Of a stretch of DNA of 59,365 bases, positions 1 to 59,365 are shown one piece after another. The stretch comes from an uncultured Eubacterium sp. Lineage in GTDB: Bacteria; Bacillota; Clostridia; Lachnospirales; Lachnospiraceae. The DNA is taken from NCBI GenBank assembly GCA_945910225.1, contig CAMDYG010000013.1, positions 1 through 59,365 of the forward strand, given 5' to 3'. The notes below the pieces were generated by a model that saw only the letters and a program-made list of their open reading frames with translations, had not been told where the DNA came from and did not search any database. Made by a program: the position numbers and the translations under genes. Position 1 is the stretch's first letter; every line of letters starts with the position of its first letter.

Positions 1-8
1 CTGGAAAT

Positions 9-473
9 ATGAGAAAAATCAAGATTTTATTTGTTTGCCACGGCAACATCTGCCGAAGCACTATGGCAGAAAGCGTTATGACATATTTAGTTGAGAAAGA
101 GGGACTTGCTGATAAGTTCTATATTAATTCGGCGGCGACAAGCCGCGAGGAGATTGGGAATGGGGTGCATCATGGCACTGTTGCCAAGTTAAAGAAAGAA
201 GGGATTCCGGTTATTCCTCACAGGGCAGTGCAGATGACTCTGAATGATTATGAGGAATATGATTACCTTATTGGGATGGATACGGAGAATATCCGGAATA
301 TGCAGAGGATATCGGGTGGAGATCCTGATGAGAAGATATATAAGCTGCTTACTTTTGCGGGAAGTGGACTTGATGTGGCAGATCCATGGTATACCAGAGA
401 TTTTGAGGCAACTTACAGAGATGTTCTGGCAGGATGTAAGGGACTGCTTGAGTGCCTGAAGGAAGAGCTGTAG
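9..473 (+). CDS. Low-molecular-weight protein tyrosine phosphatase
   Basis: The 154-residue protein has the family P-loop near its N-terminus, CHGNICRS (a CX5R motif with nucleophilic Cys and phosphate-binding Arg). The general-acid segment ADPWYTRDF near residue 123 carries the conserved Asp-Pro. Length is normal for the family. These cytoplasmic enzymes remove phosphate from tyrosine (sometimes arginine) and often act with bacterial tyrosine kinases in polysaccharide control. No kinase gene lies in the window, so the substrate is unknown. The ATG lies so close to the window edge that only part of a ribosome-binding site is visible. The next gene is on the other strand and ends 18 bases away. 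Confidence 0.93.
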   Translation: MRKIKILFVCHGNICRSTMAESVMTYLVEKEGLADKFYINSAATSREEIGNGVHHGTVAKLKKEGIPVIPHRAVQMTLNDYEEYDYLIGMDTENIRNMQRISGGDPDEKIYKLLTFAGSGLDVADPWYTRDFEATYRDVLAGCKGLLECLKEEL

Positions 474-490
474 GTAATTGTACTCACCAC

Positions 491-994
491 TTACCAGGGT
501 ACAATATACATATTTCGTCTGAATGTTCCATATACAGTAGTGGTCGTCTTAAGCTCTGCGCCGAGGCGGCGGAAAGATGAATTGCTTGCGGTGTTGTCCG
601 GATGGGCAACCGCAAGTATCGTGTTAATGCCGCGGTTGCGGGCGATTGTGCGAAGGCGGTTGTTCAGTTCACACATGAGGTTGTGGCCGCGGAAGTCAGG
701 ATGAACCATACAACGGCCGATTTCAGCCACATTTGTAGAGTGTATGTCAAGGCCAAGCTTTTCGGCCTCTTCAGCAAATTCATGCTCATTAAAGAAAAGG
801 GCACTTGCCCCGACAAGATTATTATTGTCGTCAAATGCACCTAGAAAGCAGGTCCAGTCAGCATCAAAGAAATGTAATCTTTCAATATCATCTATTGGTA
901 TCCACCATTCTGGAACTGGAAGTGAGTTCTCAATAGTGGAAATGAGCTGGTCAAGAGCTGCTTTGTCGTTTTTATCTAATACACGGATTGTCAT
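491..994 (-). CDS. GNAT-family N-acetyltransferase
   Basis: This 167-residue protein fits the GCN5-related acetyltransferase fold. It has a central strand followed by the acetyl-CoA pyrophosphate loop region (VHPDFRGHNLMCELNNRL, about residues 96-113) and a later AVAHPDNTASNSSFRRLG segment typical of motif B. The start is supported by GGAGG about 7 bases upstream on the minus strand. The substrate cannot be told from sequence. It is convergent with the phosphatase gene and divergent from mbl, so it is probably a single-gene unit with its own promoter. Confidence 0.85.
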   Translation of the reverse strand: MTIRVLDKNDKAALDQLISTIENSLPVPEWWIPIDDIERLHFFDADWTCFLGAFDDNNNLVGASALFFNEHEFAEEAEKLGLDIHSTNVAEIGRCMVHPDFRGHNLMCELNNRLRTIARNRGINTILAVAHPDNTASNSSFRRLGAELKTTTTVYGTFRRNMYIVPW

Positions 995-1060
995 ATCTGC
1001 CTCCTGATATTAAACTTAAATATTAATTTTACATTAAGCTGCGTAATCAAAATTTACCAT

Positions 1061-1089
1061 ATTATAATATGTATATTTAATAAAATCAA
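1061..1089 (-). promoter_or_regulatory. Candidate sigma-A promoter for the acetyltransferase gene
   Basis: On the minus strand TTGATT and TATAAT are separated by 17 bases, about 65 bases before the acetyltransferase start. The -10 region lies in a palindromic ATATTATAATAT, so a match on the plus strand is equally easy to draw. The background is very AT-rich, which lowers confidence. Confidence 0.4.
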
Positions 1090-1177
1090 AATTTTTTAGC
1101 GAATTGTTGTGAAAATTCTGACAGTTTTTAAAATGCTAATATTTTGAAATACATTTTAAAAAGTCCATCAGAACTCT

Positions 1178-1204
1178 TAAGCTGCAATGTGATTAAGCCG
1201 ATAT
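1178..1204 (+). promoter_or_regulatory. Sigma-D (flagellar) promoter upstream of mbl-flgFGJ
   Basis: TAAG, 15 bases, then GCCGATAT. The -10 element is a perfect match to the flagellar sigma factor consensus and the -35 matches 3 of 4 bases. It faces mbl and the flagellar rod genes. In Bacillus subtilis the homologous mbl-flhO-flhP unit is also sigma-D dependent (established knowledge). Confidence 0.75.
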
Positions 1205-1572
1205 ATAACCATATGATACACATGTAATATAGTTATATAATGATCGTAATTGCTATCATATGAAAATATGTGGAATTATAGCGGTATTATGTGGATTCCC
1301 CGTGACATTAACAGGCATGTTGATATATATACAGATATATGCGTATGTGCAGGATATATTGAAAAATATATTGAAGAATATATTAAAAAATCCAATACGA
1401 AATATAATAAGAATAATTTTTTTGAACTTAGGTCTTTTAAATTTCTCTTTTTATGTATATAATGTTGATTAGCCATGGTTATTTGGCTGTTATTAATTTT
1501 AGACTTAATGTTTTATCTGAATATATCGGGCTTGAACCGGGAAATGTTTTGGACAAGGAAAGGGGAATTATC
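1205..1572 (+). other. Long AT-rich leader between the sigma-D promoter and mbl
   Basis: About 368 bases without a convincing gene. It holds an imperfect triplicate of an ATATATTGAARA-like unit near 1358-1392 and a TATAAT at 1458-1463 that could be the -10 of a second, sigma-A promoter nearer mbl (no good -35). Two overlapping 70-codon frames exist here, one with a hydrophobic N-terminus from 1260, but neither has a ribosome-binding site. Confidence 0.4.
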
Positions 1573-2571
1573 ATGTTATCAACAGATATTGGTATAGATT
1601 TAGGTACTGCAAGTATTCTTGTGTACATCAAGGGTAAAGGAGTTGTTCTTAAGGAACCTTCAGTTGTTGCATTTGACAGGGATACTAATAAGATTAAGGC
1701 TATTGGCGAAGAAGCAAGACTTATGCTTGGTAGAACACCAGGTAATATAGTTGCTGTAAGACCTCTCCGTCAGGGTGTTATATCTGATTATACTGTAACA
1801 GAGAAGATGCTTAAGTATTTCATCCAGAAAGCTATTGGCAAGAGAATGCTTAAGAAACCAAGAATCAGTGTATGTGTACCTTCAGGAGTTACTGAGGTTG
1901 AGAAGAAGGCTGTTGAGGATGCTACTCTTCAGGCAGGAGCAAGAGAGGTCGCTATTATTGAGGAGCCTATTGCTGCAGCTATCGGAGCAGGTATCGATAT
2001 TTCAAGACCATGTGGTAATATGATTGTTGATATCGGTGGTGGTACAACAGATATTGCTGTTATCTCTTTAGGAGGAACTGTTGTAAGTGCTTCTATTAAG
2101 ATTGCCGGCGATGATTTTGATGAAGCTATTGTAAGATACATGAGAAAGAAACATAATCTTCTTATCGGTGAAAGAACTGCAGAAGATATTAAGATAAAGG
2201 TAGGCGCTGCATACCCAAGAGCAGAAGTTACTACTATGAATGTACGAGGAAGAAACCTTGTAACAGGTCTTCCTAAGACTGTAGAAGTAAGTTCAGAGGA
2301 GACAGAGGAAGCTTTAAGAGAGGCAACTTCACAGATTGTTGAGGCTGTTCACAGCGTTCTTGAGAAGACTCCACCAGAACTTGCATCTGATATTGCAGAT
2401 AGGGGAATTGTCCTTACAGGAGGCGGAAGTCTTCTTTCAGGACTTGAAGATTTAATTGAAGCTAAGACAGGAATTAATACTATGACAGCAGAAGATCCAA
2501 TGACATGTGTTGCTATTGGTACTGGTAAGTTTATTGAATTCCTTGCTGGCTATAGAGATGAAGTAAAATAG
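1573..2571 (+). CDS. mbl: MreB/Mbl-type bacterial actin
   Basis: The 332-residue protein has the actin-fold nucleotide motifs in order: phosphate-1 GIDLGTASILVY near residue 7, phosphate-2 VDIGGGTTDIAV near 152 and the adenosine motif LTGGGSLLSG near 281. MreB-family filaments lie under the membrane and guide cell-wall synthesis. The frame is open 40 codons further upstream, but the ATG at 1573 follows AAGGAAAGGGG at proper spacing and begins at the usual family start. It is followed within 35 bases by flgF, as in B. subtilis where mbl precedes flhO-flhP, which is why mbl is preferred over mreB. No mreC or mreD follows. A sigma-D promoter about 370 bases upstream would link its expression to motility. 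Confidence 0.9.
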   Translation: MLSTDIGIDLGTASILVYIKGKGVVLKEPSVVAFDRDTNKIKAIGEEARLMLGRTPGNIVAVRPLRQGVISDYTVTEKMLKYFIQKAIGKRMLKKPRISVCVPSGVTEVEKKAVEDATLQAGAREVAIIEEPIAAAIGAGIDISRPCGNMIVDIGGGTTDIAVISLGGTVVSASIKIAGDDFDEAIVRYMRKKHNLLIGERTAEDIKIKVGAAYPRAEVTTMNVRGRNLVTGLPKTVEVSSEETEEALREATSQIVEAVHSVLEKTPPELASDIADRGIVLTGGGSLLSGLEDLIEAKTGINTMTAEDPMTCVAIGTGKFIEFLAGYRDEVK

Positions 2572-2605
2572 TAACTAGTAATATTTTCAAGAAAGAGGCG
2601 GGCTT

Positions 2606-3376
2606 ATGGTAAAAGGGCTTTATACTGCGTACTCTGGCTTGACAGTTCAGCAGAAGAGACTGGATGTGGTATCTAATAATCTGGCTAATGCTACAACGAC
2701 AGGCTATAAGAAAGAAGGTCTTACGACTCAGTCATTTAATGATGTTTATGGCATTAAGGTTAAGGATGAGACTGTCGGATATATTAACCAGAATATTGGA
2801 ACTCTGAATCTGGGAGCTAAGGTGGGCGAATCCTTCAGGGATTGGAACCAGGGTTCATTCCAGAATACGGGTAACACATTTGATTTTGCGCTGAGTGGAG
2901 AGGGATTATTCTCGATTTCTTTCACTAATAAGGCTGGAGAGACATCAACACTTTATACCAGGGACGGATCTTTCCAGATGAACCGGGATGGTTATCTGGT
3001 AACCAAGGATGGTGATTTTGTATTGGGCGAGAATGGTCCGATACAGTTACCTACAGATTTTGATAAACTATCTGTAGAGGAAAGCGGTGAGATATATGCC
3101 GATGGTCAGTATGTGGATACATTTGCAATAGTTAATTTTGAGAACTATGATTATGTTGAGGCGTATGGCGAGAACCTTTACAGGGCTGTGGACGGGGCTA
3201 CCGAGACAGAGGCTACAGCTACAGTTAATCAGGGGTATTTGGAGGCTTCCAATATTAATGTGGTAACAGAAATGGTAGATATGATTTCTATCGCAAGAGA
3301 TTTTGAAAGTAATCAGAAGATTATGAATACTATCGATGAAATGCTTGGAAAGATGGTATCCATATCTGAGATTTAG
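2606..3376 (+). CDS. flgF: Flagellar proximal-rod protein, FlgF/FlhO type
   Basis: The 256-residue protein starts with the rod/hook N-terminal helix and the signature VVSNNLANATTTGYKKE. It ends with the matching C-terminal coiled-coil segment (QGYLEASNINVVTEMVDMI), which together form the D0 domain of rod and hook proteins. The middle holds the FlgF/G-type domain (DFALSGEGLFSI). It is exported by the flagellar type III system and is placed in the rod. Of the two adjacent paralogs this is the more diverged and so is called FlgF (FlhO in B. subtilis); FlgG follows 38 bases later. The start follows AAGAGGCGGG. Confidence 0.85.
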   Translation: MVKGLYTAYSGLTVQQKRLDVVSNNLANATTTGYKKEGLTTQSFNDVYGIKVKDETVGYINQNIGTLNLGAKVGESFRDWNQGSFQNTGNTFDFALSGEGLFSISFTNKAGETSTLYTRDGSFQMNRDGYLVTKDGDFVLGENGPIQLPTDFDKLSVEESGEIYADGQYVDTFAIVNFENYDYVEAYGENLYRAVDGATETEATATVNQGYLEASNINVVTEMVDMISIARDFESNQKIMNTIDEMLGKMVSISEI

Positions 3377-3413
3377 GAACTGTTAGACATTTTTAGAATG
3401 GAGGACTGATATT

Positions 3414-4232
3414 ATGATGAGATCGTTATGGACTGCGGCTTCGGGTATGATAAGCCAGCAGACAAGCGTAGATACAATTGCTAATAATCTTGCCAATGTT
3501 AATACAGTGGGATATAAGCAGGAGTCAACCCAATTCAAGTCTTTGCTTTATCAGAATCTTCAGAGCAAGACAACATCTGCTAATGGAGAGAATAAGCCTG
3601 TTGGAGCACAGGTAGGACTTGGCTCAAGAGTGGCATCTGTTACATCAATATATACACAGGGAACACTCAATGCTACTGATAGCAACACTGATTTTGCTAT
3701 TCAGGGAGATGGTTTTTTCTCTGTCAGGGATACTAATTCAGGCGATGCTGTGTATACAAGAAATGGACATTTTACATGGTCTACAGCAACTGAAGGCGTA
3801 ATGTTATGTACAGCAGAGGGATATCCAGTGCTGAGCTCTGACGGAACTGAGATTGTTTTGTCTGGAGATTATCAGACGGGTAAGATTTCTATTGATGGTA
3901 ATGGTAATCTTCTGTATCCTGATGAGACTAATAATCCGGCGCCTATAGGCATTAAGATTGGTTTGTACCAGTTTTCTAATCCGGCGGGACTTGATAAGAT
4001 CGGGGGAAGCTATCTGGCAGAAACTGATGCATCTGGAGCGGCTCTTAATGAGGATTATGATGCTGTTGGAAAGACAAGTTCCCTGAAACAGTCATATCTT
4101 GAGGCATCTAATGTTCAGGTTGCAACCGAGATGGTTAATCTTATTACAGCGCAGAGGGCTTATGAATTATGTTCTAAGGCTATAATAACATCGGATACTA
4201 TGATGGAACAGGCTAACAACCTTAAGAGATAA
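3414..4232 (+). CDS. flgG: Flagellar distal-rod protein FlgG
   Basis: The 272-residue protein begins with the near-universal FlgG start MRSLWTAASGM, followed by IANNLANVNTVGYKQE. It ends with SYLEASNVQVATEMVNLI and a helical tail, as expected for a distal-rod subunit. Two consecutive ATG codons (3414 and 3417) are possible; GGAGG at about 3400 suits either, and the second gives the typical FlgG N-terminus. It lies between flgF and the FlgJ-like gene (12 bases to the next start), so the three are probably one transcript. Confidence 0.92.
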   Translation: MMRSLWTAASGMISQQTSVDTIANNLANVNTVGYKQESTQFKSLLYQNLQSKTTSANGENKPVGAQVGLGSRVASVTSIYTQGTLNATDSNTDFAIQGDGFFSVRDTNSGDAVYTRNGHFTWSTATEGVMLCTAEGYPVLSSDGTEIVLSGDYQTGKISIDGNGNLLYPDETNNPAPIGIKIGLYQFSNPAGLDKIGGSYLAETDASGAALNEDYDAVGKTSSLKQSYLEASNVQVATEMVNLITAQRAYELCSKAIITSDTMMEQANNLKR

Positions 4233-4244
4233 GAGGTGTAAGAT

Positions 4245-4673
4245 ATGAGTGAATCTATTACAGGACTTAGCAATGATAATTATTCGGATGTGTATGATTC
4301 TAAGGCAAGTTCCCTTACTAACAAGCTTACAGGAACTGATTATTCCAAAGCGTCTGATGATGAACTTATGTCTGTATGCAAGGATTTTGAAAGTTATTTT
4401 CTTGAACAGGTTCTTAAATCTATGGAGAAGATGGCGAAGGTTGATTCAGATGACGAGGACAGCAATCTGTTTACATCGATGGCAGGAATAGGCGGAACCG
4501 AGGATACATCTCTTAATACACTTGGAAGCTATTTTGGGGATGAGATGGTATCTTCATATGCAAAGCTCATGACTAATTCTAATCAGGGCGAAGGACTTGG
4601 AATAGCACAGAAGCTTTATGAGCAGATGAAGAGAAATTATTCAACCAGCGATATTGCTAAGACGGAAGAGTAA
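4245..4673 (+). CDS. flgJ: Flagellar rod-binding protein, FlgJ N-terminal type
   Basis: The 142-residue protein matches the rod-binding domain of FlgJ: the core CKDFESYFLEQVLKSM (residues about 46-61), then a flexible acidic loop and a helix ending in GLGIAQKLYEQM. It would cap the growing rod. The peptidoglycan-hydrolase domain present in proteobacterial FlgJ is absent, as is usual for Gram-positive versions. It directly follows flgG. Confidence 0.88.
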   Translation: MSESITGLSNDNYSDVYDSKASSLTNKLTGTDYSKASDDELMSVCKDFESYFLEQVLKSMEKMAKVDSDDEDSNLFTSMAGIGGTEDTSLNTLGSYFGDEMVSSYAKLMTNSNQGEGLGIAQKLYEQMKRNYSTSDIAKTEE

Positions 4674-4707
4674 TATACATAATATTTAACATAAAGGAGA
4701 TAACAGA

Positions 4708-6975
4708 TTGGATTACGAGTCTGTGAAATATGTAGAAGGCTTTGTGGAGAATATTATCTTCAGAAATGAAGACAATGGGTATACGGTTTTTAATATTGTA
4801 TATGATGAAGAGGAAATCACCTGTGTTGGAGTATTGAGTTATATCAACACAGGTGAATTTATTACAGCACAAGGCGAATTTGTTAAGCATGCAGTTTATT
4901 ACATGCAGTTTAAGATCACATCTTATGAGTTCAGAGCGCCGGATGATGCAGCATCTGTAAGGCGTTATCTTAGCTCCGGGGCAATTAAAGGTATAGGCGA
5001 GAAGATGGCTGAACGTATAGTTAAAACATTTGGCGATGATACCTTTAAGATTATGGAAGAAGAACCGGAGCGTCTGGCTGAGATTAAGGGCATAAGTATG
5101 GCAAAGGCTATGGATATTGCCAATCAGCTTATTGACAAGAAGGATATCAGAAAGGCAATGATGTTTCTTCAGCGTTATGGAATCCAGATGAATTTGGCTA
5201 ATAAAATATTTAAACGATACGGCAATGATATATACGGAATTCTTGAACAGAATCCATACAGGATTGCAGATGATATTGAAGGTGTCGGATTTAAGACTGC
5301 GGATGAGATAGCGGCAAAGGTTGGCATTAAGGTGGATTCCGACTTCAGGATTAAGAGTGGAATATTTTATGTGCTTAATCAGGCAACAAGCCAGGGGCAT
5401 ACATACTTGCCTTTTGATATGCTTGTACGTCAGGTTAATGAACTGTTGCTTATCGATGTACAGGATTATGACAGATTTTTGATGGATCTGACTATTGACA
5501 AGAAGATTGTAGTCAAGATGAAGGGTAGTGAGAAATGCATATATGCCCGTATGTACTATAATATGGAGTCAAATGTGGCGGCTATGCTTAATAATCTTGA
5601 CGTCCAGATTGAGGAAGACCAGCAGTTCATTGATGACAGAATTGAGAAGATAGAAGAAAAAGAGGGGATATCTCTTGATGACATACAGAAAGAAGCTGTT
5701 GCTAAGGCTGTAAGAAATGGTCTGGTAATTGTGACGGGTGGTCCGGGAACAGGAAAAACCACAACTATTAATACCATAATCAAATATTTTGAACTTGAGG
5801 GTCTGGAAATCCGTCTGGCAGCGCCAACAGGGCGTGCTGCCAAGAGAATGACAGAAGCGTGTGGATATGAGGCACAGACAATTCACAGAATGTTGGAGAT
5901 AAGCGGCGGCGTTCCGGAAGGAGAACGTAAGTCGGCAGCATCAGGGTTATCTATGTATTTTGAAAGAAATGAAGATAATCCGCTTGAGGCAGACGTGATT
6001 ATTGTTGACGAGATGTCGATGGTTGATATAAGTATTATGAATTCACTTCTTAAGGCTGTGCCAATTGGAACCAAGCTTATTCTGGTGGGAGATGTGGATC
6101 AGTTGCCGAGCGTTGGACCAGGTAATGTTCTTAAGGATATTATCGAATCGGAATGTTTTCCTGTTGTTAAGCTTGAAAGAATATTCAGACAGGCGGCGCA
6201 GAGTGAGATTATTATTAATGCGCATAAGATTAACAGGGGAGAAGAAGTTGTTCTTAATAAATACAGCAAGGATTTTCTGTTTGTTCACAGAAATGGTTCA
6301 GACAACATTATTAATGCAATGAAGACGCTTATCAGGGATAAACTTCCAGATTATGTCGGCGCGGATGTATATGATCTGCAGATTCTCACGCCTTCAAGGA
6401 AGTCAAATGTCGGAGTTGAACGGCTTAATAAAATTATGCAGGAGTTTCTTAATCCGGCAGATGCAGTAAAGAGCGAGAAACAGGTTGGAGATGTTACTTT
6501 CCGTGAGGGAGATAAGGTCATGCAGATAAAGAATGATTATCAGCTTGCATGGGAGAAACGCAGCCGTTATGGAATCCCTACAGAGCAGGGGACAGGAGTG
6601 TTTAATGGTGACACAGGCGTCATAGAAAGAATCAGCACATTTGATGAGAATGTCACTGTGAAATTTGAAGACGGAAGGTATGTTACATATGAATTTTCAC
6701 AGCTGGATGAACTTGAACTTGCATATGCAATAACAGTTCACAAGTCGCAGGGAAGTGAGTATCCAGCGGTTATTATCCCTATGTCACAGGGACCAAGGAT
6801 GCTTATGAACAGGAATATATTGTATACAGCAGTGACAAGAGCCAGAAAATGTGTCTGCCTCGTTGGGGAAGAGGATATATTCAGACTTATGGCTGGTAAC
6901 GTATCAGAGACCAGAAGGTATTCATCACTTTCAGACAGAATCCGTGAAATACGGCTGCTGGAGGATGAGGATTAA
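4708..6975 (+). CDS. recD2: RecD2-type 5'-3' DNA helicase (RecD-like without RecBC)
   Basis: The 755-residue superfamily 1 helicase has an N-terminal OB-like region and helix-hairpin-helix repeats (residues about 90-230), the long N-terminal extension that marks RecD2. Walker A is GGPGTGKTTT near 344 and Walker B is VDEMSMVD near 433. The C-terminal helicase motif HKSQGSEYPAVIIP falls near 674. RecD2 enzymes act in DNA repair and replication-fork maintenance. The start is a TTG at 4708 after AAAGGAG. It sits inside flagellar genes (35 bases after flgJ, 27 before comF), so shared transcription is likely without a shared function. Base use resembles its neighbours. Confidence 0.93.
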   Translation: MDYESVKYVEGFVENIIFRNEDNGYTVFNIVYDEEEITCVGVLSYINTGEFITAQGEFVKHAVYYMQFKITSYEFRAPDDAASVRRYLSSGAIKGIGEKMAERIVKTFGDDTFKIMEEEPERLAEIKGISMAKAMDIANQLIDKKDIRKAMMFLQRYGIQMNLANKIFKRYGNDIYGILEQNPYRIADDIEGVGFKTADEIAAKVGIKVDSDFRIKSGIFYVLNQATSQGHTYLPFDMLVRQVNELLLIDVQDYDRFLMDLTIDKKIVVKMKGSEKCIYARMYYNMESNVAAMLNNLDVQIEEDQQFIDDRIEKIEEKEGISLDDIQKEAVAKAVRNGLVIVTGGPGTGKTTTINTIIKYFELEGLEIRLAAPTGRAAKRMTEACGYEAQTIHRMLEISGGVPEGERKSAASGLSMYFERNEDNPLEADVIIVDEMSMVDISIMNSLLKAVPIGTKLILVGDVDQLPSVGPGNVLKDIIESECFPVVKLERIFRQAAQSEIIINAHKINRGEEVVLNKYSKDFLFVHRNGSDNIINAMKTLIRDKLPDYVGADVYDLQILTPSRKSNVGVERLNKIMQEFLNPADAVKSEKQVGDVTFREGDKVMQIKNDYQLAWEKRSRYGIPTEQGTGVFNGDTGVIERISTFDENVTVKFEDGRYVTYEFSQLDELELAYAITVHKSQGSEYPAVIIPMSQGPRMLMNRNILYTAVTRARKCVCLVGEEDIFRLMAGNVSETRRYSSLSDRIREIRLLEDED

Positions 6976-7001
6976 CAGATCAGGATGATAGATGGGGGAT
7001 T

Positions 7002-7733
7002 ATGGATTATATAAAGATATTAAACTACGCTATTGATGTTATATTGCCACCGGCATGCCCGGTGTGCGGACAGCCTAAACATTATTATAATGGCAGGCGT
7101 ATTGATATATGCAGGAGCTGTCAGGATGATGTCAGTTATGTTAAAGAACCTATGTGTTTGAAATGTGGCAAGCCTGTAAAAAGTGATGAGCAGGAATTCT
7201 GTACAGACTGCAGCAGGCATGAACATTCCTATGACCAGGCAGCTGCAGTGTATGAATATTCAAGTGCAGTGAAGAATTCTATATATAGATTCAAATATCA
7301 TAATAAAAGAGAATACGCAGATGTATATGCAAAAGAAATGATGAAGGCATGCGGACATATGATTAAAATGTGGAATCCGGATGCTATCATCCCGGTTCCA
7401 GTTCATAGCTCAAGATTACGCAGCCGTGGATATAATCAGGCACAGCTTATAGCTGTACAATTGGGAAGATTGTCGGGAATACCGGTTGATGATGTCAGTC
7501 TTTTAAGAGTTAAGAAAACAGCTCCTATGAAAGAGCTTGGCAATTCAGAACGTATAAAAAACCTTCAAAATGCTTTCCAAGTGAATGGAAAAGTTGTAAT
7601 ATATAGTAAAGTATTAATCGTGGATGATATATATACAACAGGAGCTACATTTGACGCATGCGCTAAAGCACTGAAAGATGCCGGAGTGCAGAGAGTCTAT
7701 GGGATAAGCCTGTGCGTTGGAGATGGATTCTGA
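7002..7733 (+). CDS. comF: ComF-family phosphoribosyltransferase-like protein
   Basis: The 243-residue protein has an N-terminal double zinc-finger region: CPVCG with CRSC (about residues 18-38), then CLKCG and CTDCS (about 52-70). A C-terminal type I phosphoribosyltransferase domain follows, with the PRPP-loop VLIVDDIYTTGAT near 204-216. ComF proteins take part in DNA uptake and recombination (established for competent Firmicutes), and in B. subtilis comF lies next to the flagellar genes yvyF-flgM-flgN-flgK. The same order here (comF, yvyF-like, flgM, flgN, flgK) supports the call. Confidence 0.9.
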   Translation: MDYIKILNYAIDVILPPACPVCGQPKHYYNGRRIDICRSCQDDVSYVKEPMCLKCGKPVKSDEQEFCTDCSRHEHSYDQAAAVYEYSSAVKNSIYRFKYHNKREYADVYAKEMMKACGHMIKMWNPDAIIPVPVHSSRLRSRGYNQAQLIAVQLGRLSGIPVDDVSLLRVKKTAPMKELGNSERIKNLQNAFQVNGKVVIYSKVLIVDDIYTTGATFDACAKALKDAGVQRVYGISLCVGDGF

Positions 7734-7774
7734 CAGATTTTAAGATATAACGTGCGTATCAGGAGGATGTAACG

Positions 7775-8191
7775 ATGGAAGTTAGAAATTGCAAGAGTTG
7801 TGGAAGACTGTACAATTATATAGGAGGAACATACAGACTTTGTCCTGAATGTATGAGGAAGCTTGAGGATAAGTTTCAGGAAGTTAAGGAATATATTGAA
7901 GAGAATCCAAGATCTGACATGAGACAGATTTCGGAAGAGTGTGATGTAGGCACTAAGCAGATAGAACAGTGGATAAGAGAAGAGAGACTTACATTCAGTG
8001 AAGAATCTCCTATAGGAATTGCGTGTGAAGTGTGTGGCAGGAGTATTAAGACAGGAAGATTCTGTGACAAATGTAAAGAGAGTATGGCTAATAAGCTTGG
8101 AAGCATGTATGGTTCGGCTGTGGGAATAGGTAATCCGGATGAGGAGCGTGCGAAGAGACAGAAGGCAAGAATGAGATTCCTTGACAAGTAA
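7775..8191 (+). CDS. Flagellar-operon zinc protein, YvyF/TIGR03826-like
   Basis: The 138-residue protein has an N-terminal Cys pair set (CKSCGRLYNYIGG with CPEC), a middle helix-turn-helix-like stretch (DMRQISEECDVGTKQIEQWI) and a C-terminal second set (CEVCG with CDKC). This matches the family found beside flgM in Firmicute flagellar operons, called YvyF in B. subtilis; I recall it from context and the Cys pattern. Its role is not well established, although the HTH-like centre hints at regulation. A terminator follows. Confidence 0.8.
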   Translation: MEVRNCKSCGRLYNYIGGTYRLCPECMRKLEDKFQEVKEYIEENPRSDMRQISEECDVGTKQIEQWIREERLTFSEESPIGIACEVCGRSIKTGRFCDKCKESMANKLGSMYGSAVGIGNPDEERAKRQKARMRFLDK

Positions 8192-8200
8192 TTATAAATA

Positions 8201-8229
8201 AGTAATTGCGAATTACTAATACTTTTTTT
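8201..8229 (+). terminator. Candidate intrinsic terminator after the YvyF-like gene
   Basis: AGTAATT and AATTACT (7 bp, loop of 3) followed after five bases by seven T. The stem is AT-only, so it is probably weak. It separates the comF-yvyF unit from the flgM promoter. Confidence 0.5.
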
Positions 8230-8239
8230 CAATTGGCTA

Positions 8240-8267
8240 TAAAGTATTGTAAGAAACTGTCCGATAT
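8240..8267 (+). promoter_or_regulatory. Sigma-D promoter of flgM
   Basis: TAAA, 16 bases, TCCGATAT, about 57 bases before the flgM start. The -35 is perfect and the -10 matches 7 of 8. Sigma-D control of its own anti-sigma factor is the usual feedback arrangement. Confidence 0.8.
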
Positions 8268-8323
8268 CTATGACATAAGGCAAGAACATGTTGCTTTAAT
8301 TCATGGAAAGAGAGGCGGTTAAT

Positions 8324-8605
8324 ATGCGTATAGATGCTTATAATGCTGTGAATCAGGTTTATCAGACCAGCCAGATCTCTAAAGCTAAGTCAGCAGCTAA
8401 GACATCTACGGCAAGTGATAAGTTTGAGATCTCAGATACAGCAAGAACATATCAGACAGCCAGAACAGCTGTTAGTCAGGCATCTGATGTCAGAGAAGAT
8501 AAGATAGCTGACATTAAGGCACGTATGGCAGCAGGAACTTACAATATTAGTTCAGAAGCAGTTGCAGATAAGATATTGAATAATGTTTCAACATTAACAT
8601 TTTAG
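8324..8605 (+). CDS. flgM: Anti-sigma-D factor FlgM
   Basis: A small 93-residue protein with the FlgM C-terminal sigma-binding pattern: a Ser/Ala-rich, disordered first half and then REDKIADIKARMAAGTYNI, followed by VADKIL. It would hold the flagellar sigma factor inactive until the hook is finished and FlgM is exported. An ATG at 8303 is in frame, but the ATG at 8324 follows AGAGAGGCGG at good spacing and gives the normal FlgM beginning (MRID), so it is preferred. flgN starts 15 bases after its stop. Confidence 0.9.
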   Translation: MRIDAYNAVNQVYQTSQISKAKSAAKTSTASDKFEISDTARTYQTARTAVSQASDVREDKIADIKARMAAGTYNISSEAVADKILNNVSTLTF

Positions 8606-8620
8606 TGAGAGGTTTATTAG

Positions 8621-9133
8621 ATGGCAAGTTTGATTGATTCTTTAATTAATATTCTGGATGATGAGAACAGGGAGTACAAGAAGCTTCTGGACTTGTCTGA
8701 TAATAAGACCTCTGCTATTGTGAAAGGGAATGTTGAACTTCTTCAGGAGATATTTGGAGAAGAACAGAAGCTGATTGACGAGCTTAACAGAATCGATGAT
8801 CAGAGACAGGCATGCGTTTCAGATATATGCAGAATTCTCCATATTTCACCTGCAGATGTGAAAGTAAAACAGATAGTGCAGCTTCTGGAGAAGAAGCCGA
8901 AAGAGCATGATGCTCTTGAACAGTCATATCTTAATCTCAAGAAGACTGTAACGCAGCTTAAACAGGTGAATGATAACAACAAGCTGTTGCTTAAGGAATC
9001 TATGGACATGATAGATTTCGAGATTAATCTGGCAAGAAATGCCACTATGGCGCCACAGACGGCTAACTATGGAAAGGGTGCTTACGAAGAACATGGCAGT
9101 CTGGGGAGTGGAAGTTTTGATGCTAAACAGTAG
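8621..9133 (+). CDS. flgN: Flagellar export chaperone FlgN
   Basis: A 170-residue, almost wholly helical and coiled-coil protein whose pattern (residues 1-145 amphipathic helices with many Lys/Glu/Leu) and position between flgM and flgK identify it as FlgN, the cytoplasmic chaperone for the hook-filament junction proteins FlgK and FlgL. Sequence similarity in this family is low, so the call leans on context. The tail after about residue 145 is Gly/Ser-rich and probably disordered. A terminator follows. Confidence 0.85.
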   Translation: MASLIDSLINILDDENREYKKLLDLSDNKTSAIVKGNVELLQEIFGEEQKLIDELNRIDDQRQACVSDICRILHISPADVKVKQIVQLLEKKPKEHDALEQSYLNLKKTVTQLKQVNDNNKLLLKESMDMIDFEINLARNATMAPQTANYGKGAYEEHGSLGSGSFDAKQ

Positions 9134-9173
9134 CATGTCTTTGAGGTCAGATTACAATTAAACAGAGAAATTA

Positions 9174-9209
9174 AGTCACATTTTCTAAAGGAGAATGTGG
9201 CTTTTTTTA
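9174..9209 (+). terminator. Intrinsic terminator between flgN and flgK
   Basis: GTCACATTTTCT pairs imperfectly with AGAATGTGGC around a short loop and is followed by seven T at 9202-9208. A GTCGATAT at 9239-9246 resembles a sigma-D -10 element for flgK, but no proper -35 lies upstream. Confidence 0.7.
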
Positions 9210-9286
9210 ATCCTAAGGGTGTTTTTATTTTAAAATGTGTCGATATACATATCAGATAATATGATTTGGAAGAAAGAGGTGACCTT

Positions 9287-11227
9287 ATGGCTAATGGAAT
9301 GGCAGCGTTGTTTGTGGGAACAACGGGACTTAGAACTTCACAGACAGCACTTAATACAACGGCCCATAATCTGTCTAATATTAATACATCAGGATATACA
9401 AGACAGCAGGTTACTTTTTCAGATACGCAGTATGCTGATGTTAATTCCAAGGATAAGGTTAGTTATGCAAGTTATGGACTTGGTGTGGCAGTTTCGGAAG
9501 TAAGAAGAATAAGAGATCAGTTTATTGACCAGGCATACAGGAGTGAGAACTCAAGATTAGGGTATTATGACAGCCAGTATAAGGCAGTTCAGGAGATAGA
9601 AGATCAGTTTGGAGAGATGCAGGGCGTTACATATGAATCATATCTGACTGATTTGTACAATTCAGTTAATGAGCTTGCAAAGAATCCTACAAGCACAGTT
9701 GCAAGATCATCGCTTATCCAGAATGCAACAGCATTTATAGAAAAGTCAGAGGCTGTATATAAAGGACTCAGGGATTACCAGACAACACTTAATACACAGG
9801 TTAAGAATATGGTTAATTCAATTAACAGCCTTGGGGAGAAAATATATAACCTTAATAAGAAAATTGCTAAGATTGAGGCACCGGGAATAGAAGATGCCAA
9901 TGACTTAAGAGATGAAAGAGATGCAGCTATTGATGAACTTAGCAAATATATAGATATAACATATTATGAAGCTGATAATGGAGAGACAGTTATAACAGCA
10001 GAGGGAATTCCATTTGTTACAGTTGGAAGACTTGCTGCTATGGGAACCAGAGTTGTAGAAGGAACGAATCTTGTTATTCCTACATGGCCTGGATATGAAC
10101 GGGATGTGTACGAGGATGGAAAGTCTGCATCTAATATGGATGACACTGATAAGGGAGAACTGAAGGGCTTGCTTATTGCAAGGGGCAATATGGTAGTTGA
10201 TTATACAGTTGTTCCGGTTGCACCTGACAGTGCTGACTATGATATGAATACTGCAGATGGAAGAGCAGCATATCAGGATGCATATGATAAGTACATGGAG
10301 GATCAGAAGTATTACAATACATATGTTGAACCATCAGCAATCCTTAGTGCCATGGCTGGCTTTGACAAGCTTGTGAATGGAATAGTAGAGAAGATCAATG
10401 ATATATTATGCCCAGAGGTTACACAGGTAAGGACAACTCCTTATACAGGAGCTGATGGAACAGAGATTCAGGCAGATATATATACATATAATTCTGTATC
10501 ACAGGCTGTTTTGTATGACAGATATGGAAGAGAAGTAAAAGGAACTGATAATGGAGATGGAACATTCAGTTATGAATCAGGAGAAAAACTGTATGACAGT
10601 ATCGGAGGTAACGCGGTTACAATAGATTCGTATACATATTCTATGCTTGATATGGATAGCACGGGATATGGAATGGATGATGATAAAACAGTTGGAACTG
10701 AACTTTTTTCAAGAAAAGGAACAGAGCGTTATGTTAAAGCAACTGATGCAGCTGGAAAGACAATATATATCAGGAACAATCTGAACCAGACAGGCTATGA
10801 ATCATTGTATAAGCTTGGAAATCTTCAGATTAATCCGGAAGCATCACAGAATGTAGGAAAGATTCCACTTTCAACAGTTCAGGGCAAGGAGGATTTTGAT
10901 ACTGCCAAGAAACTTGCTGATGTATGGAGTGAAAAGTTTGCATCGCTTAACCCAGAGAATTATGCCAAGTCGAACTTCATGTCTTTTTATAATAATTTCA
11001 TTGGTGAATATGCTACTATGGGAAAAGCACTGTCTAACTATGTCAGCAATCAGACAACTATGGTTGACGGTTATGATAATCAGAGACTTCAGACAGAGGG
11101 CGTATCGTCAGATGAAGAGCTTGAAAAGATGATTAAATATCAGCAGGCATATAATGCAGCATCTAGATATGTTAATGTTGTAAGTGAGATGCTTGAGCAT
11201 CTTGTTACATCACTTGGCAATGCATAA
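9287..11227 (+). CDS. flgK: Hook-filament junction protein FlgK (first copy)
   Basis: A 646-residue FlgK (HAP1). The N-terminus has the axial-protein signature TTAHNLSNINTSGYTRQQ. The C-terminus has the matching helix VSSDEELEKMIKYQQAYNAA. The middle, about residues 60-540, is the longer D1-D3 region. It joins hook to filament at the cell exterior. The frame opens at a TTG seven codons earlier, but the ATG at 9287 is preceded by AAAGAGGTG and gives the family start. Its downstream neighbour (starting 33 bases later) is a second FlgK-like gene, about 120 residues shorter. Confidence 0.92.
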   Translation: MANGMAALFVGTTGLRTSQTALNTTAHNLSNINTSGYTRQQVTFSDTQYADVNSKDKVSYASYGLGVAVSEVRRIRDQFIDQAYRSENSRLGYYDSQYKAVQEIEDQFGEMQGVTYESYLTDLYNSVNELAKNPTSTVARSSLIQNATAFIEKSEAVYKGLRDYQTTLNTQVKNMVNSINSLGEKIYNLNKKIAKIEAPGIEDANDLRDERDAAIDELSKYIDITYYEADNGETVITAEGIPFVTVGRLAAMGTRVVEGTNLVIPTWPGYERDVYEDGKSASNMDDTDKGELKGLLIARGNMVVDYTVVPVAPDSADYDMNTADGRAAYQDAYDKYMEDQKYYNTYVEPSAILSAMAGFDKLVNGIVEKINDILCPEVTQVRTTPYTGADGTEIQADIYTYNSVSQAVLYDRYGREVKGTDNGDGTFSYESGEKLYDSIGGNAVTIDSYTYSMLDMDSTGYGMDDDKTVGTELFSRKGTERYVKATDAAGKTIYIRNNLNQTGYESLYKLGNLQINPEASQNVGKIPLSTVQGKEDFDTAKKLADVWSEKFASLNPENYAKSNFMSFYNNFIGEYATMGKALSNYVSNQTTMVDGYDNQRLQTEGVSSDEELEKMIKYQQAYNAASRYVNVVSEMLEHLVTSLGNA

Positions 11228-11259
11228 TTAATAAGTGTTTTCAAATATGGAGGATAATT

Positions 11260-12831
11260 ATGGCTTCAACTTTTTTTGGACTGACAATTGCATATACAGG
11301 ACTTCAGGCAGCGCAGACCTCGATAAATGTTACATCTCATAATCTTGCTAATATTAATACGGCAGGATATACGAAAGAATCAGCATCAACAAAGGCGGGG
11401 GAAGCTTTAAGGGCATATGCTTCATATGGAACACTTGGAGCCGGAGTTATAGTCGATGCTATTAACCAGACAAGAGATTCATATTATGATGAGAAGTATA
11501 GAAATAACAACACTAATTATGGTGAGTATAGTGTAAAGTACAGTTATATGTCACAGATTGAGAATTATCTTAACGAATTTACATTAAAGGGATATTCATC
11601 AGAATATGAGAATTTCTTTGCTGCTTTGAACCAGCTGGATCTTACACCATCTGACACATCTGCAAAGAACCAGTTTATTAATAATGCAAAGAGCCTTACG
11701 GATTATTTTAATACATTATCAACTAATCTTCGTAACGTGCAGATTGATGCCAATAATGAGGTTAAGGATGCGGTGCAGCAGATTAATTCGCTGGCACAGA
11801 ATATTGCATCCCTTAATAAACAGATTAATCAGATACAGGCTAATTATGGTAATGCCAACGACCTTAAAGACCAGAGAAATGCATTAATAGATGATCTTTC
11901 CAAGCTCGTTAATATAACTGTTAACGAGACTGATATGGGAAATAATCTGACCAACATGCAGATTACTATTAATGGCAACAGTCTGGTAGACGGATATAAT
12001 TACCACACACTTGAGACTGTATCAAGAGATGAACCAAGAAATGCATCAGATGCTGCAGGACTTTATGATCTTCAGTGGGAAAATGGACAGGCATTTGATA
12101 TATATAGTGATTCACTTGGAGGACAGCTTAAGGCACTTATAGATCTGCGAGATGGCTGCAATGGCGAGATAGAGAAACATGCTACGACTACAGATGCCAA
12201 TGGTAATGAGGTATATGAAAGAGATGCAGATGGCAATATCCTTACAGATACACAATCACAGGTAGATAATAATACTCAATATAAGGGTGTTCCGTATTAT
12301 CAGTCACAGCTAAACCAGTTTATACAGATATTTGCGGCTTCTGTTAATGAAATTCTCAATAAGGGAGTTACATCAGATGGTTCTGCATCAGGAATTCCGC
12401 TGTTTGTAACAAAGGACAATACAAGGGCGCTTTCTGCTACTAATGTTACAATCAATCAGGATCTTATAGATAATGCTGATCTGCTTGCGACTAAATATAA
12501 TAAGAGCGACGGAGAGGCTAATGTAGATCTTATTGTTGATCTCATTAATACTAAGGATGCCAAGATATTTGATGGTGGAACAGGATCATTTTTCCTGGAG
12601 AGTATTGTCAGTGATATGTCAATAGATGCTAACAAGGCAACGAATTTTACTAAGAATTATACGAATCTGCAGACTACTATACAGAATCAGAGACTATCTA
12701 TCATGGGTGTTGATACTGATGAGGAAGCTATGGATCTGGTTAAGTTCCAGCAGGCATATAATCTGAGCTCTAAGATGATGACGGTTATGAATCAGTTATA
12801 TGACAGATTGATTAATAATACAGGAGTATAG
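11260..12831 (+). CDS. flgK: Second FlgK-type hook-associated protein
   Basis: This 523-residue protein also has FlgK features at both ends: TSHNLANINTAGYTKESAST near residue 25 and DEEAMDLVKFQQAYNLSSKM near the C-terminus. It is clearly a paralog of the preceding gene rather than FlgL, because a bona fide FlgL follows. The region between is shorter, with a compact outer domain. It is probably in the same transcript as both neighbours (33 and 17 bases apart). Whether both FlgK proteins sit in one filament junction, or serve alternative filaments (two flagellins are present), cannot be told. Confidence 0.88.
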   Translation: MASTFFGLTIAYTGLQAAQTSINVTSHNLANINTAGYTKESASTKAGEALRAYASYGTLGAGVIVDAINQTRDSYYDEKYRNNNTNYGEYSVKYSYMSQIENYLNEFTLKGYSSEYENFFAALNQLDLTPSDTSAKNQFINNAKSLTDYFNTLSTNLRNVQIDANNEVKDAVQQINSLAQNIASLNKQINQIQANYGNANDLKDQRNALIDDLSKLVNITVNETDMGNNLTNMQITINGNSLVDGYNYHTLETVSRDEPRNASDAAGLYDLQWENGQAFDIYSDSLGGQLKALIDLRDGCNGEIEKHATTTDANGNEVYERDADGNILTDTQSQVDNNTQYKGVPYYQSQLNQFIQIFAASVNEILNKGVTSDGSASGIPLFVTKDNTRALSATNVTINQDLIDNADLLATKYNKSDGEANVDLIVDLINTKDAKIFDGGTGSFFLESIVSDMSIDANKATNFTKNYTNLQTTIQNQRLSIMGVDTDEEAMDLVKFQQAYNLSSKMMTVMNQLYDRLINNTGV

Positions 12832-12848
12832 ACACGAGGAGGGATAAC

Positions 12849-14405
12849 ATGAGAATTACCAACCAGATGATGATTAATAGTTCAATATCTAATATCCAGG
12901 TTAATAAGGGACAGCTCAATACACTTAGTACAGAACTTTCTACACAGAAGAAGATAAGTAAACCATCTGAAGACCCCATTATTGCTATAAGGGCATTAAG
13001 ACTGCGTTCAAGTCTGGATGAGGTTACACAGTATCTTGGAAAGAATATACCTGATGCATCATCATGGCTGAGTGTTACCCACGATGCACTTGATGAGGGT
13101 AATAAGATACTTAATGACCTTTATAATTATTGTGTACAGGGATCTACTGATTCATATTCAGAGTCAGAGCGTAATACTCTTGCGGAGAGTCTTAATAAGC
13201 TGGTAGAAGCCTATTATGAACAGGGAAATGTCGATTATGCGGGAAGGTATGTATTTACAGGACATGCAACAGATAAGCCTCTTACATACCAGTCGGATGC
13301 AACAGCGAAAGATGTGGATTATACTATTAAACAGAATTTTACAAGAGACAACCTTTCAACAAAGACAGCTTATACTAATGCATATAGTAATCAGGATATT
13401 CTTAATCTTACAGTTAAGACGGATGTCAATGGTAATATTATTACTCCTAATGTATCAGATGTTCACAGAATACAGCTTGCATATGATGAGATTAATGGAA
13501 CAGAATTCTCTATCGGTATGGGAACTGGTAACAGTACAGATGTTACAATTAATGCAGATGGATCAGTTACAACTAATGGAACTCTTACAGCAAGTATCAC
13601 GCAGGCTGATGGAACAGTTGCGCAGAATCAGGTAAGCGTTGTAACTACCACAGACGATAATTATATACCAGGAGATAATGAGATAGCTATCAATGCTACA
13701 ACCGGAGAACTGCTTCTTGGAGAAAATGTATATAAGTCAGTGTATGAGAATAATGAATTCTCTGTAACATATGATAAGAGCAATTTCATAAAAGGTGATA
13801 TAGATCCTACTATGTATTTTGATTGTGTTGATAATAATACAGGTATAGAATATAATAAAAAGAGCGAAGATATCGAGTACATAGTGAATTTTTCACAGAA
13901 GTTAAAGGTTAATACTGAAGCAAGTGAAGCTTTTGGTATTTATCTTGGAAGAAATGTTGATGATCTTGTTAATGCTGTGCAGAATGTCCTGGATCTTAAT
14001 GATCAGATATCACAGGTAGAGTCAATGCAGAAGGAAGAGCAGTATAGTGATGATGTTTCACAGGAGAAGCTTTCAAGTATTCTGGAAGGACTTAATAAGC
14101 AGAGAGATCTCGCAAAGGATAAAATGAAAAAAGCTTTTGAGAGCGGAATCGGACAGATGCAGGGCTATCAGGAGCAGATTGCTAATTCCAAGGCTGATAT
14201 AGGAAACAGACAGACACGTCTTGACCTTACAAAGACAAGACTGACAGAGCAGAAGACGAACTTTACAGATCTTAAGTCACAGAATGAAGATATAGACCTT
14301 GAAGAGATAGTGGTTACTTATACTTCAGCTGAGCTTGTATATCAGGCAGCTTTATCTGCAGCAAGTAAGGTTGTACAGCAGACACTGCTTGATTTCCTTG
14401 GTTAA
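12849..14405 (+). CDS. flgL: Hook-filament junction protein FlgL
   Basis: A 518-residue FlgL (HAP3). The N-terminus MRITNQMMINSSISNIQVNK and the following QKKISKPSEDPIIAIRALRL are flagellin-like D0/D1 helices typical of FlgL. The C-terminal helix (DLEEIVVTYTSAELVYQAAL) matches the conserved end. It is longer than the common 300-residue form because of an inserted, Asn/Thr-rich domain of about 200 residues (roughly 150-370). It connects FlgK to the filament. GAGGAGGG lies just before the start. Confidence 0.92.
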   Translation: MRITNQMMINSSISNIQVNKGQLNTLSTELSTQKKISKPSEDPIIAIRALRLRSSLDEVTQYLGKNIPDASSWLSVTHDALDEGNKILNDLYNYCVQGSTDSYSESERNTLAESLNKLVEAYYEQGNVDYAGRYVFTGHATDKPLTYQSDATAKDVDYTIKQNFTRDNLSTKTAYTNAYSNQDILNLTVKTDVNGNIITPNVSDVHRIQLAYDEINGTEFSIGMGTGNSTDVTINADGSVTTNGTLTASITQADGTVAQNQVSVVTTTDDNYIPGDNEIAINATTGELLLGENVYKSVYENNEFSVTYDKSNFIKGDIDPTMYFDCVDNNTGIEYNKKSEDIEYIVNFSQKLKVNTEASEAFGIYLGRNVDDLVNAVQNVLDLNDQISQVESMQKEEQYSDDVSQEKLSSILEGLNKQRDLAKDKMKKAFESGIGQMQGYQEQIANSKADIGNRQTRLDLTKTRLTEQKTNFTDLKSQNEDIDLEEIVVTYTSAELVYQAALSAASKVVQQTLLDFLG

Positions 14406-14456
14406 CGGGCATTGCAGTTTAATATATGAAATGATATGAATGGAGGATAGACATTT

Positions 14457-14912
14457 ATGAAAGTACAGACTAAATGGTTTGGAGAAATCGAAGTAAGTGA
14501 TGATAAAATAATCACATTTGAAAAAGGAATCATAGGATTTGAGGACTGGAAGAAGTATACGCTTGTCTATGATGCTGAAAGAGAAGAGGATGTATCAATA
14601 GTATGGCTTCAGGCGGTTGATGAACCGACACTTGCACTTCCTATTATGAAGCCTGAGATAGTATACCAGAATTATGATCCTATAGTGGAGGATGAAATAA
14701 TCGCTACACTTGGCGAAGACATCCAGAATGCAGAACTTATGGTATTCTGCGCTCTTACAGTTCCACAGGATCTTACTAAGATGACTATTAATCTTAAAGC
14801 ACCGATCATTATAAATGTTGATACAATGAAGGGTGTACAGTTAATAGCTGATAACTCAGATTATCAGGTAAGATATCCTATATACGATATTCTTAAAAAG
14901 GAGGAAGCGTAG
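14457..14912 (+). CDS. fliW: Flagellar assembly factor FliW
   Basis: The 151-residue protein has the FliW start pattern (KWFGEIEVSDDKIITFEKGI, then IGFEDWKKY) and length. FliW binds CsrA and relieves its block on flagellin translation; flagellin in turn binds FliW (the partner switch known from B. subtilis). csrA follows one base after the stop, the usual pairing. GGAGG-like bases precede the start. Confidence 0.95.
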   Translation: MKVQTKWFGEIEVSDDKIITFEKGIIGFEDWKKYTLVYDAEREEDVSIVWLQAVDEPTLALPIMKPEIVYQNYDPIVEDEIIATLGEDIQNAELMVFCALTVPQDLTKMTINLKAPIIINVDTMKGVQLIADNSDYQVRYPIYDILKKEEA

Positions 14913-14913
14913 T

Positions 14914-15135
14914 ATGCTGGCATTATCTAGAAAAAAGGACGAGGCAATCGTTATTAATGATGATATAGAGATAACAGTTATTGAGATTAAAGGTGATCAG
15001 GTAAAGCTCGGCATATCTGCACCAAAGGCTGTTCCTATATATCGTAAGGAAGTATATATCCAGATTCTTGATTCTAACAAGGAAGCTGCAGAATCTGTTG
15101 ATGTGAAGTCACTCAATCAGATTTTTAAGAAATAA
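14914..15135 (+). CDS. csrA: Carbon storage regulator CsrA
   Basis: A 73-residue RNA-binding protein with the family sequence MLALSRKKDEAIVINDDIEI and the conserved VKLGISAPKAVPIYRKEVY. It binds GGA motifs in hairpin loops and blocks ribosome binding, here probably on the flagellin leaders. Its SD (AAAAAGGAGG) lies inside the end of fliW, suggesting coupled translation. FliW is the expected antagonist. Confidence 0.96.
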   Translation: MLALSRKKDEAIVINDDIEITVIEIKGDQVKLGISAPKAVPIYRKEVYIQILDSNKEAAESVDVKSLNQIFKK

Positions 15136-15162
15136 TAATTGTACAAAATTAAGTACAATTAT
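15135..15162 (+). repeat. Perfect 10-bp inverted repeat at the csrA stop codon
   Basis: ATAATTGTAC and GTACAATTAT around an 8-base loop, starting on the last base of csrA. No T-run follows, so it is not a standard terminator on this strand. It could stabilise the 3' end of the fliW-csrA message or act as a DNA operator just before the flaG promoter. Confidence 0.55.
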
Positions 15163-15173
15163 GGCAGAGGGGT

Positions 15174-15200
15174 TAAATAATGCTTAACATTTTCCGATAT
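15174..15200 (+). promoter_or_regulatory. Sigma-D promoter of flaG-fliD-fliS-fliT
   Basis: TAAA, exactly 15 bases, TCCGATAT: -35 perfect, -10 7 of 8. It lies 62 bases before flaG. The flaG SD is in CACACGGAGGTGG, which could form a small hairpin displaying ACGGAG, a possible CsrA site. Confidence 0.85.
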
Positions 15201-15261
15201 GTGCAGTACAACATGAATGTAACGAATATAAAGTTTTGTTTTCACACGGAGGTGGAATATC

Positions 15262-15717
15262 ATGGGAATTGAAGTTAATGGAGTAGCGGCAGCGTCTAGT
15301 TATCAGACACAGACATCGCAGGCAGTAAAGCAGGTTTCACAGGCTGCTAACACAACAACGACTACTGATAAGGGTAATCAGGTTATAGCTGATACATCCA
15401 AGTCATCTGCATCTAATGTAGCAGTATCAGTAGGACAGGCTACTGAAAGCGAGAAGAATGGTAACAGCGCATATGATAATGACAAAGCTCAGGAGAAGAA
15501 GGCAGAATCTATGGCTGATGTTAAGGATATAAGAAAGATCCTTAATGACAATACTGTTGCAGAATTCAGCTATAATGAGCCAACTAAGAGAATAGCAATT
15601 AAGATTAAAGATAAGGATACTGACGAGGTTATTAAGGAAATCCCATCAGAGAAAGCATTGGAGATGCTTGCTAAGGCATGGGAGCTTGCAGGTATTCTTG
15701 TTGATGAGAGAAGATAG
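15262..15717 (+). CDS. flaG: FlaG-family flagellar protein
   Basis: The 151-residue protein carries the FlaG domain in its last 55 residues (AEFSYNEPTKRIAIKIKDKD, then VIKEIPSEKALEML). The first 95 residues are low-complexity, Ser/Thr/Ala/Lys-rich and probably disordered, an extension beyond the usual length. FlaG often precedes fliD and affects filament length in other bacteria. Here fliD starts 10 bases later, consistent with one transcript from the sigma-D promoter upstream. Confidence 0.88.
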   Translation: MGIEVNGVAAASSYQTQTSQAVKQVSQAANTTTTTDKGNQVIADTSKSSASNVAVSVGQATESEKNGNSAYDNDKAQEKKAESMADVKDIRKILNDNTVAEFSYNEPTKRIAIKIKDKDTDEVIKEIPSEKALEMLAKAWELAGILVDERR

Positions 15718-15727
15718 GAGGTAGAAT

Positions 15728-17842
15728 ATGCCAATCAGATTATCAGGTATGGTTTCAGGTATGGACACGGAATCATTGGTGTCAGCCCTTGTATCTTCAT
15801 ATAATTTAAAGAAAGATAACCTTGTAAAAGCACAGACTAAGCTTTCATGGAAACAGGAAAAGTGGAAAACAATGAACACAAGTATCTACAATTTCTATAG
15901 TGGAAAGCTTTCTAATACAAGATTTTCTGCTAATTACAGCCTTAAGAGTTCAACTGTTTCTAATGATAAGTATGCTAAGGTTACTGCAAGCTCTTCTGCT
16001 GTTAATGGAACACAGAAGCTTAAGGTTAAGCAGCTTGCTTCAACAGGATATCTTACTGGTGGAGAGATAAAGGCGGCAGATGGAAGTAAGATTACTGGTT
16101 CTACCAAGTTATCAGATATAATAGGAACAACAGATGGCTCTATATCAATAAAGACATCTTCAGGGACTAAGAATATTGATATTACTGAGGATATGAATGT
16201 TAATCAGTTTGTGGCCAAGTTAAAGGATGCTGGAGTTAACGCAAGTTTTGATGAGGCTAACGGACGTTTCTTCATAAGTTCCAAGGTGTCAGGCAAGGAT
16301 GGAGATTTCTCACTTACTGCCAATAACGATAATGGACTCAATGCATTACAGAAGCTTGGAATATATGCTGTAAGTGTTGCTGATAAAGCTGAATACACCA
16401 GATTAGCATCTTTAGCTGACGGAAGTGACGATTATAATGCTGAACTTGAGAGCATGTATACCAAGACTACAGCGAAAGATGTGGCTAAGAGTTATGCAGA
16501 TAAATATAATGCAGCTAAGAATAAGCTTGATATAATGGCAGCTGATGATACATGGGATCATACATATACACTTGAAGATTACATTGCCAATATTAAGGAA
16601 GAAACTCCTAAGATACTTGATGCATATGATTCTTACAAAGTAGAGAAGAAAGATTCTGAAGGCAATACTGTCAAGGATTCAGATGGTAATATTGTATATG
16701 AGTATGATACAGAAGCTATGGAAAAAGATGGCGTCAAGGACAAGTATGATGCAGATGTAAGAAAAAAGACGTCTAATGAATCCATGATTAAAGTATATGA
16801 TGACAATACTAAGGTTATTGGAGATACTAAGGATTATGTGACAATTGGTGATGATGGCAAGGCGGTTGCTGATGAAGCTAATGAAAAAGTGGTGCAGGAA
16901 GTTAATGATACCAATGATTCAAGGAGAGCGCAAGCTAAGGCATTGCTTGATTCCAAGATAGCGATGGCATCAACAGCAGCTGATGGAGCAGCATCAAGTG
17001 GAGCTGTAAGAATTGATGGAGAGGATTCAGAGATTGAACTTAATGGCGCCAAGTTCACTAATAATACTAATAATTATTCAATCAACGGACTCACAATACA
17101 GGCTCTTGGACTTACTGGAACAGATGAAGTATCTATAACAACAGATACTGATGTTGATGGAATATATGATATGATCAAAGGATTCCTTAAGGATTACAAT
17201 GATCTTGTCAAGTCTGTAGATGTTGCATATAATGCAGCAAGTGCTAAAGGATATGAGCCACTTACAAGTGATGAGAAAGATGCAATGTCTGATGATGAAG
17301 TAGAGAAGTGGGAAACCAAGATAAAGGATTCGCTTCTTAGAAAGGATTCAACCCTTGGCGGCGTACTTGATACAATGAAGAATGACATGGCATTATCATT
17401 TAATGTTAATGGCAAGCTTTATTCATTATCAAGCTTTGGAATATCTACACTTGGTTATTTTAATTCACCGGAGAATGAAACAGGAGTTCTTCATATTGAT
17501 GGTAATAAGGATGATACATATACATCTGCTAATACAGATAAGTTAAGAGCTATGATAGCAAGTGATCCAGACACTGTAATAGATTTCTTTTCACAGTTAT
17601 CAACTAAACTGTATACAGATCTTGGCAATAAGATGGCTACATCATCTACAAGCAGTGCATACACTATCTATAATGATAAGCAGATGAATACACAGTACTC
17701 AGAATATAATACTAAGATATCTGAGGCTGAGGATAAGGTAACAACATGGGAAGATTACTATTATAGTAAGTTTTCAGCAATGGAGTCAGCACTTGCTAAG
17801 ATGAATGCACAGTCATCATCATTATCAGGACTTTTTGGATAA
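15728..17842 (+). CDS. fliD: Flagellar filament cap protein FliD (HAP2)
   Basis: A 704-residue FliD. The N-terminus is typical (RLSGMVSGMDTESLVSALVS, helix, then LKVKQLASTGYLTGGEIKA). The C-terminal domain closes with KVTTWEDYYYSKFSAMESAL. FliD caps the filament tip and helps flagellin fold in. The middle (about residues 220-420) carries a long Asp/Lys-rich insertion, making it larger than most. A second, shorter FliD-like gene lies at 55704-57035. Confidence 0.93.
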   Translation: MPIRLSGMVSGMDTESLVSALVSSYNLKKDNLVKAQTKLSWKQEKWKTMNTSIYNFYSGKLSNTRFSANYSLKSSTVSNDKYAKVTASSSAVNGTQKLKVKQLASTGYLTGGEIKAADGSKITGSTKLSDIIGTTDGSISIKTSSGTKNIDITEDMNVNQFVAKLKDAGVNASFDEANGRFFISSKVSGKDGDFSLTANNDNGLNALQKLGIYAVSVADKAEYTRLASLADGSDDYNAELESMYTKTTAKDVAKSYADKYNAAKNKLDIMAADDTWDHTYTLEDYIANIKEETPKILDAYDSYKVEKKDSEGNTVKDSDGNIVYEYDTEAMEKDGVKDKYDADVRKKTSNESMIKVYDDNTKVIGDTKDYVTIGDDGKAVADEANEKVVQEVNDTNDSRRAQAKALLDSKIAMASTAADGAASSGAVRIDGEDSEIELNGAKFTNNTNNYSINGLTIQALGLTGTDEVSITTDTDVDGIYDMIKGFLKDYNDLVKSVDVAYNAASAKGYEPLTSDEKDAMSDDEVEKWETKIKDSLLRKDSTLGGVLDTMKNDMALSFNVNGKLYSLSSFGISTLGYFNSPENETGVLHIDGNKDDTYTSANTDKLRAMIASDPDTVIDFFSQLSTKLYTDLGNKMATSSTSSAYTIYNDKQMNTQYSEYNTKISEAEDKVTTWEDYYYSKFSAMESALAKMNAQSSSLSGLFG

Positions 17843-17864
17843 TAGTTACCTAATAAATTGATCA

Positions 17865-17885
17865 CACAGAATTATATTTTCTGTG
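17865..17885 (+). other. Hairpin just before fliS
   Basis: CACAGAA and TTCTGTG (7 bp, loop of 7) sit in the 58-base fliD-fliS gap, ending 15 bases before the fliS ATG. It could tune fliS translation or mark processing. No T-run follows, so it is not called a terminator. Confidence 0.4.
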
Positions 17886-17900
17886 GGGAATGAGGAGAAT

Positions 17901-18287
17901 ATGGCATTTAATCAGAATATTGCGCAGAAATATAATAGGAATAAGATCCTTACAGCAAGCCCTGCAGAGCTTACATTGATGCTCTATGAGGGAGCTATTA
18001 AGTTTTGCAATATTGCACTTATGGCTATAGAGAAGAAGGATTATGAGAAAGCTCACATTAATATTAAGAAAGTGGAGAATATTATAACGGAGTTCAAGGT
18101 TACTCTTAATCACAAGTATCCGGTAGCTAAGGATTTTGAAAATGTATATAATTATATATACTCTCTTCTGGTTGATGCTAATATAAAGAAAGATCCAGAG
18201 ATTCTTAATAAGGCACTTGATGAAATCAGGGGCATGAGAGATACATGGAAAGAAGTTATGAATCGCACAAGAGGTATGAATCAGTAG
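17901..18287 (+). CDS. fliS: Flagellin export chaperone FliS
   Basis: A 128-residue helical protein with the FliS signature YNRNKILTASPAELTLMLYE, followed by GAIKFCNIA. FliS binds the flagellin C-terminus in the cytoplasm and stops early polymerisation. The ATG at 17901 after GAGGAGAAT is preferred over an in-frame GTG at 17883. The FliT-like gene begins 8 bases after its stop. Confidence 0.93.
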   Translation: MAFNQNIAQKYNRNKILTASPAELTLMLYEGAIKFCNIALMAIEKKDYEKAHINIKKVENIITEFKVTLNHKYPVAKDFENVYNYIYSLLVDANIKKDPEILNKALDEIRGMRDTWKEVMNRTRGMNQ

Positions 18288-18295
18288 GAGAAGAC

Positions 18296-18769
18296 ATGAC
18301 AGATAATTATCTTCAGATGATGATTGACAGCCTTAATAAGAAAAAGGAAATTTTGTTGGGTATAATATCATATAATGAGCAGCAGAATGAAATTCTTTCC
18401 GCCAGTGAGTTTGACAGTGAAGCATTTGATGCTAATATGAAAGCAAAGGGCAACTGCATAGATGAACTGGATAAGCTTGACGAAGGCTTTCAGACACTTT
18501 TTAACAGGGTAAGAGATGAGCTTAATGATAATAAGGAACAATATGTGCAGGAGATTGCTGCCATGAAGAAGCTTATAACCGAGGTTACAGAGGCAGGAAC
18601 AAGAATTGAAGTTCAAGAAAAGCGTAACAAGGTAAAAGTTGAAGCGATGTTCAAAAGAGAAAGACAGGAACATAAGGAAGCCAAGCGAAGCGCTTCAATG
18701 GCAAAGTCTTATTATCAGAATATGAATAAGCTTAGCAGTGAGCCACAATTCATGGATACCAAGCAGTAG
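18296..18769 (+). CDS. Putative FliT-type flagellar chaperone
   Basis: A 157-residue, nearly all-helical coiled-coil protein (heptad-like Leu/Ile and Lys/Glu throughout; no signal or membrane segment). It follows fliS by eight bases, where a FliT-like chaperone for FliD is commonly encoded. The call rests on position and predicted fold, not on a motif. The ATG at 18296 follows TAGGAGAAG. Two short tracts rich in charged residues lie near the C-terminus. FlgN-like is an equally good structural description. Confidence 0.6.
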   Translation: MTDNYLQMMIDSLNKKKEILLGIISYNEQQNEILSASEFDSEAFDANMKAKGNCIDELDKLDEGFQTLFNRVRDELNDNKEQYVQEIAAMKKLITEVTEAGTRIEVQEKRNKVKVEAMFKRERQEHKEAKRSASMAKSYYQNMNKLSSEPQFMDTKQ

Positions 18770-18812
18770 AATGAAGTGGCGGAAGATTTTTAAAAAAGTT
18801 TATATTACGGAC

Positions 18813-18839
18813 TAAAGTTTTGGTACATAGGTCCGATAT
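18813..18839 (+). promoter_or_regulatory. Sigma-D promoter of the first flagellin gene
   Basis: TAAA, 15 bases, TCCGATAT, about 95 bases before the flagellin ATG. -35 perfect, -10 7 of 8. Confidence 0.88.
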
Positions 18840-18845
18840 ATAAAG

Positions 18846-18926
18846 TACAAGGAAACAAAAGAGTTTCCTGTAAACCATAACACGACGTCGCAAGGATGTA
18901 GCGTCAAAATTTATTTTCAAGGAGGA
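18846..18926 (+). promoter_or_regulatory. Flagellin 5' leader with CsrA-like sites
   Basis: The leader contains a hairpin AGGAAAC/GTTTCCT (18850-18869, loop AAAAGA). A second possible hairpin, GACG/CGTC (18884-18905), exposes GCAAGGATGT, close to the CsrA consensus (ACARGGAUGU). The strong SD AAGGAGG (18919-18925) is itself a GGA site. B. subtilis hag has the same two-site layout, one site over the SD and one in an upstream hairpin. Binding here is inferred. Confidence 0.6.
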
Positions 18927-18933
18927 AAACATT

Positions 18934-19752
18934 ATGGTAGTACAACACAATTTATCAGCAATGAACACAAACAGACAGATGGGTACAGTGTCTAGTGCAC
19001 TCCAGAAGTCAACAGAGAAGTTATCTTCAGGTTACAAGATTAATCGTGCAGGCGATGATGCTGCTGGTCTTTCAATCTCAGAGAAGATGAGAAGCCAGAT
19101 CAGAGGTCTTAATAAGGCTTCTTCTAACGCAGAAGATGGTATTTCTCTTATTCAGGTAGCTGAAGGTGCTCTTAACGAGACACATTCAATTCTTCAGAGA
19201 ATGAATGAGTTAGCAACACAGGCTGCTAACGATACTAACACAACATCTGATAGAGAAGCTATCCAGTCTGAGATTACACAGTTAACTTCAGAACTTGATA
19301 GAATCTACTCTACAACACAGTTCAACACAATGAATCTGTTAGATGGTTCATTCTCAGGAAAGAGCCTTCAGGTTGGTTCACTTTCTGGTCAGGTTATCGG
19401 TATCTCAATCGGTAAGATGAATGCTTCTAGCCTTGGAGTTTCAGCTACTAAGATTTCAGTAAGCTCTAATTCAACAGCTGGTGCTTCAATGTCTATCATT
19501 CAGGCTGCTATTACTAAGGTTTCTACAGAGAGATCTAAGTTAGGTGCTCTTCAGAACAGACTTGAGCATACAATCAACAACCTGGATACAACATCTGAGA
19601 ATACTTCAGCTGCTGAGTCACGTATCCGTGATACAGATATGGCATCTGAGATGGTTGAGTACAGCAAGAACAACATCCTTTCACAGGCTGGACAGTCAAT
19701 GCTTGCTCAGGCAAATCAGTCAACACAGGGAGTACTTTCACTTCTCGGTTAA
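18934..19752 (+). CDS. hag: Flagellin (first copy)
   Basis: The 272-residue filament subunit begins with the canonical D0/D1 N-terminus (VVQHNLSAMNTNRQMGTVSS; STEKLSSGYKINRAGDDAAG) and ends with AQANQSTQGVLSLLG. It is almost all D0-D1; only about residues 150-190 differ from the second flagellin at 45918. There is no large surface D2/D3 domain. Codon use looks optimised (many AAC, ATC, TTC), fitting very high expression. Because the outer domain is short, any glycan must sit on Ser/Thr of the small central segment. Confidence 0.97.
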   Translation: MVVQHNLSAMNTNRQMGTVSSALQKSTEKLSSGYKINRAGDDAAGLSISEKMRSQIRGLNKASSNAEDGISLIQVAEGALNETHSILQRMNELATQAANDTNTTSDREAIQSEITQLTSELDRIYSTTQFNTMNLLDGSFSGKSLQVGSLSGQVIGISIGKMNASSLGVSATKISVSSNSTAGASMSIIQAAITKVSTERSKLGALQNRLEHTINNLDTTSENTSAAESRIRDTDMASEMVEYSKNNILSQAGQSMLAQANQSTQGVLSLLG

Positions 19753-19775
19753 TAACAACTACTACTATAAGCAGA

Positions 19776-19804
19776 AGAGCCGGTGCTTGCACCGGCTCTT
19801 TTTG
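19776..19804 (+). terminator. Intrinsic terminator after the first flagellin
   Basis: AGAGCCGGTG and CACCGGCTCT (10 bp, loop CTTG) followed by a five-T run. It is strong and ends the flagellin message 24 bases after the stop. The licD gene starts 45 bases later with no clear promoter of its own, so its expression may rely on readthrough. Confidence 0.92.
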
Positions 19805-19848
19805 CAACCAGATAAGGATATTAATTACAGACAGGGGAACATACATAT

Positions 19849-21873
19849 ATGGAATTCGATAAAAGTTTTTTTGAAGATGAGATAAGAGATGGTTTCTATG
19901 TATCAGCAGAGATGAAGCATGCATGGGCAGCGCAGCTTGAGGTGCTGAATGATGTCGATAAAGCATGCAGGGAGAATGGAATCCAGTATTTTGCGGAGTG
20001 GGGAACACTTCTTGGGGCAGTAAGACATCATGGATTCATACCATGGGATGATGATATGGATATATGTATGAAAAGACCTGATTTTAATAAATTTGTTAAA
20101 AATGTTAAGGATATTATGCCGGAGGGCTATCAGATATACAATATAGAAAGTGATAAGGATAATGATAATCTGTTGGCAAGAATTATCAGCGGAAGGACAA
20201 TAGATTTCAGTGCAGAATACCTTGATAAATATCATGGCTTTCCATATGTTGCAGGGATAGATATATTTCCGCTGGATTTTATTTCACCAGACAGGGAAGA
20301 AGATGATTATTTATGTACTGTTATAGATATTGTCAATACAGTAGCCAAATTTATGAGAATGAAAGATTCAGAGAATGAAGCTATTGAAGGAGAGGACTTA
20401 GAAAAGCTGAATAGTAATCTTTTAAGTATAGAACAGCTATGCGGAGTAAGGATTGACAGGGAAAAAGATATAATACAGCAACTGAATATACTGGTAGACC
20501 AGTTATGCAGCCTTTATACAGAAGACGAAACAGAGGAACTGACTATAAGGGCTATATGGCAGAAGAATAAATCGTATAAATTCCGTAATTCATATTATAA
20601 AAAGGCTGTCAGAATTCCTTTTGAAAATATGACAATTCCTGTACCATTTGGATATGATGCAATTCTTAAACAAAAGTACGGAGATTACATGAAACTGGTT
20701 CATACATGGGATTCACATGATTATCCATTCTTTGATAAACAGAAAGATATTATCAGGGAAAAATCAGAGTCGGCTCTTAATGAATTTAGAGATAAGCTAG
20801 AGGATGTTATAACATTTAAGGAACACATTGCAATATTGCGCGGAAAGAGAAGAGTGTTAAAGGCGCTGGATAATAAAAAGGAAAAGAAAAATGTTGTGTT
20901 CATGCCGTTTAAACCAGAACACTGGGATGTAATGGATGGACTGTGGAGAGAGTATAAGGACAGGGAAGATGTAGATGTAAAGGTTATTCCTATTCCATAT
21001 TATTACAAGAATTATGATGGAACTGTTGAACAATACAGTACAAGCGCAGAGTATCCGGACTATATTAATGTGCTGTCAGAGGATGAATATAATTATGAGA
21101 AAGATGATCCGGATGAAATAATTATTCAGAATCCATATGACGGATATAATGTTGCAGCAACTATACACCCACGTTATTATGTCAGGAATCTGCTTATGCA
21201 TACAGATAAGCTTATATATATACCTTATTTTGCGACAGATGAGATTGATGCGCAGGATATGAGAGCAGATGTCAGCATGAATTCGTATGTGACAATGCCG
21301 GGAGTGGTATATGCTGATGAAGTTATATTGCAGTCAGAGAATATAAGGAATCTATACATAAGAAAGCTCACAGTTTTTTTTGGAGAAGAAAGCAGGCAAC
21401 TGTGGGAGAATCAGCTTAACGCAAATGGTGCGCAGTATCTGGTAAATGATAATAATAATTCGTTAAGATATAACAGGATACCTGAGAAATGGAGAAATCA
21501 GGCAGCCAGAAGTGACGGAAGTTATAAGAAAATAATACTTTACTATATAAGTACTAATGGTGTGCTTGAACATAAGCATGAAATGTTTGAAAAAATCGGA
21601 CGTACAATGGAAGTGTTTGAACAATATAAAGATGATGTGCTATGCTTGCTTGCTTTTGAGGGTAATATGGAAGAGGTTCTGGAAGAAGAAAATACAGAAC
21701 TTCTTATGGACTATCAGTGTACAGTAAGAAAATACAATGAATATGTTGTAAGCGCGGGAGAGTTAAGGAACGCTGTAAAGTCGTGCGATGCATTTTATGG
21801 AGAGGCAGGAGCAGAGGCACAGATGTGTAGAAATGCTAATAAGCCGGTTATGATAGAGAATGTGTATTTGTAA
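19849..21873 (+). CDS. LicD phosphotransferase fused to a TagF-like domain (1)
   Basis: A 674-residue two-part protein. Residues about 1-310 are a LicD domain: GTLLGAVRHHGFIPWDDDMD near 51-70 carries the DxD-type metal site. LicD proteins transfer phosphocholine or other phospho-alditol groups from a CDP-linked donor to a sugar. Residues about 325-674 resemble the two halves of a CDP-glycerol glycerophosphotransferase (TagB/TagF) GT-B fold; its end (CDAFYGEAG, then NKPVMIENVYL) mimics the donor-site end of that family. No membrane segments are seen. It is a tandem paralog of the next gene (48 bases away). It lies directly after a flagellin terminator, suggesting flagellin modification. Confidence 0.82.
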   Translation: MEFDKSFFEDEIRDGFYVSAEMKHAWAAQLEVLNDVDKACRENGIQYFAEWGTLLGAVRHHGFIPWDDDMDICMKRPDFNKFVKNVKDIMPEGYQIYNIESDKDNDNLLARIISGRTIDFSAEYLDKYHGFPYVAGIDIFPLDFISPDREEDDYLCTVIDIVNTVAKFMRMKDSENEAIEGEDLEKLNSNLLSIEQLCGVRIDREKDIIQQLNILVDQLCSLYTEDETEELTIRAIWQKNKSYKFRNSYYKKAVRIPFENMTIPVPFGYDAILKQKYGDYMKLVHTWDSHDYPFFDKQKDIIREKSESALNEFRDKLEDVITFKEHIAILRGKRRVLKALDNKKEKKNVVFMPFKPEHWDVMDGLWREYKDREDVDVKVIPIPYYYKNYDGTVEQYSTSAEYPDYINVLSEDEYNYEKDDPDEIIIQNPYDGYNVAATIHPRYYVRNLLMHTDKLIYIPYFATDEIDAQDMRADVSMNSYVTMPGVVYADEVILQSENIRNLYIRKLTVFFGEESRQLWENQLNANGAQYLVNDNNNSLRYNRIPEKWRNQAARSDGSYKKIILYYISTNGVLEHKHEMFEKIGRTMEVFEQYKDDVLCLLAFEGNMEEVLEEENTELLMDYQCTVRKYNEYVVSAGELRNAVKSCDAFYGEAGAEAQMCRNANKPVMIENVYL

Positions 21874-21920
21874 CGCATATATTTGGGAGACCATGAAAAA
21901 CAGGCAAGAATGGAGATATT

Positions 21921-24140
21921 ATGCTGCAGTTTCCAGATAGTTATTTTGAAGATGAAGTAAGAGATGGATTCTATGTTCCATCAATGATAAAGAGAGCATG
22001 GGCTACGGCACTAGATGTATTGTGCGAGGTAGATCGCATATGCTGTAAATACAATATAAAATATTATGCAGAGTGGGGTACTCTTCTTGGAGCAGTCCGC
22101 CATGCTGGATTTATTCCATGGGATGATGATCTGGATATTGGAATGATGAGAACTGACTATAGAAAATTCTGTGAGGTGGCGCCTAAAGAATTTAAAGAAG
22201 GTTTTCAGATATTTACATTTAACACGCAGAAAGATTTTCATCATTTTCTTGCAAGGGTGGTGTGCAAAAACAGAATATGCTTTGAGGATGAACATTTAAG
22301 AAGGTTCCATGGATTTCCATATATAGCAGGACTGGATATATTTGTCCATGATAATGTCTCGGATGATGCTATGTTGCAGGAAAAATGTGAAAAAACAGCA
22401 GAGTATGTTATCACGGTGGCAGATGCGATTGGCGATGGAAGGCTTAACAAAGCACAGGAGACAGAGGCACTGGGAAGAATTAATAATATGCTTCATGTTA
22501 ATTGTACTTCAATTGAAGATAAGGAGCAGGAAAGAATACAGCTATATAATATGGCTGAGAGTGTATTTGCATCATTTGAACATGAAGAATGTACAGAAAT
22601 GACGCAGATGATGCCACATAGTCTGTATGGAAGACATTTAAGAATTCCTAAGAAGTTCTACGAGAAGCTTGTAAGAATTCCGTTTGAGAATACGACAATA
22701 CCCGTGCCAGCAGGCTTTGACGCTATGTTAAAGCGTAGGTATGGTGATTATATGAAGCTTGTCAGAAATGCAGGCGGTCATGATTATCCGTTCTATGAAT
22801 CACAGAAGAGACAGCTTGAAGCGCTTATGGATTTTAAACTGCCTGAGTATACATATGATGAGAAAAAGGCAGTACGAGAAGCTGATCCTGAAGAACTGTC
22901 AGGTTATAGAAGGTATCTGAAGGATTATCTTGATAATATTGAAGGACGGATTGAAGAAATCGGACATATACAGGACACAGAAGTCATAAAAGAGAAGCTT
23001 GTTGATGTGCAACAGGAAGTGATTGATATGGGAAACCTTATCGAGAAGATAAAAGGTGAAGGGACGGAAAGTGTAAGATGCCTGGAACGTTTCTGTGATG
23101 TTATATACACAATGTATCAGGAAAATAATGCTGATATAAAAGCTGAGTATGACAATGTAAGAAGAATACTGGAAAAAGATATTGTTGAAAAGAAAGAAGT
23201 ACTTATTCTTGTGAGTAAGGCTTCTGAGTGGAAGTATATAGAGAATGTATGGAAGAAACATAAAGAGGAACAGGACACAGAAGTGGCTGTTGCTGTACTT
23301 CCGTATTATTATAAAGAATATGATGGAAGCATAAAGAAAGAAGTAAATGAACTGGGAAACTTTACAACAGATATTGGCGCTGTTGATTTAGCGCAATATG
23401 ATATTGCACTGCATCATCCAGACATTATATATATGCAGAATCCATTTGATAATGAAAATAAAGCAATAGGAATTGAGAGAAAATATTATTCAGACAGATT
23501 AAAACATTGTACCAACAAACTTGTCTATATACAGTCGTTTACACTTGAAGAGTTTGATTCTTCTAATGAACGGGAGTATAAGAATATGGGGTGTTTCTGC
23601 ACAGTACCTGGTGTAGTAAATTCTGATGAGGTATATGTACAGTCTGAGAATATGCGTAATATGTATATAAAGAAGCTGACTGAATTCGCAGGCAAAGAAA
23701 CTGAAAACATATGGAAAGCTAAAATATATGTTAAACCGGATTGGATGAAGAATGAGGGACATAATGTTGTTAAAGGCAATGGAAAAATAAAGATTTTGTT
23801 CTATACTTCAATAAGCGGACTTATGCAGAATTCAGAGATAGCGGCGGGTAAGATAAAGAATGTATTAGATGTATTTAAACAATACTCAGATAAGATAGAG
23901 GTTATCTGGTGTGTTCAGAGCCTTGTTGATACTGTTATGGAGGATATAGACAGGAATCTTAGTGAGCAGATAAATACAATCAGGGATGAATACAGAATTG
24001 AAGAAATCGGACGTATATGTAGCGACAAGGATAAAGATATACTTATTTCATGTGATGCATATTATGGTGACATATCTTCAGTGGTTCAGGAGTACAGAAA
24101 TGCAGATAAGCCTGTAATGATAATGAATTATGAGGTGTAG
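21921..24140 (+). CDS. LicD phosphotransferase fused to a TagF-like domain (2)
   Basis: A 739-residue paralog of the preceding gene. It has an N-terminal LicD domain with GTLLGAVRHAGFIPWDDDLD near residues 53-72 and a C-terminal GT-B-like domain ending in SCDAYYGDISSVVQEYRNAD. The difference is an inserted charged coiled-coil of about 65-110 residues (roughly 315-430) between the two. Together with the first copy it may add two different phosphodiester-linked groups. GGAG precedes the start. The next gene begins 3 bases after the stop, so the two are probably translated together. Confidence 0.8.
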   Translation: MLQFPDSYFEDEVRDGFYVPSMIKRAWATALDVLCEVDRICCKYNIKYYAEWGTLLGAVRHAGFIPWDDDLDIGMMRTDYRKFCEVAPKEFKEGFQIFTFNTQKDFHHFLARVVCKNRICFEDEHLRRFHGFPYIAGLDIFVHDNVSDDAMLQEKCEKTAEYVITVADAIGDGRLNKAQETEALGRINNMLHVNCTSIEDKEQERIQLYNMAESVFASFEHEECTEMTQMMPHSLYGRHLRIPKKFYEKLVRIPFENTTIPVPAGFDAMLKRRYGDYMKLVRNAGGHDYPFYESQKRQLEALMDFKLPEYTYDEKKAVREADPEELSGYRRYLKDYLDNIEGRIEEIGHIQDTEVIKEKLVDVQQEVIDMGNLIEKIKGEGTESVRCLERFCDVIYTMYQENNADIKAEYDNVRRILEKDIVEKKEVLILVSKASEWKYIENVWKKHKEEQDTEVAVAVLPYYYKEYDGSIKKEVNELGNFTTDIGAVDLAQYDIALHHPDIIYMQNPFDNENKAIGIERKYYSDRLKHCTNKLVYIQSFTLEEFDSSNEREYKNMGCFCTVPGVVNSDEVYVQSENMRNMYIKKLTEFAGKETENIWKAKIYVKPDWMKNEGHNVVKGNGKIKILFYTSISGLMQNSEIAAGKIKNVLDVFKQYSDKIEVIWCVQSLVDTVMEDIDRNLSEQINTIRDEYRIEEIGRICSDKDKDILISCDAYYGDISSVVQEYRNADKPVMIMNYEV

Positions 24141-24142
24141 GG

Positions 24143-25315
24143 ATGAATATACTTGTTATTGGAGAGAGGTTGTTTACGGATTATGCATTGCAGGCATTAG
24201 ATGATACTGCACATATGGTTGATGTCTATTATTGGGATGGCACATTTGGACCAGAGCTGCTTATGGATTCGGGTATCAATGATTATGACTGCATAGTTGT
24301 TATGTTTGATGATGATAAGTTATCAGCAGATATTACAGCTATGATTAAGACAATTGTTACTAATGAGAGCTGTACAGTATTTGATTATATTTTATGGCAT
24401 AAAGCAATGCTGCCTGCCATGAGGGCAGACCTGATTATGAGTAATCCTTTGTATCATTCATATGATGGACTGATTCTTGGCTTGTCACATGCGGAGGTTG
24501 GAATACTTGCAGACAGATTACAGGGGAATTATGCTAATCTGGCTGTTTCATCACAGGATATATATTATAATTATAAGACTCTTGAGTATTGCATTGATAA
24601 TTACTGGGAGAAGATAAAAGATCTCAAACATATAATTATAGATATGTATGATTATGAATATTTTAATTTCGATACATCTCTTGCTAAGAATATATACAGA
24701 TATTTTATGTGGGGCGGTTACAATCTTGATGGGCATAATATGACACGCAATAAAATATATAAAAACAGCCTCGAGGAAGTCCGCAATTATCTGCTATATA
24801 GTAAATATAAGGGACTGGATATAAGTAAGCTTGGGATGTGGAAGGACTTGTTCCCGGACACATATTATATGAATGGGTATGCCGATTACAGAGGTGTTAA
24901 CAGGGTTGAACAGAGAATGGAGATGATTACGGACAGACTTGTTGAAGAGTATGAGGTAACATCAAGCACTGTGCGCAATGAGTATCCCGAAACTATCAGT
25001 GAGAATGTGTCTGTTATGAATGACATGCTTGCATTAATATATAGTAAGTGGCCTGACATTAAAGTAGATATAATACTTCTTCCAATATATAAAGGTATTC
25101 TTGATAAGAGAGAACCATATTATATTAAATGGAGAGAACAGTTTATGGGAGTTATAGAGGACCTAAGCAGCAGATATACGTTCAGGTTCACATCTTATCT
25201 GGAGGATGAAATGACTGCGGACAAGAAGTATTATTATGACAAAGATCATCTTAATTACCTTGGCGCATATGTGTTTACGCAGAAGTTAAAGCAAATGCTT
25301 GGAGAACAGTTATAA
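24143..25315 (+). CDS. Putative SGNH/GDSL-like hydrolase or O-acyl-transfer protein
   Basis: The 390-residue protein is not recognised with certainty. Two features recall SGNH-fold enzymes: an early strand-turn GLILGLSHAEVGI near residue 110 (a block-I-like Ser after Gly) and a C-terminal DKDHLNYLGAYVF near 369, which fits the catalytic Asp-x-x-His block followed by the usual helix. Such proteins add or remove acyl groups on glycans (DltD, PatB, OatA partners). No signal peptide or membrane segment is seen, so cytoplasmic action is likely. It starts three bases after the LicD2 stop, hence one operon. Confidence 0.45.
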   Translation: MNILVIGERLFTDYALQALDDTAHMVDVYYWDGTFGPELLMDSGINDYDCIVVMFDDDKLSADITAMIKTIVTNESCTVFDYILWHKAMLPAMRADLIMSNPLYHSYDGLILGLSHAEVGILADRLQGNYANLAVSSQDIYYNYKTLEYCIDNYWEKIKDLKHIIIDMYDYEYFNFDTSLAKNIYRYFMWGGYNLDGHNMTRNKIYKNSLEEVRNYLLYSKYKGLDISKLGMWKDLFPDTYYMNGYADYRGVNRVEQRMEMITDRLVEEYEVTSSTVRNEYPETISENVSVMNDMLALIYSKWPDIKVDIILLPIYKGILDKREPYYIKWREQFMGVIEDLSSRYTFRFTSYLEDEMTADKKYYYDKDHLNYLGAYVFTQKLKQMLGEQL

Positions 25316-25356
25316 AAATGCATTAATAAATAGGCATATTAAATAGGATAATGGGT

Positions 25357-25383
25357 TAATATTGAGCGGATGACATCCGATAT
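25357..25383 (+). promoter_or_regulatory. Sigma-D-type promoter upstream of wecB
   Basis: TAAT, 15 bases, TCCGATAT. -35 matches 3 of 4, -10 7 of 8, with the same spacing as the flagellin promoter. It would drive either wecB and following genes or a short RNA ending at the terminator at 25456-25490. Confidence 0.7.
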
Positions 25384-25387
25384 ATAA

Positions 25388-25455
25388 GATATATGTAGAA
25401 GAAACGTATATCCTATAGACATGGAAGTCAGGATGCAATATTTATTGAATGTGCG
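25388..25455 (+). promoter_or_regulatory. Flagellin-leader-like region with GGA hairpins
   Basis: GATATATG/CGTATATC forms an 8-bp hairpin (25388-25412, one G-U pair). GAC/GTC (25418-25429) presents ATGGAA in its loop, followed at once by CAGGATG. The stretch from GTC-AGGATG to AATATTTATT resembles the flagellin leader at 18887-18916. No flagellin coding region follows; a terminator does. Confidence 0.5.
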
Positions 25456-25490
25456 AATTCCGTGTATGGGTAAATACACGGAATTTTTTT
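25456..25490 (+). terminator. Perfect 12-bp intrinsic terminator just before wecB
   Basis: AATTCCGTGTAT and ATACACGGAATT (loop GGGTAA) with a run of seven T. It lies 16 bases before the wecB ATG and after the sigma-D promoter, an unusual place unless it belongs to a lost flagellin gene, an attenuator or a small RNA. Confidence 0.9.
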
Positions 25491-25505
25491 AATGGAGAAA
25501 TATAT

Positions 25506-26603
25506 ATGAAAGTATTAGCTGTATATGGTACGAGACCAGAAGCTATTAAAATGTGTCCACTAATATTAGAGATGAAGAACAGACCAGAGGTTGAGTGTGT
25601 CGTGTGTCTGACAGGACAACATAGGGAAATGCTTGATCAGGTAAATGGATTATTTGGAATAACAGCTGACTATGATCTTAATATAATGCAGAAAGGACAG
25701 TCGCTTGCAGACATTACGTCAAAAGTGCTGCAAGGACTCGATCTGGTTCTTGATAAGGAAAAACCTGATGTAATGCTTGTACATGGAGATACAACAACTT
25801 CATTTGCAGCAGCTCTGGCGGCGTTTTACAGAAATATTCCTGTAGGTCATGTTGAGGCAGGCCTAAGAACATACAATATGAAGTCTCCATATCCGGAAGA
25901 ATTTAACAGGCAGGCTGTAGATTTAATATGCAATTATTATTTTGCACCTACAGAAACTGCAAAAGAACATCTTATTAAAGAAGGAAAGAGCATGTCAGAC
26001 ATATATGTTACTGGGAATACGGTAATAGATGCGTTAAAGACTACAGTGGATAAATCTTTTTCAGATGACAATATTGAGTGGGCAAAGGGCAGCAGACTTA
26101 TATTACTTACTTCGCACAGAAGAGAGAATATTGGTGAGAATATGAAACATATATTTGAGGCTGTTAATGCTATTGTGGCTGAGTATACTGATGTCAAGGT
26201 TATATATCCGTTACACAAGAACCCCAGAGTCAGGGAGATAGCTTATGAGTATTTCAAGGATAATGACAGAATAAGACTGATAGAGCCATTGGATGTATAT
26301 CATTTTCATAATTATATACAGCAATGCTTCCTGATAATGACAGATAGTGGAGGTGTGCAGGAAGAAGCCCCATCTCTTGGCAAGCCTGTTCTGGTATTAA
26401 GAGAGAATACTGAAAGACCAGAGGGGGTTGCGGCAGGTACATTGAAGCTGGTTGGAGTTGAGAAAGAATCTATATACAGAGGTGTTAAGGAGTTGCTGGA
26501 TAATCGCGAAACATATAGCAAGATGAGCAAGGCAAGTAATCCTTATGGGGATGGAAATGCTTCTAAATATATAGTTGATGCTTTATTAAAAATTATGAGG
26601 TAA
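25506..26603 (+). CDS. wecB: UDP-N-acetylglucosamine 2-epimerase (non-hydrolysing)
   Basis: The 365-residue GT-B-like enzyme carries the family marks GTRPEAIKMCPLI near residue 8, LTSHRRENIGENM near 203 and TDSGGVQEEAPSLGKPVL near 280. It interconverts UDP-GlcNAc and UDP-ManNAc, giving a ManNAc donor for the glycan. The frame stays open 19 codons upstream through the terminator, but the ATG at 25506 after AATGGAGAAA is the proper start. No dehydrogenase (wecC) lies next to it. It probably supplies an island glycosyltransferase, though a cell-wall linkage-unit role (MnaA-like) is equally possible. Confidence 0.93.
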   Translation: MKVLAVYGTRPEAIKMCPLILEMKNRPEVECVVCLTGQHREMLDQVNGLFGITADYDLNIMQKGQSLADITSKVLQGLDLVLDKEKPDVMLVHGDTTTSFAAALAAFYRNIPVGHVEAGLRTYNMKSPYPEEFNRQAVDLICNYYFAPTETAKEHLIKEGKSMSDIYVTGNTVIDALKTTVDKSFSDDNIEWAKGSRLILLTSHRRENIGENMKHIFEAVNAIVAEYTDVKVIYPLHKNPRVREIAYEYFKDNDRIRLIEPLDVYHFHNYIQQCFLIMTDSGGVQEEAPSLGKPVLVLRENTERPEGVAAGTLKLVGVEKESIYRGVKELLDNRETYSKMSKASNPYGDGNASKYIVDALLKIMR

Positions 26604-26669
26604 GACATGGATAAATTAAAGTATGCTAAAGGGAAAAAATTAAAACAACATTTGCATATAGCATTATAA

Positions 26670-26790
26670 GATGATAGTAAGAATCCATGTGTGTTGATTT
26701 CAAATGGCAGTATTGAAACTATTGAATTAAAACTACCGACGGATTTTTTTGTTAAGGAATTATTTATGGAGATGAAAGAAAGAGAAAAAT
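26670..26790 (+). pseudogene. 3'-terminal remnant of a beta-propeller gene
   Basis: In one frame this stretch reads DSKNPCVLISNGSIETIELK followed by LPTDFFVKELFMEMKERE. That is plainly related to the end of the propeller protein at 31658-32686 (KNPCLIWKKDEIELIDIKLP, then KDYFMKELLMEIEKR). The frame is stopped at 26667-26669, and the upstream codons from 26607 encode only about 20 residues with weak resemblance. The rest of the gene is gone. It shows that a second propeller-type gene once lay here, in front of a GT2 gene. Confidence 0.75.
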
Positions 26791-27930
26791 ATGATATCTG
26801 TAATAGTGCCAATTTATAATTCAGAAAAATATTTAAATCAATGTTTAACAAGTCTTGTAAAGCAGACATATTCTGATTTAGAAATAATTCTTGTAAATGA
26901 TGGTTCAACTGATTCTAGTATGAATATATGTGAGAAGTTCAAAAAAGAAGATGATAGAATTATTCTTATAAATAAAGAAAACCAAGGATTAGTCAGAGCA
27001 CGTAAAGATGGTGCAAGAAAAGCTACGGGTGAATATATAACATTTATTGATGCGGATGATTGGATTGATGCAGATACATATGATAATTTAAGAGATTTTA
27101 AGTCAGATATTATTGCGTATGGGCTGGTTGAAGAATATGGCTATAAAATCAAGAAAAAAACAAATAAGTTTAAAGATGGATTTTATGAAAAAGATGAGAT
27201 TTCAGATTATATAATACCACAAATGCTATGTGCAGATAATTTCTTTGAATTTGGTCTATTACCGAATCTTGTATGCAAATTGATAAAGCGCACTTTATTT
27301 CTGGAAATGATGGAAGATGTGAGCGATGACGTATCTGTTGGGGAAGACGTAGACTTCTTTTATAGAATAGTTTTTAAGGCAGAAACACTAACAATAAGAT
27401 CATATTGTCCGTATCATTACAGACAGCATTCTGAATCTATGATGCGAAAGAAAATTGATATTGAATCAATAAAAAAACTGTATTTTGATTTATTAGCAAT
27501 TAATGGCGTAAAAAAGAAGACGGAATGGGAAATACAATTAAACAAATATATCATGTTTGTAATGTTATTAAAAAGACCAGATAAAGTGGTTCATCTAATA
27601 AGGGAAATCAGCGAGATAAATGGAAGCGTTGTTATATATGGAGCAGGGGCTTTTGGAAAAGGCATATATACTCAGTTAAAGCAAAACAAGAAAATTAAAG
27701 AACTTTTTATTGTTGATAAACAATGGAAGGATCTTAGCAAGGAAAACATACTAATTGATAATCCTGAAAGAATTACTGATATCAATCCAGATAAAGTGAT
27801 AATTACAATTCTTGATGAAAGGGTATGCAATTATGTGAAAGAGTATTTGATTGGGATTGGCATTGGAACAGATAAAATAATTAGAATAAATTTTTCGGAA
27901 TTATGTGGTAATAAAGTCTTTGATATATAA
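26791..27930 (+). CDS. GT2 glycosyltransferase with C-terminal Rossmann module
   Basis: A 379-residue protein. Residues 1-~240 are a GT-A family 2 glycosyltransferase: ISVIVPIYNSEKYLNQCL, the EIILVNDGSTD nucleotide site and the metal-binding IDADDWID near 90. Residues about 265-375 form a small Rossmann-like module (VVIYGAGAFGKGIY, then LFIVDKQW) that recurs in five other island proteins. The gene is more AT-rich than its left neighbours. A weak GAAAGAG precedes the ATG, which overlaps the pseudogene's frame. Substrate unknown. Confidence 0.85.
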   Translation: MISVIVPIYNSEKYLNQCLTSLVKQTYSDLEIILVNDGSTDSSMNICEKFKKEDDRIILINKENQGLVRARKDGARKATGEYITFIDADDWIDADTYDNLRDFKSDIIAYGLVEEYGYKIKKKTNKFKDGFYEKDEISDYIIPQMLCADNFFEFGLLPNLVCKLIKRTLFLEMMEDVSDDVSVGEDVDFFYRIVFKAETLTIRSYCPYHYRQHSESMMRKKIDIESIKKLYFDLLAINGVKKKTEWEIQLNKYIMFVMLLKRPDKVVHLIREISEINGSVVIYGAGAFGKGIYTQLKQNKKIKELFIVDKQWKDLSKENILIDNPERITDINPDKVIITILDERVCNYVKEYLIGIGIGTDKIIRINFSELCGNKVFDI

Positions 27931-27944
27931 CAAAGGAGTATGAA

Positions 27945-28982
27945 ATGTTTGATGAAAAAATAGTGATATGTGGGGCAGGGGATACTGCCAGAAATTTTTT
28001 GGATTATAAACCAAGCGATTGTCAGGTAAAATATATTGTTGATTCAGATGCTGATAAAGTGGGAATTACAATTCATGGGGTTAAGGTATTTGACAGAAAT
28101 CATCTGGCAGCAGAAAAAGAGAAGGTTATCGTATTACTTACGTTTAATGATGAGAAAACAGAAAACTGGTTGGAATCATTAGGTGTTGAATGTTATAAAA
28201 GTTATGGAAGAAACGATAAAAATTTCTTTTACAGGAAAGAAGTAGTCAGATATATTGACGATGAAATTTTGTCAAAATTTATGTGGGATAAAAGAATAAA
28301 AAGGAGTTTATTTAGTGACAGGAGCCGAGATAATTTTTTTAGAGAATCATACTGCTCAGAAACTAATAAAAATCTGGTCCAATTAATGGCTTTAGGGAAA
28401 TATGAAGAAGCAGATGATTATTTATCAAAAATGTATAGTGAATATAATGAACTTTTTGATGATGAATTTTTTGATTACAGACCAGCTATGAGACTTATAA
28501 AACAAATTATAGAAATGAAATACAAGGAAAGGATCAGCATATGTGATTTGGGTTGTGGAAACGGAGAATTGTTACTTAATTTAGATGATGAAAAATATGA
28601 TTTGTATGGAGTGGATTTAAGTGATAAGAGAGTTTCAAGGCTTGTTAGTCATGGGATAAATGCAGTTAGCTCGAGAGTGGAAAAAATACCATTTGATGAC
28701 AGAACCATGGATGTTGTTTCTTGCCTAGAGTGTTTAGAGCATGTTTTTGATCCAACGATGGTTTTGAAAGAGATTGAGAGAGTATTAAAACCAGGTGGAA
28801 GGTTATTAATTTCGGTACCATATCAAGCTAATTGTGAAAGTGAGACACATGTAAGGCAATGGGATGAACGCAGATTATTTTCATTGTTAGAAGAAAAATT
28901 TGAAATAGAAAATATGATAAGAATTCCATATATAAATAGTTTTAATATGGATAATTTATTTGTGTCAGCAATTTTAAGATAA
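27945..28982 (+). CDS. SAM-dependent methyltransferase with N-terminal Rossmann module
   Basis: The 345-residue protein begins with the same small Rossmann module (VICGAGDTARNFL, IVDSDADKVG; residues 1-100). A class I methyltransferase domain follows: motif I CDLGCGNGELL near 200, acidic end of strand 2 (YGVDLSDKRV) and LECLEHVFDP, then LKPGGRLLISVPY. It probably O- or N-methylates a sugar on the glycan. It lies between two GT2-bearing proteins with 14- and 11-base gaps, so one operon. Confidence 0.85.
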   Translation: MFDEKIVICGAGDTARNFLDYKPSDCQVKYIVDSDADKVGITIHGVKVFDRNHLAAEKEKVIVLLTFNDEKTENWLESLGVECYKSYGRNDKNFFYRKEVVRYIDDEILSKFMWDKRIKRSLFSDRSRDNFFRESYCSETNKNLVQLMALGKYEEADDYLSKMYSEYNELFDDEFFDYRPAMRLIKQIIEMKYKERISICDLGCGNGELLLNLDDEKYDLYGVDLSDKRVSRLVSHGINAVSSRVEKIPFDDRTMDVVSCLECLEHVFDPTMVLKEIERVLKPGGRLLISVPYQANCESETHVRQWDERRLFSLLEEKFEIENMIRIPYINSFNMDNLFVSAILR

Positions 28983-28993
28983 TAGGAGAAAAT

Positions 28994-31633
28994 ATGGCAG
29001 TTGTTAGCATAGTAATGCCTGTATATAACGGCGAAAAATATTTAAGACAATCTATTGCAAGCGTAGTGAATCAGACATTTAAGGATTGGAATTTAATAAT
29101 TGTTGATGACTGTTCTACAGATTCTTCACCTGAAATTATGAATGAATATGCAAAAGCAGATGACAGAATTCAGGTTATACATAACGAAGTAAACAGTAAG
29201 ATACCAGCATCACTTAATAATGGGTTTGAAAAGGCATCGGGAAGATATTATTCCTGGACATCGGATGATAATATATATGAGAGTGACGCTATAGAGAAAA
29301 TGGTTAAGTATCTAGATGAACACCCGGATACAGGTCTTGTATATTCTAATATGAGATTTATTGATGGAGAAGGCAGAGAAACAGGAATATATGAATCTAA
29401 GCCAGAGGATATATTCAGTAATAACTGCGTAGGTGCATGCTTTATGTATAGGGCAGATATTGCCAAAGAAGCTGGCAAATATAGTGCGGACTGGTTTTTA
29501 GTAGAGGATTATGAGTATTGGCTGAGAATAAGAAATATAAGTAAGATAGGTCATATAGATGAATTGTTATATAAGTACAGACGTCATGAGAGAAGCTTAT
29601 CAGAAACTAAGATGATACAGGTAAGAGAGAAATTATATGACTTAAGACTTAATATGATTCAGAAGATGAATGATAAGATTCCTGACAGAATTAAGACAGA
29701 ATTATTCAAGGAAATGTGGCTGCAGAGTTCCGAAAGGCATGATGAGCTGCTTAATGTATTTTGGAATGGAGAAATGCCGGTTGATTTACAATGGCTTAAA
29801 AGAAAAGGGATAATTGATATGAGTAAAAAAGTTGTTTTGTTTGGAGCAGGAGTGTTTGGTGCTAAGGCATTGGATTATCTTGGAGAAGAAAAAGTGTATT
29901 GTTATGTGGATAATAATCCAGAGTTGAAAGATAAGATTGTTAATGGCAAGATTGTAAAATCTTTTGATGATATGAAAGAACTTGCAAAGACTTACCAGAT
30001 TGTAATTGCTGTTGATGCCCATAAAGCAGGCGTATTAGCGGAACAATTAGAAAATGCCGGAATAACGGAATATATAACTTATCTTGAGATGGTTAACAAT
30101 TATAAAAAACCGGAATTATCCGGACAGGTTGACTGGATAAAAACTACAGAAAAAGCCAAAAACTGGATAATTAATAATTCTATAAAAGGAGAGGGAATAA
30201 TTAATAATTCCCGGTACAAGAAGAGTTATCCGGAAGTCAGCGGATATTATATTCCAACACTTTTAAGATGGGGATTCAGAGATCTGGCTGTTACATATGC
30301 CGGATGGTTGTGCTCAATACAGCATGAAGAGGGGGCATGGTATGATACGGATGATAAAGAACCATATGTATTTGATACAGCCCAGATTCTTAAAGGGTTA
30401 GTGGCTATATATCCAATAAAACCTGAGGTTAAAGACAGCTTAATAAAGGGATGTGAATGGTTATTAGGGCAGATTACAGAAGAAGGCAGATTAGTTACTC
30501 CTTCTAAGGCAGCGTGGGGTAATGATGGAGTGTGTTCAGAACTGATACATCTATACTGCCTTTCACCATTGATAGATGCAGCAAAGCTTCTTGATAAACC
30601 GGAATATGAGAAGGCGGCGAGAAAAGTGGCTGATTATTACATCAGTAATTATAGAGATAAAATTCTTAACTTTGGATTCTTGTCACATTTTTACTCATAT
30701 GTTATGGAGGCTCTTTGCGATATAGAAGAGACTGAGCTTGCAAAAGAAGCAATGGATAAACTTTCTGTAATGCTCGATGAAAAAGGATATATTCCTGCAT
30801 TCAAGGATGTTGACTGGGTATGCTCGACAGGAATGTTCCAGCTGGCAATTACATGGTATAAGCTTGGTGATATTGAAAGAGGAAATAAGGCATTAACATA
30901 TGCAGCAAAGCTTCAGAATGAAACAGGTGGATGGTTTGGAAGCTACGCCGTAATTGATAATCCAAAACCTACAGATAAGAAGGAGTATCCTGATTATATA
31001 CCTGATGGGGAAATAAGCTGGGCGGTTAAGTATTATCTGGATGCAGTTTTTTATAAAAACAGATTAGAGTTTGATATACAGGCGGATAGTTTTTCATCAT
31101 CAATTTCAAAGGAAGATGGAAGATATCAGGTTATCCTTAAAGAAATTAACGCTGTGAAAAAAGCAGGCATGAAGATAATTGATGTTGGTTGTGGAAAAGG
31201 AAGGTTCTTAACTAATCTTTTAGAAGATGTAAAAAATTCCCAGTTATATGCGGTAGATATTTCGGATAAAGTAATGGGAACATTATCAGACAGAATAGTA
31301 AAAGAGAATGGAGTGCTCACACAGATTCCGTATGCTGACAATACATTTGACATCACGTATGCTGTGGAATCCCTGGAACATGCAATATTTCCTGAAAACG
31401 CCATCAAAGAGATGTTACGAGTTACTAAAACTGGAGGGAAGGTAATAGTTGTAGATAAGTCGGTAAAAGCGCTTGGAATGCTTGAAATAGATGCATGGGA
31501 GCAGTGGTTTGATGATGAAATATTTGAAAATGCTATTAAAGGTACAGGTTCATCTTTAAAGGTAATAGACAAAATACCATATGATGGCTATGAAGCAGAT
31601 GGGTTGTTTAAGGCTTGGATTATTACAAAATAA
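28994..31633 (+). CDS. Four-domain glycan enzyme: GT2, Rossmann, alpha/alpha toroid, methyltransferase
   Basis: An 879-residue fusion. (1) Residues 1-~235: GT2 glycosyltransferase (VSIVMPVYNGEKYLRQSI, LIIVDDCSTD, WTSDDN). (2) About 276-370: Rossmann module (VVLFGAGVFGAKALDYLG, YCYVDNNPELKDK). (3) About 385-700: repeated helix pairs with aromatic turns such as SIQHEEGAWYDTDD and ETGGWFGSYAV, resembling an (alpha/alpha)6 toroid as in terpenoid-cyclase or glycoside-hydrolase-like folds. (4) About 705-879: methyltransferase with IIDVGCGKGRFLTNL near 724. No signal peptide. One chain could add a sugar and methylate it; the toroid's role is unknown. AGGAGAAAAT precedes the start. Confidence 0.8.
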   Translation: MAVVSIVMPVYNGEKYLRQSIASVVNQTFKDWNLIIVDDCSTDSSPEIMNEYAKADDRIQVIHNEVNSKIPASLNNGFEKASGRYYSWTSDDNIYESDAIEKMVKYLDEHPDTGLVYSNMRFIDGEGRETGIYESKPEDIFSNNCVGACFMYRADIAKEAGKYSADWFLVEDYEYWLRIRNISKIGHIDELLYKYRRHERSLSETKMIQVREKLYDLRLNMIQKMNDKIPDRIKTELFKEMWLQSSERHDELLNVFWNGEMPVDLQWLKRKGIIDMSKKVVLFGAGVFGAKALDYLGEEKVYCYVDNNPELKDKIVNGKIVKSFDDMKELAKTYQIVIAVDAHKAGVLAEQLENAGITEYITYLEMVNNYKKPELSGQVDWIKTTEKAKNWIINNSIKGEGIINNSRYKKSYPEVSGYYIPTLLRWGFRDLAVTYAGWLCSIQHEEGAWYDTDDKEPYVFDTAQILKGLVAIYPIKPEVKDSLIKGCEWLLGQITEEGRLVTPSKAAWGNDGVCSELIHLYCLSPLIDAAKLLDKPEYEKAARKVADYYISNYRDKILNFGFLSHFYSYVMEALCDIEETELAKEAMDKLSVMLDEKGYIPAFKDVDWVCSTGMFQLAITWYKLGDIERGNKALTYAAKLQNETGGWFGSYAVIDNPKPTDKKEYPDYIPDGEISWAVKYYLDAVFYKNRLEFDIQADSFSSSISKEDGRYQVILKEINAVKKAGMKIIDVGCGKGRFLTNLLEDVKNSQLYAVDISDKVMGTLSDRIVKENGVLTQIPYADNTFDITYAVESLEHAIFPENAIKEMLRVTKTGGKVIVVDKSVKALGMLEIDAWEQWFDDEIFENAIKGTGSSLKVIDKIPYDGYEADGLFKAWIITK

Positions 31634-31657
31634 CATATAATTTTTAAGAGGTAGAAA

Positions 31658-32686
31658 ATGGTTGATTTAGAATTTGATGATAAAAATTATTTTACATTTT
31701 ATGCGGCAGCTGAATATAATGGTAAACTATATATATCAGACCCGGATAACAGGGGATTGCTAGTATATGATTTGGATACAAAAGAGATTAATGTTAAAAA
31801 TATTTTTATGGCCGAAAACGAGAGAGATAATTATTGGTCGGCTTTTTCTTATAATGGTGAAATATGGTTTGTTCCGATAAGAGATAATCAGAAGATTGCC
31901 ATATATAATATTGATAATAACAGCATTGAATATCTGAAAATTCCAAGATCAGAACACGTATGTGAATATCAGCCTTTTAGCAATAGTTATGTAGTAGGTA
32001 ATAAGGTTTATCTGACGCCAGCGTATTATGACAGCATATTATGTGTAGATTTAATGACTAGAGAAATTGAAAAAATAGATATAGGTATTTATACATATTC
32101 TGGCGATGTTCATGCCACATATAAATGGACATACATGGAAAAAAATAAAATTTATTTCTGCCCGTTTAATAATTCACTGGTAAAAAGTTATGATGTGGTT
32201 AATGGAGTTGTTGAAGACATACCAGTATCTGTTTCTAGCGGTATGTATACCAATATTATAGTTAAAGATGATTATATTTATTTAATGCCACAGAAACTTG
32301 ATAATGGCATATTGAAGTATAATTTAAATGATAAATCACAAGAAACTGTATATATTAATGCCCAATACGATAATACTACACAGTATGAATGTTATTTTAT
32401 GTTTGATGATGTAATATATGGACTTCCATTAGATGGCAATATAATGTATTTATTTGATTGTACGTCTGGAAATGTAGACACTATAGAAATAAACAATAAT
32501 ATTGAAAGCATATATTCATATTATTTTGCACAGAAAATAGATGAAAGGAGATATTTAATAATATCTAATAACGTAAAAAATCCTTGTCTGATCTGGAAAA
32601 AAGATGAAATTGAATTAATAGATATAAAATTACCAAAGGATTATTTTATGAAGGAATTATTGATGGAGATAGAGAAAAGGAGATAG
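31658..32686 (+). CDS. Six-bladed beta-propeller (Kelch-like) protein of unknown role
   Basis: The 342-residue protein is built of six repeats of about 50 residues, each with a strand such as NGKLYISDP, NGEIWFVPI, GNKVYLTPA, KNKIYFCPF, DYIYLMPQK or DVIYGLPLD, followed by a Tyr/Asp turn (LLVYDLDTKEI, IAIYNIDNNS). That is typical of a beta-propeller. There is no signal peptide and no active-site motif I recognise. A degraded copy of its 3' end lies at 26670-26790. It starts 24 bases after the fusion gene and ends 3 bases before the next, so it is in the operon. It may be a scaffold or a sugar-binding module. Confidence 0.6.
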   Translation: MVDLEFDDKNYFTFYAAAEYNGKLYISDPDNRGLLVYDLDTKEINVKNIFMAENERDNYWSAFSYNGEIWFVPIRDNQKIAIYNIDNNSIEYLKIPRSEHVCEYQPFSNSYVVGNKVYLTPAYYDSILCVDLMTREIEKIDIGIYTYSGDVHATYKWTYMEKNKIYFCPFNNSLVKSYDVVNGVVEDIPVSVSSGMYTNIIVKDDYIYLMPQKLDNGILKYNLNDKSQETVYINAQYDNTTQYECYFMFDDVIYGLPLDGNIMYLFDCTSGNVDTIEINNNIESIYSYYFAQKIDERRYLIISNNVKNPCLIWKKDEIELIDIKLPKDYFMKELLMEIEKRR

Positions 32687-32689
32687 CGT

Positions 32690-33610
32690 ATGTATATTTG
32701 CTCAAATAATAATTGTTGGTTTACTAATATTGGGGAGGCATTTATAGACTTAGGAGTTAAAGCTATTGTTCATAATCTTGCAAAAAAGGATGATGCTATT
32801 CATTATGCCTGTGTATCTCCTATGTCCAACACATATCTTCCAGAATCAGCATCAGACAGAGCATTTAGAAATGATGCTTTTTATGAACCAGATGTTCTTT
32901 TTTTAGCAGGGATGTATGCTACTAGTGAGGCATTTATAAATGATGGATCTTGTATAACGTATGAGTTTGCAAAAGAATTAAGAAAAAAAGGAAAACAAAT
33001 TGCATTTATAGGGGTTGGAGGAGAAAATTATACTGATAAAGAAAAAAGCGATGTACTTAGAGGAATGGAATTATTAAAACCGCTTTTTATTATAACAAGG
33101 GATAAAAAAACATATGATTTATATTCTGATTATTTTGAGTGTAAAAAAGGGCTTGATTGCGCATTCTGGCTGAATGATGAATATAATCCGGCGGGGTTGG
33201 GACATAAAAATTATATAGTATCAACATTTAACAGATCTGATGAACCTCTGGAACTGACAGATAGAGAGCATTATGTACATCCTTGGCATTTTCAATATAC
33301 ACTTGATGAAAGTAAAACAAGATATTTATCAAAAAACAATTTGTTTGTATCGGATAGCCCTTATGAATATTTAACATTGTATGCAAATGCTGATAAGGTG
33401 TATACAGATATGGTTCATGCAACGATACCATCTTTGGTATATGGAACACCAGTAAAATATTATCAGATAGATAATAGAAGAGATGCGTTCGAAAGTTTGG
33501 ATTATATTCATAAAGATGATGAGGGATTTTTATATATAGATAAACGACTTTTAGATATAGAAAAGAAACAGATAGAGGAATATGCATTGAAAAAATTAAA
33601 TGAAAAATAA
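32690..33610 (+). CDS. Polysaccharide pyruvyl transferase family protein
   Basis: A 306-residue GT-B-like protein with the order of marks seen in the CsaB/WcaK pyruvyltransferase family: an early NIGEAFIDLGVKAIV, IAFIGVGGENYTDKE near 106, IITRDKKTYDLY near 134, GLDCAFWL, and near the C-terminus YANADKVYTDMVHATIPSLV with YGTPVKYY. These enzymes move pyruvate from phosphoenolpyruvate to sugars, giving acidic ketal groups. The usual Arg-Leu-His of the last motif is here Met-Val-His, so activity is uncertain. It begins 3 bases after the propeller stop. Confidence 0.7.
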   Translation: MYICSNNNCWFTNIGEAFIDLGVKAIVHNLAKKDDAIHYACVSPMSNTYLPESASDRAFRNDAFYEPDVLFLAGMYATSEAFINDGSCITYEFAKELRKKGKQIAFIGVGGENYTDKEKSDVLRGMELLKPLFIITRDKKTYDLYSDYFECKKGLDCAFWLNDEYNPAGLGHKNYIVSTFNRSDEPLELTDREHYVHPWHFQYTLDESKTRYLSKNNLFVSDSPYEYLTLYANADKVYTDMVHATIPSLVYGTPVKYYQIDNRRDAFESLDYIHKDDEGFLYIDKRLLDIEKKQIEEYALKKLNEK

Positions 33611-33651
33611 AACGAATACGGATTTTTGGTAAGCAGAGAGTGACAATATAT

Positions 33652-35868
33652 ATGGATAAATTGATAATATTTGGGGCTGGTAATTATGGGAAAAAAGCAT
33701 ATGAAAAATTACAATATAAAGATATAGCTTTTTATGTGGACAATAACACTGATTTAAGAGGGAAAACATTATATGATATAAAGATATTGGATTTTAATAC
33801 ATATAAAACAATAGCTCAGGAGTATAGTCTTATTATAGGACTATCAGAAAACAGAGAGAAAGAGCTTATGGAACAGCTTTTTCAAAATGAAATAAAAGAT
33901 TTTGTTTTGTATTCAGAAATAGATGATTACTTGAGCGGAAAAATTTGTTTGAATTCTGAATTAAGAGAAAAACATCTGATGTCACTGCTAGAATATTATA
34001 AAAAAAAGGAAATTATTCTTGAAAAGAAAAATAAGATTTTGATGAATAATGTAGATATTCGCCACTTAAAGCCAGCAAGAGGATACATAAGGAAAATACA
34101 GTTGAAAATGTTATCTTTTGCACAGGATATATTTTCAGATTTACCAAATGAAATTCATCCTTTTCTGGTTGCAGGAAATGTTTTGGGATATACAAGGAAT
34201 AATGGCTTTATACCATGGGGTGATGATGTTAACTTTGGAATGATGAGAGACAGCTATAATAAATTTATAGATTATTACGAAGAGAATTATAGGGTGTTTA
34301 TAAGTGATGTTGATTATCGTAAAGAATACTCAGAACCAAAATATATAGACCGATTATTAAATGCGTATCCTGATGAGGATTTTATGGTTGTTTTTCCTTT
34401 CTATTTGCAGGTTAACAGAGGTAAAACTTTATATGATAGAAAAGTGTGTAATATATTTTGCTTTGATTCTTTTAAATCAGATTATGAATTTAGAGAGTAT
34501 AAAGACAAAATTCTTCAAATTAACGATAGAATAATGAATATATACTTTTCCGTAGAAAGAATAAATTATATAAAAAATGAATTGAAAGTAATTAATGATA
34601 AATTCGACCCAGAAGGAGAAAATATTTATTTTTCATTAGATAGCAAGCTGGCTATAAAGAGGAATAATGATAGCTGGATTAAAAAAGATTGTATTTTTCC
34701 ATTAAAAGCAGTTGATTATGATGGGTATAAATTTTATGTACCTAATAATTCTGATGAATACATAAAATATGAATATAAAAATTATGACGAATTTCCTAGT
34801 GATTACGGGGTTACAACACGCGATTATATATATGATTTATATGTTACTGTAGAGTTTTATATTATTGATTCATTTGAAATATATCATTTTTTACCTTTGT
34901 ACAGGCTGCTAAGAGAGAAAGGCGTATATGCTATTTTTGTGCTAGAAGATGAGAGTAGAAATGCATCAGGGAAATGGGTTGATTATAAAAATGCAAAGCA
35001 GATATTGGATGATAAAGAAGTTGAATATTCTGAGTATTATAATGAAAAAGCAGATATTGTTTTTACAACTCAAGGTGTAGAAATTTTGACAAAATATTCG
35101 CATTCCATAAAGATAGCCTTGGCATATGGACCAGCATTTAATAATGATGATTTTTTAATTACACCTAAAAGTACAATAGGTTTTGATTATAAATTTGTTA
35201 ATGGAGAATTTCAAAAGGATATTCTTTCAGAGAAAAATTATATTAATAAAGAACATATCATAAATGTGGGCTATCCAAAACATTACGGATATAAGTATTC
35301 AATAGAGAATAAGGATAAGGTGTTAAAAGAATTAAATATTAACACGGAAAAGCAGATTCTGGTGTATCTTCCGACATGGGATCATGATCCTTCTGTAGAG
35401 GCATATTATGATGAGATTATGAAATTGAAGGAACAATATTTTGTTGTTACAAAACCTCATCATTGTACATTCAGATTAGAATCACAGGCTGAACGATTAA
35501 AAAAGATATATGAATTGTCGGATGTTGTTCTTGATGGAAATTATGATTTTGAGAAAGCGGTAAGTATTGCAGATGTTTTATTATGTGATGCAACATCGGG
35601 TGCTTCAACAGAAAGCAGGGTTCTTAATCCTGAAGCCAGGTTAGTGCTTTTATCTACCAGAACTGATATTAAAGAGTATTTCTACAGCGAGATAGAAGAT
35701 TTTGCGGATGCAGTTGTCAATAATCCAAATGATTTATTGGGAGTTATGGATGGTTTAGATGATCGGCAAAAGGATTGGAAATATATTATTGATATGGATA
35801 AAGATGAAGAAGATTTATGGCATGTAATGAAAACTATTATTAAAGACAATCATCTGAACAAATTATAA
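33652..35868 (+). CDS. Rossmann-LicD-TagF-like triple-domain protein with altered LicD motif
   Basis: A 738-residue protein. Residues 1-~110: Rossmann module (LIIFGAGNYGKKAYEKL, FYVDNNTDLRGK). About 135-390: LicD-like region, but the usual WDDDxD is WGDDVN (in GNVLGYTRNNGFIPWGDDVN near 174-193), losing one Asp and replacing another by Asn. About 395-738: CDP-glycerol glycerophosphotransferase-like domain (ILVYLPTWDHDPSVEAYYDE, VVTKPHHCTF, LLCDATSGASTE). It may be a TagF-type enzyme with a dead LicD part. The ATG at 33652 is preferred to the GTG at 33640 because it matches sister modules. AT-rich. Confidence 0.75.
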   Translation: MDKLIIFGAGNYGKKAYEKLQYKDIAFYVDNNTDLRGKTLYDIKILDFNTYKTIAQEYSLIIGLSENREKELMEQLFQNEIKDFVLYSEIDDYLSGKICLNSELREKHLMSLLEYYKKKEIILEKKNKILMNNVDIRHLKPARGYIRKIQLKMLSFAQDIFSDLPNEIHPFLVAGNVLGYTRNNGFIPWGDDVNFGMMRDSYNKFIDYYEENYRVFISDVDYRKEYSEPKYIDRLLNAYPDEDFMVVFPFYLQVNRGKTLYDRKVCNIFCFDSFKSDYEFREYKDKILQINDRIMNIYFSVERINYIKNELKVINDKFDPEGENIYFSLDSKLAIKRNNDSWIKKDCIFPLKAVDYDGYKFYVPNNSDEYIKYEYKNYDEFPSDYGVTTRDYIYDLYVTVEFYIIDSFEIYHFLPLYRLLREKGVYAIFVLEDESRNASGKWVDYKNAKQILDDKEVEYSEYYNEKADIVFTTQGVEILTKYSHSIKIALAYGPAFNNDDFLITPKSTIGFDYKFVNGEFQKDILSEKNYINKEHIINVGYPKHYGYKYSIENKDKVLKELNINTEKQILVYLPTWDHDPSVEAYYDEIMKLKEQYFVVTKPHHCTFRLESQAERLKKIYELSDVVLDGNYDFEKAVSIADVLLCDATSGASTESRVLNPEARLVLLSTRTDIKEYFYSEIEDFADAVVNNPNDLLGVMDGLDDRQKDWKYIIDMDKDEEDLWHVMKTIIKDNHLNKL

Positions 35869-35973
35869 AGAAGCCTTATCGGGAGAATTGATAAGACAGA
35901 ACCACATACTACAAGCCTGATGTATGCACTGGGAGACAGACTTAATAAGCAAAGGATGGGTACTATTAAAAGA

Positions 35974-37377
35974 ATGCGAAAAGTCATAATTTTTGGAACG
36001 GGATTATATGGAAAGCAGGCATTACAATTTTTTACAAGAGAAAATGTTATGTTCTGGACGGATAACAACGAAGATTTACATGGAAAACTGATAGAAGGAA
36101 TAGAAGTGATTCCACCATCAGAATTAAAGAAGTATCTAAATGAATGTGTGATTGTTATTGCTGCGAAACCTGAATTTTTTAATCAGATAAAGTATCAGCT
36201 GAATAAAGAATATGGTATAGAAATGGCATTGAATTACACATTTTTGAAGTCATATATAAATGATTCAGGTATATCGGTTGGAGAGTTTTTGAGTGGCTGC
36301 ATGGAAAAGGATATATACAGACTGATGTTTTATTATGCAGAGGAACAAGAGAAACATGCGCAGGAGCAGGTTGAGTTCTTTGTTTCGGTTTCTGATATAC
36401 GAAGATTGAATCCGGCAAGAGGTAATGCAAGAAGATTTCAATTAGAATTACTCATGTCAGCATATAGATTGAGCGAAGACTTGAAAATGTCAGGCTTTGA
36501 GATAATGATTGAAGGTGGGACTCTTATAGGAGCAGTCAGGCATGGGGGATTCATTCCGTGGGATGATGATATAGATTTCATGATGCTGCGTAATGAATAC
36601 GAAAGAATGATGGAATTTTATAAAAATAAGGGGTTATTTTATAGTTCTGATGCGCCCTATTATGATGAAAACACGTTGTATTCAGAAATGTCGGACTTTG
36701 TTAATGAATGTGGTAATGATTATGCGTTCTGTTCTAATGGAAAGTTTGTAAAAGTGTTCTTTAAAAGGACTCCGGAACCAATTGTTTTAGATATATTTCC
36801 AATAGATTATTACAATGATGATGTTAGCTTTGAACAGCTTCAGGATATTGATTTGCAGCTTAAAAAGGAATTTGATAGTAAGACTGATAAGTCAGCTGTT
36901 AAAAGAGATAAATGGTATAAAGCGATAAGAAGCAGTGGTGAAATAGTCAGTAAGATGGAATCTTCACATTTAAGTTATGGCTTGGAAACAGATTTTATTA
37001 AAATGTGCAATAGTTATTTTTCATTGAATTATGTACTGCCTCTTAAGGAAATTAATTTTGAAAATAAGGTGTTCTTAGGACCTGGTAACCCAGATAAAAT
37101 GCTTGAAATGGAATTTGGTGATTACATGCAGTGGCCAAATGATGCCGGAAGTACCGCACATGGTGCTAACAGAAGGTTTTCAAGATATAAGAATTACAGT
37201 AATCCACGTTACATTCACACAAAGTCTGAAGCTGAGGATTTCTGCAAAGAAATTAATGGAAAAGCAGGCGATTATCAGCTCATAGTTGAAAAGTATAAGA
37301 TATTTAACTGGAAGGAATATTTTGATATTGTCGATTATCTTGATGAACATGATATCAGTTATATAGTGTATGCATAA
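35974..37377 (+). CDS. LicD phosphotransferase with N-terminal Rossmann module
   Basis: A 467-residue protein. Residues 1-~110 are the Rossmann module (VIIFGTGLYGKQALQFF, WTDNNEDLHGK) and about 145-420 a LicD domain with intact GGTLIGAVRHGGFIPWDDDI near 181-200. It would pass a phospho-alditol or phosphocholine group from a CDP donor to a glycan. ATG codons at 35920, 35956 and 35974 are all in frame; 35974 gives the same N-terminus as sister modules, with AAAGGATGGG 12 bases upstream, but the start is not certain. The next gene begins 9 bases later. Confidence 0.83.
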   Translation: MRKVIIFGTGLYGKQALQFFTRENVMFWTDNNEDLHGKLIEGIEVIPPSELKKYLNECVIVIAAKPEFFNQIKYQLNKEYGIEMALNYTFLKSYINDSGISVGEFLSGCMEKDIYRLMFYYAEEQEKHAQEQVEFFVSVSDIRRLNPARGNARRFQLELLMSAYRLSEDLKMSGFEIMIEGGTLIGAVRHGGFIPWDDDIDFMMLRNEYERMMEFYKNKGLFYSSDAPYYDENTLYSEMSDFVNECGNDYAFCSNGKFVKVFFKRTPEPIVLDIFPIDYYNDDVSFEQLQDIDLQLKKEFDSKTDKSAVKRDKWYKAIRSSGEIVSKMESSHLSYGLETDFIKMCNSYFSLNYVLPLKEINFENKVFLGPGNPDKMLEMEFGDYMQWPNDAGSTAHGANRRFSRYKNYSNPRYIHTKSEAEDFCKEINGKAGDYQLIVEKYKIFNWKEYFDIVDYLDEHDISYIVYA

Positions 37378-37386
37378 GGAGGAAGT

Positions 37387-38496
37387 ATGGTTCTGAAATA
37401 TGACTCTCTGGAAAAAGTTAAGGAACATGTACAATACAATAATTCCCCTGTTGTAATTTATGGAGCAGGAATGATAGGACAGATTATTATGCCATATATG
37501 ATTACAAGTTCAGGTCTGCTCGACAATCTGTTGTTTTATGTGGATGGAGATAGAAGAAAACAGCAACAGACTATACATATTGGGAACAGGGACATAGAGA
37601 TAAAATCGCCAGAGATTCTGGACAAACTTCCTTGTGATGCAGTAGTTCTTATTACTAACAGCAACTATACAGGAATAGTTGACATGCTTAATTCAATTGA
37701 TGCATTAAAAGAAAATATTGGGGTAATTATTCCGATTATACTGGCAATCAGGGCAAGGAAGCTGGGAATGGGCAGCTATTCTGACAGACCATCAGAGGTC
37801 AGAATTCCGAAGGTAATCAATTATTGCTGGTTTTCAGGGAATCCGATGCCTGATTATCTTGTAAAATGTATTGAATCATGGAAACGATTCTGTCCTGATT
37901 ATAAGATTGTCCGTTGGGACGAGAATAATTATGATGTTGGGAAAAATCTATATATGAAACAGGCATATGAGGCAGGAAAATGGGGATTTGTCCCGGATAT
38001 AGCCAGACTGGATATTCTTTATAATTATGGAGGTCTGTATATTGATACAGATGTAGAGATAATTAAGAATCTTGATGATCTTCTTGTGAATGAAGCATTT
38101 ACCGGAGTGGAGAAATGGGGAAATGTTAATATGGGTGGATGCAGCGGAGCAGTTCCTCATCATCCAATGATTAAGAAGATGCTGGACTTCAGAATAAATG
38201 AAGAATTTATTATGCAAGATGGAAGTCTTAATCTTACTACCTGCGGATATTATGAGACGATGCCGTTTATACAGGAGGGATTCATCCCTGACAATACAAC
38301 GCAGACAATTGACGGAATGACTATTTATTCGTCAGATTATTTCCAGCCATATGATTATATGAGCGGTGAGACATGTATAACTAAGAATACTCATTCAATA
38401 CATCATTTTAATGGCGGATGGATTGACGAGAAACATAAGGAAGAGCGGCAGAAGACAAAAGATAACTATCAGAGAATGGTAAGTAAACTGGCTTAA
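37387..38496 (+). CDS. GT32-type glycosyltransferase with N-terminal Rossmann module
   Basis: A 369-residue protein. Residues 18-~120 are a Rossmann module (VVIYGAGMIGQIIMPYM, FYVDGDRRKQQ). About 140-369 is a GT-A domain of the GT32/Och1-like type: VINYCWFSGNPMPDYLVKC, PDIARLDILYNYGGLYIDTD (DxD near 220) and VNMGGCSGAVPHHPMI. Such enzymes use nucleotide sugars; they are common in capsule loci. AAGGAGGAAGT precedes the start. GC content is closer to the island average than in the preceding four genes. Confidence 0.85.
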   Translation: MVLKYDSLEKVKEHVQYNNSPVVIYGAGMIGQIIMPYMITSSGLLDNLLFYVDGDRRKQQQTIHIGNRDIEIKSPEILDKLPCDAVVLITNSNYTGIVDMLNSIDALKENIGVIIPIILAIRARKLGMGSYSDRPSEVRIPKVINYCWFSGNPMPDYLVKCIESWKRFCPDYKIVRWDENNYDVGKNLYMKQAYEAGKWGFVPDIARLDILYNYGGLYIDTDVEIIKNLDDLLVNEAFTGVEKWGNVNMGGCSGAVPHHPMIKKMLDFRINEEFIMQDGSLNLTTCGYYETMPFIQEGFIPDNTTQTIDGMTIYSSDYFQPYDYMSGETCITKNTHSIHHFNGGWIDEKHKEERQKTKDNYQRMVSKLA

Positions 38497-38549
38497 TAAG
38501 TATTATATTAAGATGCTATTGCTTAATATGAACAGAAATGGGGACTATT

Positions 38550-40007
38550 ATGGTTATAGAACTGGCAATTAATTCGCAGGCTGATAATGACACAGGATTG
38601 ACATACAGGCAGATAATTGAATCAGGTGGGACTAATGCCGGTCAGATGATTACATATGGACCGGATATGTACAGGCAGGCGCTGCCCATAATATTAAAGT
38701 ATGGGTATGCAGTAGCATCTGATCTGGATGGAAAGTACAGTACAATACTTAAATTACAGGGAGGCACATATGCACACCGATACAGATATGATGGTGGTGT
38801 TGATATGTGGTTCCTTAATAGTTATGACTGTATATTTCTTTATGACTGCAATGAATTTTCTGTTGAATTGTGCAGGACAGCGTTAGGAGAATGGACAGGA
38901 AAAAGACTTGTGCTTGTTGGTGGTAAATGGGAGAGAATGATTGAGTATCTTGACGATATTGATGGGGTGGAATGTTTCTATGAACCAGAGCCAGATGATT
39001 CAAGATTTTCACAGTTGATGGAAGGATACAGATGTCTTCATGTAATAGACGGACTTCCGCATCAGGAAAGCATGAACAGGTATAATGATGGGGTTATGTA
39101 TTATGAAGAGGTTATGTCTTTTACATATATGTTTTCGGATTATAGATCATTAGGCAGCCTTAATCCTGATAAGAAATTTTTTATTATAGATGGGTATTAT
39201 AACAAACTTGGACTTTTTACAATATTTTCTAAAATAGTGACATGTGCAAAGTATGTAAAGGCTAAGGGAATGATACCTGTAGTCAGGCTTACTATGTCGG
39301 GAAACAGCTTTTATTCTGATTGTGAAGGTGATGATATATGGGACAAATTCTTTAATCAGCCAGAAGGGTATACGATAGAAGAGGTTATGCACAGCAGAAA
39401 TGTGTATTTTTCTCCGGGATTCTATAATGGAAGTGTGCAGAGTACTATTATGGAAAATATCAGCAAGGATGCGGTTTTGTCATGGCCTTGCGGAGAATAT
39501 AATGATGCAATGCTTAGATATATAAAAGAGAGAAAAGAAAGATTTCTCCCATATCCTGACAGAACTCTTGGAGTGCTTGCAAGAGGAACGGATTTTGCTA
39601 ACACACATTTAAAGAATCATCCAGTTCATGCAACTAAAGAGATGATGGCAGATAAGATCGATGAACTTATGAGTACATGGGAGGGCCTGGAATATATATA
39701 CATAGCAACAGAGGATTTGTCTTATATTGAATATTTCCGTAACAGATTTGGAGATAAAGTGTATTATACGGATCAGCAAAGATATGCAACAAGACCGGGA
39801 CAATTACTGTATGATTATCACAGAAGTGAACCGGACAGGCAGACAGGATTTAATCTTGGAGCGGAGTATGTCGCTTCTATTGCGCTTCTTGCGCAATGTG
39901 ATTCTTTTCTGGCCTCTGGATGGTGTACAGGGGTTAGTGAAGCAATTAGGGAAAATCAGGGAAATTATCATAACAAGTATATATTTGATCTGGGAGTAAA
40001 TATTTAA
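38550..40007 (+). CDS. Putative fucosyltransferase-fold (GT-B) enzyme
   Basis: The 485-residue protein is not firmly recognised. The C-terminal half has LGVLARGTDFANTHLKNHP (compare the HxRRGTD GDP-fucose loop of GT11/GT23-like enzymes), then YIYIATEDLSYIEYFRNRFG and LLAQCDSFLASGWCTGVSEA. All of these occur in the donor half of fucosyltransferase-like GT-B proteins. The N-terminal half is novel to me. No signal peptide or membrane segment is visible. The ATG at 38550 after AATGGGGACTATT is preferred over 38538. It is followed by 271 bases without a gene. Confidence 0.5.
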   Translation: MVIELAINSQADNDTGLTYRQIIESGGTNAGQMITYGPDMYRQALPIILKYGYAVASDLDGKYSTILKLQGGTYAHRYRYDGGVDMWFLNSYDCIFLYDCNEFSVELCRTALGEWTGKRLVLVGGKWERMIEYLDDIDGVECFYEPEPDDSRFSQLMEGYRCLHVIDGLPHQESMNRYNDGVMYYEEVMSFTYMFSDYRSLGSLNPDKKFFIIDGYYNKLGLFTIFSKIVTCAKYVKAKGMIPVVRLTMSGNSFYSDCEGDDIWDKFFNQPEGYTIEEVMHSRNVYFSPGFYNGSVQSTIMENISKDAVLSWPCGEYNDAMLRYIKERKERFLPYPDRTLGVLARGTDFANTHLKNHPVHATKEMMADKIDELMSTWEGLEYIYIATEDLSYIEYFRNRFGDKVYYTDQQRYATRPGQLLYDYHRSEPDRQTGFNLGAEYVASIALLAQCDSFLASGWCTGVSEAIRENQGNYHNKYIFDLGVNI

Positions 40008-40032
40008 GGCTTGATAAATGCACTAAATTGTG

Positions 40033-40053
40033 ATAGTATATATTATATACTAT
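40033..40053. repeat. AT-rich palindrome in the gap after the fucosyltransferase-like gene
   Basis: ATAGTATATA and TATATACTAT around a single T. No T-run follows. It could be an operator or hairpin. The remainder of 40008-40278 shows no convincing gene; a 98-codon frame there has no ribosome-binding site and runs into the next gene's start. Confidence 0.45.
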
Positions 40054-40278
40054 ATATATTTAACAAAAGCGGTTTTTCTATATTACCTGTGCGGTTGTTA
40101 TATCTTTTTATATGTCAATGGGGCGGTACAGGGTCTGTTTATCTTGGTTATGTCTGTATGTCAATGAAAATCTTGCTTTTAATAGGGTATAAAGCAGGAT
40201 TGTATGATATAATGAGCAATGAATATATAATCATTTATAATTCCTGCTTTATTCGTAATCAGAAAAGGAGAAGGAATT

Positions 40279-40877
40279 ATGAATGGAAACAGAGAGTACA
40301 AGAGTGATGTGTTCAGTATGTTGATGGAGGATAAGAAAAGAGCATTACAGCTATATAATGTAATGAATAATTCATCACATGAGAATCCGGATGAAGTTGA
40401 GATTAAGACGCTTGATGGAGGGATTTCTTTATCTATAAGGAATGATTCGGCATTTGTTGTAGATGCAAGACTGAGTATATGATATTTGTTAATAAGGTCA
40501 GAGAGTTACATTGTGGAAGAACAGATGAGGAATTGGTAATTGATATTGAGATGGCTATAGACTACTGTATTGAACACAATATATTAAGGGAATTTCTGAT
40601 ATCTCGAAGGAATGAGGTGACAAAGAATATGAAACTTGATTATACGTTTGACAGGCAGTTAGAACTTGAGAGAGAAGATGCCCGGGAAGAAGGACGCGAA
40701 GAAGGAAGAGAAGAAGGAAGGGAAGAGGGCAGAGAAGAAGGACGCCAGGAAGGACAGCAATTGGTAAATCAGTTGATTACGCTGCTTTTATCAGATGGAA
40801 GGACTGAAGATTTAAAGAAGTCTGCTTCAGATAAAGAGTATCAGTTACGATTATTGAAAGAGTATGGCCTGGTGTAG
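40279..40877 (+). pseudogene. Internally deleted, frameshifted Rpn/PD-(D/E)XK-transposase-family gene
   Basis: The first part (40279-40482) encodes the N-terminus usual for Lachnospiraceae PD-(D/E)XK nuclease-family transposase-like proteins (REYKSDVFSMLMEDKKRALQ, LYNVMNN, then SIRNDSAFVVDARLS). The second (40479-40877, shifted frame) encodes their end (FVNKVRELHCGRTDEELVID; DYCIEHNILREFL; then the charged EEGR tail). The catalytic core of roughly 120-150 residues between them is missing, so the product cannot be an active nuclease. AAAAGGAGAAGG precedes the ATG. It marks a past insertion in the island. Confidence 0.7.
40683..40754 (+). repeat. Six in-frame 12-bp repeats encoding REEG
   Basis: Six consecutive units of the type cgn-gaa-gaa-gga (the last reads RQEG) give the charged tail common to this nuclease family. 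The repeat varies at third positions, so it is not recently expanded. Confidence 0.85.
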
Positions 40878-40915
40878 AGAAAATAGTGTGAAAACGGGCA
40901 TGAATGGAGATTAAT

Positions 40916-41572
40916 ATGTATACAGAATTAACAGCATCTATGATGTGCGCCAATTTTGGCAATCTTGAGAAAGAAGTAAGGGAATTAGAGACAGCAGGTA
41001 TAGATTCATTTCATATTGACATTATGGATGGACGTTATGTGCCTAACTTTGCAATGTCACTTAATGACCTGCGATATATAAGGTCAGCTACGGATAAGCC
41101 TATGGATGTTCACCTTATGATAGAGCATCCTAATACACATATTAATCTCTTTCTGGAATCATTAAGGAAAGGGGATACAGTGTATATCCATCCTGAAGCA
41201 GAGTATCATCCGTCAACAACACTGCAGAAGATAATTGATGCAGGAATGGTCCCGGGAATAGCGATTAATCCGGGAACGAGCATTGAAACAGTTATGGAGA
41301 TGCTTCAGATTGTAGATAAGGTTCTTGTAATGTCTGTTAATCCAGGTAATGCAGGTCAGATGTATCTTCCTTATGTTGGGAAAAAGATAGAAAGGCTTCT
41401 TAATATCCGTAAAGAGATGAATTTTGAAGTGTACTGGGATGGAGCGTGCAGTGCTGATAAGATTACTACATTTGCGCCAATGGGAGTTAAAGGATTTGTG
41501 CTTGGAACAACACTTCTTTTTGGTAAAGGCAGACCATATGGGGAGATATTAAGGGAGATAAGAAACTTATGA
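40916..41572 (+). CDS. Ribulose-phosphate 3-epimerase-like protein
   Basis: A 218-residue TIM-barrel protein with epimerase metal residues: FHIDIMDGRYVPNFA near residue 34, MDVHLMIEHPN near 65, VLVMSVNPGNAGQMYLP near 137 and a C-terminal WDGACS in the place of the usual VDGGI. The family epimerises D-ribulose 5-phosphate and D-xylulose 5-phosphate. The altered last motif and the setting beside TarI/TarJ-like genes suggest a dedicated role in making a pentitol phosphate, or use of a related ketose phosphate. It overlaps the next gene by 4 bases (ATGA). The ATG at 40916 after AATGGAGATTA is preferred over 40904. Confidence 0.82.
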   Translation: MYTELTASMMCANFGNLEKEVRELETAGIDSFHIDIMDGRYVPNFAMSLNDLRYIRSATDKPMDVHLMIEHPNTHINLFLESLRKGDTVYIHPEAEYHPSTTLQKIIDAGMVPGIAINPGTSIETVMEMLQIVDKVLVMSVNPGNAGQMYLPYVGKKIERLLNIRKEMNFEVYWDGACSADKITTFAPMGVKGFVLGTTLLFGKGRPYGEILREIRNL

Positions 41573-43038
41573 TAATAGACAATAACCCGGTTATGATGGG
41601 GCAGGATGAGATAATCAGGCTTGCGACAGAACTTGCGGAGGCTGTTGATAATAACTGGCTTGCAGATGGTGAAAAGGCAGCTGGTTATACATATGCCCAT
41701 CTTGTTGCCATGTTTTTTGCTACAGGCAGTATGGAAGATGGAAACAAGCTTTATAATTATTGCTATGATGCTGCAATCAGATGTGGTAAGTCTAATATAG
41801 ATAAGAGGCTGCGTGATGGACAGAAGATAAAAGTTGCATTTCTTCCAATATCAGCAGCAGAGTGGCCGGCAGAACGTATATATAACATGTTAAGTGATGA
41901 TGACAGATTTCTGCCAGTTGTTGTTCCTGTTCCTATAATTGGAAGAACTAAGGAAGAGAGGGGAAAGACATATTCCCAGACATATAAGTATTTTGAAGAG
42001 AATGGCTATAATGTAGAGCATGTGTATGATCCTGATACAGAGGAGATTACAGGATGGGAAGATATAGGTGGTGTTCCTGATGTAGTTATTCATGTTACAC
42101 CATGGTATCTGGATATGGTAAAGAATTTTCAGATTATTAATCTGCCATTTTCAGTGCTTAATGTATATATATCATATGGATTAACTGTTGGTAATTCACA
42201 GACGGGCAGATTTGATGAATTATGTATGTATAACAAGGAATTTATGAATCTGTGCTGGAGAGTATATACAGAGACTAAGACGGATTATGAAGAGTTTATC
42301 AAGTATGAGGCACTTGGTGGAAAGAATGTCCGTAATAGTGGATATATTAAGATGGATTACTTCTATGATGAACATAGTTATACAGAAAAAGATATACGGA
42401 ACATGTGGAAGATTCCAGAAAACAGAGATGTGAATGGGTATAAGAAGGTTATTATTGCACCACATTTTTCGGTTGGAGATACTAATGTATTGTCATTTTC
42501 TACATTTGACAAGAATATGTATTTTTACATATATCTTGCTAAGAAGTATAAGGATAGGATTTCATTTATATTTAAACCACATCCGAATCTCAGGAATGGA
42601 CTGGTTAAGCATGGATATATGAAATCAATTGATGAATATGAATCGTATCTTGATGAGTTTCGCAGCCTGCCTAATGCAAGGGTTCAGGAAGAGGGAAGTT
42701 ATCTTGAACTGTTTGATACATCGGATGCAATGATAGATGATTCTATTTCGTTTGTAGGAGAGTATCTGTATACAGGAAAGCCTATGTTATTTCTTGAGAG
42801 ACCAGAACAGAGATTTAATGAGCTTGGAAAGGTCATCATTGATGCACATTACAAAGTTAAGGGTACTGATTATTATGGAATAGATACTTTTCTTGAAGAT
42901 GTGGTGCTGGCTGGCAATGACACAAGAAACGATATAAGGCAATGCGTGTATGAGGAAGAACTTGATTATGTAGGAATTAATGGAATTAAGGCATCAGACT
43001 ACATATATAATGACATTGTAAATGCTTTATTAGGATAG
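41569..43038 (+). CDS. CDP-glycerol glycerophosphotransferase-like (TagB/TagF-type) protein
   Basis: A 489-residue GT-B protein. Its C-terminal half has the family pattern IIAPHFSV near 300, FIFKPHPNLRNG near 343, then a TSDAMIDDSISFVGEYLYTG segment with KPMLFLE near 385-411. These enzymes join alditol phosphate units from a CDP donor, making phosphodiester links. The N-terminal 90 residues are helical and unusual for the family. Its start overlaps the epimerase stop. With the following cytidylyltransferase and dehydrogenase it forms a CDP-alditol cassette, so the donor may be CDP-ribitol or a similar pentitol. Confidence 0.8.
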   Translation: MIIDNNPVMMGQDEIIRLATELAEAVDNNWLADGEKAAGYTYAHLVAMFFATGSMEDGNKLYNYCYDAAIRCGKSNIDKRLRDGQKIKVAFLPISAAEWPAERIYNMLSDDDRFLPVVVPVPIIGRTKEERGKTYSQTYKYFEENGYNVEHVYDPDTEEITGWEDIGGVPDVVIHVTPWYLDMVKNFQIINLPFSVLNVYISYGLTVGNSQTGRFDELCMYNKEFMNLCWRVYTETKTDYEEFIKYEALGGKNVRNSGYIKMDYFYDEHSYTEKDIRNMWKIPENRDVNGYKKVIIAPHFSVGDTNVLSFSTFDKNMYFYIYLAKKYKDRISFIFKPHPNLRNGLVKHGYMKSIDEYESYLDEFRSLPNARVQEEGSYLELFDTSDAMIDDSISFVGEYLYTGKPMLFLERPEQRFNELGKVIIDAHYKVKGTDYYGIDTFLEDVVLAGNDTRNDIRQCVYEEELDYVGINGIKASDYIYNDIVNALLG

Positions 43039-43050
43039 AAAGGCATATTT

Positions 43051-43734
43051 ATGAACGTAGCATTAGTATTGGCAGGAGGAACAGGGAGCAGACTTGGGGC
43101 GGATATACCCAAGCAGTATCTTATGTGTGGTGATAGGATGGTAATAGATTACTGCCTTGAAACACTTGATAAGTCTGCATATATAGACAGTATATGGGTT
43201 GTGGCTGATATTGTGTGGCAGGATCATATTAAAAAGGTTGGAAAGCTGGCAGGATATGCACTTCCGGGGAAGAACCGGCAGTTATCTATATATAATGGAC
43301 TTATGTCAATAAGCAGGGGTTATGGAGAGGAAGATGTTAATGTACTGATACATGATGCGGCAAGACCTTTTCTTACAGGAGAGTTAATACAGAAGTGTAT
43401 AGAAGCGTTATCTGGACATGATGGAGTTCTTCCAGTATTGCCTATGAAAGATACAGTATATTATAGTGATAATGGAAATACCATTACATCTTTAATCAGG
43501 AGAGAGAATGTATATGCAGGACAGGCACCGGAGCTATTCAGACTTAAGCCATACATTCAGGCTAATGAAAGCCTTATGCCGGATGATATTATGAATATTA
43601 ATGGGTCGAGTGAACCGGCAGTCATGGCAGGAATGGATATCGTTATGATACCGGGGGATGAGAGTAATTATAAGATTACAACAAAGTCTGATTATGACAG
43701 GTTTGAGCAGAGGATAATGGGAGAGCAGGTATGA
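43051..43734 (+). CDS. IspD/TarI-type cytidylyltransferase (probable CDP-alditol synthase)
   Basis: A 227-residue nucleotidyltransferase with VLAGGTGSRLGADIPKQY near residue 6, GKNRQLSIYNGL near 74, LIHDAARPFLTG near 98 and VYAGQAPELFRLKPY near 156. The AGGTGSR form and, above all, the neighbours (Rpe-like, TagF-like, zinc dehydrogenase) favour TarI (ribitol-5-phosphate cytidylyltransferase) over IspD of isoprenoid synthesis. The two cannot be split with certainty by eye. It overlaps the dehydrogenase gene by 4 bases. Confidence 0.8.
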   Translation: MNVALVLAGGTGSRLGADIPKQYLMCGDRMVIDYCLETLDKSAYIDSIWVVADIVWQDHIKKVGKLAGYALPGKNRQLSIYNGLMSISRGYGEEDVNVLIHDAARPFLTGELIQKCIEALSGHDGVLPVLPMKDTVYYSDNGNTITSLIRRENVYAGQAPELFRLKPYIQANESLMPDDIMNINGSSEPAVMAGMDIVMIPGDESNYKITTKSDYDRFEQRIMGEQV

Positions 43735-44735
43735 AGGCACAGGTGTTATATGGCATTAATGATATGCGCTATGAGGATATTGAAGAACCACAGCTAAATG
43801 ATGGATGGGTTATTGTTAAAGTCATGGCAGCAGGAATATGTGGTTCAGATATTCCAAGAATATATAAGACGGGAGCCCATGTTCATCCAATTGTGATTGG
43901 TCATGAATTCTCGGGGAAAGTGGTTAAGACATATAATGGTGATTCTGACTGGCTCGGAAAGAGGGTAGGAGTGTTTCCGCTTATACCATGTGGCAAATGT
44001 AAATGCTGTCAGGATAAGCATTATGAGATGTGCAGTAATTATAATTATCTGGGATCACGTTGTAATGGTGGACTTGCGGAGTATGTGGCAGTACCAGAGT
44101 GGAATCTTCTTGAACTTACACAGGAAGTTTCTTACAGGCAGGCGGCTATGCTTGAACCTATGGCAGTAGCAGCACATGCAATGCGTCAGTTCACTATAAA
44201 AGAAGGCGCCAATGTATGTGTTATTGGTGCAGGAACTATAGGTTTACTGCTTGCTATGCTTCTTAAAGCATCAGGAATTCATGATGTATATGTATATGGC
44301 AATAAGGAATCGCAGGAAAGATATGCGATGAAGATTGGTATAGATAAGGAACATTACTGTCCACAGGATATAAATGCTGATTATGTTTTTGAATGCGTAG
44401 GAAAGAATGAAACAATTAATCAGACTATAGAACTGTGCGCTCCGGCAGGACATATTGTACTTGTTGGAAATCCGTATTCTGATATGGATATACCAAAGGA
44501 TATTTACTGGAAGATATTAAGAAAGCAGTTAAAGTTAAGTGGAACATGGAATTCATCATACACCGGAAGCATGGATGATGACTGGAATTATGTGATTAAT
44601 CTGCTTAAGCAGGGTAATATTCATCCAGAGTGGCTTATAACACATGAGTTTAATCTCTCAGATATTCAGGAAGGAACACGAATTATGAGGGATAAGTCAC
44701 AGGACTATGTAAAGATTATGTGTATTAATGATTAA
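43731..44735 (+). CDS. Zinc-dependent alcohol dehydrogenase, TarJ-like
   Basis: A 334-residue medium-chain dehydrogenase. Catalytic zinc ligands lie in GICGSD near 38 and VIGHEF near 58. The structural-zinc Cys set is PCGKCKCCQDKHYEMC near 87-102. The NAD(P) loop is VCVIGAGTIGLLLAML near 162. The sequence resembles polyol-phosphate dehydrogenases. Paired with a TarI-like gene it is probably a TarJ-type ketose-phosphate reductase (D-ribulose 5-phosphate to D-ribitol 5-phosphate, NADPH), although a xylulose or other ketose phosphate is possible given the epimerase upstream. It is coupled to the preceding gene by an ATGA overlap. Confidence 0.8.
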   Translation: MKAQVLYGINDMRYEDIEEPQLNDGWVIVKVMAAGICGSDIPRIYKTGAHVHPIVIGHEFSGKVVKTYNGDSDWLGKRVGVFPLIPCGKCKCCQDKHYEMCSNYNYLGSRCNGGLAEYVAVPEWNLLELTQEVSYRQAAMLEPMAVAAHAMRQFTIKEGANVCVIGAGTIGLLLAMLLKASGIHDVYVYGNKESQERYAMKIGIDKEHYCPQDINADYVFECVGKNETINQTIELCAPAGHIVLVGNPYSDMDIPKDIYWKILRKQLKLSGTWNSSYTGSMDDDWNYVINLLKQGNIHPEWLITHEFNLSDIQEGTRIMRDKSQDYVKIMCIND

Positions 44736-44760
44736 TGGTTAATATAAGACGGAGGTCAGA

Positions 44761-45825
44761 GTGATAACAATTGATATTCTTTCTCCGGTTGGTGGAAGAA
44801 CAGGTGGAATTGAAAATGTTATACGGGCGTGGACAAGAAAGCTGCCGGAGGATGAATATGATGTCAGAGTTATTCATATGGCTCCGGGAATGAAATATCT
44901 TGATGGATATAATAAGGCGTATGCATTTGCTGAATCTACGGATGATAACATTAATTCAAAGCTTACACATTTTGCAAGAAATTATGCGGGATTTATAAAC
45001 AGCTATGGCAGACCGGATATATGCGTGGCAACGAACTGGCCGGCTATGTGTGTTGTGGCAGATGCAGTTAGAAAGATACTTGATACACATTTTATGATAT
45101 TATCATGGGTTCACAGTGATATATCACAGTATCAGGCAGCCGGGCTTGGCGGGGTTAATGAGATGTTAAAGGCTGATGCGCATCTGTGCATAAGCAGGAG
45201 CAATGAACAGTCAGTTAAGGCAGTATGTCCGGAGGCAATAACATATTTGACAGGCAACCCTGTACATATGCAGACATTTGTCGGGAAAGATCCGGACGCT
45301 GATACTATGTGTTATGTGGGAAGGCTGCAGGATGTTAAGAGGGTTGACATTATACTTGAGGCTTTATACAGGGCAAGACATAAATGGAAACTTAAGATTG
45401 TCGGAACAGGTGAGTCAGAGAATGAACTAAAAGAAATCGTTAAGTATCTTGGACAGCAGGAGCAGGTTGAATTCATGGGCTGGCAGGACAATCCATGGGA
45501 GAGTTGTCAGGATGCTTCTGCAATGATAGCTGCATCGGAGTACGAAGGATTTATGCTTACCGGGGCAGAAGCTCTTTCAATGGGGATGACAGTTATATCT
45601 ACGCCAGTTGATGGTGTTACTGATTATGTAAGAGAAGGCGTGAATGGATATTTCTTTAAATATGAGGATGCTATAGGACTTGCAGGGATTCTTGATGATA
45701 TATATGAAGGGAAAATACATTTGTGTGACAGGAAAGTATGTCGTGAATCTGTAGAAAAATATAGTGAAGAAGTGTATTTTAACCAATTGAAAAATATTTT
45801 TGAATTTTTATTAAAAAGGGGTTAA
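44761..45825 (+). CDS. GT4-family glycosyltransferase
   Basis: A 354-residue GT-B enzyme. The N-terminal glycine loop is GGRTGGIENVI near 11. The C-terminal donor domain has CYVGRLQDVKRVDIILEAL near 188, LKIVGTGESENEL and the EX7E motif EGFMLTGAE near 261. It would be a retaining glycosyltransferase. The start is a GTG with GGAGG six bases upstream. Its stop overlaps the -35 of the second flagellin's promoter. Confidence 0.9.
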   Translation: MITIDILSPVGGRTGGIENVIRAWTRKLPEDEYDVRVIHMAPGMKYLDGYNKAYAFAESTDDNINSKLTHFARNYAGFINSYGRPDICVATNWPAMCVVADAVRKILDTHFMILSWVHSDISQYQAAGLGGVNEMLKADAHLCISRSNEQSVKAVCPEAITYLTGNPVHMQTFVGKDPDADTMCYVGRLQDVKRVDIILEALYRARHKWKLKIVGTGESENELKEIVKYLGQQEQVEFMGWQDNPWESCQDASAMIAASEYEGFMLTGAEALSMGMTVISTPVDGVTDYVREGVNGYFFKYEDAIGLAGILDDIYEGKIHLCDRKVCRESVEKYSEEVYFNQLKNIFEFLLKRG

Positions 45826-45848
45826 GTATTTAATATTCCCTCCGATAA
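45823..45848 (+). promoter_or_regulatory. Sigma-D promoter of the second flagellin gene
   Basis: TAAG, 14 bases, TCCGATAA (or TTAA with a 15-base spacer). The -35 overlaps the stop codon of the GT4 gene. Slightly weaker match than the first flagellin promoter. Confidence 0.75.
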
Positions 45849-45884
45849 ATAATACATAAGAAATAAACAATATTTAAATTGATT

Positions 45885-45910
45885 ATAAGGAGTTATTGAT
45901 ATCAAGGAGG
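45885..45910 (+). promoter_or_regulatory. Second flagellin leader: GGA hairpin and GGA-containing SD
   Basis: ATAA/TTAT closes a GGAG loop (45885-45896), and the SD AAGGAGG follows at 45904-45910. Two GGA sites about 18 bases apart, one over the SD, match the CsrA arrangement known for hag. The stem is short and AT-only, so folding is uncertain. Confidence 0.5.
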
Positions 45911-45917
45911 AATTATT

Positions 45918-46736
45918 ATGGTAGTACAGCATAATCTATCAGCTATGAACACAAACAGACAGATGGGAACAGTTACAAGTGCCCTTTCTAAGTCTACAGA
46001 GAAGTTATCATCAGGTTACAAGATTAACAGAGCAGCAGATGATGCAGCAGGTCTTTCTATTTCAGAGAAGATGAGAAGCCAGATCAGAGGTCTTAATAAG
46101 GCATCTTCTAATGCAGAAGATGGTATATCTCTTATCCAGGTAGCTGAAGGTGCTCTTAATGAATCACATTCTATTTTACAGAGAATGAATGAGCTTGCAA
46201 CACAGGCAGCTAATGATACTAATACTACATCAGATAGAGAGGCTATACAGTCAGAGATTTCACAGCTGACATCTGAGTTAGACAGAATTTATTCAACAAC
46301 TCAGTTCAATACTATGAACCTTCTTGATGGTAACTTTACAGGTAAGAGTCTTCAGGTTGGATCTCTTTCAGGTCAGGTTATTAACTTAAGCATTAACAGC
46401 ATGAAGGCTTCAGCAATTGGTATTAAGGCATCAAGCATAAGCGTAAGCAGCAATTCAGCTGCAGGTAAGTCTATGTCACTTATCCAGCTTGCTATTAATA
46501 CTGTTTCACAGGAGCGTTCTAAGCTCGGTGCTCTTCAGAACAGACTTGAGCATACAATTAACAACCTTGATACAACAAGTGAGAATACATCAGCTGCTGA
46601 GTCTCGTATCCGTGATACAGATATGGCTACTGAGATGGTTGAATACAGCAAGAATAATATTCTTTCACAGGCTGGACAGTCAATGCTTTCACAGGCTAAT
46701 CAGCAGACACAGGGAGTTCTTTCACTCTTACAGTAA
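45918..46736 (+). CDS. hag: Flagellin (second copy)
   Basis: A 272-residue flagellin almost identical to the first at both ends (QHNLSAMNTNRQMGTVTSAL; SQANQQTQGVLSLLQ) and different mainly at about 155-190. At DNA level it differs at many synonymous sites, with fewer optimal codons, so it is an old duplicate kept by selection rather than a recent copy. There is no D2/D3 surface domain. Both carry the D1 stretch QRMNELATQAANDTN that falls in the TLR5-binding region of flagellins. It is flanked by a GT4 and a CgeB-like glycosyltransferase gene, like the first with its licD. Confidence 0.97.
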   Translation: MVVQHNLSAMNTNRQMGTVTSALSKSTEKLSSGYKINRAADDAAGLSISEKMRSQIRGLNKASSNAEDGISLIQVAEGALNESHSILQRMNELATQAANDTNTTSDREAIQSEISQLTSELDRIYSTTQFNTMNLLDGNFTGKSLQVGSLSGQVINLSINSMKASAIGIKASSISVSSNSAAGKSMSLIQLAINTVSQERSKLGALQNRLEHTINNLDTTSENTSAAESRIRDTDMATEMVEYSKNNILSQAGQSMLSQANQQTQGVLSLLQ

Positions 46737-46753
46737 TATAATTAAGGAATCAG

Positions 46754-46794
46754 GAGCCAGAACTGCGGTAATGTCGCAGCTTTGGCTCTTTTTT
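46754..46794 (+). terminator. Intrinsic terminator after the second flagellin
   Basis: GAGCCA and CTGCG pair with CGCAG and TGGCTC around GTAATGT, interrupted by small internal loops, and a run of six T follows. The next gene begins 25 bases on. Confidence 0.85.
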
Positions 46795-46818
46795 AATATA
46801 TATACGATGGGGGAACAT

Positions 46819-47955
46819 ATGATATTATTTTATCAGTGGAATGCATTTATGCAGAGAGGGATGGAGAATGCTCTCAAAAGATTAAATATAGAATATGAAG
46901 TGTATTATGATTGTGCCAGGGACTGGGATAGTGATAATGAATTTGCAGACAGATTCAGAAAAAGAATTGCAGGTGGTATATACGATATTGTGATTTCGAT
47001 TAATTTCATGCCGGTAATATCTGATATATGCAATGATTGTTCGATTAAGTATGTATCATGGGTATATGATTCACCTCTTCATATCAGACGCCTTGATACC
47101 CTTAAGAATAAATGCAATTATATTTTTTTCTTTGACAGGGCACAGGCGGATTATTATTTTGCAGATGGGGTAACAGGAGCGAGGCATCTTGCACTGGCTG
47201 CTGATCCGGATGTTTTTGCAGGAGTACAGAAGGGTACTTATGATTGTGATGTTGCATTTCTTGGGCAGCTGTATAAATCAGAGTATCAGGATTTATGCAG
47301 GGGGCTTAGCCTGTATAGCAGAGGGTATCTAGAGGGGATTATTGCAGCGCAGTCACAGATTAATGGCGGTTATATAATTGATGAGATGCTGACAGAGGAT
47401 ACGCTTGGAATGGTTAATACAGACTTTTTAAAGGCGAGTAAGGGCAGATTTTCGGTGACTGAAAGAGAATTATCGTATACACTTGCCAAGGAAACAACGG
47501 GGAGACAGAGGTATACGGCGCTTGCATTGCTATCGGACAGATGCAGGGTAAATGTTTATTCTAAGGATACAGATGAACGGCTTGAAAAAGCTTCGTTTTG
47601 CGGATATGCAGATTACTATGATAAGATGCCAGCTGTGTTTAGAAACAGCAAGATCAATCTTAATATTTCTTTATGCACAATCCAGACAGGAATCCCGCTG
47701 AGAGTGCTGGATATTATGGCGTGTGGTGGATTTGTGCTTACGAATATGCAGCCTGAGCTTATGGAATATTTTATTCCGGGAGAGGATGTTGCGGTGTATG
47801 AGGATATGAAAGATATGATTGCTAAGGTACAGTTTTATCTTGAGCACGAAGAGTTAAGAAAAAGAATTGCACATAATGGATTTTTGAAAGTTTGTGAAAT
47901 ATTCAGATATGACGACAGAATAAAGTATATGTTGGAGATTGCAAATGAAAAATGA
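46819..47955 (+). CDS. CgeB/DUF3880-like glycosyltransferase (1)
   Basis: A 378-residue GT-B protein. The N-terminal half matches the DUF3880 type (INFMPVISDICNDCSIKYVS, WVYDSP, YIFFFDRAQADYYF, LALAADPDVF). The C-terminal half is the donor domain (FRNSKINLNISLC, QTGIPLRVLDIMACGGFVLT, IPGEDVAVYED). Relatives sit in flagellin and capsule glycosylation loci. It is the first of four such paralogs here. The frame is open far upstream into the flagellin, but the ATG at 46819 after GGGGGAAC gives the same start as the paralogs. It overlaps the next gene by 11 bases. Confidence 0.85.
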   Translation: MILFYQWNAFMQRGMENALKRLNIEYEVYYDCARDWDSDNEFADRFRKRIAGGIYDIVISINFMPVISDICNDCSIKYVSWVYDSPLHIRRLDTLKNKCNYIFFFDRAQADYYFADGVTGARHLALAADPDVFAGVQKGTYDCDVAFLGQLYKSEYQDLCRGLSLYSRGYLEGIIAAQSQINGGYIIDEMLTEDTLGMVNTDFLKASKGRFSVTERELSYTLAKETTGRQRYTALALLSDRCRVNVYSKDTDERLEKASFCGYADYYDKMPAVFRNSKINLNISLCTIQTGIPLRVLDIMACGGFVLTNMQPELMEYFIPGEDVAVYEDMKDMIAKVQFYLEHEELRKRIAHNGFLKVCEIFRYDDRIKYMLEIANEK

Positions 47956-48994
47956 TATGACGGATGTTAAGATATCGGTAATTGTACCATGCCATAATGT
48001 TGGAGGAATGGTTGGCGAATGTCTTGAAAGTATTGTTAATCAGACGATAGGATTGTCACATCTGGAGATAATTCTGGTTGATGATGCATCTACTGATAAT
48101 ACAGTAGAGGTTCTTAAATATTACGAGCAGAAGTATTCTGAAAATATAATGCTTGTGCTGTGTGATAAGAATGGAAGACAGGGAACAGCGAGGAATATAG
48201 GAATGTCATATGCAACAGGGGATTATATAAGCTTTGTTGATTCAGATGACTGGATACATCCGGATATGTATAAGATTCTTGCTGGTATAATCATGAATAA
48301 TAACTGTGACATTGTGCAGTTCAGATACAAGGAAACGAAACAGCTGCCGTCCGATTATAACAGACATATAGATAATGTCGATGTGAAGATATATGATTAT
48401 GCAAAAGACAGAAAAAAGTATCTTCTGGACTCATCTATACTTAATGAGTCATGTACAACCAAGTTATACAGCAGCCGGCTGATAGCAGAGGCGGGAGTGC
48501 GTTATGCAGAAAATGTTGCATATGAAGAGCCTCTTTTTACATATCCGTTGAAGTTCTATGTAGACAGGGTTGCTGTAACACAGGCGCAGTTATACTACTA
48601 TAGATATAATGAGAATGGTACTATGCTTTCTTACATGAATAATCCTTCAACAATGGTACAGCATCTGCAGGTGCAGCAGGATGTGTATATAAGAATGAGT
48701 AATTCTGGATATATGGAAGAATTCAGGGATGAGATTAACCTGTATTTTTTACATTCATTTTATGCGGAAACATTTTATTTTATGGCAGCAAGAAGGATGC
48801 CAATGATGGCTGTTATGTTAAGATACATGATAAATGTTGTTACTAAATACATTCCGGATTATAAGGACAACCCATATATCGGATATCCGGGTGTCAGGGA
48901 AGAGATGGAAAGTCTTAAGCTCATAGACTATGCTGGACTGCCTGATGATGAACTTGAGAAAATGGTAGCGGATTATATGAAGAGCTGCATTTAA
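47945..48994 (+). CDS. GT2-family glycosyltransferase (paralog A)
   Basis: A 349-residue GT-A enzyme: KISVIVPCHNVGGMVGECL, LEIILVDDASTDNT, RQGTARNIGMSYATGDY and the metal motif FVDSDDWIHPDM near 92. The C-terminal 130 residues are helical with several aromatic residues and no clear membrane segment. It resembles the GT2 at 52720. The ATG at 47945 (after GGAG at 47934) overlaps the end of the previous gene, so translation is probably coupled. Confidence 0.9.
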   Translation: MKNDMTDVKISVIVPCHNVGGMVGECLESIVNQTIGLSHLEIILVDDASTDNTVEVLKYYEQKYSENIMLVLCDKNGRQGTARNIGMSYATGDYISFVDSDDWIHPDMYKILAGIIMNNNCDIVQFRYKETKQLPSDYNRHIDNVDVKIYDYAKDRKKYLLDSSILNESCTTKLYSSRLIAEAGVRYAENVAYEEPLFTYPLKFYVDRVAVTQAQLYYYRYNENGTMLSYMNNPSTMVQHLQVQQDVYIRMSNSGYMEEFRDEINLYFLHSFYAETFYFMAARRMPMMAVMLRYMINVVTKYIPDYKDNPYIGYPGVREEMESLKLIDYAGLPDDELEKMVADYMKSCI

Positions 48995-49004
48995 GGAGAG
49001 ATTC

Positions 49005-50195
49005 GTGAAGATATTATATTATACATGGAATGAGATTATTAAGAATGACGTATGTGATGCTATAAAAGCTTGCGGACATGAGGTTAAGCTGCTGTCATAT
49101 GAGATTAAGAGTTATATTAAGGATGTTGAATTTCTTAATATTGTTGAAAATGAGCTGAATAATGCCAGAGATTGTGGAAAACCATATGATTTTATATTTT
49201 CATGTAATTTTATGCCTGTTATTTCTAAGATTGCACTGAGAAATAAAATTCCATATGTATCATGGACATACGACAGTCCATGCATGACTATGTATTCTGA
49301 AATGATATTTAATCCTTATAATTTTATGTTTCATTTTGATTCGTCAGAGGCTGACAGAATCAGAAATTTAGGAGTACAGCATATATATCATCTGCCGTTG
49401 GCTGTTAATGTGAGAAGAACAGATGCTCAGATCAGGGCATGTGCAGATAATGTCAGTCCTGTGCTTATTAATAAAGGCGTTGCATTTATGGGAAATCTGT
49501 ATAATAATGAACCGGATTTTGTTGAGAGTGTTGCAGGACTTCCGGATTATGAAAAGGGATATATCAATGGAATTAAGCTTGCACAGCTTGCGATGCTGGG
49601 AAGTGAGCTTCTGGAGGAAATGTTTGACGATGCTCTGTGCGACAGGCTTAAGAAGTATGTCAGTTTTTCAAAGGAAGAGGAATTCTTTGTAAAGGACACA
49701 GATATGATTCTTAATATGTTAAAGAAGAATATTTCATCAATGGAGAGAATCGGAATATTAAAGGAACTGTCCAAAGTGTGTGATGTTACGCTTTATACCC
49801 AGTCATCAGGATGTGATATGAGTGGTGTCAGAGTGAGAGGATATATAGATTACGAGCGGGATATGCCGGTCATGTTTGCCAATTCTCCAATTAATCTTAA
49901 TATTACTTTGAGGAATATCAGGACAGGAATTCCTCTGAGAGCGTTAGATATAATGGGAGCAGGAGGCTTTCTTCTTACCAATTATTGTCCTGAACTGAAT
50001 GAATATATGACAGAGGGAAAAGATTTTGTCTCATATATGGATGCCGGAGACTGCTGTGAGAAGGCAGTATACTATATAGAACATGAGGCTGAAAGAAAGA
50101 AGATAGCAGCTAATGGACATGAAAGAATACTTGATATGTTTACATATGAACATCAGATTAAGAAAATGTTTGATGTTATCAGAAAGGAACTGTGA
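49005..50195 (+). CDS. CgeB/DUF3880-like glycosyltransferase (2)
   Basis: A 396-residue GT-B paralog with FSCNFMPVISKIALRNKIPY, VSWTYDSP, NFMFHFDSSEADRI and the donor half MFANSPINLNITLRNIRTGI, then PLRALDIMGAGGFLLT. It starts with GTG after AAGGAGAG. It overlaps the next gene's frame region by a few bases and shares the domain order of its neighbours on both sides. The acceptor and sugar are unknown. Confidence 0.85.
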   Translation: MKILYYTWNEIIKNDVCDAIKACGHEVKLLSYEIKSYIKDVEFLNIVENELNNARDCGKPYDFIFSCNFMPVISKIALRNKIPYVSWTYDSPCMTMYSEMIFNPYNFMFHFDSSEADRIRNLGVQHIYHLPLAVNVRRTDAQIRACADNVSPVLINKGVAFMGNLYNNEPDFVESVAGLPDYEKGYINGIKLAQLAMLGSELLEEMFDDALCDRLKKYVSFSKEEEFFVKDTDMILNMLKKNISSMERIGILKELSKVCDVTLYTQSSGCDMSGVRVRGYIDYERDMPVMFANSPINLNITLRNIRTGIPLRALDIMGAGGFLLTNYCPELNEYMTEGKDFVSYMDAGDCCEKAVYYIEHEAERKKIAANGHERILDMFTYEHQIKKMFDVIRKEL

Positions 50196-50197
50196 CA

Positions 50198-51394
50198 ATG
50201 AATATACTTATATTTGAATATAAGAATTTCGGGACGGAAGATATTAAAGAATGTTTTGAAAAAAACGGGCATAAATATGTTGTTGTGGAAACTAATCTTT
50301 ACAGGGACAGAATAAGTCCTGAGTTTGACAAAATATTTGATGATAAGTTCGGGCAGGGAGTTGATAATAAGCCTTTTGACTGCGTGTTTACATTTAATTT
50401 CAGTCCGGTAATATCTAATAACTGCAAGAAAAGAAATGTGCCATATATAGCATTTGTGTATGATAGTCCACAGGTTCTTCTGTATTCATATACTATTATC
50501 AATCCGTGTAATTATGTGTTTATATTTGATAAGACACAGTATATGGAACTTAAGACGGCGGGCATTAATACTGTGTATTATGCGCCATTAGCGGTTAATG
50601 CTGACAGAATGAAACATATGCTTGATAAGACAGGCTGTTCACATAATATTGACAGATTTAAAGGAGACATTGCATTTGTTGGATCAATGTATAATGAAAA
50701 ACATAATCTTTTCGACAGACTTGAAGGCATAAATGATTTCACGAAAGGGTATCTGGATGCGATAATGAAGGCACAGAGAAAGGTGTATGGATATTTTTTT
50801 CTTGAACAGCTGTTATGCGGTGAGGTTCTTAAGGACATGATTAAGAATTATCCAGTTGAACCAAGTAAGGATGGAGTTGAAACTGTTTCTTATCTGTATG
50901 CTGATTATTTTCTTGCAAGGAAGATGGCATCAGATGAAAGAATGGATATAATGAAGCTGATTGGAAAGGAGTTTGGAAAGCAGTACAGTATTAACCTGTA
51001 TACACCTAATCAGACTCCGGGGCTTGCAGGTGTTAATAACTGTGGACCTATAGATTATTATGATGATATGCCGTATGTGTTCAGAAATTCAAAGATCAAT
51101 CTTAATATTACTCTGAGGAGTATCAAGTCAGGTATTCCGCTTAGAGGAATGGATATAATGGGGGCGGGAGGATTTCTCATGTCTAATTATCAGGAAGATT
51201 TCTTTGACTTCTTTGTTCCAGGAGAAGATATGGTATTGTATGAGTCTGAGGAGGATCTTATCTGCAAATGCAGGTATTACCTTGAACATGATGATGAAAG
51301 GGAAGCTATAGCAAGAAGTGGCAGAGAAAAAATAGCGGAACATCATACATATGATGTCCGCTTTAATGAGATTTTTAATATTGTTTTTAATTAA
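50198..51394 (+). CDS. CgeB/DUF3880-like glycosyltransferase (3)
   Basis: A 398-residue paralog (FTFNFSPVISNNCKKRNVPY, AFVYDSP, YVFIFDKTQYMEL; FRNSKINLNITLRSIKSGIP, LRGMDIMGAGGFLMS). The ATG at 50198 with AAAGGAAC upstream is preferred over a GTG two codons earlier. It is convergent with the fourth paralog: the last four bases TTAA serve both stop codons. Confidence 0.85.
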   Translation: MNILIFEYKNFGTEDIKECFEKNGHKYVVVETNLYRDRISPEFDKIFDDKFGQGVDNKPFDCVFTFNFSPVISNNCKKRNVPYIAFVYDSPQVLLYSYTIINPCNYVFIFDKTQYMELKTAGINTVYYAPLAVNADRMKHMLDKTGCSHNIDRFKGDIAFVGSMYNEKHNLFDRLEGINDFTKGYLDAIMKAQRKVYGYFFLEQLLCGEVLKDMIKNYPVEPSKDGVETVSYLYADYFLARKMASDERMDIMKLIGKEFGKQYSINLYTPNQTPGLAGVNNCGPIDYYDDMPYVFRNSKINLNITLRSIKSGIPLRGMDIMGAGGFLMSNYQEDFFDFFVPGEDMVLYESEEDLICKCRYYLEHDDEREAIARSGREKIAEHHTYDVRFNEIFNIVFN

Positions 51395-52563
51395 GAGAAA
51401 GCTTTGTCTATTATCTGCAGAAGACGGATGTCATATGTGTGGTATTTTGCAATGGTTTCATATCCATTGTGAGCTATTTCGAGACGTTTGTCTTCATGCT
51501 GAAGGTAATATATACAGAGCTCTTTTAAGTGTTCGGGACTTTCATAGGCAACCAGATCTTTTCCTATAGTAAATATTTCAGGAAGCTCTGACTGATAGTT
51601 GGTTATAAGAAAACCGCCAGCCCCTAATACATCAAATATTCTGAGCGGTAGTCCGGAACGTATGGATTTGGCTGTTATGTTGAGGTTGATTTTGCTGCAG
51701 TTGAATATAAGAGGCATTTCATCAAGTGATCTTGCAAAACCACGATTGTGAATGTGTGGCATGCTGCTGGTATCACTTCCTGTATACATATTAACCTGGA
51801 ATGAGTCAGAAAGCATTCTAAGAAGTCTCAGTCTTTCCTGCTCTGCAACCTTTACGCTGAGATAGTACTGGGCAACAAGAGCTTTGATATCAGCTCTTGA
51901 ACCTGGCGGAAATTCATAATGTGATGGGATACATGACAGCAGCCTTTCTGCCATTTCGTCGGTAAGTATATTTTCTATAAAGTTATAACCATAAACCCAT
52001 ATCTGTGAGTTGACTATTCCGTCAACAAAGCCTTTGCCATATTCAGACAGGATGGCATTGTTAAAAGGACATTTTTCCTGATACGTTGAACCTATAAATG
52101 AGATATCACTCCTGTATTGGTTTAACTTATTCTTACTGGCAGATGATATTACATTATTGCTGCGGATTAGATTCGTGGCAAGAGGAATATGGAAAATGTG
52201 TCCGTTATTATAATGACAGAATTCGTTATAAAGCATCCTGTCAAATAGAAATACTCTGTTCACGCTATTGGATAATGCGTTGGAATACAGTTCCAGTACA
52301 GGGCTGTCTACAATAAGGCTTATGTATATCAGTCCGGTTATCTGGCAGATATCAGACAGCCAGGGGAAGAAATTGATTGTGAACACAAATGAGTATTTAT
52401 TGCTGGTAAGTCTTGGCGCAACTATGGCAGCACATTGTGATGGCGTCAGATTTTTGTTATATATTTCTGCAGTTTCTTCATCAACTTCAAGACCAATGCG
52501 CCTGAAAGCATCTATTACATCTGGTTCACACAGGCTTCCATATCTGTATATGAATATTTTCAT
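51391..52563 (-). CDS. CgeB/DUF3880-like glycosyltransferase (4), inverted
   Basis: A 390-residue paralog on the minus strand: FTINFFPWLSDICQITGLIY, VDSPVLELY, RVFLFDRMLYNEF; and FNCSKINLNITAKSIRSGLP, LRIFDVLGAGGFLITNYQ. Its 3' end meets the preceding plus-strand paralog in a shared TTAA. A GGGG about 13 bases before the ATG is a poor ribosome-binding site. It is the only glycan gene in the island on this strand, so it may be separately controlled. Confidence 0.83.
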   Translation of the reverse strand: MKIFIYRYGSLCEPDVIDAFRRIGLEVDEETAEIYNKNLTPSQCAAIVAPRLTSNKYSFVFTINFFPWLSDICQITGLIYISLIVDSPVLELYSNALSNSVNRVFLFDRMLYNEFCHYNNGHIFHIPLATNLIRSNNVISSASKNKLNQYRSDISFIGSTYQEKCPFNNAILSEYGKGFVDGIVNSQIWVYGYNFIENILTDEMAERLLSCIPSHYEFPPGSRADIKALVAQYYLSVKVAEQERLRLLRMLSDSFQVNMYTGSDTSSMPHIHNRGFARSLDEMPLIFNCSKINLNITAKSIRSGLPLRIFDVLGAGGFLITNYQSELPEIFTIGKDLVAYESPEHLKELCIYYLQHEDKRLEIAHNGYETIAKYHTYDIRLLQIIDKAFS

Positions 52564-52646
52564 TATGAATCTTTAATCCCCTTTCACATAACAATGTATG
52601 CCGTACATATGCTTTATGTAATATAGTTTATTATATATTAATGATA

Positions 52647-52675
52647 TTGGCAATTCATAAGTCAAATGTTATAAT
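52647..52675 (+). promoter_or_regulatory. Sigma-A promoter (extended -10) for the GT2/AMP-binding unit
   Basis: TTGGCA, 17 bases, TATAAT with the extended TGT before it; transcript would begin about 38 bases before the GTG of the GT2 gene. It lies in the 156-base divergent gap after the inverted gene; no clean promoter for that gene was found. Confidence 0.75.
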
Positions 52676-52719
52676 TTTATATTATTGCATGTGTCAGGTA
52701 ATTATAAAGGGGGATATAC

Positions 52720-53736
52720 GTGAAGAAGTTAAGTGTAATTGTACCATGCTATAACGTAGGGAAGTATATTGACCGGTGTGTGGAATCGCTGACAAGCCAG
52801 ACACTTGATAAGTCGCAATATGAGATAATTCTGGTTGATGATGCTTCAACTGATGATACATGGAAACACATTGAGGACTGGGAAAGCAGGTTCCCTGATA
52901 TTATTATTGCGGTTCATTGTGATGTTAATGGGAAGATGGGACGTGCAAGAAATATCGGGTTGTCGTATGCGAGTGGCGAATATATAGGATATGCAGATAG
53001 TGATGACTGGACTGAGCCAGAGATGTTTGAAAATATGCTTGAGGCAGCAGAGAATGGAAATATGGATGTTGTTGTGTGCAAAAGCATAAGGGATCGTGGA
53101 AGTGATTATGACAAGTCGAAAGCTGGTACAGGCAGAATTAGTGTTATGAATATTGATTCTGAAGCTAAGAGAAAGGAATTCATAGTGGCTAATCCTATGA
53201 GTTATGCTGTGTGGGATAAGATTATAAGGCATTCATTACTTTCTGATAATAATATTTCGTTTCCTGAAGGACTTGCGTATGAGGATATATATTATGGAAC
53301 ATTGCTGCATTTGTATGCGGTAAAGATTGCATTTGTTGATTCTGTATTTTATCATTATTTTGTTAATCCGAAGTCTACAGTTTTGTTAAAAGATGTCGGA
53401 TATCATAAGGATATAATGAGTGTTAACAGGATGCTGTTTGATGAGCTTAATGCAAGAGGATGTTTTGATTCATATCATGACGAATTGGAACTGGATCTGC
53501 TGTTTACATGGTATCTGGGAACAATCAAGGTTATATGCTTAAGGTTTCAGAAGCCGCCGTATGATATGTTTTGCAGATTAAAGCAGGAGGTACTGGAGTG
53601 TATGCCGGACTGTTTTGACAATCCGTATATTGCAACGAGCATGAAGGAGTTCTATCAGCTTCTTATACAATTGTTAAAATGCAATGTAACAGAGGATGAA
53701 CTGATTCAGATAGCAGATAATTTTAAGAAAATGTAA
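52720..53736 (+). CDS. GT2-family glycosyltransferase (paralog B)
   Basis: A 338-residue GT-A enzyme: LSVIVPCYNVGKYIDRCVES, EIILVDDASTDDT, GRARNIGLSYASGEYIGY and DSDDWTEPEM near 90. Close in layout to the GT2 at 47945, so probably a duplicate. The start is GTG after AAAGGGGGAT. It is driven by its own sigma-A-type promoter and followed 43 bases later by the AMP-binding gene. Confidence 0.9.
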   Translation: MKKLSVIVPCYNVGKYIDRCVESLTSQTLDKSQYEIILVDDASTDDTWKHIEDWESRFPDIIIAVHCDVNGKMGRARNIGLSYASGEYIGYADSDDWTEPEMFENMLEAAENGNMDVVVCKSIRDRGSDYDKSKAGTGRISVMNIDSEAKRKEFIVANPMSYAVWDKIIRHSLLSDNNISFPEGLAYEDIYYGTLLHLYAVKIAFVDSVFYHYFVNPKSTVLLKDVGYHKDIMSVNRMLFDELNARGCFDSYHDELELDLLFTWYLGTIKVICLRFQKPPYDMFCRLKQEVLECMPDCFDNPYIATSMKEFYQLLIQLLKCNVTEDELIQIADNFKKM

Positions 53737-53779
53737 TACTATATTACATGCGATGATTATTATAAAGGATGGAAAAATC

Positions 53780-55162
53780 ATGACAGATAAGAATACATTT
53801 TATAATATGCTTGAGACTAATGCAAAAGAAAGACCGGATGCAGTTGCAGTGGTATATGATACAATGACTGTAACTTATGCAAAGCTTTTTGAAGATGTTA
53901 AGAAGAAGGCACTACATCTTCAGAAATTTGAAGGCAGAAGAATTGCTATATTTGGACCTGCTTCATACAGATGGATTGTTAATATGTATGGAACAATACT
54001 TGCGGGAAAGGATCTTGTACTTGTTGATTTCTTTCTGCCACATGATTCGAGAGTTGATCTGTTGAAAAAGACAGATGTAAGTTATACGCTTACCTCTACT
54101 AACCAGTACATTTTATCGGATAAAGATTCTATTATTATTGGAAGCGCAGAGCGTGATGATGTTGATGGGATGATATATGATGAGAATACCAGAGAAGGTA
54201 ATATTATTATGTTTACCGCAACAGCACATGAATGTGATAAGCCGGTTGTTCTTTCTGTGGAGAATATACTCAATACTACCAGGGCAATCAGCAGCAGAGT
54301 TGAATGTAATGATGAGGAAATAGTACTGGCGCAGATTCCGCTTCACAATGAATTTGGACTAATATACAGCCTTATATGGCCGATGACTTGTGGAGCCAAG
54401 GTGTGTATAGGAAGAGGACTCAGACATATTGATGCGGACACATATTACTATAATCCATCTATTCTTGTGGGAACTCCTTCGATGGTAGATTATTTAAGGA
54501 GCGTTAATGGCTTTAACAGGGAGCTTAAGACTGTAATAATAGGCGGTGCCAGTTGTCCTTTCAGATTGTTTGAGAATCTGTGTGACAATGATCTTAATGT
54601 TTATAATATTTATGGAATGACTGAAACCTCTGGATGTGTTGGCATTAATGAACTTTACGATGGATCTTATACTCTGTTTGATGACTCAGCTGTTTCAATT
54701 GCTGATGATGGAGAAATTCTTGTCAGCGGGGAATGTGTGATGCAGGGGTATTACAATGATGAGGCTGAAACTAAAAGAGTGTTAAGAGATGGCGTATATC
54801 ATACTGGTGATTATGGAAGAATTAATTCAAGCGGACGTCTTGTTCTTAACAGAAGAAATCCTGACATTATTCTGCTTCCAACAGGAGAAAAGATAAGCAG
54901 GATCAGGACTAATGAACAGATAACAGCTATTAATGGTGTGGCAGAGGGATTCATTACATTTTATGACAACAGGCTTACAGCTGTAATTGTTCCGATAGAT
55001 AAATCAGCTACAGAGGATGTATTTAAGAGAAGAATTGATAAGTACAATGAGAAGAAGGGATATCGTTGGGAAATACAGAAAATTATTCTCAGCAGGGAGC
55101 CACTGCCTAGAAGAGCTGATGGCAGCATAGATGAAGAAAAAATATATGATATTATTAAGTAA
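53780..55162 (+). CDS. AMP-binding (adenylate-forming) enzyme with altered core motifs
   Basis: A 460-residue ANL-superfamily protein: RPDAVAVVYDTMTVTYAKLF near 19, IYGMTETSGC near 275, YHTGDYGRINSSGRL near 338 and NRRNPDIILLPTGEKIS. Two catalytic motifs are altered. The phosphate loop, usually TSGTTGKPK, is here FTATAHECDKP (near 144), and the C-terminal Lys (PRTxxGK) is PRRADGSID near 443, with Ser instead. Such changes suggest a specialised or inactive enzyme. It would make an acyl-AMP or aminoacyl-AMP for glycan acylation; no carrier protein gene is next to it. The ATG at 53780 after AAAGGATGG is preferred over 53753. Confidence 0.75.
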   Translation: MTDKNTFYNMLETNAKERPDAVAVVYDTMTVTYAKLFEDVKKKALHLQKFEGRRIAIFGPASYRWIVNMYGTILAGKDLVLVDFFLPHDSRVDLLKKTDVSYTLTSTNQYILSDKDSIIIGSAERDDVDGMIYDENTREGNIIMFTATAHECDKPVVLSVENILNTTRAISSRVECNDEEIVLAQIPLHNEFGLIYSLIWPMTCGAKVCIGRGLRHIDADTYYYNPSILVGTPSMVDYLRSVNGFNRELKTVIIGGASCPFRLFENLCDNDLNVYNIYGMTETSGCVGINELYDGSYTLFDDSAVSIADDGEILVSGECVMQGYYNDEAETKRVLRDGVYHTGDYGRINSSGRLVLNRRNPDIILLPTGEKISRIRTNEQITAINGVAEGFITFYDNRLTAVIVPIDKSATEDVFKRRIDKYNEKKGYRWEIQKIILSREPLPRRADGSIDEEKIYDIIK

Positions 55163-55188
55163 TTGTGTTGTTAATATGCATTTGTAGT

Positions 55189-55215
55189 TAAAGTTTCTTG
55201 CATAGGTGACGATAT
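55189..55215 (+). promoter_or_regulatory. Sigma-D promoter of the 119-residue ORF
   Basis: TAAA, 15 bases, GACGATAT (7 of 8). It lies 45 bases before the ATG, putting an otherwise unknown small gene in the flagellar regulon. Confidence 0.75.
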
Positions 55216-55259
55216 ATAATTCAAAGGCTATGAGATTATACAGGAAAGGTGACATAATC

Positions 55260-55619
55260 ATGGAAGATATCAGACAGCAGCAGATAGATGTGCTTAAAGA
55301 AGCAGTACCTTACAGTGAGAAACTGTTGGGAGCTATAGAGAAGGTTTCAGAAGAACTTGCAGGGGAATCTTACCCTGAAACACATGATGCAGTTAATGTT
55401 ATAATTGAAGGACTCAACTGGCTGTTTGAAGTATATAATGGCACGAAGGGACTTATTAATTCTGAAGGAAGTGCAGTTGATGAGGAACAGACTAACAGCG
55501 CGGTTAAAGAATTGTCTGAGGCGGTAACTGCGAGGGATGACATACTTGTTTCTAAAGCACTGGTTAAGCTTGGCACATTTGTTAAATCATTGCATGATGC
55601 AGGAGAAAAATATATCTGA
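55260..55619 (+). CDS. Small sigma-D-controlled helical protein, unknown
   Basis: A 119-residue, acidic, nearly all-helical protein with no signal peptide or membrane segment and no recognised motif. It sits beside a second FliD-like gene (convergent) and under a sigma-D-type promoter, so a flagellar export chaperone or regulator is plausible, possibly for that FliD. This is inference from size, composition and promoter. The ATG at 55260 follows AGGAAAGGTG; in-frame codons upstream lack a ribosome-binding site. Confidence 0.6.
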   Translation: MEDIRQQQIDVLKEAVPYSEKLLGAIEKVSEELAGESYPETHDAVNVIIEGLNWLFEVYNGTKGLINSEGSAVDEEQTNSAVKELSEAVTARDDILVSKALVKLGTFVKSLHDAGEKYI

Positions 55620-55651
55620 TAATTATAATGCAATCATCAATCAACAATAAA

Positions 55652-55705
55652 GAACACCTGTCAGTATGACGGAAATTATCCGTTAACTGGCAGGTGTTCC
55701 TTTTT
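55652..55705. terminator. Bidirectional terminator between convergent genes
   Basis: GAACACCTGTCAGT pairs with ACTGGCAGGTGTTC (one G-U pair), with an inner ACGGA/TCCGT stem. Five T follow on the plus strand and a T-rich stretch on the minus strand. It can stop both the 119-residue ORF and the second FliD. Confidence 0.9.
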
Positions 55706-57035
55706 AGATATATCCGTTAAACATCATTCCTGTGTATGCAGAAAGATTATATGGATCATTAACTGGCCGTGCAGGATTTTTGTAGGCTACGATTTTGTTG
55801 TTGACGTAATTCATAGGATTAATTGATATATCGTCAGCCTTTTTCTGGATAGACTTCTTGAAAGAATCCAATGTTTTAAATACATCTGTAAGTGTACCAT
55901 TGTTTGCAGCGGATAATATAGCATCACGATTAACTTCAATGGAGCCGTTATCGTCTACGCTGAGTCCGTTCTTTTCAAGCTGTGGCTGATATGCCTTGGA
56001 TATCTTGGCAAATTCTTTCTTGAGTCTTGCATTACCTTCAAACTGGTCGTTATCAGAATTAGAAGCAATGGATACAAGCCTGTTATAACCAGAAACGAGC
56101 TCAGAGATGCTTTCTGCTATTGAGTCAGTATCTGCTTTAAGATTGATTGTAACCGGACCATCTGTTGTGCTGCGGAAAGACAATGCAAATGCTTTATTAA
56201 TGGTTATATCGTTGGAGGCTGAAGTACGCTCGTCGCCATTAACTGAAAATATAGCATTACCCGGATACTGTGATACTCTGTCCAGACCAAATGTGTTGAT
56301 GAAGTTAGTGTTATTCTCCATAGTTGGCTGGTCAAAACCTTCAACAAAGTCAGGGTTATTATCCTGTATATCATTATTAGGTCTGATGCTGAATATTGTT
56401 GGGCGGATTCCAGATATACCAGTCATATCAGATTCTATTGAAAGAGCAGTATTGCCAAGGCTGTCTTCTTGAACAGATGCGGATAATCCAATATTGGATC
56501 TGTTGATAAGCCTTGCAAGCTTGTTCTGTATATCTGAATTACTTTCGCTTTCATCAACTGCAAACTGAAATTCATATGTCAGATTATTAATGTTAAGATC
56601 AAATGAATAATCACCAGGATTAACAGCACGATTAGCAGGCTGGAGGTAATTGCCTGTATTAATCTGCGTTGACGCGAGCTGCTTTACTTCAACTTCAAAT
56701 CCAGCACTTTCAGGAGATGAACTATCACCTATAAATGTTGCTGTAACTGCATCAGGATTGCTTGAGACAGCGGATTTTTTAAATACCATGCCTTCCCCGT
56801 TGCTGTCAGAAAGTTCATTGGCAATATTGCTTAATTCTCTTGCATTCTCTTTCAAGTCGATTGCGTATTTCTGGGCAGCTTCGGAAACATCAGTTTTATA
56901 TGTAGGAGTGCGGCTGTTAGATTTCTGCACTTTACGATAAGTATTCTTCAGTTGTGCTTTTGAGTGCGAATCGTACTTAGAGTTAGTCTTATGCCCGTAC
57001 TGGGAAAGATAATAGCTGTACACGCTGCTGATCAT
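55704..57035 (-). CDS. Second FliD-like flagellar cap/hook-associated protein
   Basis: A 443-residue protein related to FliD, with FEVEVKQLASTQINTGNYL near residue 120 (the FliD N-terminal domain strand) and a C-terminal region with SISELVSGYNRLVSIASNSD, as in FliD D2-D3. It is much shorter than the FliD at 15728. The N-terminal 40 residues are not the usual GLxSGxDxxxLV helix but a Lys/Ser-rich tail, so cap assembly may differ. The start at 57035 follows AAGGAGGTGA. A sigma-D-type promoter lies upstream. It could cap an alternative filament, or be an odd secreted adhesin. Confidence 0.78.
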   Translation of the reverse strand: MISSVYSYYLSQYGHKTNSKYDSHSKAQLKNTYRKVQKSNSRTPTYKTDVSEAAQKYAIDLKENARELSNIANELSDSNGEGMVFKKSAVSSNPDAVTATFIGDSSSPESAGFEVEVKQLASTQINTGNYLQPANRAVNPGDYSFDLNINNLTYEFQFAVDESESNSDIQNKLARLINRSNIGLSASVQEDSLGNTALSIESDMTGISGIRPTIFSIRPNNDIQDNNPDFVEGFDQPTMENNTNFINTFGLDRVSQYPGNAIFSVNGDERTSASNDITINKAFALSFRSTTDGPVTINLKADTDSIAESISELVSGYNRLVSIASNSDNDQFEGNARLKKEFAKISKAYQPQLEKNGLSVDDNGSIEVNRDAILSAANNGTLTDVFKTLDSFKKSIQKKADDISINPMNYVNNKIVAYKNPARPVNDPYNLSAYTGMMFNGYI

Positions 57036-57073
57036 AACAGTCACCTCCTTGTCTGTAATAATCTGTGAAATGT

Positions 57074-57091
57074 AAGGAAATCCGTTTCCTT
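57074..57091 (-). promoter_or_regulatory. GGA hairpin in the second FliD leader
   Basis: On the minus strand AAGGAAA and TTTCCTT (7 bp) enclose CGGA. Like the flagellin leaders it places GGA in a loop upstream of the SD AAGGAGG, suggesting CsrA control. Confidence 0.55.
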
Positions 57092-57095
57092 ATAT

Positions 57096-57122
57096 ATATC
57101 GTATGTATTTGTATAAATATTA
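57096..57122 (-). promoter_or_regulatory. Sigma-D-like promoter of the second FliD
   Basis: Minus strand TAAT, 15 bases, TACGATAT: -35 3 of 4, -10 6 of 8. Weaker than the others but correctly spaced and about 60 bases before the start. Confidence 0.55.
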
Positions 57123-57169
57123 TAATATGAAGAGTATTTTTTGTCACTATATTTTTATTAAAAAAGTTG

Positions 57170-57199
57170 TTGACGGGGTAGTTTATGCTGTGCTATATT
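57170..57199 (+). promoter_or_regulatory. Sigma-A promoter of the rpmG-secE-nusG-rplK unit
   Basis: TTGACG, 18 bases, TATATT with an extended TGC before the -10. It gives a leader of about 115 bases before rpmG. The leader contains a six-T run near 57220 with only a weak stem. Confidence 0.75.
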
Positions 57200-57322
57200 A
57201 GAACGGCTATGGAAGCGGTCTTTTTTGTGTGCCTATAAATCAACAACCCAACATTGATAAGGCAGCAGAGAAACCAATTGGTGTTTTAACACCTACAAAA
57301 ATAATAATTGGAGGTGGAAGTT

Positions 57323-57472
57323 GTGCGAGTAAAGATAACATTGGCATGTACTGAGTGTAAACAGCGCAATTACAACATGACTAAGGAAAAGAAAGCTCAT
57401 CCGGACAGAATGGAAACAAAGAAATATTGTAAGTTCTGTAAATCACACACATTACACAAAGAAACAAAGTAA
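57323..57472 (+). CDS. rpmG: 50S ribosomal protein L33
   Basis: A 49-residue zinc-ribbon protein: [17 protein letters not shown] with [15 protein letters not shown]. Both Cys pairs (CTEC and CKFC) are kept, so this is the zinc-binding form. The start is GTG with GGAGGTGG upstream. It comes before secE and nusG, the usual order in Firmicutes. It is short enough to be missed by length cutoffs. Confidence 0.95.
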
Positions 57473-57494
57473 TTAGTACAGTGAGGAGTATTTC

Positions 57495-57698
57495 ATGGGT
57501 GATACTGTAAAAGCTAAGAAGCAGAAAAAGAACTGGTTCAAAGGTTTGAAAGCTGAATTTTCAAAGATTATTTGGCCAGACCGTAAGTCACTTACAAAAG
57601 AAACTGGAGCTGTTCTGGCTGTATCCGTATTATTAGGTGTAATCATTGCAGTTGTGGATTTAATTGTCCGCTTTGGAATTGAGTTCATTGTAAAATAA
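57495..57698 (+). CDS. secE: Preprotein translocase subunit SecE
   Basis: A 67-residue protein with the SecE pattern: a basic cytoplasmic start (KAKKQKKNWFKGLKAEFSKI), WPDRKSLTKET, then one membrane span (AVLAVSVLLGVIIAVVDLIV). It is part of the SecYEG channel in the inner membrane. Gene order rpmG-secE-nusG confirms it. TGAGGAG precedes the ATG. Confidence 0.95.
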   Translation: MGDTVKAKKQKKNWFKGLKAEFSKIIWPDRKSLTKETGAVLAVSVLLGVIIAVVDLIVRFGIEFIVK

Positions 57699-57713
57699 GG
57701 AATAGGTGATTGT

Positions 57714-58250
57714 ATGGATGACGCAAAATGGTATGTAGTTCACACTTATTCAGGTTATGAGAATAAGGTGAAGGCTAACATTGAGAAGACAGTTGAAAAC
57801 AGAAATCTTCACGATCAGATTCTTGAAGTTATCGTTCCACTTGAAACAGTAGTGGAGATTAAGGATGGCTCTAAGAAAGCTGCTCAGAAGAAAATGTTTC
57901 CTGGATACGTTCTTGTGAAGATGGTTATGAATGATGACAGTTGGTATGTTGTCAGAAACACAAGAGGTGTTACAGGTTTTGTAGGCCCTGGATCTAAGCC
58001 AGTGCCACTTACACCAACAGAAATCAAAGCTCTTGGAATCAGCCTTGAGGAAGAACAGGAAGTTAAGCCTGTTATTCAGTTCGCTGGAAAGGTCGGCGAT
58101 AAGGTCATGATTCTCTCTGGAGCATGGGAAGATACAGTTGGTGAAATTACTAACATTAATGAAGGCAAGCAGTGCCTTACAATTAATGTTGAAATGTTCG
58201 GCCGTGAAACACCGGTTGAAATTGATTTCACAGATGTGAAGTTACTGTAA
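57714..58250 (+). CDS. nusG: Transcription termination/antitermination factor NusG
   Basis: A 178-residue protein with an N-terminal NGN domain (KWYVVHTYSGYENKVKANIE; MFPGYVLVKMVMND) and a C-terminal KOW domain (VGDKVMILSGAWEDTVGEI near 124). It binds RNA polymerase and modulates elongation and termination. Standard place after secE. Confidence 0.97.
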   Translation: MDDAKWYVVHTYSGYENKVKANIEKTVENRNLHDQILEVIVPLETVVEIKDGSKKAAQKKMFPGYVLVKMVMNDDSWYVVRNTRGVTGFVGPGSKPVPLTPTEIKALGISLEEEQEVKPVIQFAGKVGDKVMILSGAWEDTVGEITNINEGKQCLTINVEMFGRETPVEIDFTDVKLL

Positions 58251-58272
58251 GAAACAGTCCCGATCCTGGGAC

Positions 58273-58384
58273 GTGGGAGACCAGAATGGATTTACTGCGT
58301 AAATTCATTCACAAGAATTGCCGGATGGTTAATTCTTGAAGAGTGAATATTGCAGGGCGTTTTATGATGGTCGCCAATTACCAC
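58273..58384 (+). promoter_or_regulatory. Structured rplK leader, probable L1/L11-operon autoregulation site
   Basis: GTGGGAGACC (58273-58282) can pair with GGTC and CCAC near 58369-58384, enclosing two hairpins: GAATGGATTTAC/GTAAATTCATTC (58284-58310) and CAAGAATT/AATTCTTG (58312-58338). A GTCCC/GGGAC hairpin precedes it (58257-58272). The outer GTGGGAG...CCAC closing is repeated before rplA, and resembles the rRNA-mimicking L1-binding elements known in such operons. Confidence 0.55.
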
Positions 58385-58407
58385 ATTTATTTTTAGGAGG
58401 TGCCAAA

Positions 58408-58833
58408 ATGGCAAAGAAAGTAACAGGATATATTAAATTACAGATTCCTGCCGGCAAGGCTACACCAGCTCCACCAGTTGGTCCAGCACTTGGTCAGCAC
58501 GGTGTTAACATCGTAGAATTCACAAAGCAGTTCAATGCTAAGACAGCAGATCAGGGAGATCTTATCATACCTGTAGTTATTACAGTTTATGCTGATAGAA
58601 GCTTCAGCTTTATTACAAAGACTCCACCTGCAGCAGTACTTCTTAAGAAGGCTTGCAACATTAAGTCAGGATCAGGCGTACCTAACAAGACTAAGGTTGC
58701 TACAATTAAGAGAGCAGAAGTTCAGAAGATTGCTGAGCTTAAGATGCCAGATCTTAATGCTGCATCTATCGAGGCAGCTACTTCTATGATCGAAGGGACA
58801 GCTAAGAGTATGGGTATCGTTGTAGAGGACTAA
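58408..58833 (+). CDS. rplK: 50S ribosomal protein L11
   Basis: A 141-residue protein with the family opening [20 protein letters not shown] and [20 protein letters not shown], and a C-terminal RNA-binding part ([20 protein letters not shown]). It forms the stalk base of the 50S subunit. The frame is open about 24 codons upstream, but the ATG at 58408 after TAGGAGGTG gives the conserved start. Confidence 0.97.
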
Positions 58834-58856
58834 TCTACATTTGATTCATGATTATT

Positions 58857-58892
58857 GTGGGAGGAAAGATAGAATCCTTCCGATATTACCAC
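58857..58892 (+). promoter_or_regulatory. rplA leader with L1-like element
   Basis: GTGG at 58857 pairs with CCAC at 58889, and GAGGA with a TCCTT segment within. Same closing as in the rplK leader; AGGAGG of rplA follows at once. Confidence 0.5.
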
Positions 58893-58905
58893 TAGGAGGT
58901 TTATA

Positions 58906-59365
58906 ATGAAAAGAGGAAAGAAATACGTTGAGGCAGCCAAGAATATTGACCGCCAGACATTATACGAAGCAGCAGACGCTATCTCATTAGTAAAGAAGAA
59001 CGCTACTGCTAAATTCGACGAGACAATCGAAGCACATATCAGAACAGGTTGTGATGGACGTCATGCTGAGCAGCAGATCAGAGGAGCTGTTGTTCTTCCA
59101 CACGGAACAGGTAAGACAGTTCGTGTATTAGTATTTGCTAAGGGTGCTAAGGCTGATGAAGCTCTTGCAGCTGGTGCAGATTTCGTTGGTGGCGAGGAAC
59201 TTATTCCTAAGATCCAGAATGACAACTGGTTTGAATTCGACGTTGTTGTTGCAACTCCAGATATGATGGGTGTTGTTGGTCGTCTTGGTCGTGTACTTGG
59301 TCCTAAGGGATTAATGCCAAACCCTAAGGCTGGTACAGTTACTATGGATGTAACAAAAGCTGTTA
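58906..59365 (+). CDS. rplA: 50S ribosomal protein L1 (partial, runs off the window)
   Basis: The first 153 residues of L1: [20 protein letters not shown] at the start, then the domain I region ([13 protein letters not shown]), domain II and [19 protein letters not shown] near the end of the window. L1 binds the 23S rRNA stalk and, in many bacteria, represses its own operon. Start follows AGGAGG. Confidence 0.96.

Follow-up and report, generated by a model that had tools for sequence, protein, structure and literature searches.

The 59,365-nucleotide stretch of DNA analysed here (the window), from an uncultured Eubacterium sp. of the Lachnospiraceae, appears to carry a flagellin glycosylation island in which a CDP-alditol pathway and LicD/TagF-type transfer would place phosphodiester-linked polyols on a flagellin-bound glycan; we put the probability of this reading at about 0.6. 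As genomics, an island that adds phosphodiester-linked alditols to flagellin is well supported, and the genes suggest that phosphate-linked groups probably coat the filament. The initial annotation had proposed phosphodiester-linked alditol decoration. Its flagellar linkage and its phosphodiester donor genes have held, whereas a pentitol, a flagellin-borne product and activity of all the domains go beyond what the analysis establishes.

The putative glycan genes adjoin the flagellin genes within a flagellar locus, as is typical of flagellin glycosylation islands. A Pfam-based count gives 25 of them at 19849-55162, after and between flagellin 1 and flagellin 2, in agreement with the roughly 25 first annotated. 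The flagellins and the signals around them are as follows.

18833, + strand: sigma-D-type box ahead of flagellin 1
18934..19752, + strand: flagellin 1, 272 aa, presumed acceptor (PF00669, 1.4e-46; PF00700, 1.4e-29)
within 19752-19850: terminator-like hairpin 3' of flagellin 1 (folding, z -4.5)
25377..25384, + strand: sigma-D-type site ahead of wecB, CCGATA core (TAATATTGAGCGGATGACATCCGATATA)
25455..25486, + strand: terminator-like hairpin in the wecB leader (13 pairs and a T-run; -16.9 kcal/mol, z -5.5)
45842, + strand: sigma-D-type box ahead of flagellin 2
45918..46736, + strand: flagellin 2, 272 aa, presumed acceptor (PF00669, 3.5e-46)
within 46736-46800: terminator-like hairpin 3' of flagellin 2 (folding, z -5.7)

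Both flagellins carry the N and C domains, and since their longest identical run is 41 bases, an assembly join at these genes is unlikely. Sigma-D-type sites were defined as TAAA (at most one mismatch), 13-17 nt and CCGATA, a count adopted once the outcome of a scan with the full 8-base second box was known. Six sites were found on the + strand, all in gaps between listed ORFs; they precede mreB-flgG (1198), flgM (8261), flaG (15194), flagellin 1 (18833), wecB (25377) and flagellin 2 (45842). The same gaps in 200 first-order Markov random sequences held a mean of 0.10 such sites (maximum 3), and none of the four minus-strand sites in the window fell in an ORF gap. With the full 8-base box, no site had fewer than 2 mismatches (1.2 sites expected with 1), and 22 sites had 2 versus 14.35 expected, which does not discriminate. 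Because that box yielded no good site, the support for sigma-D consists of the CCGATA core and its position, and on these terms the promoters originally placed at the flagellins and at wecB are upheld. A sigma-70-type scan, at chance level in the first half of the window (106 versus 107.4 expected) and above it in the second (113 versus 84.3, sd 10.0), was left out of the argument.

Co-transcription of the island with flagellin is not a given, because terminator-like hairpins stand 3' of both flagellin genes. These two come from folding alone; the wecB hairpin was listed by a terminator pattern scan, which returned 11 patterns versus 5.8 expected (sd 2.8) in the first half and 7 versus 7.3 in the second. 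A later ATG was chosen for wecB because the mechanical ORF start at 25449 would place this hairpin within the coding region.

Enzymes such as LicD, TagF, TarI and WecB typically belong to wall-polymer synthesis, and it could be argued that the locus makes a cell-envelope polymer of the teichoic-acid or capsule type whose genes lie beside flagellin by happenstance. Among the 25 island proteins, however, Pfam and a hydropathy scan recognised no flippase, polymerase, ABC exporter or lipid-linked first transferase, and no clear membrane protein, three proteins (24143, 31658 and 38538) having no Pfam family above cut-off. By these measures the island looks like a set of cytoplasmic enzymes free of carrier and exporter, as flagellin glycosylation islands are, and is unlike a wall teichoic acid or capsule cluster, which would have a flippase or ABC exporter and a membrane-linked first transferase. 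Other LicD/TagF contigs of the same genome do have multi-TM genes nearby. The lack of recognised export genes lowers the wall-polymer reading, which we consider improbable. Further LicD loci occur elsewhere in the genome and could use the same donor as the island.

The flagellin-island reading gains from a comparison with the sole available congener (G008), whose locus is visible except for its far end. All 20 flanking and flagellin genes tested are kept there, and only 2 of the 25 island genes have a relative at 50% identity or more. Judged from these sequences, that one congener has kept its flagellar genes and exchanged the greater part of the island, the variable content at a fixed place that marks flagellin glycosylation islands. 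On the other side of the balance, relatives of the epimerase, dehydrogenase and TagF-like enzyme were not found there at the search thresholds applied, which speaks against the favoured reading.

The proteins that would transfer the phosphate-linked groups are the following.

19849..21873, + strand: LicD (FKRP-like) fused to a C-terminal GT-B domain that lacks the PHP motif
21921..24140, + strand: second LicD::GT-B fusion (PF04991, 2.4e-33)
33640..35868, + strand: LicD with an altered WGDDVN metal motif, plus a TagF-like domain (PF04991, 2.7e-14; PF04464 at 34969-35589, 5.3e-11)
35920..37377, + strand: LicD protein (PF04991, 4.9e-30)
41569..43038, + strand: TagF-like phosphotransferase with SGYxKMD and FKPHPN motifs (PF04464, 2.5e-5, barely over cut-off)

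PF04991 (LicD) passes its cut-off in 19849, 21921, 33640 and 35920, which bears out the claim of at least four LicD-like domains; the GFIPWDDDxD metal motif is kept in three of them and reads GFIPWGDDVN in 33640. Four TagF-like domains had also been claimed. Two match PF04464 above cut-off, namely 41569 and the C-terminal half of 33640; the other two, in the C-terminal halves of 19849 and 21921, go unmatched by Pfam and are GT-B domains of TagF-like fold in which alignment shows the PHP (His-Pro) motif of some relatives to be absent. These halves resemble the TagF alignment (hhalign probability 95.6, E 1.3e-8), and the predicted fold of the 19849 C-terminal half has GT-B enzymes, including TagF and TarL, among its likenesses. 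Since a profile search of PDB sequences with the TagF alignment matched no TagF, the TagF assignment is based on PF04464 and the motifs. The modelled LicD fold is predicted to be FKRP-like, as expected of LicD/FKRP phosphotransferases; in Foldseek's own order, epimerases came top, TagF stood at rank 25 and no FKRP was among the best 50 matches listed, the FKRP likeness emerging when Foldseek's top 1000 were re-aligned. Two coiled-coil matches in one search were read as chance. The counts of four LicD and four TagF-like domains are right as homology, and the motifs point to fewer likely-active domains.

Three further genes form a putative CDP-alditol cassette.

40904..41572, + strand: Rpe-like 3-epimerase of a distinct clade (PF00834, 5.7e-50)
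43051..43734, + strand: TarI/IspD-like cytidylyltransferase (PF01128, 1.1e-31)
43731..44735, + strand: Zn-type medium-chain dehydrogenase, GatD-like and not TarJ-like (PDB sequence scores)

Phosphodiester donor chemistry is supported because LicD/FKRP-like transferases occur together with this cytidylyltransferase, dehydrogenase and epimerase. The dehydrogenase scores best against GatD (4a2c, 168 bits) versus 47.9 bits for ribulose-5-P reductase (6xh9), on which ground membership of the canonical TarI/TarJ ribitol pathway was rejected. The cytidylyltransferase, the only one recognised in the island, has 2vsh, 3f1c and the ribitol-5-P enzyme 4jis as its nearest PDB sequences, scores 67 bits against S. 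aureus TarI (6xhp), under the best IspD (76.5), and by NCBIfam gives 144 bits for ispD versus 121 for ribitol-5-P NF001183, both below cut-off; its assignment to TarI or to IspD is therefore soft. The epimerase is 69-82% identical to 15 of 18 fetched copies, in an alignment from which one row (L139, a wrong-strand ORF) was dropped and an unrelated ORF beside the genome's own Rpe was ignored.

Ribitol is therefore not the only alditol to consider: the epimerase belongs to a conserved clade of its own, and the dehydrogenase is unlike TarJ. Indeed, the epimerase and the GatD-like dehydrogenase might act on a hexulose phosphate within the same flagellin island, so that the CDP-linked group would be hexitol phosphate or another polyol. 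The resemblance of the dehydrogenase to galactitol-1-phosphate 5-dehydrogenase would fit, as would the low identity of the epimerase to E. coli Rpe (30%) and to AlsE (29%) and its GNAGQ and WDGAC stretches, which neither of them shares. However, the profiles prefer Rpe to AlsE (NCBIfam 177 versus 152 bits, both below cut-off), and 4jis is among the cytidylyltransferase's nearest relatives; we regard a non-pentitol group as rather unlikely.

A cassette of LicD::GT-B fusion, Rpe-like epimerase, TarI/IspD-like cytidylyltransferase and GatD-like dehydrogenase recurs across genomes, in one of which it stands exactly between fliS-flgN and the flagellins. In several genera of the Lachnospiraceae, flagellar genes have relatives of LicD, TagF and the CDP-alditol cassette as neighbours, so that the mix, which the initial annotation did not recognise, is no isolated case. 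Recounted from raw sequence matches, since the ORF labels had been given by overlap irrespective of strand, the TarI/dehydrogenase/epimerase cassette loci have flagellar genes in 10 of 23 cases and flagellin itself in 7. In one other comparison a 20-kb limit was set by the analyst, with distances read by eye and flagellins taken from among the matches listed. The other 13 show no flagellar genes in view, which favours the envelope-polymer alternative; from these counts, the cassette is not flagellum-specific. Even so, the recurrence of flagellar linkage in further genera speaks against that alternative. Taken together, position, the wecB box, the lack of recognised export genes, the replacement in the congener and the recurrence beside flagellins support the flagellar linkage.

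The remaining island genes are mainly those of glycan assembly and modification.

24143..25315, + strand: SGNH-like protein, invariant S115-H116 (GxSH) and D366-x-D368-H369 (DxDHLN), motifs read by eye
25506..26603, + strand: UDP-GlcNAc 2-epimerase, WecB/MnaA (PF02350, 8e-123)
26791..27930, + strand: GT2 glycosyltransferase with a weak (below cut-off) PglD_N-like C-terminal domain (PF00535, 1.3e-34)
27945..28982, + strand: methyltransferase with a weak N-terminal Rossmann-like match (PF13489, 2.6e-21)
28994..31633, + strand: GT2 with a C-terminal methyltransferase (PF00535, 4.6e-36; PF08241, 6.6e-17)
31658..32686, + strand: protein, beta-propeller-like by eye only (Pfam matches all below cut-off; no NCBIfam match)
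32690..33610, + strand: polysaccharide pyruvyl transferase (PF04230, 6.1e-14)
37387..38496, + strand: DXD glycosyltransferase, Gly_transf_sug (PF04488, 2.3e-14)
38538..40007, + strand: 489-aa protein resembling a fucosyltransferase by eye only (unmatched in Pfam, NCBIfam and PDB sequences)
44761..45825, + strand: GT4 glycosyltransferase (PF00534, 2e-27)
46807..47955, + strand: CgeB-like glycosyltransferase, DUF3880 and Glyco_trans_1_2 (PF13524, 6e-24; PF12996, 2.4e-12)
47939..48994, + strand: GT2 glycosyltransferase (PF00535, 2.9e-35)
49005..50195, + strand: CgeB-like glycosyltransferase (PF12996, 2.3e-19)
50192..51394, + strand: CgeB-like glycosyltransferase (PF13524, 2.1e-25; congener relative 54%)
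51391..52563, - strand: CgeB-like glycosyltransferase (PF13524, 6e-24; congener relative 57%)
52720..53736, + strand: GT2 glycosyltransferase (PF00535, 2.3e-35)
53753..55162, + strand: AMP-forming acyl/aminoacyl ligase (PF00501, 2e-36; no NCBIfam cut-off reached, best 25 of 87)

The SGNH-like motifs come from an alignment of seven proteins; 24143 has no Pfam match, and its model (pLDDT 49.8) was too weak for a fold search. The start of the CgeB-like gene at 46807 was assigned by us, the mechanical ORF opening at 46489 within flagellin 2. Of the 23 loci examined (two of them overlapping), 11 have CgeB-like genes no more than 6 kb from a flagellin. Pfam matched neither a Maf transferase nor nonulosonate synthesis genes in the island, where WecB stands alone.

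In the model we favour, glycosylation would occur in the cytoplasm before export, with a first sugar added to Ser/Thr of both short flagellins, the candidate first-sugar transferases being the CgeB-like DUF3880 enzymes. The GT2, GT4 and DXD transferases would lengthen the glycan from donors that include WecB-made ManNAc, and methyl and pyruvyl groups would then be attached. The Rpe-like 3-epimerase, GatD-like dehydrogenase and TarI/IspD-like cytidylyltransferase would convert a ketose phosphate to an alditol phosphate and then to a CDP-alditol, from which the FKRP-like LicD domains and the TagF-like enzyme would transfer alditol phosphate to the flagellin-bound glycan, giving phosphodiester-linked polyols. 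The substrates, the order of steps, flagellin as the acceptor and the choice of alditol are all inferred. A bolder proposal, tentative and on balance doubtful, is that Lachnospiraceae make a new CDP-alditol by way of a GatD-like reductase and a 3-epimerase clade not described before, its phosphate being used by FKRP-fold LicD::GT-B fusions to polymerise flagellin glycans or to cap them. Such a system would be the cytoplasmic equivalent, in bacteria, of the phosphoribitol core of alpha-dystroglycan, and its exchange between species would vary the filament surface of commensals in gut and rumen.

The flagellins of gut Lachnospiraceae are immune targets. If their filaments do carry swappable phosphodiester-linked polyols, this would bear on immune masking, on phage adsorption and on antibody tests that use bare recombinant flagellin. 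The cassette defines a route to a CDP-alditol as yet unassigned and would serve as a simple model, in bacteria, of FKRP-type transfer. According to the accessible text of a 2025 review, Lactobacillus agilis is the only commensal whose flagellar glycosylation has been examined (PMC12355684).

The literature already describes flagellin islands, flagellin glycans with phosphodiester links and, by prediction, an enterobacterial ribitol island. Papers on LicD/CDP-alditol genes in Lachnospiraceae flagellin islands were not found among those listed by a literature search that had most subscription journals outside its reach, and this island type looks like a further variety of a familiar sort of system. 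The type A system of Clostridioides difficile (CD0240-CD0244), in the portion of its description available, shares with the island a flagellar locus, a methyltransferase, a TagF-like transferase (CD0244, required for type A) and a phospho-substituent on a flagellin sugar that is thought to be CDP-activated (PMC10714395). Could the phosphodiester partner here likewise be an amino acid rather than an alditol? The island has methyltransferases and, by family membership only, a CD0244 counterpart (PF04464 in 41569), and in another genome (G116) flagellin and this TagF have as neighbours genes assigned by eye to a TagD-like cytidylyltransferase, to a methyltransferase and to a racemase-like protein. 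However, Pfam recognised in the island no counterpart of the phosphoserine-phosphatase-like CD0241 or of the NTP-transferase CD0242 and no LicC-type cytidylyltransferase, which rules out membership of the type A system, and a TarI/IspD-type enzyme, a dehydrogenase and an epimerase are present instead; we consider an amino acid partner improbable. Type A consists of one sugar and N-methyl-threonine from five genes, and LicD is not named in the paper (PMC10714395), whereas the island numbers 25 genes and has domains of the LicD/FKRP-like kind and a donor path of alditol type.

The wall teichoic acid set (TarI/TarJ/TarL and TagF) likewise has a TarI/IspD-like enzyme and TagF-like transferases, but the island differs in its GatD-like dehydrogenase in place of TarJ, its additional epimerase and the lack of a recognised exporter. 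The Geobacillus flagellin glycosylation island with tagD is also a Gram-positive flagellin island with a CDP-polyol gene; it involves CDP-glycerol and a phosphatidylglycerophosphate synthase, and LicD and TagF are unmentioned in the text of its description (PMC5109656). Clostridium flagellar glycosylation islands similarly place variable glycan genes by flagellin in Gram-positive anaerobes, but they involve nonulosonic acids (among them pseudaminic acid) and sugars such as Fuc4N or paratose, the text naming neither LicD nor a phosphodiester (PMC13317340). For the enterobacterial flagellin glycosylation island type 12, ribitol genes were predicted in 2016 in 2 strains; it too would have polyol-forming genes within a flagellin island, although it belongs to another phylum and LicD does not appear in the text (PMC4875605). 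Finally, the mammalian ISPD-FKTN-FKRP system, which transfers ribitol phosphate to alpha-dystroglycan, combines IspD-family CDP-alditol synthesis with FKRP-fold phosphotransferases, as far as the available text describes it (PMC4873967). That system uses ribitol in the eukaryotic secretory pathway, whereas the island is bacterial and presumably cytoplasmic, with its LicD fused to a GT-B domain.

The window is an entire contig (C13) of a Lachnospiraceae source genome of 2.41 Mb in 100 contigs, with a completeness of 93.8%, and we put at about 0.85 the probability that its glycan locus is a flagellin island. The gene order and the features discussed here are as follows:

8.3-18.8 kb: flgM, flgN, two flgK-like genes, flgL, fliW, flaG, fliD, fliS and a second flgN-like gene
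18934-19752: first flagellin, 272 aa, followed by 18 putative glycan genes
25455-25486: hairpin of 13 pairs plus a T-run in the wecB leader, between a sigma-D-type box and the gene
40904-44735: Rpe-like epimerase, TagF-like enzyme, TarI/IspD-like cytidylyltransferase and Zn-type dehydrogenase, nearly back to back
45918-46736: second 272-aa flagellin, followed by 7 more glycan genes
after the last glycan genes: short unassigned ORF, opposite-strand FliD-like gene (55704-57044, minus), then the nusG, L11 and L1 genes

The count of 18 plus 7 bears out the initial annotation, which had placed about 25 glycan genes between and after two flagellins. The window has no detectable tRNA and no Rfam match at gathering score. 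Relatives of the FliD-like gene (33-38%) lie beside fliS-flgN in one locus (L020), beside nusG in another (L127), and also in L121.

Sigma-D-type boxes lie upstream of both flagellins and of wecB, late flagellar genes being driven by sigma-D, and a terminator-like hairpin follows each flagellin at its 3' side. The wecB leader hairpin is a candidate attenuator for the genes downstream. As to whether the island serves the flagellum or the envelope, Pfam revealed no flippase, polymerase or exporter among the 25 island glycan proteins, and just two of them, both of soluble families, passed the hydropathy threshold, each in a single segment. Multi-TM genes are found near LicD/TagF on the genome's other LicD/TagF contigs. 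On one contig of this genome (C14), LicD occurs together with a TagD-like and a racemase-like gene, both recognized by eye, in a stretch without a flagellin match (L114:10911-12917); the latter two resemble a TagD/racemase pair beside a flagellin in L015.

The cassette of epimerase, TarI-like gene and dehydrogenase recurs elsewhere. Twenty-three loci with a dehydrogenase relative were compared (all 22 matches of at least 47% among 38 from outside the window, plus L037), over stretches of 8 to about 40 kb. Alongside the dehydrogenase, 20 of these loci have a TarI-like gene; 14 have an island-clade epimerase and 3 an Rpe-like gene that is more distant (34-48%). Ten of the 23 contain genes for the flagellar filament or its assembly, and the other 13 show none over the stretch compared. 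Seven contain a flagellin gene (L037, L103, L127, L128, L133/L152, L135/L143, L137); among the ten flagellar-positive loci, L121 has a FliD-like gene only and L129/L146 divergent flagellar genes only (22-30%). In Lachnospiraceae bacterium AC2028 (L137), the order is flaG, fliD, fliS, flgN, LicD::GT-B, epimerase, TarI-like gene, dehydrogenase, flagellin, flagellin. Very long flagellin ORFs adjoin the cassette in L128 (11852-17296, 1814 aa) and L037 (2-4099, 1366 aa, cut by the stretch end).

Named genomes contain 46 relatives of the TagF-like protein. Of the 21 at 39% or more (labeled Lachnospiraceae, Butyrivibrio, Acetatifactor and Lachnospira, with Eubacterium and Ruminococcus once each), 11 have a flagellin or fliD/flaG match in the available flanks. 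An SGNH-like gene is immediately 5' of the TagF-like gene in six of 21 relatives (L031, L032, L033, L038, L044, L049); in the window the SGNH-like gene (24143-25315) is not directly before it. In genome G041 (L018:1680-9302), the TagF-like gene adjoins NeuA/NeuB-like and Maf-like genes, recognized by eye, a neighborhood hinting that the family may accept other CMP/CDP donors. In a sample of 100 genomes, 34 have both LicD and flagellin genes, and in 10 of those 34 a member of each family is found no more than 20 kb apart, where uniform placement would give 4.0 (P 0.0026); leaving out the window's genome gives 9/33 (P 0.0049). The null model is crude, and contig breaks conceal distances.

Because better Rpe and IspD matches exist elsewhere in the genome (C19 and C43, respectively), the island epimerase and cytidylyltransferase are second copies. 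Fifteen of 18 copies from other loci share 69-82% identity with the island epimerase and two more share 34%, the remaining row, a wrong-strand ORF, having been dropped. Against E. coli Rpe, AlsE and the genome's own Rpe, its identity is 30%, 29% and 32%, respectively. The island epimerase retains the HxDxMDG, VHLM and DG stretches, with GNAGQ replacing the GFGGQ of Rpe and WDGAC replacing VDGG. Across 200 family genomes, this clade (at least 71%) comprises 24 copies in 21 genomes, the window's own included; a TarI-like gene (at least 42%) lies within 6 kb in 16, and of the remainder one has only a 25-residue TarI-like piece and one is on a 3.7-kb contig. The PDB sequences closest to the cytidylyltransferase are 2vsh (99 bits) and 3f1c (96), which we take to be TarI-type, and 4jis (92), labeled ribitol-5-phosphate cytidylyltransferase; next is an IspD at 76.5. 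However, the S. aureus ribitol-5-phosphate enzyme 6xhp scores only 67 bits, and in NCBIfam the ispD model, at 144 bits, exceeds the ribitol model (121), both under cut-off; these two results count against a TarI assignment. The dehydrogenase is closest to galactitol-1-phosphate 5-dehydrogenase (168 bits), with ribulose-5-phosphate reductase 6xh9 at 47.9. We infer a path to a CDP-alditol, one that is less likely than not to carry a pentitol.

Flagellin modification is cytoplasmic and precedes export, and enzymes of the LicD and TagF families use CDP donors for phospho-group transfer. In the proposed scheme, a CgeB-like or other GT would prime flagellin, further GTs would extend the glycan, methyl and pyruvyl groups would then be added, and LicD plus TagF-like enzymes would transfer alditol phosphate; an acyl group may come via the AMP-forming ligase and the SGNH-like protein. 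On balance, we lean toward an island that includes CDP-alditol transfer. Small PglD_N-like or Rossmann-like domains occur on unrelated island glycan enzymes (26791, 27945 and 33640 by Pfam, below cut-off; 28994, 35920 and 37387 by eye).

The single congener among the samples, G008, was compared over the upstream genes, the flagellins and the set after them. It retains 18 upstream genes as well as the two flagellins, at 49-96%. Of the 25 island genes, 11 have no match in the stretches compared, and only two, both CgeB-like, have a relative at 50% or more across the greater part of their length. The G008 set instead has an IspD-type cytidylyltransferase adjoining an epimerase/dehydratase, a CTP_transf_like::GFO_IDH fusion, aldolase II, ATP-grasp, two aminotransferases and four LicD matches. 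Given this different set after the retained flagellins, it seems that modules for CDP-activated substituents are swapped around a core rich in LicD. In the window, GC is 28-31% in five of the six genes of 26791-35868 (36% in 28994) and 34-41% in other measured genes; the low GC suggests that this part arrived recently. The island also contains, at 40307-40877, what is left of an apparently broken gene of the Rpn family (recombination-promoting nuclease).

In C. difficile type A, a TagF-like enzyme is required for the phospho-linked group on the flagellin sugar (PMC10714395). Two further reports, on enterobacterial flagellin islands with predicted ribitol genes (PMC4875605) and a Geobacillus flagellin island with tagD (PMC5109656), show that polyol genes in such islands were already foreseen. 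Among the papers listed by the literature searches, no counterpart emerged for the fusion with its LicD/FKRP-like domain, for this epimerase clade or for the distribution across Lachnospiraceae.
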